Assembly: GCA_964035575.1 (NCBI GenBank)
Contig: OZ037848.1
Span: 1,488,001-1,552,000 of the forward strand
Reading direction: 5' to 3'
Length of the DNA stretch: 64,000 nt
Origin: Rhynchopus sp. YZ270_cl-10
Taxonomy: Eukaryota; Euglenozoa; Diplonemea; Diplonemida; Diplonemidae
Under the pieces are notes generated by a model, which saw nothing but the letters and a program-made list of their open reading frames with translations, had not been told where the DNA came from and searched no databases. The position numbers were made by a program, and so were the translations under genes. Position 1 is the first letter of the stretch; every line of letters starts with the position of its first letter. Below, piece by piece: positions 1-64,000 of this stretch.

Positions 1-1938
1 CCACAGCTTCCCCTTGCCCCACAGCTTCCTACCGCAGGGATGGCTTCTTCGTCGATGCCTCCTCCGGTTCCTGTGATGCAGGCGGCGCAGGCTCCTCCGG
101 TTCCCGCGCTTCCGCAAAGCGCGAAGGATACTTCGCCGTCAAAAAAAGAGTTGGAAAGTGTGGACGCATTTGTCGCAAGAATGTCGACAGAGGAGAACCC
201 TGATGCTCTGGTAGCTTCGGTGAGGGCAAGTGGAGATCCGAACTTTTCGTTTTTGGATCCATCCCATCCGCTTCATGGATTCTATAAATATCAGTTGACG
301 CAAACTTTGGAGGCGTTGGCGGCGTTGAAAGCAATGAAGGCAGCGAAGTTGTCTCCTACCCCTTCGCGGGATGTTCCACCACCAGCTCCTTCTGCGCTTC
401 CGGTGTCGACGTTGCCGTCTGCAGCAGGAATTCGATTGGGGGCAGGAGCACACACTGCAGCAGCAGCAGCTCCGTCAGCAGCGAGAACGTTGTCAGGAAA
501 CTCCGCTGCGTTGGATTGGAAGACCATCCAGAAGATGGAGATGGCAGCCATCCCTGCCTCAGAGGCCGCACCACAGCCAGAAGCATTGGTGGAAGACGCT
601 CTCGTGAAGGACTCTTCAGACCGCATGGAGCTGCCCCTGCCGTACATGGGGGGAGGTGTTATTGGCACCGTGCAGGAGAAGGTGTCCGGGACGGTGCCGC
701 TAACCGAGGTGCAGAAGGCGTCCCTGCGTGCGCCCCGCCAGGCAGTGCTCGTAGAGGCGATGACTGCAGGCAACTTCGACGATGCGCTCCGCCTCGCAGA
801 CCGGCTCTCAACAATCTCCACCAGGTCCGACGTCGGCCGCCGCATCGGAGGCAAGCAAAAGAGAGATTCCTCGGAGTCAGACAGCTCAGACAGCTCAGAG
901 CGGATAAAGGTATGTTCCTTTTTCGATTCTCCCGTTTTAGTTCATTTTTCTTTTAAAAAAAATCCCGAAAACCTGGTCCATTCCGCCCTGACTGTGAGGG
1001 AGATCATGACAATTCATTTTTTATTGGAAAACCACGAAATGGTAGGACTGCATGGTTGGGGTCCACTCCGGTACAGCCGGTCATTGTACCAAGGTACACT
1101 GTTCACGAGAGTGCTTTTGTATTTTCAAGTCAAATTTTTCTTTTGCCAAATTTGCTAAAACCCCCCTACAGCGTAAGAAGGCAAAGAAGAGGCGGAAGAA
1201 GGACGAAGTGCTCCAGATTGGTGCCGGGCCCGCAGCGCTTCCCATAGCACCTACTGGCAGAGGCATGCCCCCGACGGATTACTTATGTTCTTCGTGCAAG
1301 CGGAGGGGACATTGGTCAGAGGAATGCCCGTTGGCCAAAGAAAGCGCAAGTATGTCAAAACCCAAAAAAATATTTTTCCCCCAGTACACAGCATCAAGCG
1401 GAGAGCTTAGAGGAGGGCTTAGGTTCCTCATATGCCTCAATCTGCGCTTCGGAACGGCAAATATGGCTGCAAAAAAAAGGGAGGGGGAAAGGAAGGCAAG
1501 AAAGGAGAGAAGGAAAAAAAAAAAAAAAAAAAAAGGACCCACAACCTGCTTGTTGTCCCCTTCCCTAGTCCCTCCCCTTTTGCTTTTTTTTTAAATCCAC
1601 CCCTCAAAACACATCAAAAATACACACAAAATCCTCCAAACACACATAAAAAAACATCATATTCGTCGGCCGAGGCTGGATAAGATGAGGTGATGTGCTG
1701 CTCATCCTGGGATGTGCACATCCTCGCAAACAAACATCTTCATAATAAAAATGCCATGTTCATTTTTGCCAAAAAAAAAAGCATTTTTTCTGTATTAGCA
1801 CAACGATGCCTTTTAGGCACGTAGCTACCTGAGTACAAAGCAAGCACCCCCAGAAAGACGGATTTTCACAGCCTTTTTTGGTCTGATTTTTCGTGTATTC
1901 TTTGAGTACAGACCCTTGGAGGGGAGAAAAAGAGTTGT

Positions 1939-1984
<46 letters not shown>

Positions 1985-2666
1985 TGACGTTCTTTCCTGC
2001 AATGTGCGAATTTCTGCAAAAAGAAAAAACAAAAAAGAAAACCCCCCCATATTGACAACAGAAGCCACCCTCTTCCGAGCCCAGCTTTCTTGTTGTTACT
2101 AACTCCTCCCTCCCCTCTCCTCCCCTCCCTCCCCTCCCCTCCCCTCCCCTCCCACACACTCCCCCTCCATTTTTTTCACTTTACCCCCCACTCTCTCAAT
2201 CCACCTCCACCAACACTCTTCTTTGTTTTTTTTTTCATCTTCCCCCACCCTACAGCGAACGCGCCTCCTTCCAGCTATAAATGTCCTGCGTGTCAGAAGC
2301 CGGGGCACTGGGCGAAGGATTGCCCGACGTATGTACCCTCCTCCACCACCACCACCGCCACCACCCTCTCCTTTTAAAATCAACACAAAAAACAGGAAGC
2401 AGCAACCAGTCCAGGATGACGCGCAGAAGCGTGAGGCTGTGCGTGTTAAATGCAAGGACTGTGGTGAGGTGGGTCATTGGACTGCAGAGTGCCCGCGGAG
2501 ACGCGAGCCTCGTATGATTCCTAGGAGCGAGCTGCCTGCAGTGCCACGTATCCTTCCGTCTCGCGGTGGGGATCGCGACATGCGTGGCCCCCGTGGGGAT
2601 CGTGATTGCATCCTTCCATCGCGTGGAGGTGACCGTGACTGCATATTGCCACGCGGCAGAGATGAG

Positions 2667-2697
<31 letters not shown>

Positions 2698-2966
2698 CAC
2701 GCAGACGTCTCCCCGAACCCCGCGACCGTCGCGATCTACGAGACCTCACCCACTCCCAACGTGGCCGCGACCACGATAAACGGGACGTCCGCCCCACAGA
2801 CTGGCGGAGAAGTTCTTCCTCTCGCTCCCGTGATAGAAAAGACAAAAAGAAGGACAAAAAGGAAAAGAAAGACAAAAAGGGAGAGAAAGACAAGAAAGAG
2901 AAAAAAGACAAAAAAGACAAAAAGGATAAGAAGGAGAAGAAGGACGGCCGATCTGTAAATATCTGA
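1..2966 (+). CDS. SURP-domain, triple CCHC zinc-knuckle RNA-binding protein (5' partial)
   Basis: Probable pre-mRNA splicing or RNA-processing factor in the nucleus. I read exons as <1..909, 1172..1349, 2256..2328 and 2396..2966; all introns start GTATGT and end CAG, and the frame is kept across each. The frame is open upstream of the first ATG (position 40) to the window edge, and the codons there read as more Pro/Gln/Leu-rich protein, so the true start probably lies outside. Counting from that ATG the protein has 563 residues. A SURP (SWAP)-like segment lies near residues 42-95 (FSFLDPSHPLHGFYKY). Three zinc knuckles of the form C-x2-C-x4-H-x4-C follow at about 329-342, 359-372 and 393-406, each with Trp after the His. 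The C-terminus is Arg/Asp repeats (hexanucleotide GGGACA at DNA level) and then a Lys-rich tail. The domain calls come from motif reading; the exact function is inferred. Confidence 0.8.
1027..1136 (+). repeat. Dispersed repeat family E, copy in intron 1 of the SURP gene
   Basis: About 110 bp starting near AAACCACGAAATGG and ending near TTCAAGTCAAATT, lying inside the first intron of the SURP gene. Related copies occur at 3713-3791 (with an internal deletion) and 27115-27237, all in the same orientation. Function unknown; it may be a short interspersed element or a remnant of one. Confidence 0.7.
1941..1983 (+). repeat. 43-base poly-T tract inside intron 2 of the SURP gene
   Basis: An uninterrupted T run of about 43 bases within the 906 bp intron (1350..2255). 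The same intron also holds a C/T-rich stretch at 2100-2160. A tract this long is prone to length error in sequencing and replication. Confidence 0.9.
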
Positions 2967-3110
2967 TGGGTTTTCTTTCTTTTTTATTTTGCTGAGGGGT
3001 TCGGGGTGTGGGTGTTGGGGATATATTTATTTTTTTTTGGTGCAAAAAATATTGGGGGAAAAACGGGTTTTGCACAAAAAACAATGTGGGCTGCACGATG
3101 AAAGCAAACT

Positions 3111-3218
3111 CACACGGGTTACCTACGGTCGTCTACGATTGTAGTATCGTACTCTAATAATACAAAAAGAGGGTACAATCGTAGTTGATCGTACCATGGT
3201 CGTAGGTCTCCCGTGTAG
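3111..3218. repeat. Imperfect foldback (miniature-element-like)
   Basis: The two ends are approximate reverse complements: ACACGGG..ACCTACG on the left and CGTAGG..CCCGTGT on the right. The interior repeats a CGATTGTA/TACAATCG complementarity. The structure resembles a miniature inverted-repeat element, but I see no clear target duplication. Confidence 0.5.
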
Positions 3219-3508
3219 TAATTCTCTTCAACACTCTTTTTTTTATGTTGGATGATCAAAAAAAAAGTTTCTGTTAGTTCCCCCCCTGAGAAAAAGGTTT
3301 CTAGCAAAATGGACCCCCCCGTCGTTTAAAATAAAATAGCGACCCACCCCAGCCGGCAAAAATACTATAGATTCAAGTTTTTTTTTTTTAAAATGTGACA
3401 AAAAAAAAAAAAATGGGTGTAATGGGTTCCCCAGAGTATTGTTAACGGCACTCTACAGAATCCCACACAAGCAGTACCTGGCCCTTGTTCTGGCCCTGTT
3501 TTTTCCCC

Positions 3509-3605
3509 TGTGCATACCAATGAAGTGATCTCTGGGGTTCGATAACCCACGGAGAACCGGTGCCTGCGTCTGCCGATGAACGATGAGGCGTTTGCACTTT
3601 TCAAC
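3509..3605 (+). repeat. Dispersed repeat family A
   Basis: About 97 bp from TGCATACCAATGAAGTG to GGCGTTTGCACTTTTCAAC. A close copy is at 57041-57132 and a partial copy at 57374-57405. The closing motif GGCGTTTGCACTT recurs alone near 3893 and 62302. It contains GGTTCGATAACC, close to a polymerase III B box but with one extra base, so a tRNA-derived SINE is possible but unproven. Confidence 0.7.
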
Positions 3606-4345
3606 TTCTCTTTTTCCCCCAAGACTTAGCTTGACCACGTCCTTTTGTCTTTTTTTTTATGTCAAAGGTGACTGAGCTCGCCTACTAGGATTGTGTACAC
3701 ACTTTCTTTGTCAGATGTAAACCACGAAATGGATGTAGGACTGCACATTGTACCAAGGTACGCTAGGAGAGGGATTTTGTATTTTTCAATGTAGTTCAGG
3801 CTGGGGTATAAAGAAGCTTGCTTGTGGCCTGTCGAGCGGTTGTGAACCGCCTTCCGTGAACTAACCTGTTGTTGGGTGTCCCCGCGTATACTGCGGCGTT
3901 TGCACCTTTTTTTCATCTTAAGGTGGTCTTTGTGGGACCCTCAAAACCTTCTTTTTCGAAAGAAAAGAATGTGTCTGAAATAATCATGAAGGTGACAAAC
4001 ACGAGGCTTAGAGAGACATTACTTTGTGTTGCGTTTCAAGTCAACTTTTTAGCTTAGCCTAATACTTAAAAGGGGAGATGGGGAGGATGGCGGCTGTCTT
4101 GTGATAACAGCTCAAATTACATCATGCGCAATACTGCATTATGTATTGTGGGTAATCATCACAACACAGCCACCACTATGAGGGGAGGGGTAATGACATG
4201 GACGCAGGACTCTACCGCGTGTCATGTTGCAGGTGTTTTTTTTCTCTTTCTTCTTCTTTTTTTTTCTTTTTTCTTCTACTGATAATCTGCAGTCGTGCAG
4301 CTGCCCCCACGACGTTCACTCCAGCAGTGCACAGATAATATCTAA

Positions 4346-4391
4346 CAAGGTGACTAAGCACGAGAGGCATAGGCTCATCTTGCAAAACTCT
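4346..4391 (+). repeat. Dispersed repeat family C (representative copy)
   Basis: A motif of about 40-45 bp reading roughly AAGGTGACTAAGCACGAG then AGGCTTAGGTTCATCTT. Other recognisable copies are at 17198-17245, 22177-22222, 22322-22365, 27951-27994, 33841-33880 and 63959-63997. Copies are diverged. All those found lie in the same orientation. Function unknown. Confidence 0.6.
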
Positions 4392-4434
4392 TTTTGTTGT
4401 TGTTGTATCGTTCCAGAAAAAAAAGTATCGTATT

Positions 4435-5908
4435 TGGGGAGATCCGGGTGCCCGCAACAACAATATTCACAAGCAATCACAAAAAAAAAATCCTCTTCAC
4501 AAAAAATCACAAACAATCACAAACAAAAAATCTTATTCACACAAAATCACACAAAATCACAAAAAATAAATCCTATTCACAAAAAATCACAAACAATCAC
4601 AAAAAATAAATCCTATTCGCAAAAAAACACAAACGATCACAAAAAATCACAAAAATCACAAAAAATCACAAAAAAAAAATCCTATTCACAAACAATCACA
4701 AAAAATCACAAACAAAAAATCTTATTCACAAAAAATCACACAAAATCACAAAAAATAAATCCTATTCACAAAAAATCACAAACAATCACAAAAAATCACA
4801 AAAAATCACATCCACTTTTTGTGATTTTTTGTGATTTTTTGTGATTGTTTGTGATTTTTTGTGAATAGGATTTTTTTTTTTGTGATTGCTTCAGGGCGTT
4901 CGCTATCGCCATCGTTTTTTCCTGATCGTGGCGAAATGCCAAAAACCCCGAAATTTTCGTTTTTTTACTAGTGCTTAAAATAGGTCAAAAAAAATTTTCC
5001 CGCCGGAGAGAAGTTAGTTCGTGGGGTGAATCCCTGGTACTGAATGGTCAAAAAAAATTTGCGATTTGCGCGTGATTCCTTCCCCAGCACAAGTGATATT
5101 ACAGCTGAACTTTCCTGATACTAAAACCAGCAAAACGATGGAGAATTTCATCAATCCCCCCTCACTGAGGGTCTCTTTGTGTTGTTTAATCAAACAGATG
5201 TACAAGAGAGGCATCTGTCATATGAGACTTCATCCTTATTTTGATTATTTTCAACTCTCTGCCGTTGAAAGTAGAGTTGACACGAGCAGTGACACCTTCT
5301 ATAACAGGGGGTACGGTACACCTTCAGCAGACTGCAGGATTGAGGAGCGAGCGGGAGTGCTGGGGAAACTTCCTCTCACGGCAGGCGGGTTTGCGGATGA
5401 TTTTGAGTACAGTGGACACCCCTCTACGACCCCCCCTCCGGGGGGGTCTACAGGGTGGTGGGGAGAAATCTCTCTCTCTCTTTTTTTTTTTTTTTTCCCC
5501 CTTTTTTTATTTATTTATTTATTTATACAGGGTTTCGCCCCGGTGGGGCGAAGCCCTGGGGCGAAATAAAATGTCATTTTTTCAGGAAAAGATTTTTTTA
5601 ACGAAAAAAAATATTTTTCGCCCCGGGGCGAACGCCCTGGATTGCTTGTGATTTTTTGTGAATAGGATTTATTTTTTTGTGATTTTGTGTGATTTTTTGT
5701 GAATAAGATTTTTTGTTTGTGATTTTTTGTGATTTTTTGTGAATAGGATTTTTTTTTTGTGATTGCTTGTGATTTTTTGTGATTTGTTGTGAATAGAATT
5801 TTTTTTTTTGTGATTTTTTGTATTTATTTTGTGTGATTTTGTGTGATTTGTTGTGATTTGTTGTGATTTTTTGTGAATATTGTTGTTGCGGGCACCCGGA
5901 TCTCCCCA
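4435..5908. mobile_element. 1474 bp TIR element with 5 bp target duplication GTATT
   Basis: Perfect 38 bp terminal inverted repeats start with TGGGGAGATCC (4435-4472, and its complement at 5871-5908). The identical pentamer GTATT flanks both sides (4430-4434 and 5909-5913). Just inside both ends are long arrays of a short motif of the type AAAAAATCACAAACAATCAC, in opposite orientation on the two arms, so the element could form a large hairpin. No transposase is recognisable, so it is non-autonomous. Another hAT-type element sits inside it (4892-5639). Terminal base plus TSD length resemble the 17754-18045 element. Confidence 0.85.
4892..5639. mobile_element. 748 bp hAT-type non-autonomous element nested in the larger element
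   Basis: Termini are CAGGGCGTTCGC and its exact complement, flanked by the perfect 8 bp direct repeat GATTGCTT (4884-4891 and 5640-5647). An 8 bp duplication and CAGGG-type ends are the hallmark of hAT transposons. The interior has no recognisable transposase. The longest open frame (5066-5569) does not resemble a known protein, and there is a short GC-rich palindrome near 5428-5450. It is the youngest layer of the nest because it interrupts the TCACAAA array of the enclosing element. Confidence 0.85.
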
Positions 5909-6345
5909 GTATTCGTACAAAATTATTGACCGTACTAATGTTCGGCGTAATTCGACCTTTTCAAGATTTTTCTGGAAGTTCGACCTTTTTTACGGTCGAC
6001 CACTTCTACGAATATGGTATGTGCGTTTTTTTGTGTTTCTATTAAAATCTGTGTGCAGTAGCTTCTCTGAAAGGGTTTCGCAAAAAGAAAATCATAAAAA
6101 AAATGATAGGTGTGAAAAGATAAAGTTGAAGAGAAAAAAAAAATAACAAACAATTCACCCCCAGAGAACGAAACCAAAAAAACCCCCCCCTTCATCTTCC
6201 CCCTAAAAAAATATATAGTGAAATAGTTGTCAGAATGGCGGCGTGACACTAAAACTCAACAGATTATCAAAAAAAATGGATCATTTTCTTCTTCTTTTTT
6301 TTCCGGCTCTCTCTCATATAGTGAAGGGAAAACTGTCAGCACAGT

Positions 6346-6501
6346 TTAATACGTGCCTCTGTCACGTCGTTGAGCGGCCAGCTCGCGTTCTGCTGCAGAG
6401 AGCTCTTCTGTCTGTGTCGCAAGGTCTCGACTTAAGGCATCTGACTCAGCATTTGCCAAATACAGGTGATGCTTGCACTGCCTCACCTCGCCCTCCAACT
6501 G
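6346..6501 (-). other. Possible coiled-coil coding fragment or orphan exon
   Basis: On the minus strand a 52-codon frame opens just after a CCAG acceptor-like site at 6501 and ends at a stop (6346-6348). Its Glu/Ala/Leu/Arg-rich composition (for example ATQTEELSAAERELAAQRR) looks like coiled coil and its codon use resembles the neighbouring genes. No further exons were found, so it may be a gene remnant or chance. The rest of 6020-6704 shows nothing I can assign. Confidence 0.3.
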
Positions 6502-6704
6502 GCCATGTACCCCCCTTACTCAAAACAAAAAACAAAAACAAAACAAAGTTGAAACAAACTTTTCAAACCCCCTCACTCATCCCGCCCCCATACAGAACTG
6601 TGAAGGGAAATTGATTAGAAAAAGAAACACACACATACACAACCCCTACTTCTCTTTCTCCTCTCTCCTCCTCCACCATCTCGTCACTCAGCTCAGCACG
6701 CAAC

Positions 6705-9402
6705 ATGGAGTACACCATCGACGAGGTCAGCAAAGGAGGAGAGGTGCTGAACAGATACATTCGTGGCCGTTTGTTGGGTAAGGGCGGGTTTGCGAAATGC
6801 TATGAAGCCACTCACGTTGACACCAAGGAGAAGCTGGCGGTGAAGGTCATTTCGAAGGCATCTCTTGAAAAGCCGAAGACACGACAGAAGTTGAAAACCG
6901 AAATCAAAATTCATCGGTCGATCACACATCGGCATATTGTGCGGTTCCACAAATACTTTGAGGACAACCGCAACGTGTACATTATGATGGAGCTTTGCAA
7001 AGGCCAGACGCTTATGGAACAAAGCAACCGAAAGGGCCGCTTTTCCGAAGAAGAAACTGCTTATCTTTTGCACCAATGCCTACTCTCTTTGAAACACATG
7101 CATGCACAGGGGATTATCCACCGGGACCTCAAGCTAGGTAACATCATGCTGTCTGCCGACAATGAGGTTAAAGTCGGTGATTTCGGTCTCGCTGCAAAGG
7201 TTGACCATATCGGCGAAAAGCGTCGCACCCTTTGCGGTACACCTAACTACATTGCACCAGAGATCCTGCAGAATGGGCACATCCATTCATTTGAAGTCGA
7301 TGTGTGGACAGTAGGCATCATCATGTACGCGATGCTGTGCGGAAAGCCTCCGTTCCAGACCTCCGATGTGAAGACAACGTACGGTCGCATCAAGCGCTGC
7401 TCCTACTCCTTCCCGCCTCATGTTGCGTTGAGCAGAGAGGCAAAGGGAATGATCGCCCGCATACTCCAGGTCAACCCAGATGCAAGACCGAGTGTGCAAG
7501 AACTGCTGGAGGACCCATGGTTTTCGATGCACAAAGCAAGGACGTACGCGCCGTTGTCTCTGTTCACCCCGGGGACTGCGAGCTACCACGCGCAGCAGCT
7601 GCGGCTTGTGGAGGAGAGGAAGCACAACCCTGCTGCGGAGGCGAGTCTGCCGGCAGGGAGGGACAAGGCAAGGAGGGAGCCTCTGGGGCGGATTGACAGC
7701 AACGTTGCAGGGCGTGCGGCAGGGAACGAAAAGATTGTGTACGAAGGGGGCCGTGTGCCGCGGACACGCAGCATGGCCATCAGAGGTGAGGAGAACAACG
7801 TGCCGGCAGTGGGCAGCCCGCAGCACAGAGGGGTACGCAGCAACTCCGCAGCGCTCAAGCCGCAGTCGGTGTACACAAGACATGGGGGTGGTGGTGGTGG
7901 TGGTGGTGCTAAGGTATGTAAAAAAAACCCCCCGAAAGCAGATATTTGGTGAATCGCCAACGGGTAAGGGCCCAGAGACCCATTTTTAGGCAAAAAAAAG
8001 TCGCCTTCGGCATTCAAGGGTTAAAGGTGGCTGTGTGTTGTCTTGGTTCTCTTTGGTTTACTCTTCTGCACCCACCCCTTACAGTCGCCTAGTGCATACC
8101 TCCGTCGCATGCCCACACGCAGCAGCAGTGCCGCAGGTAGTGGGAGTCCTCTGCGCCTCTACAACTCCTCCCCAGCTGTACCCTCAGAATCCCCACAGGC
8201 CATGCGCTCTGCGTCGCGCAGTGGCTCGCCCTCGGCAGCAGGCATCGAACGCCTGCAGAACGTCCGTCGCTCACCCTCCGCAGGAAGCTCCCGAGGACGC
8301 GTGTCGTCACCGTCGTCGTCCTCTCGGCAGCCTCACGTCCTCCGCCCGCAGCGGGGCTCCAGCAGCAGCACTGCGTCGAGACCTCGGTTCCTTGCCCGCT
8401 CGGTATGCATGCATTGTAGTCAACTAACCCCTCAAAACACCCCCCTCCGCACAGTCAAGCCCTTCCCCCTCGGTCCCTTCCTCGACCATAGTACGCCGCT
8501 CTTCCTCTCCTAGCGAGACTGCTGTGTCTGCACCTGCCTCAACACCAGCACCACAAGCACCAGCAGCACCAGCACCACAAGCAGCACCCACCGTGAGCAG
8601 CCCATCCCCCGCTCCTGCACCATCTGCAACACCTGATGTTGTCCGTCAGACGGCGAACGACGACGACGACCAGAACTTGACACGCCTGCACACCAAGCTT
8701 GAGGAGACCCTTGCACTCAACGGGCAGGGGGAGGCTGAGGGCACAGCACCACAACTGCTCGGCCCGCAGCTGTGGGTGACGGAGTGCACAGACTTCACGA
8801 AGGAGTACGGGCTTGCGTACCGCCTCTCCAACGGACAGATCGCAGTGCACTTCAACGACAACACCAAGATGGTGCACAGTGTTGATACAGGCGTCATCTG
8901 GTACGTCGACAGAATCAAGACACGCGACAGAACGCGCGCAGCGAAGGAGAGCATCTCGCAGCACCACATCTCGAGCTACCCGGACTCACTCAGCAAGAAG
9001 GTCACGCTCATCACCTACTTTGGAAACTACATTGTGCGGTTCAAGGGGCGCCCCGCGAGGCAGGGGCAGCAGGATGTGGTGACGTGCAGCACAGCGGACA
9101 CAACTGCGTCCTCCGGTGTGGCAAACCCTGGCAGCGACGGTCTCGTGTACGTACGGAAGTGGCTCAAGACGCCCGAGGCAACGATCTTCCGACTTTCGAA
9201 CAAAACTGTGCAAGTCTCGTTCGCAGACCAAACGGAAGTCATCCTCTCAGCTGAAGCAAAGCTAGTGACATACACCGAGCGGAACGGAGAGCGTTCCACC
9301 TTCTCTCTCAGCTCCATGTCCTACACCCAGCCAGAGGTAGCACATCGTCTGAGGCACACAAAGGACATTATTGGTCAGCTCATCAACGTTAACCGGAGGT
9401 AA
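6705..9402 (+). CDS. PLK: Polo-like kinase
   Basis: Serine/threonine kinase of the polo family, expected to control mitotic entry, spindle poles and cytokinesis. Exons 6705..7913, 8085..8402 and 8455..9402, with two phase-0 introns (171 and 52 bp); 824 residues. The kinase domain occupies about residues 18-275: glycine loop GKGGFAKC (25-32), Lys47, HRD at 139-141, DFG at 159-161, and Thr175 in RRTLCGTPNYIAPE at the position of PLK1 Thr210. A long Ser/Pro/Gly-rich linker follows, including a polyglycine run encoded by GGT repeats. Two polo boxes start near 615 and 740, giving PLK1-type architecture. Trp616 matches PLK1 Trp414, but the phosphate-pincer His538/Lys540 positions appear as Gln768 and Glu770. 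The start is the first ATG, after a pyrimidine-rich leader. Confidence 0.95.
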
Positions 9403-9499
9403 AAAAAAAAATCTGTACTTCATTGGTCCCCACCAGTGGAGTCCCCCATACAGGAGGAAGGGAGGGGGCTTGCCCTCTCCCACCATACTACACGCGAAT

Positions 9500-10000
9500 A
9501 TGACTCTCCTTTTAAGGAGATATGATATGGCGATTGCTCAGTCGCGGGCTATGATGGATGAGGCGGTGACTGAGGAAAAGTGGTGTGCTGCGGCCGACCT
9601 GGTGTCAGCTGCATGCACTCTATCGGGGCTGATCTCGCAGCTCACGATAGAGGTGGCAGAAGAGGAAACGGCGGTGCAACCGCCACATGACGAGACACCG
9701 CGGGCCGTAGCGCTTGCGATGTTGGTGCGAGCAGCAGCAGCGACTTGCACCGAAGACGAGACACCCGGCGCCTGCTTCCCCGCAGGAGCCACCACAACAG
9801 CGACCCCCACCATGACGTGCACCACCGGTGGGAAGGTCAAGACGCCTCACAAGGCGCTGAAGAACAAGCCCCCGCCGCCGCCCCCACCCGACCGTGGGTT
9901 GACTGCAGCCAGGAAGCCAGTGCCGCCGCCGCCGCCCAATCGAGACTGGTCGACGACAACCGCCATGAGCATTGCATGGAGTAACTCCGGCATCACTTAG
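9500..10000 (+). CDS. Small proline-rich protein of unknown function
   Basis: 166 residues from the ATG at 9500, only 97 bp after the polo kinase stop. Residues 1-60 look helical (leading MTLLLRRYDMAIAQSRAM) and include a Trp. The middle is Ala/Thr-rich and the end holds two runs of seven and five prolines, separated by basic residues, of the kind bound by SH3, WW or profilin partners. No domain is recognised; the helical start is loosely like an MIT-type hairpin, which I would not rely on. The short gap to the kinase means the two transcripts must overlap or abut. The frame is open upstream to 9371, so the start could be earlier. Confidence 0.6.
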   Translation: MTLLLRRYDMAIAQSRAMMDEAVTEEKWCAAADLVSAACTLSGLISQLTIEVAEEETAVQPPHDETPRAVALAMLVRAAAATCTEDETPGACFPAGATTTATPTMTCTTGGKVKTPHKALKNKPPPPPPPDRGLTAARKPVPPPPPNRDWSTTTAMSIAWSNSGIT

Positions 10001-10004
10001 ACGC

Positions 10005-10066
10005 GTGTAGTATAGTGGAGTTCATCTTCGGGTGTCTACACTAAAACAACCAAGTTTTCAAAAAAA
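10005..10066 (+). repeat. Dispersed repeat family D
   Basis: About 60 bp: TAGTATAGTGGAGTTCATC followed by CGGGTG, CTACACTAA and CAACCAAGTTTTCAAAAA. Copies at 15078-15131 (shorter) and 57693-57752. The opening TAGTATAGTGG resembles a tRNA A box, but there is no matching B box nearby. All three copies are in the same orientation. Confidence 0.65.
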
Positions 10067-10249
10067 TGAAGAAAAAGGAGAGTAAAAAAAAATGCTGCAA
10101 TTTGTGAAGACCACTGTGGAGAACTGTGGTGCTTTTGTTCGTAGAGATTACCACCTGATTTGTGATTTAGCCCAACGCCAAACACCGGTCAAAATCAGGT
10201 GGGAGATGATTGAAGCAACGGATGACGCAGATTGTCTTTGATTCCTTTT

Positions 10250-11030
10250 CAACTTACCTTCCTTCACCCCCCTGTAAGGGCAACCGTAGGTGAAGTAAGG
10301 TATAGTATTGAAATCGATGTGGGGGGGGAGTAAAGGGTCAATTTTACAAAACCAGATTTTGAGGAAAATTTTAGCCGAAAATGGGCCCCACGTATAAGGA
10401 ACCGGGCTCATATTTCTCAAAATTTAAGTGGTCAAAAAATTGTCCAATTTTCGAGATTGACCCCACCACTGCACGGGCGGAGCCCAAAAATGCAAATAAG
10501 GACCCTTTTTCAACTTACCTTCCTTCACCCCCCTGTAAGGGCAACCGTAGGTGAAGTAAGGTATAGTATTGAAATCGATGTGGGGGGGGAGTAAAGGGTC
10601 AATTTTACAAAACCAGATTTTGAGGAAAATTTTAGCCGAAAATGGGCCCCACGTATAAGCAACCGGGCTCATATTTCTCAAAATTTAAGTGGTCAAAAAA
10701 TTGTCCAATTTTCGAGATTGACCCCACCACTGCACGGGCGGAGCCCAAAAATGCAAATAAGGACCCTTTTCAACTTACCTTCCTTCACCCCCCTGTAAGG
10801 GCAACCGTAGGTGAAGTAAGGTATAGTATTGAAATCGATGTGGGGGGGGAGTAAAGGGTCAATTTTACAAAACCAGATTTTGAGGAAAATTTTAGCCGAA
10901 AATGGGCCCCACGTATAAGCAACCGGGCTCATATTTCTCAAAATTTAAGTGGTCAAAAAATTGTCCAATTTTCGAGATTGACCCCACCACTGCACGGGCG
11001 GAGCCCAAAAATGCAAATAAGGACCCTTTT
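10250..11030. repeat. Three tandem copies of a 260 bp repeat
   Basis: Units begin with CAACTTACCTTCCTTCACC at 10250, 10511 and 10771 and are nearly identical, with a period of 260-261 bp. Each contains an internal complementarity (CTTACCTTCCTTCAC against GTGAAGTAAGGTA). The unit end (GACCCCACCACTG..AAAAATGCAAAT) is related to a single copy inside the TIR element at 17754-18045, which suggests the array grew from transposon sequence. No coding capacity is evident. Confidence 0.9.
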
Positions 11031-12154
11031 TAATTTGTTCTCTTGAAATGTGTAATTTCATGTTTTCGCGAAAAAAATAACAACTGATCCTACAAGGGTT
11101 GAAGGAAGGTGGTTGAAAACAACAATAACAAGAAGGACAAGTAATTGCTAAGAAAAAAACGGGGTGTGCTGTGGAAAACTCCGCGCGATTTTCGAAACCA
11201 CCGTAGCATCCTGGCGATTTGCTGGTGTGATCGATGTGTTGTAGTCTGTGCATTCTGTGTTCCTTCCGCACTGCTCCAACGACGACTACAATGTGGGGAC
11301 CCTGTGGACAAAAACGAGCTGGACCACGCCGAGCCTGCCGAGCGGGCGTCCAACAACGCTATCGAGCAGATGGTGCTGGACGAAGAGGACAGCCCCCCTT
11401 CTTGAACGTTTCAGATGCTGGCGTCCCAGTGGGTCTGGCAGCGTACGAAGAGCGTAGCATACCTGCAGAAGAGCAGAATGCTGGGCGTATTGTAGATTAT
11501 TTCTACAGGATGGAGTTCCACATCACACCCCGTTTTTTTTCCGATAGCAATTACTTGTTTGTTTTTTTTTTGAATGAAGCAAGAATAACCCTCATTGTTC
11601 CGTTTGTCAAAAGACAGCCCTTTGATTTGAGGGGGGGTGCATTTAGAGCGCCTTACCCCCCACAAAAAGGTGTGTATATATTTTTTTTCTACACAAATTG
11701 CTGTCAGAATAAAAAAGACCGAACCATCACCAAAAATAGCCACAAAAATAAAAAACGCCATTTCAAACAAAAATCCCCGGCAATTTAACTAAGTAAATGC
11801 GCCAATCAGGGAGTCTGGCACACTAAGTTTTACTGCATTTTTCTTTTTTTGAGAAAAAAAACTAAGACAGAGTAGATTTCAAAAGAGGGCGTGTGTGTGG
11901 TGAGGGCGTTATGGGGGTTTCCCCCTTCCCTTCCCGGCATGCACCCCCTTTTCCCCCTCTCCCTAGCCCTTACGAAAGCCTTTCCCGTACCCACATAAAA
12001 ACCCACCCACCCACCCTCACCACTTCTCCTTTGCCTACATCGACCCATCGAAATAAATTATTGTACACTAAACAAGATGGGTTGACCAGTCGCGTTCAGT
12101 TTTCCAACCCCCCGTTTTCCCTACCTTCACTTTTTTAGGGTGACTACGAGAGAC
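11031..12154. other. Intergenic stretch with one weak coding fragment
   Basis: Mostly A/T runs and pyrimidine tracts. The frame ending at 11405 (about 11268-11405) has a plausible acidic C-terminal composition (for example NNAIEQMVLDEEDSPPS) and could be the last exon of an unrecognised or decayed gene. No donor or upstream exon could be paired with it. Confidence 0.35.
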
Positions 12155-13762
12155 TTAACCCTATAAGAGCCAAGAGCCACTTTAATGGCTTTCGAAATGA
12201 CGCCATGCTGTTAGACAGGTTCAACTCATTTTCGTAAAAACATTTTTTTTATGTGGAAATAATTTGCACCGATCTTTCAAAAGAAGCAAGAGTCGAAAAC
12301 TTTTGTGCATCTGATATTAGTTTCGGTGCTGGGGGCTGGGGTGCTACTTTCACCAAAAGTGACGTTTTTTCACCCACACCCCAAATATGTACCTTTCGCG
12401 ATACCCAATGCCTACAAGCCCTTAGTCGGGTTCTACCCATTTTTGTCAACACATATTTTTATATATTTCGAAAGATTTTTCGCCGATCTTTCAAAAGAAG
12501 CAAGAATCGAAAACTTTTATGCATCGGATATTACTTTCGATGCTGGGGGGAGGCGGGGTGGGGGTGTGGGCACCCCTGTGACCCCCCCACATTCTAAAAT
12601 CTGTAGGACAACGTGCTCTGACATAGGGTCTACTCATTTTCGTAAAAACACTTTTTTTATGTGGAAAGAATTTGCACCGATCTTTCAAAAGAAGCAAGAA
12701 TCGAAAACTTTTATGCATCGGATAATACTTTCGATGCTGGGGGGAGTCGTGCCACTTTTCAAAGCCCTTTGGACGAGCACCCCCTATTCTGGTTCCTCAA
12801 TGACACCCCATGCTCTGTATGAGGTTCTACTCGTTTTCGTTAAAATATTTTTATATATTTCAAAGATTTTGACACGAATCTTTCAAAAGAAACAAAAATC
12901 GAAAACTTTTACGCATCTGATTGCACTTTGGATCTGTGGACTGCTACCCACCCAAGAGGCACCCTTTCGACCCGAAGGACATGGTTATGGCTAAGGGTCA
13001 TCATGATCTGATACTGGTTCTGCTTGTTTTCGTAAAAATCCTTTGGTTTATGGGGAAACTATTTGACTCAAATCTTTTAAAATAAGCAAAAATCGAAAAC
13101 CTTTGTGCATCTGTTTGCCATTTGGATGCTGGGGCGAGTTGCCACCAAAACCACAAAAACACCCCACACACACGACCTATGCAGAGCACACAGCAAGCCG
13201 AATTTTCACTGTTTTTTCGTATTTCGGGGTGCTTTTTTCATGGATTTTCGGGTCACAGGGTCGTTCCGACCCATTCTGGGGGCTTTCGACCACAGGAGAT
13301 GCCCAAATTGTGAAAAATCGCCCCTTTTTTACGTTTTTAGCCATGTTTCAGTGTAAATCGTTAAGGAAATCAGTTTTAGACATGGCTGCTAACAGAGCTG
13401 CACTCATATAAGTTGGGTTCTACTAGGACTTTTTGCTCGATTTTTTTTTCTTTGAAAAGATTTTGTGATCAATCTTTCAAATAACGCCATTTTCGGACAG
13501 AAATAATTTACGCGTTTTTCCTCGGCCGGCCGAATTAGTAAAAAACCAAAAAGTGGATTTTATGCTCACCTCATTTTGGGGATACCATTTTTTTTCGAAA
13601 AAAAACTTAAAAAAATGGAATTGAAAGCCGTGTTCAAAATCTTTCAATTGCGGCCAGGTACGATCAAAAATTTGCATCTGGGGTCCCTTTACCGGTTGGA
13701 GAGCCCCAAAAACCAAAACTCAAAAGTGGCTTGAAAATATGGCTTGGCTCTTATAGGGTTAA
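12155..13762. mobile_element. piggyBac-type non-autonomous element, 1600 bp, TTAA-flanked
   Basis: TTAA at 12155-12158 and 13759-13762 flanks a 1600 bp body whose ends are inverted repeats beginning CCCTATAAGAGCCAAG. TTAA target sites together with CCC-starting ends are characteristic of piggyBac transposons. The interior lacks a recognisable transposase and is filled with five clear and one degenerate copies of a 190-200 bp repeat. The core of that repeat reads like ATCTTTCAAAAGAAGCAAGA then ATCGAAAACTTTT (cores near 12272, 12485, 12681, 12877, 13074 and weaker at 13470). Open frames through it are by-products of the repeat. Confidence 0.8.
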
Positions 13763-15452
13763 GTTCATCTTATAAATTTGTCTTTTTTTTTTTTCCTTCT
13801 GCTTCTTAGATGTGCATGCATGAGAAGGCATGTGTTCATCTTTCCAAGCTTTTTTTTTTATACTTTCAATTCTGTGCACTGAAAGTATATGAATCTAATT
13901 TTTCATTTTTTTTGTTGATAAAATTGATAGTCAGGAATATTGACCGTATTTCTTTTTTTCTCTCCACAAATGCGCCTTGCGTTTATGTACGCTTGCTGCA
14001 GTTACCAGGCATGGGGTTTTTTGGTTACAACAGACGCCTATCTCTGATGTCTCTAAGCATTGATTTTAAGTGTACCGCCCTCGTTCTCTTACGGTACGGA
14101 TTAGATTTCCTTTTTAAATCTACTGTTGTAGGCCGCAGGGTACTATGCTTTCATCGGGATGGCTGGCATCGTATGAGGGTCAGTCGGAGGTGCCTGCATC
14201 AACAACTCCAGTTTTAAATAGAAAACGCTGCCCCTGACACTGCTAACCTATCAGATGTCTGAGACACTTAAAAGGGCAAGATGGGTGTGCGCCGAGGTGT
14301 ATTTCATCTCTCAGATTCTGAGGTTGTCTTTTTTTTCTTTTTCTTTTTCCTTTTTTTTGCAGACGCCTTTATTGTTTAAAACCCGAACACCCCCTTTTCC
14401 CCTCTTTCGTTGACCCCTTCCCAACCTAGATTAGAGACCATAAAATGGTTCCCTCCCAAAAAAAATCCCTCGAGTTTTTTTTTAAACAGTTTCTCAAATA
14501 CATAATGCATCCACAACTACCGTTTTTTTAGGGAGAAAAAAATCTCTTTTTTTTTCTCCCCGCATTGCATTGAGAGGTTTTGTGTATTAGGAGACGGGGG
14601 GTAAAAAAAAAAAACCTTCGTTTTCTTTTCTTTCCCTTCTCTGTACTCTGCTTTTTTGTAAAATGAAAAGTTGACAAAAAAAAAATACCCCTTCGATCAC
14701 ATCAATTCCGAAAGCCGGGAAAATCTCCCACCCCGACCCCGCCCCCGATCCCTAATCATTTCCCCCCCTTTTATCCACACCCTGCCCTTGCTAGAAAATA
14801 GATTTTTCTTTTTCAATCCCCCGTTTTCTTAATTAGATTCTTTTGCTTTATTTTGGTGACCAAAACAGAGGTTTCTGTTATTAACTACCAGATTTTTTTT
14901 TTGTCTTTTCCCTGCCTCGAGAATGGCCTAGCATCAAAGTAGGATTTATTTTTCAACACCCTAAAGGAATTCCTGCGAAATTAAAGTACCAAAATGAAAA
15001 GCCCATATCAGAGAGAGTGCTTTTGGTGGCGAAATACTGTTTTGAACGGCGGCGGAATCTTCTTATCAAAAGAAAAAAATATGGTGGAGCTCATCCTCGG
15101 GGTGGCTTGCACTAATACAAGTTTTCAAAATGATATTTTTTTTTGCTTTTTGCTACTTTGGGTTAGGTTATGGTCGGGGCAACACCCTCGCCCCCCCACA
15201 AAAAAAAACAAAAAAAAACATACATCGAGTTATGCGTAACGTTATAGCGTTTAACCATAACATACAAACGTTTGATATAACTCCCTATGTGAAAAAACAA
15301 AAAAAAAAAAAAAACAAAAAAAAAACAAAAACAAAATACCAAAACAAATTCAAATAAACGGCCTTTTTCTGTTTTGTGTTTATTCACCATCTATGCACAG
15401 CTCCACTGCCACACCCCTTCTGATTATCAGAATTACAAAAGCAGCAGACACA
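13763..15452. other. Intergenic stretch without a gene
   Basis: It holds a family B repeat (14124-14216) and a family D repeat (15078-15131). The rest (about 14240-15060) is homopolymer-rich sequence in which I see no gene. Confidence 0.65.
14124..14216 (+). repeat. Dispersed repeat family B (representative copy)
   Basis: About 65-90 bp with the core TTTCATCSGGATGGCTGGCA, then TCGTATGAGGGTCAGTCGG and AGGTGCCTGCATCAACAAC. Five more copies at 21631-21700, 27855-27943, 57414-57481, 59625-59690 and 61843-61910, in the same orientation and 70-95 percent alike by eye. The longest copies share an upstream GTTGTAGGCCGCAGGGTA. Conservation of so short a unit suggests a small RNA gene or SINE-like element; neither is shown. 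Confidence 0.7.
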
Positions 15453-17057
15453 ATGTCGAAGCGACACGCAGACAGCTCTTTGGATGAGAACCCACCAAAG
15501 AGAAGAAAGCTTTCTGCAGATAAGGCCTCTTGTGAGGTGGCCAGGAATGGAGTTACCACTGCTGTGCGGGTCGGATTGGGGCAGCGACATGCTGACAGAG
15601 ATACCGTCGCCTTCGATGCTGTGCACGATGCTTGCAGAGAGAACGACCACAACTGCCTTGCACTGCTGCTTCCGTTTGTTGAGACGACGCAGCTGGGCTT
15701 TGGGCTCATGCTGAGAGAGTGCATCCAGGCAGGGTACACTGCGTGCACGGAGGTCCTCTTGCAGCATTGGAAGGCAGTCTGCAACAACATAGAACACATC
15801 GACACAAAGAACAGCGACGGACACTCTCCTCTACACATTGCCAGCCGCAGTGGGGAGCTCGCTAACGTGAAGATTCTAGTCGAAGCAGGTGCCGGAGTGC
15901 GCGTCGCAGACAACCGAGGCATTACGTGTCTCATCTTTGCGGCAGCGTGGGGGCACACCGAGACAGTGCGCTATCTTGTGGGCTTGCCAGATGTGGACGT
16001 GAATCACCGAGACATCAGCAACAACACTGCGTTGCACCGTGCGCTGCAGGGAAAGCACACAGATGTGGTGGAGGTGCTCATCGGTGCAGGGGCAGACATA
16101 GACACAAAGAACAATGACGGGCACTCGCCTCTGTATTTGGCTAGCCGTGTTGGGGGACTTGAGACCAACGCAACTAAGGGAGGTGTTGAGAACAAGACTG
16201 ACCGTCGTAACCGTCGTCACCAGAGAAACAACAACTCCGCAACCAAGGGAGGTGCTGAGAACAAGACTGACCGTCGAAACCGTCGCCGCCACAGAAACAA
16301 CAACTCCACCAACGCAACTGAGGGTGGTGTTGAGAACAAGACTGACCGTCGCAGCCGTCGTCACCAGAGGAGTAACTCCAATGTGAGGATGTTGGTCGAA
16401 GCAGGTGCCGGAGTGCGTGATACAGACAACAATGGGTGCACGTGCCTGTTCCCTGCGGCAGCTTGGGGGCATACCGAGACAGTGCGCTACCTTGTGGGCT
16501 TGCCGGACGTGGACGTGAATCACCGAGACATCAACGACTACACTGCGTTGCACTGCGCAGTGGAGAAACATACACGCGTTGTGCAGGTGCTTGTTGATGC
16601 TGGGGCAGACATCGGGGCGAAGGACAACAAAGGACGCACGCCTCTGCTGTGGGCGAGCCGTTTTGGGGAGCTCGCAAATGTGAAGATTCTGGTCGAAGCA
16701 GGTGCAAGAGTGCGTGACACAGACAACGATGGGTGCACGTGTCTCATCTTTGCGGCCGCTTGGGGGCACACTGAGACTGTACGCTATCTTGTGGGCTTGC
16801 CGGACGTGGACGTGAATCACCTAGGCATGAACAACCACACTGCGTTGCACTATGCGTTGCATGCGAACCATCCAAGCATAGTGCAGATGCTCCTTGGTGC
16901 AGGGGTAGATGCGATAAAGGATGTCCGCGGTACGTTGGCGCAAGCAGATACCGGAGTGCATGCCACAGACGGGAAAGGGTTCACAAGCCTCATGCTTGCT
17001 TCACTGAAGAGACACACTGAGACTGTGCGCTTATGGGCTTCCCGGAGGTGGACATGA
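15453..17057 (+). CDS. Ankyrin-repeat protein with a basic tandem-repeat insertion
   Basis: 534 residues, single exon, starting at the ATG before SKRHADSS; an upstream in-frame extension to 15393 is less likely. The N-terminus carries a nuclear-localisation-like PPKRRK. From about residue 110 onward it is ankyrin repeats (DGHSPLHIASRSGE, GHTETVRYLVGLPDVDVN and similar); a block of about 100 residues (three repeats) is duplicated at nearly identical DNA level. Between the two halves of one repeat lies an insertion of about 72 residues (DNA 16163-16380): three 23-25 residue copies rich in Arg, Asn and Lys (ENKTDRRNRRHQRNNNS). The last repeat runs out of frame against its siblings and ends early. 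Ankyrin proteins bind partners; the target is unknown. Confidence 0.85.
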   Translation: MSKRHADSSLDENPPKRRKLSADKASCEVARNGVTTAVRVGLGQRHADRDTVAFDAVHDACRENDHNCLALLLPFVETTQLGFGLMLRECIQAGYTACTEVLLQHWKAVCNNIEHIDTKNSDGHSPLHIASRSGELANVKILVEAGAGVRVADNRGITCLIFAAAWGHTETVRYLVGLPDVDVNHRDISNNTALHRALQGKHTDVVEVLIGAGADIDTKNNDGHSPLYLASRVGGLETNATKGGVENKTDRRNRRHQRNNNSATKGGAENKTDRRNRRRHRNNNSTNATEGGVENKTDRRSRRHQRSNSNVRMLVEAGAGVRDTDNNGCTCLFPAAAWGHTETVRYLVGLPDVDVNHRDINDYTALHCAVEKHTRVVQVLVDAGADIGAKDNKGRTPLLWASRFGELANVKILVEAGARVRDTDNDGCTCLIFAAAWGHTETVRYLVGLPDVDVNHLGMNNHTALHYALHANHPSIVQMLLGAGVDAIKDVRGTLAQADTGVHATDGKGFTSLMLASLKRHTETVRLWASRRWT

Positions 17058-18356
17058 ACTACGCAGCTAGCGCGACCAAAGCTCGTCGATTCAGTTCTTT
17101 TCCACACGCCAACTATTCAAAAGAAGCGAAATGATAAGAAACTCTAACCGCCGCAATCATAAGCTTGTCCTAGAAGAAGCAAGCAAAGGCAATGTTAAAG
17201 GTGACTGAACATGAACACTGGCTTACGTTCATCTTATAAACTTTTTCAGGTAGAGAGGACTTTGTATTCCAAGTCAAAATCTTTCTATTTTGCAACAAGG
17301 CGCATGCAGCGTATTTGATGTTTCTTTTAAAACAACATCACTACAAACCTTTTCGTGACCTCTATCTCTGCCCGATCGCAAAGCCACTCTTTGCACTCAA
17401 CACTGTTCAACAGAAGCAAAGACACAAAGCTTGGATTCGGTAAGGTACCCCACGCAGAGCCGCCTTTGCACTTTCAAATTCCTCTCAAAAACCCTCCTGT
17501 TTTCATTTTTGCTCGTTCTTGATGCTTAGTACATCGAGATGTGTACCTATTCTCTTTTATAGGTTTTTAGGACCTACACAGGAGCCCTCAACTCCCCTCC
17601 ATTGTGCGCTACAAGCCACAAGATATCATCGCAGTCAGTACTAACCACTATGCGTCCTTCTCCCATTGAAGAACGGAAGCGCAGGCGCTCCTCTCAGACG
17701 CGTTTTTTTTTTTTGCATCTTCCAACTCCCATTTTTGTTTTTGTTTCTTTTACTGGTGTTCCGGAAACACCTGTCAAGGACATGTCAATATAGGGGGGGT
17801 GTCATTTTATATTTTGCGGGCTGTCTTTGTGTGTATTTACGTATGTACCAACAACTTGTCCATTTTGGCAAAGTGACCCCACTACTGGACGGACGGATTC
17901 CAAAAATGCAAATGCCGGGATTTTTGGACGATTCATTTTTCCCGGACAACAATCCCACACAAATTATAAAGTAACACCCCTTGTGTCAAGGACAGGTCAA
18001 CGACATATCACGGACATGTCAATATAGGCCCCTTCCGGAACACCATTTACAGTTTTTTTCTTTTCTGCGTGAGGCTGGATGGTGGATGCTAACAGCACTA
18101 CCAAACCGTAATCACATTGTTTCTTTCTTGTTGTACCCGCATCTGTTACGGTGTATGCTACTCACAGCTATCGTTTTTTTCCCCCTCTTCTTTCCCCCCT
18201 TTGGCTGCCTCTATGACAGCTACACTATTCCAACAAAGAAAAATATCAAAACAATTTTTCACTCTCTCTCCACCCTTCCGACGTTTTAGTAAAATACATC
18301 CTAAAACAGCCCCCCCCCCTTTTCTTTTTTACCCCTCCTTTGGACCACAAAGCAAT
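17058..18356. other. Intergenic stretch with a TIR element
   Basis: No gene seen. It contains a family C copy at 17198-17245, the 292 bp TIR element at 17754-18045 and a pyrimidine-rich leader before the next gene. Confidence 0.65.
17754..18045. mobile_element. 292 bp TIR element with 5 bp target duplication TTTAC
   Basis: Ends are TGGTGTTCCGGAA and its exact complement TTCCGGAACACCA, flanked by the pentamer TTTAC on both sides (17749-17753 and 18046-18050). Inside, GGACATGTCAATATAGG occurs at both ends as a direct repeat, and the middle is related to the 260 bp unit at 10250-11030. It is too short to encode a transposase, so it is a miniature non-autonomous element, possibly of the same superfamily as 4435-5908. 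Confidence 0.8.
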
Positions 18357-19811
18357 ATGACGCTACGTGTAGAAGGTCTAGCAGCGCCTCTGTGCAGTGC
18401 ACTTCATGCCTACCAGAGTGCAAGACAGGGGATGTCCGCGTTTCTGGACGACCGTATATCTTTGGAGGCGGACGCTGTGAAGGAAATCCTTGCGTGCACT
18501 GAAGCGGTCGATCCAGAGCGGGAATTGGTAATGGAGTTGGGCAAGCTGGGGGCCTGCGAGGCAGAACTAATCAGCGTTGCACAGGAACTTGACAAGCTTC
18601 ATACAGAGGACCCGCTCTTGGGAATAGAAAAAGACGAGGATTTTCTTGCCAGGCTTGACGAAGATATGTCCACAATGGAAAACGTTGTGCACCCTTTCAC
18701 TCAAGAGCGTGTCAGCATGTTTCAAATTGATATGACAGATTTGCAATCTCGTGCAATAAAGGATCCGGCTCCGGTTGTAGCGTGTTTGATCACGATGAGG
18801 GAGAATATGGAGAAGATGATGGGTCTACAAGCGACGCGAAACCAGCTCGATAAGAAGGGAATCAAAGAGAATGAAGGGCGGTTGAGGGATGAGCTGTTTG
18901 TTGCGAAGAGGAGATTGCTGGCGTTGACACAACAGATTCGTGTTTTTGAGGAGATGGGGCTGGTTGTTGCCTCCCGACAGGAAGCGGAAGAGACACGAGA
19001 CGAAGCCTTAGAAGAATTCAGTCTTGCAAAGAAACGGATAAAGGAGCTTGAGGAGACGGTCACAGAGCTGAAAGAAGCGGAGGCAATGCTCAGTAGCAAG
19101 CTAGAGAAGGTTACCCGAGGGTATCGGTCGAAGAACCTTGAGGTGTTGTCAAAGAAGCAGGAAAACAATGGATTGGTAGAGAAATTAACGCAGAGAACGT
19201 CAGAATTGTTGCAAAATGATCGAGAATTGACGCAGCTGTCTGAAGAGCGGGAGGAAGGCGTGCATCTCATGAGAACAGCGTTTCCTGCGTTGGATTCAGA
19301 GGAGTACTCTTTATTGGATATCCTACGAGGCGTTGCCGCAGCTGTCGGTGGGTTTCGTGGCTTTGTGCGTGCCATCGCTGCTGACACACCTCTCAGCGAA
19401 ATCGCCCCTCAGGTCGTCCACAACCACGCCCTCACCGCAGAGATCCTCCACATTTGCAAGGTGCTTGCCACAAAACGCCAAGGAGGCAATGAAGATGCAG
19501 GACTCAGTCCAAGAGAAGACAACTCCCCATCACGCACCGTCTCCTCAAACGGCTTCGCTACCTTCCAAAAGCGTGCTACAAGAGTGCTAACAATGAATCG
19601 GACGATGAACAGAAAGAAAACCAAAAAAGGGAGTATGATCGGTCTTGCCCCAGGCATAGGTTCTGAGCTCACCACGCCGTCGCCGTCGAAGAGAGAGAGC
19701 CTCTGTGCTACACCTCTCAAGGATGGGACCAGGAGGGAGAGCACCGGGGATGTGTGTCGTGAAAGCTCCTTTTTCGCAAGCCTAGCAAAAGAGACCTCCT
19801 TCAACGTCTGA
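18357..19811 (+). CDS. Coiled-coil protein of unknown function
   Basis: 484 residues in a single exon, from the first ATG after a C/T-rich leader. Residues 1-130 are acidic and probably helical. About 150-320 is heptad-like coiled coil rich in Glu, Lys and Leu (for example AKKRIKELEETVTELKEAEA). A short hydrophobic segment (LLDILRGVAAAVGGFRGFV) follows near 335-355. The C-terminal 100 residues are Ser/Thr/Lys/Pro-rich and look disordered, with several SP and TP sites. I do not recognise the family; a cytoskeletal, kinetochore or tether role would be guesswork. Reading direction and codon use match the flanking genes. Confidence 0.8.
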   Translation: MTLRVEGLAAPLCSALHAYQSARQGMSAFLDDRISLEADAVKEILACTEAVDPERELVMELGKLGACEAELISVAQELDKLHTEDPLLGIEKDEDFLARLDEDMSTMENVVHPFTQERVSMFQIDMTDLQSRAIKDPAPVVACLITMRENMEKMMGLQATRNQLDKKGIKENEGRLRDELFVAKRRLLALTQQIRVFEEMGLVVASRQEAEETRDEALEEFSLAKKRIKELEETVTELKEAEAMLSSKLEKVTRGYRSKNLEVLSKKQENNGLVEKLTQRTSELLQNDRELTQLSEEREEGVHLMRTAFPALDSEEYSLLDILRGVAAAVGGFRGFVRAIAADTPLSEIAPQVVHNHALTAEILHICKVLATKRQGGNEDAGLSPREDNSPSRTVSSNGFATFQKRATRVLTMNRTMNRKKTKKGSMIGLAPGIGSELTTPSPSKRESLCATPLKDGTRRESTGDVCRESSFFASLAKETSFNV

Positions 19812-20135
19812 TCTGGGGGTCCTTGTCGTACGCTTTGGCTGACACCAATATGGCAAAAAAAGGGCAAGAAGGGGGGTGGTGTAGCTGGTCTTCGATGTGT
19901 CGGTTGTTAAGGGAGGCTTGTGCGGTGCACACTTGACTGTTGTAGTAGATTTCGCTTTCGCAGAATTCGCGTCTCAAGAGCAGAAGTGGCGTTTTTTTTG
20001 GTTTTACAATCAAAAAAAAGACGGAGAGAGGACATTCGAAATAGGGGGGGTTTTTTATATATTTCCTCCCTCCCCTCCCCCCTCCCCTCCCCTCCCCTCT
20101 CCTTCACCAAGCAACCTCAGAAAAAAGCACAAACC

Positions 20136-20945
20136 ATGCAGAACAACACAGCCGCGTCTTACCCTGCGGTTGCCTCTGCCCCACAGCCACCCCAGGCACA
20201 CCAGATACCAATGCACACGATGCCCGCAGGCGTAGGCACCGTGCACCGCACACCCGCAGCAATGCCACCACCCATGCAGACTGTGGTCCCGATGCCAGCA
20301 GTGATACCTTTGCATATGCCCGTGCACACAGCCGCTGCGGCCGCCGCGCCGACGGTGCACCACCACCACCTCCTCGCTCCAAAGCAAGACTGTTCCTGCG
20401 CATGGACGACGGGGGTCATCCTGCTTATCCTCTCTCTGGTGCTCGTCTTTACGACAACCCTCGGGTATGCATCAGCAAGCCACGATTCCGAGTTCAACTG
20501 CTGGGAGCGCGGCGACTACGAAGGTCTGGACGGGGACAACCTATTGGAGTGGCGCTGCAGCCTCATTGTCCTCCTTGTGTCCGGAGTGCTGGTCCTCCTC
20601 TGCGCCTTGATAGCGTGCATATGCCTGCTGTGTACATACAACAAGACCTCCAAAGCTACGTGCCTCTGGATCACCGGGCTCTCCCTTCTCACCTGCATAG
20701 TGTGTATCCTCATTGCGCTCTTCATCTTCTCTACAAAGCCGCAACACGATGACTGGATGACCTACGCCAACCCCTATTGGGCCTGGGCTACAGTTGTTAT
20801 TGGCACCTTGTTAATCGTGTTAACGATAATCTGCTGTGTACGTGTCGTGCACCCCGAAAGCAAAGCACCCCTCCCGGGGGCGCATGCAGTGACCGACGCA
20901 GTCGATGAAATGTCGGTCATCGAAGATGCGACGCCGATAGCGTGA
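20136..20945 (+). CDS. Four-span membrane protein with proline/histidine-rich N-terminus
   Basis: 269 residues, single exon. Residues 1-85 are Pro/Ala/His/Met-rich and probably cytosolic. Four hydrophobic segments follow at about 91-112, 142-166, 176-199 and 214-237. The loop between the first and second contains FNCWERGDYEGL and a second Cys after the Glu-Trp-Arg, and the loop between the third and fourth contains HDDWMTYANPYWAW. The short tail is acidic. The topology (both ends inside, two outer loops with few cysteines) is tetraspanin- or claudin-like, but the tetraspanin CCG signature is absent, so I leave it unassigned. The start is chosen at the first ATG after the C/T tract at 20066-20102. 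Confidence 0.85.
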   Translation: MQNNTAASYPAVASAPQPPQAHQIPMHTMPAGVGTVHRTPAAMPPPMQTVVPMPAVIPLHMPVHTAAAAAAPTVHHHHLLAPKQDCSCAWTTGVILLILSLVLVFTTTLGYASASHDSEFNCWERGDYEGLDGDNLLEWRCSLIVLLVSGVLVLLCALIACICLLCTYNKTSKATCLWITGLSLLTCIVCILIALFIFSTKPQHDDWMTYANPYWAWATVVIGTLLIVLTIICCVRVVHPESKAPLPGAHAVTDAVDEMSVIEDATPIA

Positions 20946-21729
20946 AGGAGAGGTGATACGTTATAAGGGAGTTAAGGTGGAGAGAGGAAGTCCAGGTTGT
21001 TAGTAAAGGAAGGAATGATTTTTTTATGCAAGGAAACAGTTTATTTTTCCCCTTTCACATTTTTGCAACAATGAATTGAAAAAAAAAGAAGGATTATATT
21101 TTGTGCAACCAAATATCAGCCTTTTTGTTTTCGGCTAGCCAACTCTGCAACCGATTCAGAAATCATGAGAGATGATTTCTGCAACCGATTCCAAAATCAT
21201 GCGATATGATTTCTGATGTTATGCAAACGTGACCATGACATTAAAATTTCTACAATTAGGAAATCATCGGTATGGTTTTCAAGGTTGTGTAAATCGCGAA
21301 CGTGACACTAAAGAATCTCTGTTCACTTGATCTCTTAACGATGCTACGACTTGACGGTAGCTCGCTTCTTGAACTCTGATTCTACTTATTGTGTCCATAC
21401 GGTTTTGCCCTAGGTGGTAGAGACTAGCCAACCCCCCCCTCTCCCCTCCCATCTCCCTCAGAGAAAAAGAAAGCCTCCCCTCTTGTTTCCCGGTTGGGCT
21501 TCCCTCGCCCCGTCCTGTTCGTCCTGTTCACGCTGGTGTCTGTTTCGTCCGTCTGTTTTGTGTTGTCCGCGTGCACTCTTTTGTGTGGCTGAATAAGCCC
21601 ACGAGGCTTGGGTTCATCTTTAGATAGGTACTTGTGCTTTCATCGTGCTGGCATCGTACGTGGGTCAGCGGGAGGTGTCTGCATCATTAACTTCACTTTT
21701 AGATCTTGAATTGTTTATACGTATGGCTA

Positions 21730-21960
21730 TATACACAAGTACTCTGACCCATTCTTCTACTGCTACAAATAACCACTCTTGCACTAGGTCTGCCTGAGTG
21801 AGCATCTGGTTTAGATCACTGGATGACTACTGCTACTGCTACTGCTACAATAACCACTCTTGCACTAGGTCTGCCTGAGTGAGCCTGGTTTAGATCACTG
21901 GATGACTACTGCTACTGCTACTGCTATAACTAACCACTCTTGCACTAGGTCTGCCTGGGT
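21730..21960. repeat. Tandem repeat of about 70-80 bp, two and a half copies
   Basis: Units contain AACCACTCTTGCACTAGGTC and TAGATCACTGGATGACTACT, separated by TACTGC triplets of varying number. It lies inside unit 1 of the decayed element. Confidence 0.8.
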
Positions 21961-23549
21961 TTTCAGACACTTCCTCTCTGTTCGCATGACTGTCTGGGTG
22001 TTGCAGTACTGAAGTGGTGTGCCAAGGGAGCAGTCAGGCAGCATAGTGCCACCCATGTCGCAGGTGTGGAACTCAGTGTGCTCCGGCAGCATGAGATAAG
22101 CTTTTATTGTTGTTTGTGCGTTTTCTGCCTGTGTGGACGCCTTGGGAGGTAAGACTAGCTGTGTGAATTCTCATTTTAAGGATGACTAAGCACGAGAGGC
22201 TTGGCTCTATCTTACACTCTTTTCTCTAATCTCATACTGTGCTGTTGCAGTGGTGTGTGATAGTGTGACCTCGGTTTTTCCTCAGGTGTCTGTTTGGGAG
22301 CTCTCACTTAATTTTTTTTTTGAAGGTGTCTAGGCACGAGAGTCTGGCTTTTGCCTTTTCAATATTTTCTCTTTATCAATCAGTGCTGTTTCAGTGGTTT
22401 ATAAGATTTTGTCTTCAGGTTTTCCTCACTGTGGTCTGACTCCCTGTGTTGACTAGAGCACCCTTACCTGTGCACTGCTGCATGGCTGGTTTGGGAATCA
22501 GTCACCTCCACACAATGGTCTGTCTGTCTGTATGAAGTTGTACCTTTCGCTGAGCTTAAAGGCGACTTTGCACGTGAGGCTGGGTTTGCCTTGCAAGCCG
22601 TTCTCTAACTCAGACTGATCTGTCTCAGTGGTTTGTGGTAGTGTGTCTTGAGTCTTTTCCCTCAGACGCTAGTACTGTTACTTACTGTTGATGCTGACCA
22701 AGCGTGAGAGTCCTGGCTCATCCGACTTACTCGTGTCTCAGTGATGTGGTGCTAGCTTCCTATCTGCTTGGTTTAAGGTAGCGTCCTTCCTCTTCTTCGT
22801 TCCCCTTCCTTTCATGCCTCATCTTGTTCGCCTCTTTCTCTCCAGTCTCTGTTACGTCTGTCGGGTCTGTGGTATATGTGTGATGTGTTATCTTGTGTCG
22901 AAGGTGGAGATGTACGGGAGGAGTGCGTTCCTCTTATGATCTGTAGTGGTACACTGCCACGGGAGGGCTTTGTATTTCACGTCACGTTTATCACAGTCAT
23001 GCAGTGCTGTTGGATTGGTTTGTGGACAGCTTGTGTGTGGTGTCTGCAGACTCCTCCTCTCGGTTTTCAATGTCTGCGTGTGAGTAGAGCTCTGACCGAC
23101 CCGAGAGTGTGCTGGGTGGTTTTGAGTATCAAATTAGAGTGAATCTATTCGCATGGCTGCCTGCGTGTGATAGGAACTCTGACCTGCGAGGTTGTCTTGG
23201 TTGTTTGTAACAAGGTACTCTTCCTTCTTGGAGCTGTCGGAAACACTCCTGGTGTGGAGCGCCCCCTTTTGTACAGTTTTGATTTCTCTGAGATGCATGG
23301 ACGGACGTTCCTGTTATTCTGTCCCTGGTTGTCATGAGAAAACTGTTGCGCCGAGTACAATACCCCAGCAGCAACCTCAATCTAATCCACACAGTGCTGC
23401 AGTGTCTCGAAAAGTTCTCCAACAGCACATTCAATTTTGCAAGGCCCCCCTTGCGCATTCCCTGCCTGTCCATCAGGGTATACATGACTTCTATACCTAC
23501 ATGCCTGATGTATGAATAGAGGCTTTGCGGGTTTGCGGGTCTCGCAACG

Positions 23550-24560
23550 TTGTCGGTTCAGTCTTTCTCCTCCTGCGATGTCCGGCGTTACTCTTTTTCA
23601 AGTGTGATTGGTTTGTCGTCCCGCTCTCGCGGACCATCTTCGTACCCACGGACGTGGTGGGGTCCCTACAGCGTCGACCTTATGCGCCACCGCCCGCGAC
23701 CCAGGCTGCGTGATAATGTGGGCACGGCGTCCGCCCCTGGGACCAGCAAGACTGCGTCTGCGACCGAGTGCTACTTCCCCAGCTACGACTTCATCTTCTC
23801 TGTACCTCGTGCGACGAGCACCACGACGATGCCGTAGGCGTGCACGACCTGCAGTGCCGCTGGGTTATGTCGCTCCGCCGCCAGTGACTGCGTCAGCCTA
23901 GAGTGGTGTATGGAACATCGACTGGCGCGTGACCAGCCACCTTGCAAGGTGGACACACGACACTCCAGGCCGTGGCTGTTTCATATCATCCTCCAGACGA
24001 CCCGCCAGAGCGATCCTGACTACGGATGGAGGCAGCACGGACCTTGGCAGCGACGCGTGCTGTTCTGGCCGATGTGGTGGGTACCTCTGTGTCACAATGT
24101 CTGGACATCGAATTACTCTGGCATGTTTAACGACACTAAGCTGAGACCGTGTACCGATGTCGTGTCTGTGTTTGGGACTGTGGTGCACCGCTTGGACTTC
24201 CGCACTTTCCGGGCCTACAACGGTGATGTGGCTGTGGTCGCTTGTGAGCCGGTGGAGGGCACTCCATGAATCTGATGCTGGGCGAGAATCCTTCTGTGCC
24301 GAATGCCTTCTGCGTGCCGAGCGGCAGGTCTGGGAAGCTGGTGGTGTGTTCAACGACGACTATCAATGTGGGCGTCGGCGGTGGTGGCTGGCTGTACGTG
24401 TGATATTGGGTGTGGCTCGACGCGTCGTACAGCTGCATGAGCTTGTGTGCGATACGCTAGACTTCAACGTTAAGTATGACACGAACCCTTGCCGCGCAGA
24501 GCTCTCCCTGACATCATGGTTCCGTCGTTCTCGTCCTTCTTCATCCCGATGAACTCCTCA
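23550..24560 (+). pseudogene. Decayed coding-like region in unit 1
   Basis: GC-richer sequence with protein-like stretches in more than one frame and many interruptions. No family is recognised. Treated as a fossil of the element's former gene content. Confidence 0.35.
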
Positions 24561-25509
24561 CCTGCGTTGGGATATGAAAGCCAGAGATCTGCGTTGGGGA
24601 TTTCATTATCTCTGAAGCTTTCTGGATTTCTCAAATTATCGTAGCGGTTCAGATCTCGAATTCCATCTGAAAGAATTCCAGTGACGAGATCAAAACACGC
24701 ACGATTCTTCCCATCGCAGTTGAGCGATTCGGTAAGCTCAAGCAAACAAACAAAAAGTTAAAGAGTTTGGCGTTACGAAAACAAAAGAAGGATTATATTT
24801 TGTGCAACCAAATATCAGCCTTTTTGTTTTCGGCTAGCCAACTCTGCAACCGATTCAGAAATCATGAGAGATGATTTCTGCAACCGATTCCAAAATCATG
24901 CGATATGATTTCTGATGTTATGCAAACGTGACCATGACATTAAAATTTCTCCCACCCACCCGCTCCTGAGTAACTCTCTACGGTATCGTGGTTCACGTTT
25001 ATCCTTGCAGCCCTCGTGGGGCAGTCACGCAATGACACCAAGGCCTTGTAGCTTCGGCCTGCGACACTGTCTTGGGAATGACGGACACCGTCGTTATTCC
25101 CTTAGTTGCTGGGCACACCCTCCCTGACTAGGTCGTTATGTCTGCCCTCTCTTCATCTGCCCTCCATGCACCTCACCGCTTCCTCCTGCACTTCATAGTG
25201 ATCTTGTGGGTGGTCAACGCTCGTTATATACCTTGACGGCAACGCTGGCTTCCATCCTCGCACCTGGCCTACACTGCTTAAGATGACCTGCGGGACGGGT
25301 GCCAGACAGTCGGGACGGAGACCCCCGCTCGGCGCCGTAGAGGTCGTTTGCACTGGGCGTATTCATAGTGATGATGAACACCACGCTGTCCATCCTCGTG
25401 TACGGCTGGTCGTCAGCGCAGGTGCTGACGGTATACTCCGCAGTCTTCGCTGAGTTTGGACGCTGTGCGGGTGTTTAGCTGGACCATGTACCAACCTGCG
25501 TAAGCCCTC

Positions 25510-26010
25510 CTTCTCCATGTGCCTACCCAAACGACACAGCCTAGCAATGGACGTCTCGTGGTGAGGCTGATCCCTGGGTGCAAGATTCTACCCGTCGCTG
25601 TAGGATTGCTGCTGCTGCTGCTGCTGCTGCTGCGGTGTTTTTCGTACTGTGTGTGTAAGAAGAGAACGTTTGCCATCCGATCAAAGGCTTGCAATATCAA
25701 TCCTTCTCTCAGGACGCCTCAGTCTTGCACGCCGCCTGTGCCCTGTTGCAGCGCTTCTCCACGTCTTCTCTGTCAACGTCACACAACTTTCTGGCCACAG
25801 CTTCACTCCACATTCGTCCCTACTGTAGGGTGGCGCGTTCATCTAGGGTGCACGGATAAGATGCCGACACCTCTTCTTCCACAGCTCGTGAATGTGTGGC
25901 AGTCGGGTTTTGCGCAGTCCACATCACTGCCGCCACAGGAGCAGGCGGTCCTTACCACGATCTACCTGGAGGTGATGCGCTACTTCGAGGCTATGTGCAC
26001 TGGCTGATCA
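25510..26010 (+). pseudogene. Decayed coding-like region in unit 2
   Basis: A frame with a hydrophobic Leu run encoded by a CTG/GCT microsatellite (25608-25633), followed by Cys and basic residues, and a later protein-like stretch ending near 26007. It looks like a broken gene of the enclosing element; family unrecognised. Confidence 0.3.
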
Positions 26011-27114
26011 CTGATGGTCGGCTTGCACTCCTCCCCGAGATGCGTGACTGCTAGTTGCTGACCGACCACACCTACGAAGTGCAGAGGCAAGGTATCGCCA
26101 GAGGGTTTGGATAGGTATCGTCTGAGCACTGCGTTCTTGTTCTTGAGTAGCTTAGCAGTATGGCGAAGGCGCTAGGTGATGGCGGCTTAGTTGAAAAGAA
26201 GGCGCAGATGGGCAAAGGTCTGTGTTGCTGTCGCATGCGTCGTGTTTACTTGCCTTTGGTAAGGTCTCTAAGAAAACGAACCACTTTCTTTCTACATCAC
26301 GTCTTGAGAGGCACGTCATTCCTACTGTGCTTGTGGTTCCGCTGATGCCGGCAGGCAAGAACCCCTTTATACAGGACCGCGACCCTGACTAAGTTTGCCA
26401 TGACCGCAGTTCTTCATAGCTCCTTTATACTCCAGAGTTCAGTGGCCTTCGCTAAAACACTCCAACCGGTAGTAACCCATACGGTGCATTCCATTGTGGC
26501 TCATTCCAATGCTTTGCGAGAAAGACCCAAAGGAGGAATACTGAGTTGTTTAGAAGGACCCGCAGACCCGAAGCTATGGGGTGTGAGCGAATCCAGTCTG
26601 CACGGACAAGAGGGAGTGATGAGGCTTCTTCTAAGAGGTTGTCATCATAATCCCTGCGGTTAAGATCAACCGGAAAGGTAAGAGTGTCCTAATGCAGGCC
26701 GGCCAGAGGCTAGCTGTAGAGTGCTTTCTCTGGGTAGAAGGCCCCGCTCTTCAGCATTCCCCTCGGTCGCGTGGTCGCTTAAATGAGAGCTGCGTTCGCT
26801 GCTAGAACTTCGTCGGGCTCCGTTTCTTTTCTGCTGTGCGTGACACAAGATTTTTCTTTACGGAGAGATCGAAATCCATCTCTTCACGACTCCGTGTTCC
26901 GCTATGCACTGGCAGACGTCTTCCTGCTCCGGAGCAGTGAAGTGACCTCTGCAAGACATTCCCACGGATGCCCCCCCCCCGACTGCGCTCAAACGGATTA
27001 GGGCCGTCGAGGCATTCAATATGTCAGGATGCTAGATGCCTCGTTTCGTGGCTTACCGGCTTCGTCATTTTATACGTTCATCTGGCTGATGAGTGGAAGC
27101 CGATGTAGTACATA

Positions 27115-27237
27115 TCAGATGTAAACCACGAAATGGATTGTAGGATTGCATGGTTGGAGTCCACCCCCCGGTACAGCCGGTCACATACCATGGTTCACTG
27201 TTCACGAGTGGTCTGTTGTATTTCAAGTCAAGTCTTA
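27115..27237 (+). repeat. Dispersed repeat family E, copy inside the composite element
   Basis: It starts GTAAACCACGAAATGG and ends TTCAAGTCAAGTC, and matches the copy in intron 1 of the SURP gene along most of its length. It lies just upstream of the unit 2 end repeat. Confidence 0.7.
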
Positions 27238-27453
27238 TTTGAATTCCGTTTTTCGCGCCCACCCTGGGGATTTCATTATCTCTGAAGCTTTCTGGATTTC
27301 TCAAATTATCGTAGCGGTTCAGATCTCGAATTCCATCTGAAAGAATTCCAGTGACGAGATCAAAACACGCACGATTCTTCCCATCGCAGTTGAGCGATTC
27401 GGTAAGCTCAAGCAAACAAACAAAAAGTTAAAGAGTTTGGCGTTACGAAAACA

Positions 27454-28296
27454 AAAAGATGGGTTGTTGTTGTTTTTTATACACTTCCCTAATGCTTTCA
27501 AATATCTATTTGAAAGTGTATGAATTTGTTTTGTGAGGATTTATATTTTTGTTGGTAGCATTTTTCTCTAGTATAATTTTTCAGATGATGAGCCTCCACT
27601 TTGAGGCTCATTCATTAACCCCGATTTTTGTATTTACCGTATTCGTACAAAATTATCGACCGTAAAAAAAAGGTCGAACCTCCAGAAAAATCCTGAAAAG
27701 GTCGAACATTAGTGTCGATAATTTGTACGAATACGGTAATGTACATTCATCCTTAAAGTGTTCCCCCCCTTTTTTCCCCCACCCTTCTGCACTTCTCGCG
27801 ATTTTTTTTTCCAACGTCTGTGCGGCAAGCTATTGGGTTTGCTTTGCACACCTTCTGTTGTAGGCCGCAGGGTATTTTGTGCTTTCATCCGGATGCCTGG
27901 CATCGTATGACGGTCAGTCGGAGGTGCCTGCATCAGCAACCATTTTTTGCAAGGTGGCTAAGCAACGAGAGGCTTAGGTTCATCTTATAAGCAATATGTG
28001 TGTGCGCGAGAGGCACATGCATCTTCCAAGTTTTCTTTTTTCCCCTTCTTTTTTCTTTTTTCAGCGATAATTTGCAGTTTTCAGGTAGGAATGCCATCTG
28101 CTTATAGCAGGTAACATTTTATGCCCCATTTTCCCTACGCATCACTGAAGGTGACCATGTTGTGGCTGCTATTGTAATGCCCTCATAATTAATGATGTTC
28201 TTCCAAAAAAAGATTCGTGGGTAACTATGGAAAAATATTCTTATTAACAAAAAGAAAACCGACGCAGGAGCTTTTCTTGAAACTGTTTTATTCTCC
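27454..28296. other. Intergenic stretch without a gene
   Basis: It holds the TA-flanked palindromic element (27634-27739) and family B (27855-27943) and C (27951-27994) repeats lying side by side. Nothing else is recognised. Confidence 0.65.
27634..27739. mobile_element. Intact TA-flanked palindromic miniature element
   Basis: Inverted ends TTACCGTATTCGTACAAA and its complement, with further complementarity inward (AAATTATCGAC, AGGTCGAAC), make a hairpin of about 100 bp. TA borders both ends, as in Tc1/mariner-derived miniature elements. It is the same family as the interrupted copy around 4426-6019. Confidence 0.8.
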
Positions 28297-28790
28297 TCAC
28301 CCCAACAACAACATCTCCTCCGCCGTCATCCCGTCCTGCAGCATTCCCGCGACAAAAGCCCTGGCTTGGAAGCCGGGAGGCTGCCCCTCCAACCCACACA
28401 CCTCCACAAACCGCCGAAACTTCCGCAATGCACTCCGCCGTTGCTCCTTGGTGGACGTCCGCCACCAGTTCCTCCCAACGGAGTCACTGCTGCTTCGTGT
28501 GCGCGTATGTGCATGGCGTTCTTGTGCAACTCCCTTTCTTTTTAGGAAGTCGAAGCAGACATTCTTCTTCGGCTGATTGGCAGGCTTCTTGGCGGGGCGT
28601 GCATGCGTCGTCGGGGCGGTGCACGGCTGCTGGGGGCCCGCACCCCGTACGCCAAAAATCCTTCCCTTCCTTCCCGAAGTCCAGCTTCACTCTCCGCCTC
28701 GCGTCACGGATAGCCTGCGGGATTTCCCCCCCTGGATGATGTCCTGCATGATGCGACCTGCCCGATCGTCAGATCGGGAGTGTTGGTGGC
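28297..28790 (-). pseudogene. Broken minus-strand gene of unknown family
   Basis: The end of the reading frame (stop at 28297-28299) is protein-like back to about 28640, basic and helical in feel (RNWWRTSTKEQRRSALRKF; then VEVCGLEGQPPGFQARAF). Protein-like sequence continues to about 28790 in other frames (for example IRDARRRVKLDFGKEGKDF). About one or two breaks separate these stretches. Not recognised; it could be a decayed host gene or part of a mobile element. Confidence 0.4.
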
Positions 28791-29268
28791 TCCGTGACGC
28801 CACAGAGCCGGCACACTCGTTGAGTGCCTCACAAAACCTAAAATTACTTCTTTGCTTTTATCTATTGTCTTCACGCTTTATCGTTGTTGTTGGGGTGGGA
28901 AATAAAATAAAATACTATGAAGGTGGTAGTCCAAAAATTAAAACAAAGGAAAAAATCTTCTTTTCTTTCTTCTTAAACATTTCCCCCTTTTCTCCACAGC
29001 TCCTCTCTCTCCCTCTGTTAATACCACATAGTTTACATACCCCAACTCCAGGTGGGGACGAAAGCTTCTTCCCTCAAGGCATACACAACAGACACACCAC
29101 CTACCTACCTCATGACAAGCTGGTAGGCACAACACGGTGTAGCACCTTAAGCTGAGGGCCACCTCTCTCTTGTCAGTAGGTCTGCCCCCCCTCGCTTACG
29201 GTTTCAAGAGGAGTAAAGAAAAAGGGGTAAAATACACACACCAGTGTGCGCGGAAGTATTGTGTTGCA

Positions 29269-30937
29269 ATGAGCTGGCGGTCGAGCATGCCGACCTCTCT
29301 GTCCGCAGCGTCTGCCTCAAGCCCAAAGAAATCTGCCAAGAGGGTCTCAGAACGGAGGGAGGTATGATCTGTCTACTGCTATCTCACACATATTTTATTT
29401 CATTTTCAGACTAGCGTCCGGAAGCGTGAGCTGGGACAGGAACTCGTCACAAATCTAAAGCATCAGGTATGCCCACCCTCCCTTTCAAAACTCCCACCAC
29501 CACCACCACCACCCTCCCCCACCAGGTCTCGCTCCTGCAGGAACAACGCACGCAGCTTCAGGAGCAGCTGAGCACAGCACCGCCCCCTCCACCTCCACCG
29601 CCTCCTCCACCACCCGGGCCAAGGCTTGCTGACATGGTGGTGCCGCCTGCACGCGCGTCGGATCTGCTGCGTGCGACCACACCGAAGGAGGGAAGGTCAC
29701 GCAGCCCACGGAGGGGCGAGGTGGAGCTGGTGCGTGAGCAGAGCACGGTGGGTGTGGGTGGGAAGGCGTTGCTCAGTGCTCGCAGTGAGCGTGCAAAGGG
29801 GTGGGACCAGCCGCACACACACCGCAGCAGCAGCAGGGCGGAGCACGACGTGGCGGCTACCACAGCAAGCGCGATGCACCGCCGTGCAGTCAGAGGGCTC
29901 GAGGAGGAGCTTGCCACCACACGTTCACAGCGGGTGCGTGCAGAGGCAGAAGCGGAACGGCTTAAGGTAATGTGAGCACCACCCCATAACCCGTACCCTA
30001 TACCCTATTGCCCTATTATCCACAGGAACAACTCCGCGAATCGCAGAAGAGCTTTGCAAACCTGCAGCGTGACACGGCACATCTTGCACGTGAGCACAGC
30101 AATGCATCGCATGAGACCGGTCGCAGACACGAGGCAGAGGCAGAGCTGCGGCGCCTACGTGAGCAGGTGGCCACCTTGGAGCAGGCACAGCAGGCACGCA
30201 ACGACCACCGCACGCCACGACGCAGCCAAGAAGAAAACATCGAGGCACGCACCCGCGAGGCGCGGCTGGACTACTTAGAAGAAGAGCTGCGCCGCAAGGA
30301 CGATCTCCTGGTGGACGCACGCCGTCGCCTGCAAAGCGCAGAGGACCGCTCCTCTGCAGCAGAGGGGCGGGCAGCAGCGGCAGTGGACGCACAGCACACC
30401 CTCTCACAGGATGTGTCTCGTCTGCGCGACGCGCTCGCAACGCAGGCAACAGAGCTCTCCGCGTTGCGTGCCAGAGAGAGCGACGCTGCACGCCGCCAGG
30501 CAGGTGTCCAAAAGCAGACAGAACGGCTGCTCCAAGAGATGGCCTCATGGGCGTCTGCAAACGGGTCAGGGCAGCAGGTCTTTGCTGAAAACGTTTCGCG
30601 TCTTGTCAGTGGAGCTGTGGTGGCTGCGTCCCCGGTGTCTCCAAGGATGGCGTTGAAACTGAGAAGAGAAAACACCGACCGGGAGCGCGAAGGGAGTGTG
30701 GAGGTCAAGGAGCGGGAGCGAGAGTACAACAATGCGAGCCTAAGTCCCAGGGGGGGGGAAAGGGACAGAGAAAGGGAAAGGGAACGGGAAAGGGAGGAGT
30801 TGGCCAGAGGTGCGGGTGTGAAGGAGGCGAGTGCGGTGATGTCAACCTCTGCCTTCGATGCAGGCTACACAACGCGCGGGTCGCCTCTGTTTACACCGTC
30901 ATCAAAACGGCCGCTGATAGGGGGTATTATTGCATGA
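29269..30937 (+). CDS. Coiled-coil protein with proline-rich segment and RE/RD-repeat tail
   Basis: Four exons: 29269..29361, 29410..29466, 29526..29966 and 30026..30937. The three phase-0 introns are 48, 59 and 59 bp; the first two donors are GTATG, the last GTAATG. 500 residues. The N-terminus is Ser/Lys-rich, then a short coiled coil (LLQEQRTQLQEQL) is followed by a run of about twelve prolines and an Arg/Ser patch (GRSRSPRR). From about residue 170 to 410 the sequence is long coiled coil rich in Glu, Ala, Arg and Gln. The tail contains alternating Arg/Glu (RDREREREREREE). The family is not recognised; a structural role at a centrosome, basal body or similar is possible but not shown. Confidence 0.85.
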
Positions 30938-31137
30938 GTTCTTTGTTTTTTTTGTCTTTTTTTGCTAACTTTTTTTGTTTGTTATAACAGTGTACACCAG
31001 TATTTTTTTTCTAAAGAAATGAAGCGGGGGAGACTTTTATTGTTTTGCGAGCTAACTTTTTTTCCTTATTAAATCCTTCGCCGTCTAGGGGCGACACTTC
31101 CTTGTTGATATATTGCGATTACCTTTTCCACATATTA

Positions 31138-32147
31138 GATAACGCAGAACTTTATCCCTGTGGACCGTGCGATTGCTGACCTCTGATATCTGTTTTTGTA
31201 AAAGACATGCGTTTTCTTTCTAATGCCAGAGGCATTAGTACCCACCCTGTGCATGATGTGGTGTCCGGCGTTGCAGTACCGAGCGGCTGACCGCAGGACT
31301 TCACGTTTACCTGCCGTGCTCATAACAGAAGCCACTCATGTTTCCAAGGCGTTCAGGTTTCCACATTGTTAACTTATCCCTCTAGTTAGTAGGGAGATTT
31401 TAACTGACACACCCTGTCTGCCAAAGTATTTGGCGATACCGTGTTTCACACCAGGAGGAAGATTGCTTTCAACATTCGTTTCTGCATCCTTGTCTAGGTT
31501 GAAGGTTGTGCCACGTGTTGCCTTCCAAGTGAGAGTTTTGCAATTCACGGTGCAATGTGTTGCATCTTCTTGTTCCCAAGAAAGTCTGCCCCCGCGCCGA
31601 TAGCCTTCATTGCGCAAGTCGCAAACAGAGCGGGTACCACCCCAACAGTGAAATCGTCGTCGGAGTGCTCACCCGACGATAAATCCCAAGTGGCCTTCAG
31701 GAAGGGATACACGACGTGCGCGAAGCCTACACCCATCCGTACGGTCGATCGAGCATGTTCACTTTTGAGTCGCGACACGATGTTGCTCTTGATAACGGAC
31801 GCAGAGATTGTTGCCCGATAAGCGTCATAAAACTTCAACAGTGCTGCCAGCACTGTACGTAGAGTCTCCGATGGTGCTGCTGAGGCAAAAGGCTGCGGCC
31901 CATGCTGTACCAAAACGCCAGAGGTTTTCCAAAACTCATTCTCTTCATTAAACATCTGCATGTCGTCAGACGTTAGTACGTACAACTCCTCTTCTTCCTT
32001 CTCCTCCTCCGCTTCCTCCGAGACCGTGACGTCCCTGTTCAGTATCACGTAATCCCTAATTAAAATAATGTTGAAAACCCTCCTAAAGAAAGAGCTGACA
32101 TCATGAATAACGCACAAAAAAAAACATAACACATAAAACCTCACCAC
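31138..32147 (-). pseudogene. Broken minus-strand gene of unknown family
   Basis: Protein-like sequence on the minus strand spread over three frames: about 31545-32147 (an acidic EEEKEEEE run, then helical sequence such as VLAALLKFYDAYRATISAS), about 31369-31560, and about 31138-31320. About two breaks, or unrecognised introns, lie between them. It is divergent to the small ORF at 32227. No domain recognised; I treat it as a possible fossil. Confidence 0.45.
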
Positions 32148-32226
32148 ACAGAAAGAGGGGCACCCCTACCCCACCCCCCCTTTTTCCCCCTTCCCTATTA
32201 CACAAGGCAGTTTTTTTCTGATAACA

Positions 32227-32484
32227 ATGTTGTGGATGTTCAAGCCCACGTTGTTGATGAACGTGATGTGCGTGGTAGGGATAGCACTGACACTGTACAT
32301 GCTCTTTGGCCTGCAGGTCTTCATTGACGTCTTGACCTCACGTCCGAACATCCCCACCTCTCTCGAAAACAAGCGTGTAATCTTCAAAGCAGCTGTCCTC
32401 CTGAACACCTCCTTCAAGCTAAGAGTAGGGGACGACTGGGATGCCGCAGCGGAACCACTTCAATATGAATCCTCAATCATATAA
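32227..32484 (+). CDS. Small single-span membrane protein
   Basis: 85 residues. One hydrophobic helix (about 9-33, VMCVVGIALTLYMLFGLQVF) is followed by a basic/polar domain and an acidic end (GDDWDAAAEPLQYESS). Codon use is like that of the confident genes, and a pyrimidine-rich leader precedes the ATG. Family not recognised. The short length means a chance frame cannot be excluded. Confidence 0.6.
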   Translation: MLWMFKPTLLMNVMCVVGIALTLYMLFGLQVFIDVLTSRPNIPTSLENKRVIFKAAVLLNTSFKLRVGDDWDAAAEPLQYESSII

Positions 32485-33024
32485 GGGCAAAAAGGCAAAG
32501 AAAAAGCAAAAAGTGACCAACATGAAGATTGTACAGGACAGCAAAAACGGCTAAAAACCACTCCAATTGTTTTTTTCCCCCATGAACACAACCGAGCTGC
32601 GTTTTTAGCACATTTCAACTACTCTTGAGGAAAAATGTAAAATGCCATTTAATGCCCTAGCTTTGTCAAAGTGTTGTTGCGAGATACGAAGTTGGGGTGA
32701 TGGCGGGGGTTCAGTTAAGTGCATTTGTATCGTTTGGTGCCGAATTTCTCCGAAGAAGTGGCTTGACATTACGGAGACACCTAACTATTTTCACTGCTGC
32801 ACACACTCCTGACACAGGTGTCCGTCATGGTGTAGGGAAGCCGTCCCAGCACCTTCCTCAGGTAGACCTTCATAGAGTTTTCAGGAGGAAACGTCACGAT
32901 AGGACTCACGGAAGCAATTTAAAGTCCCTCCCAGGACTTAAATATTTTTCTATTTTTATTTTCTTCGAATGGAAAGTATATGAAATTAATTTGAAGTGTC
33001 TTTTTCAGGCAACAATAACTATTT

Positions 33025-33180
33025 ATTACCGTGAATTAATTTTCGTTTTATTTACCGAGTTGAAAATTTTCACCACCGAGTGGGCGAAGTTGTAGTCCCG
33101 AGCGAAGCGAGGGACTACAACGCACACGAGGTGGTGAAAAATTCTACGAGGTAAATAAATGCGGAAATAATTCACGTAAT
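33025..33180. mobile_element. Palindromic miniature element, 156 bp
   Basis: The ends ATTACCGTGAATTA and TAATTCACGTAAT are imperfect complements. The centre is the strong hairpin GTTGTAGTCCC..GGGACTACAAC around GAGCGAAGCGA. No coding capacity. It lies 10 bp from a second inverted-repeat element that begins with the same ATTACCGTG. Confidence 0.65.
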
Positions 33181-33190
33181 ACATTTTTTT

Positions 33191-33481
33191 ATTACCGTGG
33201 AAATATAGTTGTAGGTGGACTCGTCAAGAAAGTGTGACATATAGATGCAAATAATAGGTTTATCAACACAACACAACATCACAATGCCTGGCACTCAGGA
33301 TTTAAAGTAAAAATAAAGTACTTTTTGTCCCCTTTCTCACAAACTCCATACAAAATAGGCACACAAATCGGGGAAATAAACAAGGTATTTAAAGACTTTA
33401 TGTCCCTTCTGCAGATTAAAGTCCAGATTATGTCGCACTTTTTCTTCACGAGTCCACCTACAACTTTATTTCCCAGGTAAT
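33191..33481. mobile_element. 291 bp TIR miniature element
   Basis: Ends start ATTACCGTGGAAATATAG and end in the near complement CTTTATTTCCCAGGTAAT. The inverted repeat continues inward through GTTGTAGGTGGACTCGT (about 45 bp with a few mismatches). The flanks are A/T-rich, so the target duplication cannot be set. Confidence 0.7.
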
Positions 33482-36286
33482 AAAAAAAATTTTTTTTTGT
33501 GTGATAATAGATATTGCCAAGAAAGAGCCAAAAAGCAAGAACATTATGTGTGAAATGCCCCCCTTTTTTTCCCGAATCGCTTTTTAAAAGTTTTACTTTC
33601 ATTTTTTTTGCCATATTATTTTCTCAAGGTGACGTGCACTTGCACTCTTTGCCAAGCACTGGACCGTAGTAGTGTTTTTTTTTCCCCCTATTTTTTATTG
33701 ATCCCTCCTCCTATGCTATCAATTTATTGATTGCATACTTTTTCCAGCAACGTATCTATGGATGCTGTGCGACAATAAAACGATTGTTGATCAAGGTGAC
33801 CACGCAGGTTCATCACCCCCCTTCTTTTTGACTCTTTTCGAACGTGACTGAGCACGAGAGACTTCTGTCATTTGAGAAACTTTTTCTCTTTTGTTCCCCC
33901 TTTTTTTTGAGTGGATCTGTCTTCTAGCAAAGTGCCATGTGTGTTTTCGCGTCTGGGCAAAGGGGAGTCCGACCTCTTCCCAAGCGCAACACCCCCTACA
34001 AGAGTTTCTTCTCTTCTTTCTTTGCGGGGTGTACAAAGACACACATTCATTTTTCTAGGTGACTGTACGTGATGACGTTGTTCATCTCACCACTATATTT
34101 TTTCCTTTTTTGCTGGCCAAGATCGGTTGAGAACCGACCCCGTTCACGATACGGTACGGGTACTTGCCGGACAACCCCTCTCCTTCTCCCCTTTCCCCCC
34201 AACAGTGGTCGTCTTTTTTTTGTTGTGAAGAAGCCGTGTTTTTCTTCATAGCTTCACCCTTGTGGCTATTTCCCATTATAATGCATAATCCACATCACAA
34301 TACAGCTGTATTGTGATGTGCGCTGTGCATGATGTGTAATTCTCATAATACTGGTGAGTGACCACTATTTCACCCCCATGAAGAGTTTTGTTAGTACTGT
34401 TTTTAAAGGATTTTTTGAAGATCTAGAGATGTGGCATTGAAGCAATGCGCATCAGAGGTCAGAGATGGAAACCCCAAGGCTCTTTCGGATCGAATGATTG
34501 GAATATGTGTGGGATGTGTCCAAATGAACACATCGGTAGAAAAGTTCGAGAATGTAGGTTTTTAAGTATTTTTTATTGTGTGATCTGAGGCGGAGAAGCG
34601 TTTCAACATTTTCAACCTCTCCCCGGATTTTTCTCGTTTCGCGATTTTTACCCCGTTTTTAGTCAACAGAGTGACAACACTGTGTACATTAAAGTTTTTT
34701 TCTTCCGCACACCACTTTGTGAGCGGAAAGTGTCACGTCGTTTACTCACACTCAAACCGTGCTCCGCAACACCACCGCCAGCTGAGATTAGTGTGTGTGG
34801 AAGCGTCAACGCATCAAACAACTACAAGAAAGGTGAAGGGAACGACACGTGACACATTTTGATTTCGAACAGGAAGAGAGGCTTTGTACACGATGTTAGT
34901 CCATAGGAAGTCATTCATGTGCGCCAAAGGTGCTGCGGAAGGTGCTGCAGAGAGTGTCCAGCAGACCTTTTAGCCTGGTGGTATTGTGTCTTTGTGTTTC
35001 TTTTTTGCCCCACCTATTGTCGACTTAGTTAGACCCCTCTGTGCAGTGTGAAGAGTCTGGGGGTCGTAGCAAAGCTAAGGAGTGAGCAGATCGGGTACCC
35101 TTTTTGAACTGTGATGTTTTTTTTAAATATTCAAAAAAATATTTTGTGCAATATCTGAAAGAAATTGGTCGGGTGCGAAAATGTGTGGGGATGGCGGGAA
35201 GCTGTGTGCAAAACGATGTATTTTTAAATGGTGACGAAAGTCCGAAAGGTATGCGTCATTCGGAGTGAACCGTTTCTTATTTTACAGTATTTATTTCACG
35301 AGGAGTTTGCACTTTTAATTTCTCTTTGTTTGTTTTCAATTCCCTGCGCTTACTATAAGTGTTAAGGTGTCTACTGCTATCGATCTCATTCGATTATTGT
35401 GTCAAGTGTCTCGGTATCGACCAGTCATCTCTGGTTATTAAGATTGCAGTGTGTACAGATCGATTGACCCAAAATAAATTTGGGCTTTTAGGTGGATTTT
35501 TTTTGAACCACCGTGACTTCGCACTGTTGGGGATATGATCTAACTTTTAGGAATTTCTCCACGCCACTTCAGCCCTGTTTGAAGGTCCGTGCACATTTCT
35601 CGTCCCCGCACCAAAACAGCCCCTTTTTCTTGTGCAATAATAACACCCATCAAAGCTCCAAAAACAAACGAACAAAAAAAACAAAAAAAAACACAAAATG
35701 CAAAAATGCAGTACTCGGTACTAGGGAATACGTGGTTGATTTACGGTGTTCAGACACTCTTTTCCCCTCCATTTCCTTCCCAAAGTCTGCTACACTCACA
35801 ACAAAAAAAACATACAGTTCAGTATCCAGCTGTTTGTTATGGTTGCTCCAGCAACAGGGAGGGAGACATTCAACTCTCATCCTTGTATTGTCCTGCAATG
35901 CACCTACGTGTATATATTTTTCGTGTGTCTCGAAAACAAATGTTCTGAATACTGTGTTCTCGTATTACACATAACATTGTGCGGTGTCTGTTCTATGTCA
36001 AGGTGTGTTATGTTCACGGCAATTTCACCACAGGTAAGAGCTCAAACAAATACACTGTGTCGCGCATATAGTGTGTGCATGTGAAGCTCTCTCAACCAAA
36101 ACATTCAGACCAGTACCCAATGTGGTCATGTTAAAATGTGATTATCGAAATACAAGATCCTCCATCACACCTTAAACCATTTCAATGTAAAGTAAAAACG
36201 TTCTACACTCTCTGCTACTCAAATACAACACTGCTCACTCAATCCTCAGTCTACACACCACAACGGCACCTACACACTCCCACACC
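33482..36286. other. Long intergenic stretch upstream of the giant gene
   Basis: No convincing gene. It holds a family C repeat at 33841-33880 and a perfect palindrome at 34291-34320. The rest shows only scattered short frames and A/T runs. The last 100 bases before the giant ORF are C/A-rich leader sequence. Confidence 0.6.
34291..34320. repeat. Perfect 30 bp palindrome
   Basis: CACATCACAATACAG followed directly by its exact complement, with no loop. It can form a cruciform; it might be a protein-binding site or the remains of a miniature element. Confidence 0.85.
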
Positions 36287-39200
36287 ATGTTCTCTCGAAT
36301 ATTTCTCTTCTCTCTCTTTGCCGTAGGCGCACACTCGCAGTGTACCATGTATGTAGCGCAACCTGCTTGTGACGGTGACACCTCCTGTCTGTGGGATGTG
36401 CCGACCCTTAAGTGTGGTGACAAACCCTGTACTGCCTACGTTGCACAGGGTACTTGCGACGCCGACACCAGCTGCAAGTGGGATGTGCCAACCTTGAAGT
36501 GTGGGGACAAGCCCGTTTGCACTGCCTACGTTGCACAGGGTACTTGCGACGCCGACACCAACTGCAAGTGGGATGTGCCGACCTTGAAGTGTGGTGACAA
36601 GCCCGTTTGCACTGCCTACGTTGCACAGGGTACTTGCGACGCCGACACCAGCTGCAAGTGGGATGTGCCGACCTTGAAGTGCGGTGACAAGCCCGTTTGC
36701 ACTGCCTACGTTGCACAGGGTACTTGCGACGCCGACACCAGCTGCAAGTGGGATGTGCCGACCCTTAAGTGTGGGGACAAGCCCGTTTGCACTGCCTACG
36801 TTGCACAGGGTACTTGCGACGCCGACACCAGCTGCAAGTGGGATGTGCCGACCTTGAAGTGTGGTGACAAGCCCGTTTGCACTGCCTACGTTGCACAGGG
36901 TACTTGCGACGCCGACACCAGCTGCAAGTGGGATGTGCCGACCCTTAAGTGTGGTGACAAGCCCGTGTGCACTGCCTACGTTGCACAGGGTACTTGCGAC
37001 GCCGACACCAGCTGCAAGTGGGATGTGCCGACCTTGAAGTGTGGTGACAAGCCCGTGTGCACTGCCTACGTTGCACAGGGTACTTGCGACGCCGACACCA
37101 GCTGCAAGTGGGATGTGCCGACCTTGAAGTGTGGTGACAAGCCCGTGTGCACTGCCTACGTTGCACAGGGTACTTGCGACGCCGACACCAGCTGCAAGTG
37201 GGATGTGCCGACCTTGAAGTGTGGTGACAAGCCCGTTTGCACTGCCTACGTTGCACAGGGTACTTGTGACGCCGACACCAGCTGCAAGTGGGATGTGCCG
37301 ACCTTGAAGTGCGGTGACAAGCCCGTTTGCACTGCCTACGTTGCACAGGGTACTTGCGACGCCGACACCAGCTGCAAGTGGGATGTGCCGACCTTGAAGT
37401 GTGGTGACAAGCCCGTTTGCACTGCCTACGTTGCACAGGGTACTTGCGACGCCGACACCAGCTGCAAGTGGGATGTGCCGACCCTTAAGTGTGGTGACAA
37501 GCCCGTGTGCACTGCCTACGTTGCACAGGGTACTTGCGACGCCGACACCAGCTGCAAGTGGGATGTGCCGACCTTGAAGTGTGGTGACAAGCCCGTGTGC
37601 ACTGCCTACGTTGCACAGGGTACTTGCGACGCCGACACCAGCTGCAAGTGGGATGTGCCGACCTTGAAGTGTGGTGACAAGCCCGTTTGCACTGCCTACG
37701 TTGCACAGGGTACTTGTGACGCCGACACCAGCTGCAAGTGGGATGTGCCGACCTTGAAGTGCGGTGACAAGCCCGTTTGCACTGCCTACGTTGCACAGGG
37801 TACTTGCGACGCCGACACCAGCTGCAAGTGGGATGTGCCGACCCTTAAGTGCGGTGACAAGCCCGTTTGCACTGCCTACGTTGCACAGGGTACTTGCGAC
37901 GCCGACACCAGCTGCAAGTGGGATGTGCCGACCTTGAAGTGTGGTGACAAGCCCGTTTGCACTGCCTACGTTGCACAGGGTACTTGCGACGCCGACACCA
38001 GCTGCAAGTGGGATGTGCCGACCTTGAAGTGTGGTGACAAGCCCGTGTGCACTGCCTACGTTGCACAGGGTACTTGCGACGCCGACACCAGCTGCAAGTG
38101 GGATGTGCCGACCTTGAAGTGCGGTGACAAGCCCGTGTGCACTGCCTACGTTGCACAGGGTACTTGTGACGCCGACACCAGCTGCAAGTGGGATGTGCCG
38201 ACCTTGAAGTGTGGTGACAAGCCCGTGTGCACTGCCTACGTTGCACAGGGTACTTGCGACGCCGACACCAGCTGCAAGTGGGATGTGCCGACCTTGAAGT
38301 GCGGTGACAAACCCTGTACTGCCTACGTTGCACAGGGTACTTGCGACGCCGACACCAGCTGCAAGTGGGATGTGCCGACCTTGAAGTGTGGTGACAAGCC
38401 CGTGTGCACTGCCTACGTTGCACAGGGTACTTGCGACGCCGACACCAGCTGCAAGTGGGATGTGCCGACCTTGAAGTGTGGTGACAAGCCCGTTTGCACT
38501 GCCTACGTTGCACAGGGTACTTGTGACGCCGACACCAGCTGCAAGTGGGATGTGCCGACCCTTAAGTGTGGGGACAAGCCCGTTTGCACTGCCTACATTG
38601 CACAGGGTACTTGCGACGCCGACACCAGCTGCAAGTGGGATGTGCCGACCCTTAAGTGTGGGGACAAGCCCGTTTGCACTGCCTACGTTGCACAGGGTAC
38701 TTGCGACGCCGACACCAGCTGCAAGTGGGATGTGCCGACCCTTAAGTGTGGTGACAAGCCCGTTTGCACTGCCTACGTTGCACAGGGTACTTGCGACGCC
38801 GACACCAGCTGCAAGTGGGATGTGCCGACCCTTAAGTGTGGTGACAAGCCCGTTTGCACTGCCTACGTTGCACAGGGTACTTGCGACGCCGACACCAGCT
38901 GCAAGTGGGATGTGCCGACCCTTAAGTGTGGGGACAAGCCCGTTTGCACTGCCTACATTGCACAGGGTACTTGCGACGCCGACACCAGCTGCAAGTGGGA
39001 TGTGCCGACCCTTAAGTGTGGTGACAAGCCCGTTTGCACTGCCTACGTTGCACAGGGTACTTGCGACGCCGACACCAGCTGCAAGTGGGATGTGCCGACC
39101 CTTAAGTGTGGTGACAAGCCCGTTTGCACTGCCTACGTTGCACAGGGTACTTGCGACGCCGACACCAGCTGCAAGTGGGATGTGCCGACCCTTAAGTGCG

Positions 39201-42200
39201 GTGACAAGCCCGTTTGCACTGCCTACGTTGCACAGGGTACTTGCGACGCCGACACCAGCTGCAAGTGGGATGTGCCGACCCTTAAGTGTGGTGACAAGCC
39301 CGTGTGCACTGCCTACGTTGCACAGGGTACTTGCGACGCCGACACCAGCTGCAAATGGGATGTGCCGACCATGAAGTGTGGTGACAAGCCCGTTTGCACT
39401 GCCTACGTTGCACAGGGTACTTGCGACGCCGACACCAGCTGCAAGTGGGATGTGCCGACCCTTAAGTGTGGTGACAAGCCCGTTTGCACTGCCTACGTTG
39501 CACAGGGTACTTGCGACGCCGACACCACCTGCAAGTGGGATGTGCCGACCTTGAAGTGCGGTGACAAGCCCGTTTGCACTGCCTACGTTGCACAGGGTAC
39601 TTGCGACGCCGACACCAGCTGCAAGTGGGATGTGCCGACCTTGAAGTGCGGTGACAAGCCCGTTTGCACTGCCTACGTTGCACAGGGTACTTGCGACGCC
39701 GACACCAGCTGCAAGTGGGATGTGCCGACCTTGAAGTGTGGTGACAAGCCCGTTTGCACTGCCTACGTTGCACAGGGTACTTGCGACGCCGACACCAGCT
39801 GCAAGTGGGATGTGCCGACCCTTAAGTGTGGTGACAAGCCCGTTTGCACTGCCTACGTTGCACAGGGTACTTGCGACGCCGACACCAGCTGCAAGTGGGA
39901 TGTGCCGACCTTGAAGTGCGGTGACAAGCCCGTTTGCACTGCCTACGTTGCACAGGGTACTTGCGACGCCGACACCAGCTGCAAGTGGGATGTGCCGACC
40001 TTGAAGTGCGGTGACAAGCCCGTTTGCACTGCCTACGTTGCACAGGGTACTTGCGACGCCGACACCAGCTGCAAGTGGGATGTGCCGACCCTTAAGTGTG
40101 GTGACAAGCCCGTTTGCACTGCCTACGTTGCACAGGGTACTTGCGACGCCGACACCAGCTGCAAGTGGGATGTGCCGACCTTGAAGTGCGGTGACAAGCC
40201 CGTTTGCACTGCCTACGTTGCACAGGGTACTTGCGACGCCGACACCAGCTGCAAGTGGGATGTGCCGACCCTTAAGTGTGGTGACAAGCCCGTTTGCACT
40301 GCCTACGTTGCACAGGGTACTTGCGACGCCGACACCAGCTGCAAGTGGGATGTGCCGACCTTGAAGTGTGGTGACAAGCCCGTGTGCACTGCCTACGTTG
40401 CACAGGGTACTTGCGACGCCGACACCAGCTGCAAGTGGGATGTGCCGACCCTTAAGTGTGGTGACAAGCCCGTTTGCACTGCCTACGTTGCACAGGGTAC
40501 TTGCGACGCCGACACCAGCTGCAAGTGGGATGTGCCGACCCTTAAGTGTGGTGACAAGCCCGTTTGCACTGCCTACGTTGCACAGGGTACTTGCGACGCC
40601 GACACCAGCTGCAAGTGGGATGTGCCGACCCTTAAGTGTGGTGACAAGCCCGTTTGCACTGCCTACGTTGCACAGGGTACTTGCGACGCCGACACCAGCT
40701 GCAAGTGGGATGTGCCGACCCTTAAGTGTGGTGACAAGCCCGTTTGCACTGCCTACGTTGCACAGGGTACTTGCGACGCCGACACCAGCTGCAAGTGGGA
40801 TGTGCCGACCTTGAAGTGTGGTGACAAGCCCGTGTGCACTGCCTACGTTGCACAGGGTACTTGCGACGCCGACACCAGCTGCAAGTGGGATGTGCCGACC
40901 CTTAAGTGCGGTGACAAGCCCGTTTGCACTGCCTACGTTGCACAGGGTACTTGCGACGCCGACACCAGCTGCAAGTGGGATGTGCCGACCCTTAAGTGTG
41001 GTGACAAGCCCGTTTGCACTGCCTACGTTGCACAGGGTACTTGCGACGCCGACACCAGCTGCAAGTGGGATGTGCCGACCTTGAAGTGCGGTGACAAGCC
41101 CGTTTGCACTGCCTACGTTGCACAGGGTACTTGCGACGCCGACACCAGCTGCAAGTGGGATGTGCCGACCTTGAAGTGCGGTGACAAGCCCGTTTGCACT
41201 GCCTACGTTGCACAGGGTACTTGCGACGCCGACACCAGCTGCAAGTGGGATGTGCCGACCTTGAAGTGCGGTGACAAGCCCGTTTGCACTGCCTACGTTG
41301 CACAGGGTACTTGCGACGCCGACACCAGCTGCAAGTGGGATGTGCCGACCTTGAAGTGTGGTGACAAGCCCGTTTGCACTGCCTACGTTGCACAGGGTAC
41401 TTGCGACGCCGACACCAGCTGCAAGTGGGATGTGCCGACCTTGAAGTGTGGTGACAAGCCCGTTTGCACTGCCTACGTTGCACAGGGTACTTGCGACGCC
41501 GACACCAGCTGCAAGTGGGATGTGCCGACCTTGAAGTGTGGTGACAAGCCCGTGTGCACTGCCTACGTTGCACAGGGTACTTGCGACGCCGACACCAGCT
41601 GCAAGTGGGATGTGCCGACCCTTAAGTGTGGTGACAAGCCCGTTTGCACTGCCTACGTTGCACAGGGTACTTGCGACGCCGACACCAGCTGCAAGTGGGA
41701 TGTGCCGACCCTTAAGTGTGGTGACAAGCCCGTTTGCACTGCCTACGTTGCACAGGGTACTTGCGACGCCGACACCAGCTGCAAGTGGGATGTGCCGACC
41801 CTTAAGTGTGGGGACAAGCCCGTTTGCACTGCCTACATTGCACAGGGTACTTGCGACGCCGACACCAGCTGCAAGTGGGATGTGCCGACCCTTAAGTGCG
41901 GTGACAAGCCCGTTTGCACTGCCTACGTTGCACAGGGTACTTGCGACGCCGACACCAGCTGCAAGTGGGATGTGCCGACCTTGAAGTGTGGTGACAAGCC
42001 CGTGTGCACTGCCTACGTTGCACAGGGTACTTGCGACGCCGACACCAGCTGCAAGTGGGATGTGCCGACCCTTAAGTGCGGTGACAAGCCCGTTTGCACT
42101 GCCTACGTTGCACAGGGTACTTGCGACGCCGACACCAGCTGCAAGTGGGATGTGCCGACCCTTAAGTGTGGGGACAAGCCCGTTTGCACTGCCTACGTTG

Positions 42201-45200
42201 CACAGGGTACTTGCGACGCCGACACCAGCTGCAAGTGGGATGTACCGACCTTGAAGTGCGGTGACAAGCCCGTGTGCACTGCCTACGTTGCACAGGGTAC
42301 TTGCGACGCCGACACCAGCTGCAAGTGGGATGTACCGACCTTGAAGTGCGGTGACAAGCCCGTTTGCACTGCCTACGTTGCACAGGGTACTTGCGACGCC
42401 GACACCAGCTGCAAGTGGGATGTGCCGACCCTTAAGTGTGGTGACAAGCCCGTTTGCACTGCCTACGTTGCACAGGGTACTTGCGACGCCGACACCAGCT
42501 GCAAGTGGGATGTGCCGACCCTTAAGTGTGGTGACAAGCCCGTTTGCACTGCCTACGTTGCACAGGGTACTTGCGACGCCGACACCAGCTGCAAGTGGGA
42601 TGTGCCGACCTTGAAGTGTGGGGACAAGCCCGTTTGCACTGCCTACGTTGCACAGGGTACTTGCGACGCCGACACCAGCTGCAAGTGGGATGTGCCGACC
42701 TTGAAGTGTGGTGACAAGCCCGTTTGCACTGCCTACGTTGCACAGGGTACTTGCGACGCCGACACCAGCTGCAAGTGGGATGTGCCGACCTTGAAGTGTG
42801 GGGACAAGCCCGTTTGCACTGCCTACGTTGCACAGGGTACTTGCGACGCCGACACCAGCTGCAAGTGGGATGTGCCGACCTTGAAGTGCGGTGACAAGCC
42901 CGTTTGCACTGCCTACGTTGCACAGGGTACTTGCGACGCCGACACCAGCTGCAAGTGGGATGTGCCGACCCTTAAGTGCGGTGACAAGCCCGTTTGCACT
43001 GCCTACGTTGCACAGGGTACTTGCGACGCCGACACCAGCTGCAAGTGGGATGTGCCGACCCTTAAGTGTGGTGACAAGCCCGTTTGCACTGCCTACGTTG
43101 CACAGGGTACTTGCGACGCCGACACCAGCTGCAAGTGGGATGTGCCGACCCTTAAGTGTGGGGACAAGCCCGTTTGCACTGCCTACATTGCACAGGGTAC
43201 TTGCGACGCCGACACCAGCTGCAAGTGGGATGTGCCGACCCTTAAGTGCGGTGACAAGCCCGTTTGCACTGCCTACGTTGCACAGGGTACTTGCGACGCC
43301 GACACCAGCTGCAAGTGGGATGTGCCGACCTTGAAGTGTGGTGACAAGCCCGTGTGCACTGCCTACGTTGCACAGGGTACTTGCGACGCCGACACCAGCT
43401 GCAAGTGGGATGTGCCGACCCTTAAGTGCGGTGACAAGCCCGTTTGCACTGCCTACGTTGCACAGGGTACTTGCGACGCCGACACCAGCTGCAAGTGGGA
43501 TGTGCCGACCCTTAAGTGTGGGGACAAGCCCGTTTGCACTGCCTACGTTGCACAGGGTACTTGCGACGCCGACACCAGCTGCAAGTGGGATGTGCCGACC
43601 TTGAAGTGTGGTGACAAGCCCGTGTGCACTGCCTACGTTGCACAGGGTACTTGCGACGCCGACACCAGCTGCAAGTGGGATGTACCGACCTTGAAGTGCG
43701 GTGACAAGCCCGTTTGCACTGCCTACGTTGCACAGGGTACTTGCGACGCCGACACCAGCTGCAAGTGGGATGTGCCGACCTTGAAGTGTGGGGACAAGCC
43801 CGTTTGCACTGCCTACGTTGCACAGGGTACTTGCGACGCCGACACCAGCTGCAAGTGGGATGTGCCGACCTTGAAGTGTGGTGACAAGCCCGTTTGCACT
43901 GCCTACGTTGCACAGGGTACTTGCGACGCCGACACCAGCTGCAAGTGGGATGTGCCGACCTTGAAGTGTGGGGACAAGCCCGTTTGCACTGCCTACGTTG
44001 CACAGGGTACTTGCGACGCCGACACCAGCTGCAAGTGGGATGTGCCGACCTTGAAGTGCGGTGACAAGCCCGTTTGCACTGCCTACGTTGCACAGGGTAC
44101 TTGCGACGCCGACACCAGCTGCAAGTGGGATGTGCCGACCCTTAAGTGCGGTGACAAGCCCGTTTGCACTGCCTACGTTGCACAGGGTACTTGCGACGCC
44201 GACACCAGCTGCAAGTGGGATGTGCCGACCCTTAAGTGCGGTGACAAGCCCGTTTGCACTGCCTACGTTGCACAGGGTACTTGCGACGCCGACACCAGCT
44301 GCAAGTGGGATGTGCCGACCTTGAAGTGTGGTGACAAGCCCGTTTGCACTGCCTACGTTGCACAGGGTACTTGCGACGCCGACACCAGCTGCAAGTGGGA
44401 TGTGCCGACCCTTAAGTGTGGTGACAAGCCCGTTTGCACTGCCTACGTTGCACAGGGTACTTGCGACGCCGACACCAGCTGCAAGTGGGATGTGCCGACC
44501 TTGAAGTGCGGTGACAAGCCCGTTTGCACTGCCTACGTTGCACAGGGTACTTGCGACGCCGACACCAGCTGCAAGTGGGATGTGCCGACCTTGAAGTGCG
44601 GTGACAAGCCCGTTTGCACTGCCTACGTTGCACAGGGTACTTGCGACGCCGACACCAGCTGCAAGTGGGATGTGCCGACCCTTAAGTGTGGTGACAAGCC
44701 CGTTTGCACTGCCTACGTTGCACAGGGTACTTGCGACGCCGACACCAGCTGCAAGTGGGATGTGCCGACCTTGAAGTGCGGTGACAAGCCCGTTTGCACT
44801 GCCTACGTTGCACAGGGTACTTGCGACGCCGACACCAGCTGCAAGTGGGATGTGCCGACCTTGAAGTGTGGTGACAAGCCCGTGTGCACTGCCTACGTTG
44901 CACAGGGTACTTGCGACGCCGACACCAGCTGCAAGTGGGATGTGCCGACCCTTAAGTGTGGTGACAAGCCCGTTTGCACTGCCTACGTTGCACAGGGTAC
45001 TTGCGACGCCGACACCAGCTGCAAGTGGGATGTGCCGACCCTTAAGTGTGGGGACAAGCCCGTTTGCACTGCCTACATTGCACAGGGTACTTGCGACGCC
45101 GACACCAGCTGCAAGTGGGATGTGCCGACCCTTAAGTGCGGTGACAAGCCCGTTTGCACTGCCTACGTTGCACAGGGTACTTGCGACGCCGACACCAGCT

Positions 45201-48200
45201 GCAAGTGGGATGTGCCGACCCTTAAGTGTGGTGACAAGCCCGTTTGCACTGCCTACGTTGCACAGGGTACTTGCGACGCCGACACCAGCTGCAAGTGGGA
45301 TGTGCCGACCTTGAAGTGCGGTGACAAGCCCGTTTGCACTGCCTACGTTGCACAGGGTACTTGCGACGCCGACACCAGCTGCAAGTGGGATGTGCCGACC
45401 TTGAAGTGCGGTGACAAGCCCGTTTGCACTGCCTACGTTGCACAGGGTACTTGCGACGCCGACACCAGCTGCAAGTGGGATGTGCCGACCTTGAAGTGTG
45501 GTGACAAGCCCGTTTGCACTGCCTACGTTGCACAGGGTACTTGCGACGCCGACACCAGCTGCAAGTGGGATGTGCCGACCTTGAAGTGTGGTGACAAGCC
45601 CGTTTGCACTGCCTACGTTGCACAGGGTACTTGCGACGCCGACACCAGCTGCAAGTGGGATGTGCCGACCTTGAAGTGTGGTGACAAGCCCGTGTGCACT
45701 GCCTACGTTGCACAGGGTACTTGCGACGCCGACACCAGCTGCAAGTGGGATGTGCCGACCCTTAAGTGTGGGGACAAGCCCGTTTGCACTGCCTACATTG
45801 CACAGGGTACTTGCGACGCCGACACCAGCTGCAAGTGGGATGTGCCGACCCTTAAGTGCGGTGACAAGCCCGTTTGCACTGCCTACGTTGCACAGGGTAC
45901 TTGCGACGCCGACACCAGCTGCAAGTGGGATGTGCCGACCTTGAAGTGTGGTGACAAGCCCGTGTGCACTGCCTACGTTGCACAGGGTACTTGCGACGCC
46001 GACACCAGCTGCAAGTGGGATGTGCCGACCCTTAAGTGCGGTGACAAGCCCGTTTGCACTGCCTACGTTGCACAGGGTACTTGCGACGCCGACACCAGCT
46101 GCAAGTGGGATGTGCCGACCTTGAAGTGTGGTGACAAGCCCGTTTGCACTGCCTACGTTGCACAGGGTACTTGCGACGCCGACACCAGCTGCAAGTGGGA
46201 TGTACCGACCTTGAAGTGCGGTGACAAGCCCGTTTGCACTGCCTACGTTGCACAGGGTACTTGCGACGCCGACACCAGCTGCAAGTGGGATGTGCCGACC
46301 CTTAAGTGTGGGGACAAGCCCGTTTGCACTGCCTACGTTGCACAGGGTACTTGCGACGCCGACACCAGCTGCAAGTGGGATGTGCCGACCTTGAAGTGTG
46401 GTGACAAGCCCGTGTGCACTGCCTACGTTGCACAGGGTACTTGCGACGCCGACACCAGCTGCAAGTGGGATGTACCGACCTTGAAGTGCGGTGACAAGCC
46501 CGTTTGCACTGCCTACGTTGCACAGGGTACTTGCGACGCCGACACCAGCTGCAAGTGGGATGTGCCGACCCTTAAGTGTGGTGACAAGCCCGTTTGCACT
46601 GCCTACGTTGCACAGGGTACTTGCGACGCCGACACCAGCTGCAAGTGGGATGTGCCGACCCTTAAGTGTGGTGACAAGCCCGTTTGCACTGCCTACGTTG
46701 CACAGGGTACTTGCGACGCCGACACCAGCTGCAAGTGGGATGTGCCGACCCTTAAGTGTGGTGACAAGCCCGTTTGCACTGCCTACGTTGCACAGGGTAC
46801 TTGCGACGCCGACACCAGCTGCAAGTGGGATGTGCCGACCTTGAAGTGTGGGGACAAGCCCGTTTGCACTGCCTACGTTGCACAGGGTACTTGCGACGCC
46901 GACACCAGCTGCAAGTGGGATGTGCCGACCTTGAAGTGTGGTGACAAGCCCGTTTGCACTGCCTACGTTGCACAGGGTACTTGCGACGCCGACACCAGCT
47001 GCAAGTGGGATGTGCCGACCTTGAAGTGTGGGGACAAGCCCGTTTGCACTGCCTACGTTGCACAGGGTACTTGCGACGCCGACACCAGCTGCAAGTGGGA
47101 TGTGCCGACCTTGAAGTGCGGTGACAAGCCCGTTTGCACTGCCTACGTTGCACAGGGTACTTGCGACGCCGACACCAGCTGCAAGTGGGATGTGCCGACC
47201 CTTAAGTGCGGTGACAAGCCCGTTTGCACTGCCTACGTTGCACAGGGTACTTGCGACGCCGACACCAGCTGCAAGTGGGATGTGCCGACCCTTAAGTGTG
47301 GTGACAAGCCCGTTTGCACTGCCTACGTTGCACAGGGTACTTGCGACGCCGACACCAGCTGCAAGTGGGATGTGCCGACCTTGAAGTGCGGTGACAAGCC
47401 CGTTTGCACTGCCTACGTTGCACAGGGTACTTGCGACGCCGACACCAGCTGCAAGTGGGATGTGCCGACCTTGAAGTGTGGTGACAAGCCCGTTTGCACT
47501 GCCTACGTTGCACAGGGTACTTGCGACGCCGACACCAGCTGCAAGTGGGATGTGCCGACCCTTAAGTGTGGTGACAAGCCCGTTTGCACTGCCTACGTTG
47601 CACAGGGTACTTGCGACGCCGACACCAGCTGCAAGTGGGATGTGCCGACCCTTAAGTGTGGTGACAAGCCCGTTTGCACTGCCTACGTTGCACAGGGTAC
47701 TTGCGACGCCGACACCAGCTGCAAGTGGGATGTGCCGACCTTGAAGTGTGGTGACAAGCCCGTTTGCACTGCCTACGTTGCACAGGGTACTTGCGACGCC
47801 GACACCAGCTGCAAGTGGGATGTGCCGACCCTTAAGTGTGGTGACAAGCCCGTTTGCACTGCCTACGTTGCACAGGGTACTTGCGACGCCGACACCAGCT
47901 GCAAGTGGGATGTGCCGACCCTTAAGTGTGGGGACAAGCCCGTTTGCACTGCCTACATTGCACAGGGTACTTGCGACGCCGACACCAGCTGCAAGTGGGA
48001 TGTGCCGACCCTTAAGTGCGGTGACAAGCCCGTTTGCACTGCCTACGTTGCACAGGGTACTTGCGACGCCGACACCAGCTGCAAGTGGGATGTGCCGACC
48101 CTTAAGTGTGGTGACAAGCCCGTTTGCACTGCCTACGTTGCACAGGGTACTTGCGACGCCGACACCAGCTGCAAGTGGGATGTGCCGACCTTGAAGTGCG

Positions 48201-51200
48201 GTGACAAGCCCGTTTGCACTGCCTACGTTGCACAGGGTACTTGCGACGCCGACACCAGCTGCAAGTGGGATGTGCCGACCTTGAAGTGCGGTGACAAGCC
48301 CGTTTGCACTGCCTACGTTGCACAGGGTACTTGCGACGCCGACACCAGCTGCAAGTGGGATGTGCCGACCTTGAAGTGTGGGGACAAGCCCGTTTGCACT
48401 GCCTACGTTGCACAGGGTACTTGCGACGCCGACACCAGCTGCAAGTGGGATGTGCCGACCTTGAAGTGCGGTGACAAGCCCGTTTGCACTGCCTACGTTG
48501 CACAGGGTACTTGCGACGCCGACACCAGCTGCAAGTGGGATGTGCCGACCTTGAAGTGCGGTGACAAGCCCGTTTGCACTGCCTACGTTGCACAGGGTAC
48601 TTGCGACGCCGACACCAGCTGCAAGTGGGATGTGCCGACCTTGAAGTGTGGGGACAAGCCCGTTTGCACTGCCTACGTTGCACAGGGTACTTGCGACGCC
48701 GACACCAGCTGCAAGTGGGATGTGCCGACCCTTAAGTGTGGGGACAAGCCCGTTTGCACTGCCTACGTTGCACAGGGTACTTGCGACGCCGACACCAGCT
48801 GCAAGTGGGATGTGCCGACCTTGAAGTGTGGTGACAAGCCCGTTTGCACTGCCTACGTTGCACAGGGTACTTGCGACGCCGACACCAGCTGCAAGTGGGA
48901 TGTGCCGACCTTGAAGTGCGGTGACAAGCCCGTTTGCACTGCCTACGTTGCACAGGGTACTTGCGACGCCGACACCAGCTGCAAGTGGGATGTGCCGACC
49001 TTGAAGTGTGGTGACAAGCCCGTTTGCACTGCCTACGTTGCACAGGGTACTTGCGACGCCGACACCAGCTGCAAGTGGGATGTGCCGACCCTTAAGTGTG
49101 GTGACAAGCCCGTTTGCACTGCCTACGTTGCACAGGGTACTTGCGACGCCGACACCAGCTGCAAGTGGGATGTGCCGACCCTTAAGTGCGGTGACAAACT
49201 CTGTACTGCCTACGTTGCACAGGGTACTTGCGACGCCGACACCAGCTGCAAGTGGGATGTGCCGACCTTGAAGTGCGGTGACAAGCCCGTTTGCACTGCC
49301 TACGTTGCACAGGGTACTTGCGACGCCGACACCAGCTGCAAGTGGGATGTGCCGACCTTGAAGTGCGGTGACAAGCCCGTTTGCACTGCCTACGTTGCAC
49401 AGGGTACTTGCGACGCCGACACCAGCTGCAAGTGGGATGTGCCGACCTTGAAGTGCGGTGACAAGCCCGTTTGCACTGCCTACGTTGCACAGGGTACTTG
49501 CGACGCCGACACCAGCTGCAAGTGGGATGTGCCGACCTTGAAGTGTGGTGACAAGCCCGTTTGCACTGCCTACGTTGCACAGGGTACTTGCGACGCCGAC
49601 ACCAGCTGCAAGTGGGATGTGCCGACCTTGAAGTGCGGTGACAAGCCCGTTTGCACTGCCTACGTTGCACAGGGTACTTGCGACGCCGACACCAGCTGCA
49701 AGTGGGATGTGCCGACCTTGAAGTGCGGTGACAAGCCCGTTTGCACTGCCTACGTTGCACAGGGTACTTGCGACGCCGACACCAGCTGCAAGTGGGATGT
49801 GCCGACCCTTAAGTGTGGTGACAAGCCCGTTTGCACTGCCTACGTTGCACAGGGTACTTGCGACGCCGACACCAGCTGCAAGTGGGATGTGCCGACCTTG
49901 AAGTGTGGTGACAAGCCCGTTTGCACTGCCTACGTTGCACAGGGTACTTGCGACGCCGACACCAGCTGCAAGTGGGATGTGCCGACCCTTAAGTGTGGTG
50001 ACAAGCCCGTTTGCACTGCCTACGTTGCACAGGGTACTTGCGACGCCGACACCAGCTGCAAGTGGGATGTGCCGACCTTGAAGTGTGGTGACAAGCCCGT
50101 TTGCACTGCCTACGTTGCACAGGGTACTTGCGACGCCGACACCAGCTGCAAGTGGGATGTGCCGACCCTTAAGTGTGGTGACAAGCCCGTTTGCACTGCC
50201 TACGTTGCACAGGGTACTTGCGACGCCGACACCAGCTGCAAGTGGGATGTGCCGACCTTGAAGTGTGGTGACAAGCCCGTTTGCACTGCCTACGTTGCAC
50301 AGGGTACTTGCGACGCCGACACCAGCTGCAAGTGGGATGTGCCGACCTTGAAGTGCGGTGACAAGCCCGTTTGCACTGCCTACGTTGCACAGGGTACTTG
50401 CGACGCCGACACCAGCTGCAAGTGGGATGTGCCCACCCTTAAGTGTGGTGACAAGCCCGTTTGCACTGCCTACGTTGCACAGGGTACTTGCGACGCCGAC
50501 ACCAGCTGCAAGTGGGATGTGCCGACCTTGAAGTGTGGTGACAAGCCCGTTTGCACTGCCTACGTTGCACAGGGTACTTGCGACGCCGACACCAGCTGCA
50601 AGTGGGATGTGCCGACCCTTAAGTGTGGTGACAAGCCCGTTTGCACTGCCTACGTTGCACAGGGTACTTGCGACGCCGACACCAGCTGCAAGTGGGATGT
50701 GCCGACCCTTAAGTGCGGTGACAAACCCTGTACTGCCTACGTTGCACAGGGTACTTGCGACGCCGACACCAGCTGCAAGTGGGATGTGCCGACCCTTAAG
50801 TGTGGTGACAAGCCCGTTTGCACTGCCTACGTTGCACAGGGTACTTGCGACGCCGACACCAGCTGCAAGTGGGATGTGCCGACCCTTAAGTGTGGTGACA
50901 AGCCCGTTTGCACTGCCTACGTTGCACAGGGTACTTGCGACGCCGACACCAGCTGCAAGTGGGATGTGCCGACCCTTAAGTGTGGTGACAAGCCCGTTTG
51001 CACTGCCTACGTTGCACAGGGTACTTGCGACGCCGACACCAGCTGCAAGTGGGATGTGCCGACCCTTAAGTGCGGTGACAAACCCTGTACTGCCTACGTT
51101 GCACAGGGTACTTGCGACGCCGACACCAGCTGCAAGTGGGATGTGCCGACCCTTAAGTGTGGTGACAAGCCCGTTTGCACTGCCTACGTTGCACAGGGTA

Positions 51201-54200
51201 CTTGCGACGCCGACACCAGCTGCAAGTGGGATGTGCCGACCCTTAAGTGTGGTGACAAGCCCGTTTGCACTGCCTACGTTGCACAGGGTACTTGCGACGC
51301 CGACACCAGCTGCAAGTGGGATGTGCCGACCCTTAAGTGTGGTGACAAGCCCGTTTGCACTGCCTACGTTGCACAGGGTACTTGCGACGCCGACACCAGC
51401 TGCAAGTGGGATGTGCCGACCTTGAAGTGTGGTGACAAGCCCGTTTGCACTGCCTACGTTGCACAGGGTACTTGCGACGCCGACACCAGCTGCAAGTGGG
51501 ATGTGCCGACCCTTAAGTGTGGTGACAAGCCCGTTTGCACTGCCTACGTTGCACAGGGTACTTGCGACGCCGACACCAGCTGCAAGTGGGATGTGCCGAC
51601 CTTGAAGTGTGGTGACAAGCCCGTTTGCACTGCCTACGTTGCACAGGGTACTTGCGACGCCGACACCAGCTGCAAGTGGGATGTGCCGACCTTGAAGTGC
51701 GGTGACAAGCCCGTTTGCACTGCCTACGTTGCACAGGGTACTTGCGACGCCGACACCAGCTGCAAGTGGGATGTGCCGACCTTGAAGTGTGGGGACAAGC
51801 CCGTTTGCACTGCCTACGTTGCACAGGGTACTTGCGACGCCGACACCAGCTGCAAGTGGGATGTGCCGACCTTGAAGTGCGGTGACAAGCCCGTTTGCAC
51901 TGCCTACGTTGCACAGGGTACTTGCGACGCCGACACCAGCTGCAAGTGGGATGTGCCGACCTTGAAGTGCGGTGACAAGCCCGTTTGCACTGCCTACGTT
52001 GCACAGGGTACTTGCGACGCCGACACCAGCTGCAAGTGGGATGTGCCGACCTTGAAGTGTGGGGACAAGCCCGTTTGCACTGCCTACGTTGCACAGGGTA
52101 CTTGCGACGCCGACACCAGCTGCAAGTGGGATGTGCCGACCTTGAAGTGTGGGGACAAGCCCGTTTGCACTGCCTACGTTGCACAGGGTACTTGCGACGC
52201 CGACACCAGCTGCAAGTGGGATGTGCCGACCCTTAAGTGTGGGGACAAGCCCGTTTGCACTGCCTACGTTGCACAGGGTACTTGCGACGCCGACACCAGC
52301 TGCAAGTGGGATGTGCCGACCTTGAAGTGTGGTGACAAGCCCGTTTGCACTGCCTACGTTGCACAGGGTACTTGCGACGCCGACACCAGCTGCAAGTGGG
52401 ATGTGCCGACCTTGAAGTGCGGTGACAAGCCCGTTTGCACTGCCTACGTTGCACAGGGTACTTGCGACGCCGACACCAGCTGCAAGTGGGATGTGCCGAC
52501 CTTGAAGTGTGGTGACAAGCCCGTTTGCACTGCCTACGTTGCACAGGGTACTTGCGACGCCGACACCAGCTGCAAGTGGGATGTGCCGACCCTTAAGTGT
52601 GGTGACAAGCCCGTTTGCACTGCCTACGTTGCACAGGGTACTTGCGACGCCGACACCAGCTGCAAGTGGGATGTGCCGACCCTTAAGTGCGGTGACAAAC
52701 TCTGTACTGCCTACGTTGCACAGGGTACTTGCGACGCCGACACCAGCTGCAAGTGGGATGTGCCGACCTTGAAGTGCGGTGACAAGCCCGTTTGCACTGC
52801 CTACGTTGCACAGGGTACTTGCGACGCCGACACCAGCTGCAAGTGGGATGTGCCGACCTTGAAGTGCGGTGACAAGCCCGTTTGCACTGCCTACGTTGCA
52901 CAGGGTACTTGCGACGCCGACACCAGCTGCAAGTGGGATGTGCCGACCTTGAAGTGCGGTGACAAGCCCGTTTGCACTGCCTACGTTGCACAGGGTACTT
53001 GCGACGCCGACACCAGCTGCAAGTGGGATGTGCCGACCTTGAAGTGTGGTGACAAGCCCGTTTGCACTGCCTACGTTGCACAGGGTACTTGCGACGCCGA
53101 CACCAGCTGCAAGTGGGATGTGCCGACCTTGAAGTGCGGTGACAAGCCCGTTTGCACTGCCTACGTTGCACAGGGTACTTGCGACGCCGACACCAGCTGC
53201 AAGTGGGATGTGCCGACCTTGAAGTGCGGTGACAAGCCCGTTTGCACTGCCTACGTTGCACAGGGTACTTGCGACGCCGACACCAGCTGCAAGTGGGATG
53301 TGCCGACCCTTAAGTGTGGTGACAAGCCCGTTTGCACTGCCTACGTTGCACAGGGTACTTGCGACGCCGACACCAGCTGCAAGTGGGATGTGCCGACCTT
53401 GAAGTGTGGTGACAAGCCCGTTTGCACTGCCTACGTTGCACAGGGTACTTGCGACGCCGACACCAGCTGCAAGTGGGATGTGCCGACCCTTAAGTGTGGT
53501 GACAAGCCCGTTTGCACTGCCTACGTTGCACAGGGTACTTGCGACGCCGACACCAGCTGCAAGTGGGATGTGCCGACCTTGAAGTGTGGTGACAAGCCCG
53601 TTTGCACTGCCTACGTTGCACAGGGTACTTGCGACGCCGACACCAGCTGCAAGTGGGATGTGCCGACCCTTAAGTGTGGTGACAAGCCCGTTTGCACTGC
53701 CTACGTTGCACAGGGTACTTGCGACGCCGACACCAGCTGCAAGTGGGATGTGCCGACCTTGAAGTGTGGTGACAAGCCCGTTTGCACTGCCTACGTTGCA
53801 CAGGGTACTTGCGACGCCGACACCAGCTGCAAGTGGGATGTGCCGACCTTGAAGTGCGGTGACAAGCCCGTTTGCACTGCCTACGTTGCACAGGGTACTT
53901 GCGACGCCGACACCAGCTGCAAGTGGGATGTGCCCACCCTTAAGTGTGGTGACAAGCCCGTTTGCACTGCCTACGTTGCACAGGGTACTTGCGACGCCGA
54001 CACCAGCTGCAAGTGGGATGTGCCGACCTTGAAGTGTGGTGACAAGCCCGTTTGCACTGCCTACGTTGCACAGGGTACTTGCGACGCCGACACCAGCTGC
54101 AAGTGGGATGTGCCGACCCTTAAGTGTGGTGACAAGCCCGTTTGCACTGCCTACGTTGCACAGGGTACTTGCGACGCCGACACCAGCTGCAAGTGGGATG

Positions 54201-56521
54201 TGCCGACCCTTAAGTGCGGTGACAAACCCTGTACTGCCTACGTTGCACAGGGTACTTGCGACGCCGACACCAGCTGCAAGTGGGATGTGCCGACCCTTAA
54301 GTGTGGTGACAAGCCCGTTTGCACTGCCTACGTTGCACAGGGTACTTGCGACGCCGACACCAGCTGCAAGTGGGATGTGCCGACCCTTAAGTGTGGTGAC
54401 AAGCCCGTTTGCACTGCCTACGTTGCACAGGGTACTTGCGACGCCGACACCAGCTGCAAGTGGGATGTGCCGACCCTTAAGTGTGGTGACAAGCCCGTTT
54501 GCACTGCCTACGTTGCACAGGGTACTTGCGACGCCGACACCAGCTGCAAGTGGGATGTGCCGACCCTTAAGTGCGGTGACAAACCCTGTACTGCCTACGT
54601 TGCACAGGGTACTTGCGACGCCGACACCAGCTGCAAGTGGGATGTGCCGACCCTTAAGTGTGGTGACAAGCCCGTTTGCACTGCCTACGTTGCACAGGGT
54701 ACTTGCGACGCCGACACCAGCTGCAAGTGGGATGTGCCGACCCTTAAGTGTGGTGACAAGCCCGTTTGCACTGCCTACGTTGCACAGGGTACTTGCGACG
54801 CCGACACCAGCTGCAAGTGGGATGTGCCGACCCTTAAGTGTGGTGACAAGCCCGTTTGCACTGCCTACGTTGCACAGGGTACTTGCGACGCCGACACCAG
54901 CTGCAAGTGGGATGTGCCGACCTTGAAGTGTGGTGACAAGCCCGTTTGCACTGCCTACGTTGCACAGGGTACTTGCGACGCCGACACCAGCTGCAAGTGG
55001 GATGTGCCGACCTTGAAGTGTGGTGACAAGCCCGTTTGCACTGCCTACGTTGCACAGGGTACTTGCGACGCCGACACCAGCTGCAAGTGGGATGTGCCGA
55101 CCCTTAAGTGTGGTGACAAGCCCGTTTGCACTGCCTACGTTGCACAGGGTACTTGCGACGCCGACACCAGCTGCAAGTGGGATGTGCCGACCTTGAAGTG
55201 TGGTGACAAGCCCGTTTGCACTGCCTACGTTGCACAGGGTACTTGCGACGCCGACACCAGCTGCAAGTGGGATGTGCCGACCTTGAAGTGCGGTGACAAG
55301 CCCGTTTGCACTGCCTACGTTGCACAGGGTACTTGCGACGCCGACACCAGCTGCAAGTGGGATGTGCCGACCTTGAAGTGTGGTGACAAGCCCGTTTGCA
55401 CTGCCTACGTTGCACAGGGTACTTGCGACGCCGACACCAGCTGCAAGTGGGATGTGCCGACCCTTAAGTGTGGTGACAAGCCCGTTTGCACTGCCTACGT
55501 TGCACAGGGTACTTGCGACGCCGACACCAGCTGCAAGTGGGATGTGCCGACCCTTAAGTGTGGTGACAAGCCCGTTTGCACTGCCTACGTTGCACAGGGT
55601 ACTTGCGACGCCGACACCAGCTGTCAGTGGGATGTGCCGACCCTTAAATGTACTGACACACCCTCTACTTGCAGTGGGTACCTTGCCCAAACAAAGTGTG
55701 ATGCTGACCAGATGTGTTTCTGGGATGTAGCTTCCCTTTCATGTGACGACAACACCGTTGTCTGCTCTGGGTTAGCCGAAGTGAATTGCACCACAACCAA
55801 CAACTGTGAGTGGAACAGCACGTTGAGCAGTTGTTCGTACGTTCCTGCTGCTGCTTGCACGCAGCATACCACTGAACCCCTTTGTAATGCTGGACCCGGA
55901 TGCACCTGGTCCGGGACTCTTTGTACTGTTTCAACTCCAGCACAGACCTGCAGTACAGGCACAATTACGACCTGCTCGACACTCTCTTCCTGTGAATGGG
56001 TCGGGTCCGTCTGCGAGCCGAAGTGCTCGAAGCTCTTACTTGCGGCTGATTGCGGGAGCGCTACGAAATGTATTTGGGAGACTGCTGGGACCTGCACTGA
56101 CAAGATTGAGACACCTACGTGCGAGACGTCTCTTACGCAGAGCAGCTGCCTTGCGAGCACTGACTGTACTTGGGGGACAAAGTGTACGACGAAGGCGACT
56201 GTCAAGTGCGCGAAGCTGGTTCAAACGACGAGTTGTGGTGCTGATAACGATTGTGTGTGGGATGCTGCGACCGGCGTCTGCGGTGCGAGTACTGCGACGG
56301 ACAGTAGTAGCGGTGGCGACGACGGCCTCGGTATCGGCATCATCATTGCGATCATTGTGGGTGTGGTGCTGCTCCTTGCCGCCATTGCAGGGGCAGTCTA
56401 CTACTTCGTCTGCAGGAAGGACGACGAAGTGTACCTCGGTGAGCTTATAGAGTTGATGCCGCCTGCCGACGACCCTTTCTTTATGACAGAATCAGACGCC
56501 GGCCAGAAACTGAATTACTGA
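36287..56521 (+). CDS. Giant type I surface protein of about 215 four-cysteine modules
   Basis: 6744 residues in one uninterrupted frame. Residues 1-18 are a signal peptide (MFSRIFLFSLFAVGAHSQ). Residues 19-6461 are a tandem array. The standard module is 30 residues with Cys at 1, 10, 16 and 25, Tyr4, Gly8, Asp11, Asp13, Trp18 and Pro21. From the array length and the eight one-residue-shorter units I calculate 215 modules. Residues 6462 to about 6675 are seven diverged modules with the same C-x7-9-C-x5-C-x-W plan and two NxT/S sequons. A transmembrane helix (about 6681-6709) and a 35-residue acidic tail end the protein. It should be exported, disulfide-rich, net acidic and very long: an adhesin, coat or filament is an inference. 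I do not recognise the family. First, third and last modules deviate slightly; otherwise changes are almost all silent. Confidence 0.92.
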   Translation: MFSRIFLFSLFAVGAHSQCTMYVAQPACDGDTSCLWDVPTLKCGDKPCTAYVAQGTCDADTSCKWDVPTLKCGDKPVCTAYVAQGTCDADTNCKWDVPTLKCGDKPVCTAYVAQGTCDADTSCKWDVPTLKCGDKPVCTAYVAQGTCDADTSCKWDVPTLKCGDKPVCTAYVAQGTCDADTSCKWDVPTLKCGDKPVCTAYVAQGTCDADTSCKWDVPTLKCGDKPVCTAYVAQGTCDADTSCKWDVPTLKCGDKPVCTAYVAQGTCDADTSCKWDVPTLKCGDKPVCTAYVAQGTCDADTSCKWDVPTLKCGDKPVCTAYVAQGTCDADTSCKWDVPTLKCGDKPVCTAYVAQGTCDADTSCKWDVPTLKCGDKPVCTAYVAQGTCDADTSCKWDVPTLKCGDKPVCTAYVAQGTCDADTSCKWDVPTLKCGDKPVCTAYVAQGTCDADTSCKWDVPTLKCGDKPVCTAYVAQGTCDADTSCKWDVPTLKCGDKPVCTAYVAQGTCDADTSCKWDVPTLKCGDKPVCTAYVAQGTCDADTSCKWDVPTLKCGDKPVCTAYVAQGTCDADTSCKWDVPTLKCGDKPVCTAYVAQGTCDADTSCKWDVPTLKCGDKPVCTAYVAQGTCDADTSCKWDVPTLKCGDKPVCTAYVAQGTCDADTSCKWDVPTLKCGDKPCTAYVAQGTCDADTSCKWDVPTLKCGDKPVCTAYVAQGTCDADTSCKWDVPTLKCGDKPVCTAYVAQGTCDADTSCKWDVPTLKCGDKPVCTAYIAQGTCDADTSCKWDVPTLKCGDKPVCTAYVAQGTCDADTSCKWDVPTLKCGDKPVCTAYVAQGTCDADTSCKWDVPTLKCGDKPVCTAYVAQGTCDADTSCKWDVPTLKCGDKPVCTAYIAQGTCDADTSCKWDVPTLKCGDKPVCTAYVAQGTCDADTSCKWDVPTLKCGDKPVCTAYVAQGTCDADTSCKWDVPTLKCGDKPVCTAYVAQGTCDADTSCKWDVPTLKCGDKPVCTAYVAQGTCDADTSCKWDVPTMKCGDKPVCTAYVAQGTCDADTSCKWDVPTLKCGDKPVCTAYVAQGTCDADTTCKWDVPTLKCGDKPVCTAYVAQGTCDADTSCKWDVPTLKCGDKPVCTAYVAQGTCDADTSCKWDVPTLKCGDKPVCTAYVAQGTCDADTSCKWDVPTLKCGDKPVCTAYVAQGTCDADTSCKWDVPTLKCGDKPVCTAYVAQGTCDADTSCKWDVPTLKCGDKPVCTAYVAQGTCDADTSCKWDVPTLKCGDKPVCTAYVAQGTCDADTSCKWDVPTLKCGDKPVCTAYVAQGTCDADTSCKWDVPTLKCGDKPVCTAYVAQGTCDADTSCKWDVPTLKCGDKPVCTAYVAQGTCDADTSCKWDVPTLKCGDKPVCTAYVAQGTCDADTSCKWDVPTLKCGDKPVCTAYVAQGTCDADTSCKWDVPTLKCGDKPVCTAYVAQGTCDADTSCKWDVPTLKCGDKPVCTAYVAQGTCDADTSCKWDVPTLKCGDKPVCTAYVAQGTCDADTSCKWDVPTLKCGDKPVCTAYVAQGTCDADTSCKWDVPTLKCGDKPVCTAYVAQGTCDADTSCKWDVPTLKCGDKPVCTAYVAQGTCDADTSCKWDVPTLKCGDKPVCTAYVAQGTCDADTSCKWDVPTLKCGDKPVCTAYVAQGTCDADTSCKWDVPTLKCGDKPVCTAYVAQGTCDADTSCKWDVPTLKCGDKPVCTAYVAQGTCDADTSCKWDVPTLKCGDKPVCTAYVAQGTCDADTSCKWDVPTLKCGDKPVCTAYVAQGTCDADTSCKWDVPTLKCGDKPVCTAYVAQGTCDADTSCKWDVPTLKCGDKPVCTAYIAQGTCDADTSCKWDVPTLKCGDKPVCTAYVAQGTCDADTSCKWDVPTLKCGDKPVCTAYVAQGTCDADTSCKWDVPTLKCGDKPVCTAYVAQGTCDADTSCKWDVPTLKCGDKPVCTAYVAQGTCDADTSCKWDVPTLKCGDKPVCTAYVAQGTCDADTSCKWDVPTLKCGDKPVCTAYVAQGTCDADTSCKWDVPTLKCGDKPVCTAYVAQGTCDADTSCKWDVPTLKCGDKPVCTAYVAQGTCDADTSCKWDVPTLKCGDKPVCTAYVAQGTCDADTSCKWDVPTLKCGDKPVCTAYVAQGTCDADTSCKWDVPTLKCGDKPVCTAYVAQGTCDADTSCKWDVPTLKCGDKPVCTAYVAQGTCDADTSCKWDVPTLKCGDKPVCTAYVAQGTCDADTSCKWDVPTLKCGDKPVCTAYVAQGTCDADTSCKWDVPTLKCGDKPVCTAYIAQGTCDADTSCKWDVPTLKCGDKPVCTAYVAQGTCDADTSCKWDVPTLKCGDKPVCTAYVAQGTCDADTSCKWDVPTLKCGDKPVCTAYVAQGTCDADTSCKWDVPTLKCGDKPVCTAYVAQGTCDADTSCKWDVPTLKCGDKPVCTAYVAQGTCDADTSCKWDVPTLKCGDKPVCTAYVAQGTCDADTSCKWDVPTLKCGDKPVCTAYVAQGTCDADTSCKWDVPTLKCGDKPVCTAYVAQGTCDADTSCKWDVPTLKCGDKPVCTAYVAQGTCDADTSCKWDVPTLKCGDKPVCTAYVAQGTCDADTSCKWDVPTLKCGDKPVCTAYVAQGTCDADTSCKWDVPTLKCGDKPVCTAYVAQGTCDADTSCKWDVPTLKCGDKPVCTAYVAQGTCDADTSCKWDVPTLKCGDKPVCTAYVAQGTCDADTSCKWDVPTLKCGDKPVCTAYVAQGTCDADTSCKWDVPTLKCGDKPVCTAYVAQGTCDADTSCKWDVPTLKCGDKPVCTAYVAQGTCDADTSCKWDVPTLKCGDKPVCTAYVAQGTCDADTSCKWDVPTLKCGDKPVCTAYVAQGTCDADTSCKWDVPTLKCGDKPVCTAYVAQGTCDADTSCKWDVPTLKCGDKPVCTAYIAQGTCDADTSCKWDVPTLKCGDKPVCTAYVAQGTCDADTSCKWDVPTLKCGDKPVCTAYVAQGTCDADTSCKWDVPTLKCGDKPVCTAYVAQGTCDADTSCKWDVPTLKCGDKPVCTAYVAQGTCDADTSCKWDVPTLKCGDKPVCTAYVAQGTCDADTSCKWDVPTLKCGDKPVCTAYVAQGTCDADTSCKWDVPTLKCGDKPVCTAYVAQGTCDADTSCKWDVPTLKCGDKPVCTAYIAQGTCDADTSCKWDVPTLKCGDKPVCTAYVAQGTCDADTSCKWDVPTLKCGDKPVCTAYVAQGTCDADTSCKWDVPTLKCGDKPVCTAYVAQGTCDADTSCKWDVPTLKCGDKPVCTAYVAQGTCDADTSCKWDVPTLKCGDKPVCTAYVAQGTCDADTSCKWDVPTLKCGDKPVCTAYVAQGTCDADTSCKWDVPTLKCGDKPVCTAYVAQGTCDADTSCKWDVPTLKCGDKPVCTAYVAQGTCDADTSCKWDVPTLKCGDKPVCTAYVAQGTCDADTSCKWDVPTLKCGDKPVCTAYVAQGTCDADTSCKWDVPTLKCGDKPVCTAYVAQGTCDADTSCKWDVPTLKCGDKPVCTAYVAQGTCDADTSCKWDVPTLKCGDKPVCTAYVAQGTCDADTSCKWDVPTLKCGDKPVCTAYVAQGTCDADTSCKWDVPTLKCGDKPVCTAYVAQGTCDADTSCKWDVPTLKCGDKPVCTAYVAQGTCDADTSCKWDVPTLKCGDKPVCTAYVAQGTCDADTSCKWDVPTLKCGDKPVCTAYVAQGTCDADTSCKWDVPTLKCGDKPVCTAYVAQGTCDADTSCKWDVPTLKCGDKPVCTAYVAQGTCDADTSCKWDVPTLKCGDKPVCTAYVAQGTCDADTSCKWDVPTLKCGDKPVCTAYVAQGTCDADTSCKWDVPTLKCGDKPVCTAYVAQGTCDADTSCKWDVPTLKCGDKPVCTAYIAQGTCDADTSCKWDVPTLKCGDKPVCTAYVAQGTCDADTSCKWDVPTLKCGDKPVCTAYVAQGTCDADTSCKWDVPTLKCGDKPVCTAYVAQGTCDADTSCKWDVPTLKCGDKPVCTAYVAQGTCDADTSCKWDVPTLKCGDKPVCTAYVAQGTCDADTSCKWDVPTLKCGDKPVCTAYVAQGTCDADTSCKWDVPTLKCGDKPVCTAYVAQGTCDADTSCKWDVPTLKCGDKPVCTAYVAQGTCDADTSCKWDVPTLKCGDKPVCTAYVAQGTCDADTSCKWDVPTLKCGDKPVCTAYVAQGTCDADTSCKWDVPTLKCGDKPVCTAYVAQGTCDADTSCKWDVPTLKCGDKPVCTAYVAQGTCDADTSCKWDVPTLKCGDKPVCTAYVAQGTCDADTSCKWDVPTLKCGDKLCTAYVAQGTCDADTSCKWDVPTLKCGDKPVCTAYVAQGTCDADTSCKWDVPTLKCGDKPVCTAYVAQGTCDADTSCKWDVPTLKCGDKPVCTAYVAQGTCDADTSCKWDVPTLKCGDKPVCTAYVAQGTCDADTSCKWDVPTLKCGDKPVCTAYVAQGTCDADTSCKWDVPTLKCGDKPVCTAYVAQGTCDADTSCKWDVPTLKCGDKPVCTAYVAQGTCDADTSCKWDVPTLKCGDKPVCTAYVAQGTCDADTSCKWDVPTLKCGDKPVCTAYVAQGTCDADTSCKWDVPTLKCGDKPVCTAYVAQGTCDADTSCKWDVPTLKCGDKPVCTAYVAQGTCDADTSCKWDVPTLKCGDKPVCTAYVAQGTCDADTSCKWDVPTLKCGDKPVCTAYVAQGTCDADTSCKWDVPTLKCGDKPVCTAYVAQGTCDADTSCKWDVPTLKCGDKPVCTAYVAQGTCDADTSCKWDVPTLKCGDKPVCTAYVAQGTCDADTSCKWDVPTLKCGDKPCTAYVAQGTCDADTSCKWDVPTLKCGDKPVCTAYVAQGTCDADTSCKWDVPTLKCGDKPVCTAYVAQGTCDADTSCKWDVPTLKCGDKPVCTAYVAQGTCDADTSCKWDVPTLKCGDKPCTAYVAQGTCDADTSCKWDVPTLKCGDKPVCTAYVAQGTCDADTSCKWDVPTLKCGDKPVCTAYVAQGTCDADTSCKWDVPTLKCGDKPVCTAYVAQGTCDADTSCKWDVPTLKCGDKPVCTAYVAQGTCDADTSCKWDVPTLKCGDKPVCTAYVAQGTCDADTSCKWDVPTLKCGDKPVCTAYVAQGTCDADTSCKWDVPTLKCGDKPVCTAYVAQGTCDADTSCKWDVPTLKCGDKPVCTAYVAQGTCDADTSCKWDVPTLKCGDKPVCTAYVAQGTCDADTSCKWDVPTLKCGDKPVCTAYVAQGTCDADTSCKWDVPTLKCGDKPVCTAYVAQGTCDADTSCKWDVPTLKCGDKPVCTAYVAQGTCDADTSCKWDVPTLKCGDKPVCTAYVAQGTCDADTSCKWDVPTLKCGDKPVCTAYVAQGTCDADTSCKWDVPTLKCGDKPVCTAYVAQGTCDADTSCKWDVPTLKCGDKPVCTAYVAQGTCDADTSCKWDVPTLKCGDKPVCTAYVAQGTCDADTSCKWDVPTLKCGDKLCTAYVAQGTCDADTSCKWDVPTLKCGDKPVCTAYVAQGTCDADTSCKWDVPTLKCGDKPVCTAYVAQGTCDADTSCKWDVPTLKCGDKPVCTAYVAQGTCDADTSCKWDVPTLKCGDKPVCTAYVAQGTCDADTSCKWDVPTLKCGDKPVCTAYVAQGTCDADTSCKWDVPTLKCGDKPVCTAYVAQGTCDADTSCKWDVPTLKCGDKPVCTAYVAQGTCDADTSCKWDVPTLKCGDKPVCTAYVAQGTCDADTSCKWDVPTLKCGDKPVCTAYVAQGTCDADTSCKWDVPTLKCGDKPVCTAYVAQGTCDADTSCKWDVPTLKCGDKPVCTAYVAQGTCDADTSCKWDVPTLKCGDKPVCTAYVAQGTCDADTSCKWDVPTLKCGDKPVCTAYVAQGTCDADTSCKWDVPTLKCGDKPVCTAYVAQGTCDADTSCKWDVPTLKCGDKPVCTAYVAQGTCDADTSCKWDVPTLKCGDKPVCTAYVAQGTCDADTSCKWDVPTLKCGDKPCTAYVAQGTCDADTSCKWDVPTLKCGDKPVCTAYVAQGTCDADTSCKWDVPTLKCGDKPVCTAYVAQGTCDADTSCKWDVPTLKCGDKPVCTAYVAQGTCDADTSCKWDVPTLKCGDKPCTAYVAQGTCDADTSCKWDVPTLKCGDKPVCTAYVAQGTCDADTSCKWDVPTLKCGDKPVCTAYVAQGTCDADTSCKWDVPTLKCGDKPVCTAYVAQGTCDADTSCKWDVPTLKCGDKPVCTAYVAQGTCDADTSCKWDVPTLKCGDKPVCTAYVAQGTCDADTSCKWDVPTLKCGDKPVCTAYVAQGTCDADTSCKWDVPTLKCGDKPVCTAYVAQGTCDADTSCKWDVPTLKCGDKPVCTAYVAQGTCDADTSCKWDVPTLKCGDKPVCTAYVAQGTCDADTSCKWDVPTLKCGDKPVCTAYVAQGTCDADTSCKWDVPTLKCGDKPVCTAYVAQGTCDADTSCQWDVPTLKCTDTPSTCSGYLAQTKCDADQMCFWDVASLSCDDNTVVCSGLAEVNCTTTNNCEWNSTLSSCSYVPAAACTQHTTEPLCNAGPGCTWSGTLCTVSTPAQTCSTGTITTCSTLSSCEWVGSVCEPKCSKLLLAADCGSATKCIWETAGTCTDKIETPTCETSLTQSSCLASTDCTWGTKCTTKATVKCAKLVQTTSCGADNDCVWDAATGVCGASTATDSSSGGDDGLGIGIIIAIIVGVVLLLAAIAGAVYYFVCRKDDEVYLGELIELMPPADDPFFMTESDAGQKLNY
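36341..55669 (+). repeat. 19.3 kb coding minisatellite, 90 bp unit, about 215 copies
   Basis: Units differ mainly at a few silent positions: Leu CTT or TTG, Cys TGC or TGT, Gly GGT or GGG, Val GTT or GTG. Rare replacement variants are Ile for Val at module position 5 (seven units, TACATT near 38596, 38956, 41836, 43186, 45076, 45796 and 47956), Asn for Ser (36568) and Thr for Ser (39527). Eight units are 87 bp and all lack the final Val codon. The same marker sets recur at fixed distances, showing block duplications within the array. Confidence 0.95.
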
Positions 56522-57040
56522 TACCTTTTTATAGAACATAACGCATGAGGATTAGTGCCATGTCTTCAATGCATTTAAGGAATGCTCAAATAACGCTGTT
56601 ATCTGGTTTCTGTGAACTTTTATAGAACACCTTTTGTGTGAAAAAAATATCACAACATTATTGGTGCGTAGTGAGATGAATATGACGGGCTAGTGGTATC
56701 ACGTCCTTGTATATTTGTTTTATTTCTCGTTTTTGTATTTGTATTTGTCCTGTACTTCATTGGTATACACATCACACACCCACACGACCGTTCCCAAGGT
56801 TCTTTCCTCGTCGCGCTTCTGCTTGGGTCTCCCCCCACTCAGATGTCGCTCCTAGCGAAAGCCAGAGAGACCTTCGACCGTGTGCAAGCCCTGGTCGTAT
56901 CGTCAAACTCAGGGACCAAGATCGGTCTCCAGGGCGCGAGCTTTTTTTTTGACTTCTTTGCGTGATAAAATACCCCTCCTCCTATTCTGGTTGGGGCAAT
57001 GATTATGTCCCTGCTTCCTTCCCCCCCTCGTGGTAACCGT
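56522..57040. other. Downstream region with a possible gene-start fragment
   Basis: It includes an ATG frame at 56843-56965 whose first 33 codons look genuine (MSLLAKARETFDRVQALVV) but which then runs into a T tract and stops. It may be an orphan first exon or remnant. No partner exon is found. Confidence 0.3.
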
Positions 57041-57132
57041 GTGCATACCAATGAAGTGCTCTCTGGGGTTCGATAACCCGCGGAAAACCAGTGCCTTTGT
57101 CCGATGAACGGTGAGGCGTTTGCCCTTTCAAC
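57041..57132 (+). repeat. Dispersed repeat family A, second copy
   Basis: Matches 3509-3605 along its length with a few substitutions. A partial third copy (57374-57405) lies next to a family B copy (57414-57481). Confidence 0.7.
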
Positions 57133-57816
57133 CCCTCTTTGTGAGGGTCAGTGATTCTCTATGTCTCCATACCCTCCCTTTTTTCATTTGCTTAAAGGCT
57201 GCCATCAATATAGCACCCAGTGATTATTTCTTGGTTGATGCCCGCCTATTAATGCAAATCATAGATTGCCTGTCCTTAGTGTGCATTCATGTCTCAGCAT
57301 ATTTATTTTCTTTTCTTTTTTTTTTTTACATATTTTTTGACCGCTTTTGTGAGGGTCAGTGTCTTGCGCCTCGCTGATGAACGGTGAGGCGTTTGCACTT
57401 TCAACATTTTTTGTGCGTTCATCCGGATGGCTGGTATCGTATATGGGTCAGTCGGAGGTGTCCGCATCAACAACTACAGTTTTTTTTTTTTTGTGAATCG
57501 GAATGTAGATGAAATCTTGATTAATCTTTGAAGATGACGAAAAAAAAAAACATCTGTTATTTCTTTTAAAAAAAGCTTAGGTTCATCTTACAAATAAAAA
57601 ACTTACCCTTCTATTTTGTGTCTTTTTTGCGCGCTTTTTTCTTAGTCGCATTGTCCCTTTACCTTATGTCGTGTGTACGAAGGGAAATAAAGTTAGTATA
57701 GTGGAGTTCATCCTCGGGTGGCTACACTAATACAACCAAGTTTTTCAAAAAATAAAATTAACATACCCCCTTTATTCTTCCTTTATCCCTTTCTTCAGAT
57801 GGACGCAGTGAAAGTG

Positions 57817-58012
57817 GTATACCTAATTTTGACCCATATTTTCCGGTGTTTTCCGGTGCTTGCCGGTTGTTAAACGGCTTGGCAAATATGGGTCAAAATT
57901 TGGTGGTATATTGCAGCCACTGCTCTCAAGATCCTCCACGGGATATTTCCTCCAGGGGCTTTTTTTTTTAAAAAGGCTTTTTTGGAGGATCTTGAGAGCC
58001 CTGATTGCAGCT
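57817..58012. repeat. Two adjacent foldbacks
   Basis: The first pairs AATTTTGACCCATATTT (about 57824) with AAATATGGGTCAAAATT (about 57884). The second pairs CTCTCAAGATCCTCC (about 57924) with GGAGGATCTTGAGAG (about 57976). They are adjoining inverted repeats of about 95 and 100 bp, probably miniature elements. No target duplication resolved. Confidence 0.65.
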
Positions 58013-58232
58013 TTCAACCTTTCTTTTATTTTATCGGAAGCAAAATACCTCCCCTTTTAGTTCTTTAGTTCTGTCCAACACTTCTCCCTCCCCCCCATCA
58101 AGGGCTTCTCTTATTCACACTCCTGTGCATAAAAAAGGGGGTTGTATTTGGGGAAGTCCCGTCCTCAGCTTCGTCCCATCTTCTTTCTTCGTTCATTTTT
58201 TGAACTTTTTTTTTTTTGTATGCGCTTTCTAC

Positions 58233-58855
58233 CAGGGTATTAGGGTGAAAATCCAAAATCCCGGAAAAAACTGGTTTTTCTGGTTTTCTCTCCTGGGCGG
58301 CAAAAACTAGTGTTTCTGGCGAAAACCTCCACCGTTGACGGACACAGTCACCCTTTTCGGGTTTTTCGGGGGTGGGGTCAGTGTCTTATCCAGGAATCCG
58401 ATTTCAAAATATTTTTCGGCGCTGCTGACCCAGGGTAGACATTGGGAACACAGGGACTGTATTTTTTTTTGCGGAGCAAAAAAATAATATAAAATGGCGC
58501 CGCAGGCGAAAAATTTTGAGGGTACGGTGTAAAAATCTAGCTTTTTACACCACAGAGCCACTCAAACGAACCCTTTTTTGCGGAGCAAAAAATGAAAAAT
58601 GGCGCCGCAGGCAAAAAAAAATCAAGGAACAGCCATTTCCCAAAGGCACTCCCGTGGTTCAACCACGGTTCTACCAGGCGGGGAAAAAAATCGAGTCCGC
58701 CCTAATCTGGGGACGACATTTACAGAAAGGTCTGGTGAAAAGTGTCGGTTTTTTTTCCCCCTCCAGATTTCTCTGTTTTTTTTTTTTTTTTTGAAAACCA
58801 GTTTTTGGAAAAACTGGTTTTCAAAACCAGTTTTTTTAACCACCCTAATACCCTG
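58233..58855. mobile_element. 623 bp hAT-type miniature element
   Basis: Ends CAGGGTATTAGGGTG and its exact complement, flanked by CTTTCTAC (58225-58232) and ATTTCTAC (58856-58863), an 8 bp duplication with one difference. The interior has a repeated segment (GCGGAGCAAAAAA..GGCGCCGCAGGC, twice) and AAACTGGTTTT palindromes near both ends. No transposase. The CAGGG ends resemble the nested element at 4892-5639, but the rest differs. Confidence 0.8.
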
Positions 58856-58863
58856 ATTTCTAC

Positions 58864-61800
58864 AGTACATAAACGAAACAGAATTTTTTTGAAACAAACA
58901 AACTGCTTTTTTTGGTGTGACTTAGCTTCATTTGGTGTGATACATTAAAAAAAATTTTTTTTTATAGAAAAAAAGACGTCAGACCAGAGTTCCGAGTTAT
59001 CCCCCATATCTGGATTTTTCGGAGTCGTGAGATGTGCTGTCTTAGTACCCCATCCCTTCAGAAGTCATTGAGAATACAGAATACCCTCTTTGGGTTGTCA
59101 ATGGCAATTTATTATAAAAAGCGGCAACAAGGTGCCCTGCGCCTGGTCTGTGTCAGGTCAAAACCAAACAAAAAACAAAACAAAGCAAAAAAACAGCCTG
59201 GTATAGATCTCAAAGTTTTAAAAAAGCTTCAGTAGTACAAAATAGGCTTCGACCAACATTGAGTACAGTCCCCTGAGTGCCCCACCAGGTGGGTTTCTAG
59301 CTTTCGTTTCCTAATCGAGCCAGAAACGCACACAAGATGGGCACTTTATGCGATAGTTGATACAATAAAAGGGTATTTTCCCCATTGCCGAAACGGCCCA
59401 CAAGGCAACGTAGTGTTATTTTCTTTTTGTTTTTGTTGCGCTAGATTGGCTGTCGTGCAATGTCCATGAGTTCGTCGTCCTGAGTAATTCCTGGTTCCGT
59501 ACTGTGATGAAACTTTAGAAGGTTTTTTGCCAAGCGATGCTCACGATCATCTGACCAAACTTTTCTTTGGTGTCTACATCTGTCAACCCAGGTGTTCACA
59601 CTGCCAACTTCCTTCCTTTTCTATTGTGCTTTCATCCGGGGCTGGCATCGTGGGTCAGTCGGGAGGTGCCTGTGGCAATAGCTTCAATTTCTATTTCCTT
59701 TTAGTGAACTTTTTCTGTTTTTGATACACTCCTATAGATGGGGGAGGGGGCAGTATGCTTGTTTTGCGCTGTCTCTCTTTGCCCTGTCTTATTTACATCC
59801 ATTCTGCTCTTAGAATTAGAAGGTAATCGATAGCCCCCATGTCCACGTGGTTGGATGGGTTTGTGTCCTCAGGAATGCAACAACATACAGTGTTTTAGAT
59901 GCATTTTCTGATGGTTAAAAAACACAATACCGAACACTGTTTCCACAAAAAAAAAAAGCCCCTGTCTTCACTTTTCCTGTGGATTGTGAAGCAAATGGGT
60001 ATGGTAGCACCTTTCTTTTTCCACAGTCAAATTAAAATTTCCATCCCAGTAAAGATGACACGCTAACTAAAAGTGAAAAAAAAAAAAAGAACCCGTTTCT
60101 TTTTTCATCCTTTTCAAAAGTTTTTATCCACCCTTTGTTTACATCTCCCGCTCTTCCGTTCAAGTGTCCTCTTTCTCTCTCTTCTCTCTCTCTCTCTCTT
60201 TGGACAAACGAAATGAAAAAAAAGGTGACGACTGTCTTTTTGGCAGCTAATCCTACAAAAGAAAAAAATAAAGAAAAAAAGAGTCTTTTCTCTTTGATAT
60301 TTGTTTGCCTTCAAAAAAAAGCATCTTCAACGGTTCGACCCTCGGCGGTGTCGCGCTTACCAAAAAAAAGAAAGTGGAGATTGCACAACTGTGGCAACAC
60401 TACCGAGGCAACTACACTACTCCAACAATTTATCAAAATAAGAATAATCTGTGTGTTGCGAAGCAGTTTTTGTGGATATTCCCCAAGAAGCATAGGAGCA
60501 CTACACAGTGTGTGTGTTTTTTTTTGAACAACGTCTGCACGGAAGCAAACGCAACAGATTATCCTAACCAAAGGACATCCCAAAAACCCTTTTTTTTTTT
60601 CTTCTCAAGGTTGACGCAGCGAGAGGTTCACCGTTATCACCTGTTATGTTTTGTTTTAATGCACATGACCACACACACACACAAAAACGTCGCTTTTTTG
60701 TTCTATGGGAGATGTGTGTTGTTGTTGTTGTTGTTGTGCCCACAGCGTGGTCATTCCTCATCTTCTGTACAGTTTCCGTTTATTTTATTTTATTTTCATC
60801 TTCTATTTTTCCAACGTGTTCCTGCACGATAACGATAGCGGCAAAAGATGTGGTGTTGCACTGTGTTGGTTCTGTATAGAGTATTCAGAATGCACAAAAA
60901 TGCAAACCCCTCTTACTTTTCCGTCCCCACACACACCCCTCACATCCCCCATCAGCGAATTCCGTCCACACCACAGACGGATGCGATGTCCAGAAGTGTT
61001 TTCCCCTTTCTCTTCCTTATCTTCCCCAAAGTCAGAACTTCCTCTCCCCCCACCCTTTTTTCCTTCTTTTTCTTTGTAGCGTAGCGCCTTTCATGTGAGG
61101 GTGTTTTTTGCGTTTGGTAGGTTTGCAAGTCACTCACAATATGTTTCCACAGTAGGCCATGGTGCCTTTGCAAAAGCCTTGTAGAATACAACGGGTTTTT
61201 GGTTTGGTTTGTTTTTGACAAAGAATTGCTGCAATTTCACATTGAAGGAAACAATATTGCGTTTTACGTGGGTAGCGTATCAACTAAACAAGAGATGAAA
61301 AAACGAAGGATTTTTTTTACTTTGAGATCTGGTTCCAGGTTGTTCTTTTTATTGACGTACATGAGAGCCATTTTTCATCTTTCAAGGTTCCTTGTATGCG
61401 TTTGTTCTTATGTTTTTTTTTTTTAATTTTTGGGGTGTTTTTTTTGTCACTACCACAAAGGCAAAAAAAAAGGTGTGATTGTTTTTTGTTTCAATGACAG
61501 CGGGGAAGGCTTGCAGGCATGCTTTTGCTCTGTCTTTTGAAATGGCAAAACGCCACACTTGGAGTAACTAATAAAAAAAAATGACTCAGAAAAAAGAAAC
61601 AAAATAAAATGCAAAAGGCTGGTAACCCCGTTGGGACGACTGTTTCAGTGATGGAATGGTGTTGCAAAATAAGAAGATTGAAAATAAAATCACCTTTTTT
61701 GAGCAAATAAAGTACCAGGGCACAAAAAATAAATAAAAAATCCAATAACTGAATCCTGATGCAGGGGGAGGAAGGAAGAAAGAAGGTCTTTTGAATCAAT

Positions 61801-63020
61801 CAAGACTCTTTTCTTTGACACTGACTCTGACATTTTTTTATTTGTGACTTCATCCAGCTGGTATCGTACGTGAGTTAGCGGGAGGTGCGGGAGGTAATAA
61901 CTTCACTTTTTATTTTTATTCCTACGAAGCTTGCTTTAAAGGAGAAATAGTATTACCGTGTACGGTCGCCAAATCATCCCTCAAACAGGAGGATTGTGCA
62001 ATCAACGAAAAACAACTTTACTTACCTACCCGATCCTACTATTTTACGATAAGCTTTAGGTAATAGAACAGAGACTTTCAAATTTTGTCTTTTATTTCCA
62101 AACCCGCCGATATCCGAGATATTAGCACTACTGCCCACCTCAATTTTACTTTTTTCAGTGTCAAGACTTTCTTGAAGAGTGTCACAAAAGCCCCCCTTTT
62201 TAAAAGATAACGAGAGTGATAAAAAAAATGTGCACGAGACACATTCATCTTTCAACGTTTTTCCTCCCCTCATTGTGCTCTGCGTTTACCGGTGTCCGGT
62301 GTGGCGTTTGCACTTCCAACTCCTCTCTCCCCTTTTTTTTTTTGCTAAAAAAAAAATTCACCATTCGATTTTATTTAATTGGATGGGTGGGATACAATGG
62401 AGAGAGAGAGTGTAGTTATACGCAGTGGTTGGGTGTGCGGGTGTGGTGTGGGATGAGGGGAAAAAAAAAAAATAAACAGATTACATCACCTCAGACACCA
62501 TGCCACCAGCTCTCTCTCTCTCTCTCTCTCTCTCTGCCCACATAGACTTACCCACCACAGAGTGTCTAATAGGTGACCCGACACCATTCTTGCCAACACC
62601 ATCTTTAAAAAAAAAAGAGTATGGGAAATTGTAACAGGGCAATTACCCCAGAATAACCTTCTTTTTTTTTTTGTTACTTTCCGGTGAGTCTTTCCGTCTT
62701 TTACTTCATCTTTTCTGGGTGACCGTTTTTTTTTGGTCCCCCCTTTGATTGCTCGGCTCTGGATGCAATTGAAAAAAAAAAAAAAAAAGTAATCCTCCAC
62801 TCCATCTTACCTTGGTACAAAACCCCCCACAGAAGAAGAATTAAACAAAATATACATATTGTATGGCGTACCGAGCGGTTGTGAACCCGCCTCTGTACTC
62901 TTTACGGTACAGATCAGTTTCTCTTATGGACCATTCCCCTTAGAAGCAATGTAAAAAAACCACACCACCAGGAAGAACGTAAATAACACACACACTAGGC
63001 CTTTTCAAAAAAGCCGTACA
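58864..63020. other. Intergenic stretch without a recognised gene
   Basis: It contains family B copies at 59625-59690 and 61843-61910, a CT microsatellite at 62510-62535, further C/T runs near 60170-60200 and many A/T homopolymers. Several open frames are present, but none resembles a protein I can support. Confidence 0.6.
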
Positions 63021-63697
63021 ATGCAGACCGCTGTTGTGCTCTCTGTGACCGCCTTCCTGACAGGCATTGCAATCATGATGAACATCTTCGCCTGCACCAT
63101 TGCGGACAACAAGAACCTGTACCCCCTCCTTGTCCTCTTCCTCCAGCTGCTTGCGCCTGTCCCGTTGGTCCTATTCGGCTTCGGTGGGGACGTAGAGAAC
63201 ATGGACGGTGACGTTAAGATGCCCATCGCCATGGGGTGGTTTGTCACCGGAATGTATGTTGGTTTTTTTTTTGTACAACGTGTGAGGAAGTAATGTAAAC
63301 CGGAAAGGAATCTTTCAGATCAAATGATTGGCCCCTCGCCCCATGGTGTGGCTGAAGGGGGTATTTTTGTGCTATTTTCTGCTATTCTGGGCATCTGGAT
63401 TTTTTTGGTGCGGCTGAACGGAGGTGCTATTTTCTGCTATTTTGGGGTCGTCGGCCACACAACACAACACAACAAAAGGGCCATATTCTGCGCAAGAATT
63501 ACCCTCACTAGGCATCCACCAACACAACACAACACAGGTTCTTCTCAATGGCGCTTCTCATCCCGATCATCATGGCACACGAAGGCACCCTCTCAGGCAT
63601 GCAGCTTGGCCTTGTGCTTGGCTCCGAAGGTCTGACCTACCTGGTGTTTGGCTCCTACATGAAGTTCTCTTCAAAGGATGAGTACAGCGGGTTCTGA
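63021..63697 (+). CDS. VPS55: VPS55/LEPROT family endosomal membrane protein
   Basis: Small four-span membrane protein of late endosomes that, with VPS68 in yeast, acts in endosome-to-vacuole traffic; the animal relatives are LEPROT and LEPROTL1. Exons 63021..63253 and 63538..63697; the 284 bp intron has a GTATGT donor and CAG acceptor and splits a Met codon after two bases. 130 residues, close to the usual 130-140. Hydrophobic segments lie at about 5-25, 34-54, 68-92 and 97-117. Typical features are NKNLYPLLVLFLQLLAPVP in the second span, and the GLVLGSEGLTYLVFGSYM end followed by a short polar tail (cf. family endings with a phenylalanine-rich last span). The intron holds two runs of the AACAC motif and a short direct repeat with TTTTCTGCTATT. 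Confidence 0.88.
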
Positions 63698-64000
63698 GCA
63701 CTTGACAAAGTAGGGGGGAAACGGGGTTTGGGGTTCAAAAGTTTTTTTTTTTTCGCAAGATCTTGTCTTTGCGTCCATTGGTGCATATTATGTCCGCCCG
63801 AGTAAACGGATACGTGGGATCGTTGATTCTGCTCAATACCCCCCTTCCCCATTCCCTCCCAACACCGAAATGTGCACGGGATGTTTATCATATGTTCTTC
63901 CATGACAGCGTTGTGTCAATAGATTTGATACAGACACCCCATGCCTTAGTAGCTATTCAAGGTGGCTAAACAAACGAGAGGCGTAGGTTCACCTTTTCCC
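63698..64000. other. Sequence after VPS55
   Basis: Non-coding as far as seen; it ends in a family C repeat (63959-63997) that reaches almost to the window edge. Confidence 0.6.

Follow-up and report, generated by a model that had tools for sequence, protein, structure and literature searches.

Does an open reading frame of 6744 codons, most of it a 90-bp tandem repeat, encode a protein that the cell makes, and what might such a protein do? The frame lies on the forward strand of the window, by which we mean the whole 64,000-nucleotide stretch of DNA that was analysed (50.9% GC), and runs from an ATG at 36287 to a TGA at 56521, the only stop it contains, with the preceding in-frame TAA at 36188. 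A preliminary description of this DNA had proposed a secreted or membrane protein of about 215 almost identical four-cysteine modules, possibly a long stiff surface fibre, coat or adhesin, built on a module not known from any family. Below we ask which parts of that proposal stand, and set the frame among its relatives in the genome and its possible counterparts in other organisms.

Architecture and coding status of the giant frame

The frame encodes 6744 residues with the plan of a type I membrane protein. Its first 18 residues (36287–36340, +), ahead of the first module cysteine, look by eye like a signal peptide and are followed by modules rather than by a head domain; the signal peptide claimed earlier stands to that extent, although its hydrophobic core is short and a 19-residue hydropathy scan does not flag it. 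A run of 215 near-identical modules of 29–31 residues, linker included, follows at 36341–55669 (+), each with cysteines at positions 1, 10, 16 and 25 and a tryptophan at 18, and then seven modules that have diverged in sequence but keep this Cys/Trp pattern (55670–56281, +); both N-glycosylation sequons of the whole frame fall among these seven. The sole segment that passes the hydropathy scan, near residues 6681–6703 (peak 3.26 for the 19-residue window from residue 6683), marks a transmembrane helix at approximately 56330–56404 (+). Beyond it lies a short acidic, presumably cytoplasmic, tail of about 36 polar residues (56411–56518, +), whose juxtamembrane Cys6709, just past the helix, is the one cysteine outside the modules. 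In module count, cysteine spacing, diverged modules, helix and tail, the preliminary description proved accurate.

The same is true of its roughly 19.3 kb of 90-bp repeats free of frame breaks: Tandem Repeats Finder (TRF) reports an array at 36391–55642 with 214.2 copies and 97% match, all within the single open frame. With copy number taken as it stands in the assembly, there are 222 modules in total, and all share the pattern Cys, seven or eight residues, Cys, five residues, Cys-x-Trp, then Cys. The protein contains 889 cysteines (the earlier estimate was over 850), 888 of them in modules at four apiece, and 222 tryptophans, one to each module. Most array units are 30 residues long (206 of 215), eight are 29 and one is 31, so that differences in unit length are whole codons without exception; 196 of the 215 are the same as protein, while as DNA the units fall into 30 distinct sequences. 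The 215-unit array has no N-glycosylation sequon and a charge of −218 over 6443 residues. A stretch of 2949 bp at 48563–51511 (+) recurs exactly at 52064–55012, at an offset of 3501, which argues that the array is being homogenised by recombination.

Such homogenisation bears on whether the frame is a gene. The preliminary description had argued from its survival over 20 kb that the protein is made and selected, but an antisense frame is also open for 6479 codons (36251–55690, −), and in a homogenised array an unbroken frame is therefore weak evidence for coding. Differences between units are more informative. A comparison of the 206 units that measure exactly 90 bp, with the nine of other lengths set aside, shows 13 site changes, excluding a two-base swap of leucine codons that is silent in the sense frame. 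Nine of the 13 are synonymous in the sense frame, against 23–29% expected (binomial P 0.0004–0.003, according to the transition bias assumed), a result that draws on 13 variant sites only and in which gene conversion or inter-unit recombination makes the changes less independent than the test requires. For the antisense frame without stops along the array, the split is one synonymous to 12 non-synonymous. A second antisense frame, stop-free in the commonest unit, likewise has one synonymous change in 13, and the leucine swap creates a stop there; the third has nine in 13, but the consensus unit contains a stop in that frame. As the differences are mostly synonymous in the sense frame and mostly not in the antisense, it appears that the sense protein is being maintained, and we regard the bias as good, but not overwhelming, evidence for coding. 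Together with the paralogues described below it is stronger evidence than the open frame, and on both counts the protein is very likely made and selected, as first proposed, if not for the reason then given. The pattern of unit differences speaks against an antisense gene, and we judge that frame to be a by-product of the repeat. A noncoding minisatellite or an assembly artefact is thought unlikely, given the synonymous bias and the paralogues.

The host assembly comprises 152.4 Mb in 126 contigs. The 3′-end of a kinetoplastid-type spliced leader has 752 matches in the genome at up to two mismatches, compared with one for a reversed control, and the dinoflagellate leader has none at the same threshold, which told against a dinoflagellate host. 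At one locus (L038) the leader is followed by GT, whereas in three of the four spliced-leader loci examined (L035, L036 and L037) gene-like sequence, not an intron donor, follows its 3′-end; one speculative explanation is that these three derive from trans-spliced mRNAs copied back into the genome. Given the spliced-leader genes, an AG at 36248–36249 (+), 37 nt 5′ of the giant frame's ATG and preceded by a pyrimidine-rich stretch, is a plausible trans-splice acceptor. Contig C48 carries 27 equal-scoring tandem matches to an elongation factor gene (642747–700919, −), EFL-type by our reading of the sequence, with apparently one intron in each of the two copies examined. EFL has been reported in all three diplonemids tested, and also in some kinetoplastids and one euglenid (PMC2664479). 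From the spliced leader and EFL together we conclude that the host, a marine single-celled flagellate, is a diplonemid (Euglenozoa). The chromosomes of Rhynchopus euleeides have 58–59% GC where values are shown (PMC12171722), compared with 50.9% in the window. Linkage of spliced-leader, 5S and U2 genes is described for Diplonema papillatum in PMC10161547; Rfam at gathering score returned nothing in the window or at two spliced-leader loci, and this linkage was accordingly not seen at those two loci.

Several other features of the window are worth recording. A Polo-like kinase gene occupies 6705–9402 (+) in two frames, with the kinase domain in 6705–7952 and the polo boxes in 8524–9402, which suggests an intron between the two, whereas the giant frame is uninterrupted. 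A 261-bp unit is repeated three times at more than 99% identity at 10244–11036 (+). Finally, 40-bp units of the CACAAAAAA type, 77–87% identical, form an inverted repeat about 1 kb apart (4435–4810 and 5640–5908) that resembles the ends of a mobile element.

A family of module proteins in the same genome

The statement that no family has this module finds no support in the genome, where the four-cysteine module is seen in 10 other open frames. The longest are on C2 (22161 codons), C49 (17138 codons, read in part) and C47 (6051 codons, also read in part); two are on C43 (3968 and 2221 codons), two on C8 (1910 and 898), two on C63 (2846 codons with one module, and 211 codons with one module whose second loop is longer by eye) and one on C60 (489 codons, with modules and a transmembrane helix by eye). 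Both C8 frames share by eye the plan of the giant protein, with a signal-peptide-like start, modules immediately after it, a transmembrane helix and a short tail. The larger of these paralogues, 1895 residues from its first ATG, has 62 modules that contain 248 of its 250 cysteines, a 525-bp repeat and 172 N-glycosylation sequons; its smaller counterpart, of 877 residues, has 54, and blocks have been amplified independently in the two. With no sequon in the giant array and 172 and 54 in these relatives, the same scaffold occurs in bare and in potentially heavily glycosylated forms.

The family extends beyond these frames. Protein searches also match frames on C39, C40, C41 and C93 and at least three further ones on C8, all known from those matches alone, while for others, on C76 and C85 at least, the match falls mostly on the final module and membrane region of the giant protein. 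The C85 matches include a cluster of five large open frames (693501–743435, −; 1898–3224 codons) that match its membrane end at E values of 3e-5 to 8.5e-4. Some relatives combine the module with other domains: Pfam identifies von Willebrand factor A (VWA) domains in the part of the C47 frame examined, VWA-like domains are visible by eye in the C2 and C49 frames, and C43 has PLAT-like repeats and proline/threonine-rich stretches, again by eye. In the C49 frame (approximately 886000–928400, +), VWA-like domains and modules occur together in the 4 kb examined.

The C2 frame (339935–406418, +; loci L009–L016) is possibly more striking than the 222-module protein itself. In addition to VWA-like domains and four-cysteine modules it contains tandem repeats of 0.93–0.98 kb, detected by TRF, that are built of EGF-like cysteine units. 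It ends in an apparent intron donor (CAG/GTATGT), so the protein may exceed 22161 codons, and to our knowledge a single open frame of that length is already among the longest known.

These bead-built proteins are apparently a large, undescribed family in this genome. Among published titles and the openings of abstracts we found no description of the module family, and the words 'giant', 'cysteine' and 'von Willebrand' each occur zero times in the main text of PMC10161547. In scans that reach close relatives only, peptides of the array had no match in viral contigs, and bacterial and archaeal genomes gave eight matches to the pattern and no relatives.

Resemblances to known domains and surface proteins

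Outside this genome the module has lookalikes, a second respect in which the earlier statement needs amending, though kinship with them is unproven. The resemblances, weak both in sequence and in fold, are to PSI (plexin) domains, to the C-terminal domain of trypanosome variant surface glycoproteins (VSGs) and to Paramecium surface antigens, and establish membership in none. The likeness to PSI lies in the core C...C...CxW...C common to both; PSI domains have more cysteines than the module and are usually single in a protein. Among 25 module pairs, 11 match PSI (PF01437) at E ≤ 10, and of 10 pairs scanned singly one, from C43, reaches 24.1 bits against a cut-off of 23.1, but a 34-module stretch of C43 taken as a whole gives no PSI match at E 10. 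Pieces of the giant protein score at most 16.6 bits where scores are shown, below the cut-off, and PSI is not reported for its first 2000 residues. Genome-wide, PSI is found at one place only, on C70, in an EGF-rich frame with the classical CGWC motif, and in no module frame. A Foldseek search with a two-bead model returned semaphorin or plexin entries, which presumably carry PSI domains, as its first 10 matches (best E 0.34).

For the Paramecium surface antigen family (PF01508), the two C8 paralogues reach 83.8 and 35.0 bits as whole proteins (cut-off 21.2), yet neither has a stretch that is significant alone, and module pairs from C8 score 13.1–15.6 bits in the four of nine cases reported. 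The family is not reported for the first 2000 residues of the giant protein at E ≤ 1 or for the diverged modules at E ≤ 10, and was not found genome-wide at E 0.001, a search for which the control genomes were uninformative. As described in PMC3341644 and PMC4136848, ciliate immobilization antigens have a signal peptide and tandem repeats with periodic cysteines, and in both respects the giant protein, with its signal-peptide-like start, is similar. The antigens are GPI-anchored, however, whereas the giant protein ends in a transmembrane helix and polar acidic tail and has no GPI-anchor signal by sequence; its modules, of 29–31 residues and four cysteines, are also smaller than the blocks of Tetrahymena antigens (55–100 residues, 6–10 cysteines).

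The VSG likeness was assessed against PF10659 and the structures 2jwg and 5m4t. Two-module profiles have as their best match in the PDB the C-terminal domain of VSG ILTat 1.24 (E 0.0097 and 0.0056), and no other VSG chain was reported in these searches. A profile with its loop columns shuffled still found the same chain (E 0.065, one control), so the match owes most to the spacing of cysteine and tryptophan. With a profile of one module the PDB search returned nothing, and the C60 protein by itself had no match there. PF10659 in turn matches the genome at a single site, on C60 (24.1 bits, cut-off 21.4), but hmmscan of the C60 protein does not return this family at E ≤ 0.1, and the 23 families that the 25 module pairs match at E ≤ 10 do not include it. 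In VSGs, a large N-terminal domain is followed by one or two C-terminal domains of 20–40 residues, and the protein carries a GPI anchor (PMC4697842). Neither that large helical domain nor the anchor is present in the giant protein, in which modules follow directly on the signal-peptide-like start and a helix and tail close the chain.

Matches of repeat stretches to C8-3_MUC4, zf_CCCH, flagellin and other Pfam or NCBIfam families contain no single significant stretch and were set aside as spurious. Yeast flocculins are stalk adhesins with tandem near-identical repeats whose length changes by recombination, and the giant protein is like them in both features; it differs in having no head domain and in being made of cysteine beads rather than Ser/Thr-rich stalks.

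Possible roles at the cell surface

The reading that we favour, at a probability of roughly 55%, is that of a type I cell-surface protein with an ectodomain of 222 four-cysteine beads, each around one tryptophan, and no separate binding head, forming a long bristle or coat filament that is locked by disulfides and whose length is set by recombination. The sequence itself supplies the single frame, the bead pattern, the cysteine parity, the helix and tail, the synonymous bias and the paralogues of the same plan. To these we would add an N-terminus that acts as a signal peptide; beads that each fold alone, closed by two internal disulfides; and a chain extended over a few hundred nanometres, or about 0.4 µm if each bead spans a guessed 2 nm. 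Such a chain may be a bristle, spacer or coat filament that resists proteases and is free of N-glycans along the array, and unequal recombination of the 90-bp units would set its length. The even number of cysteines per module is consistent with two intra-module disulfides. Of five AlphaFold models of a two-bead piece one is confident (pLDDT 85.7) and the others score 42–45, and a four-bead piece scores 35.7; the argument for closed disulfides and independent folding is thus one of cysteine parity.

The long surface fibre or coat of the preliminary description remains plausible, and its surface location, stiffness and adhesion are presumed. Candidate settings would be a glycocalyx, a flagellar hair coat or the coat of a sessile stage. 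In Diplonema japonicum and D. aggregatum, the apical part and the flagella are covered by a glycocalyx and hair coat, and the coat formed in the sessile stage seems to promote adherence between cells (PMC5845003). R. euleeides is described as having a naked plasma membrane covering, as in other diplonemids (PMC12171722), which disfavours a thick coat in every stage.

Adhesion could be a property of such a filament, which may hold on through many weak contacts, or it could be the main function. In that second case, a tentative alternative that we consider clearly less probable, the protein would be an adhesin or prey-capture receptor in which a weak binding site in each module, present in 215 copies, gives avidity for other cells such as bacteria or algae, and the tail signals. 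A headless array of near-identical modules would suit this, and relatives pair the module with VWA (by Pfam) and PLAT-like (by eye) domains, both of which commonly bind ligands. A predatory habit has also been suggested for D. papillatum (PMC10161547). Against this, Pfam recognises no ligand-binding site or domain in the giant protein, and its short tail has no clear signalling motif. Since the ectodomain is headless, the protein could act as a stalk for a binding domain only if binding fell to the seven diverged modules next to the membrane.

It is improbable that the ectodomain is instead shed, or packed in extrusomes, and contributes to a cross-linked coat or mucilage in a sessile stage. 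Sessile D. japonicum and D. aggregatum do form an amorphous coat and tubular extrusomes (PMC5845003), but the giant protein has a membrane helix and tail, and its even cysteine parity speaks against cross-links through free cysteines. More doubtful still is a serotype-like coat protein, one of a set expressed singly as are immobilization antigens or VSGs: the family is large, with gene clusters on C8 and C85 (the C85 frames known from matches alone), and the module weakly resembles both Paramecium surface antigens and the VSG C-terminal domain, but here the anchor is a transmembrane helix rather than a lipid signal, a variable head domain is lacking and the repeats are near-invariant. A metallothionein-like metal sink is judged less likely, as a spaced four-cysteine module with a tryptophan, behind a signal peptide, would fit disulfides better.

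More tentatively, the giant protein might be viewed as an extreme and pure form of its family, headless, with 222 beads and a sequon-free array, beside a 62-bead sister on C8 with 172 sequons. The giant gene and its relatives would constitute a first catalogue of a diplonemid surface-protein family, and a naturally occurring chain in which 215 of 222 cysteine beads are near-identical would be a useful model for the evolution of repeat length and for polymer mechanics.
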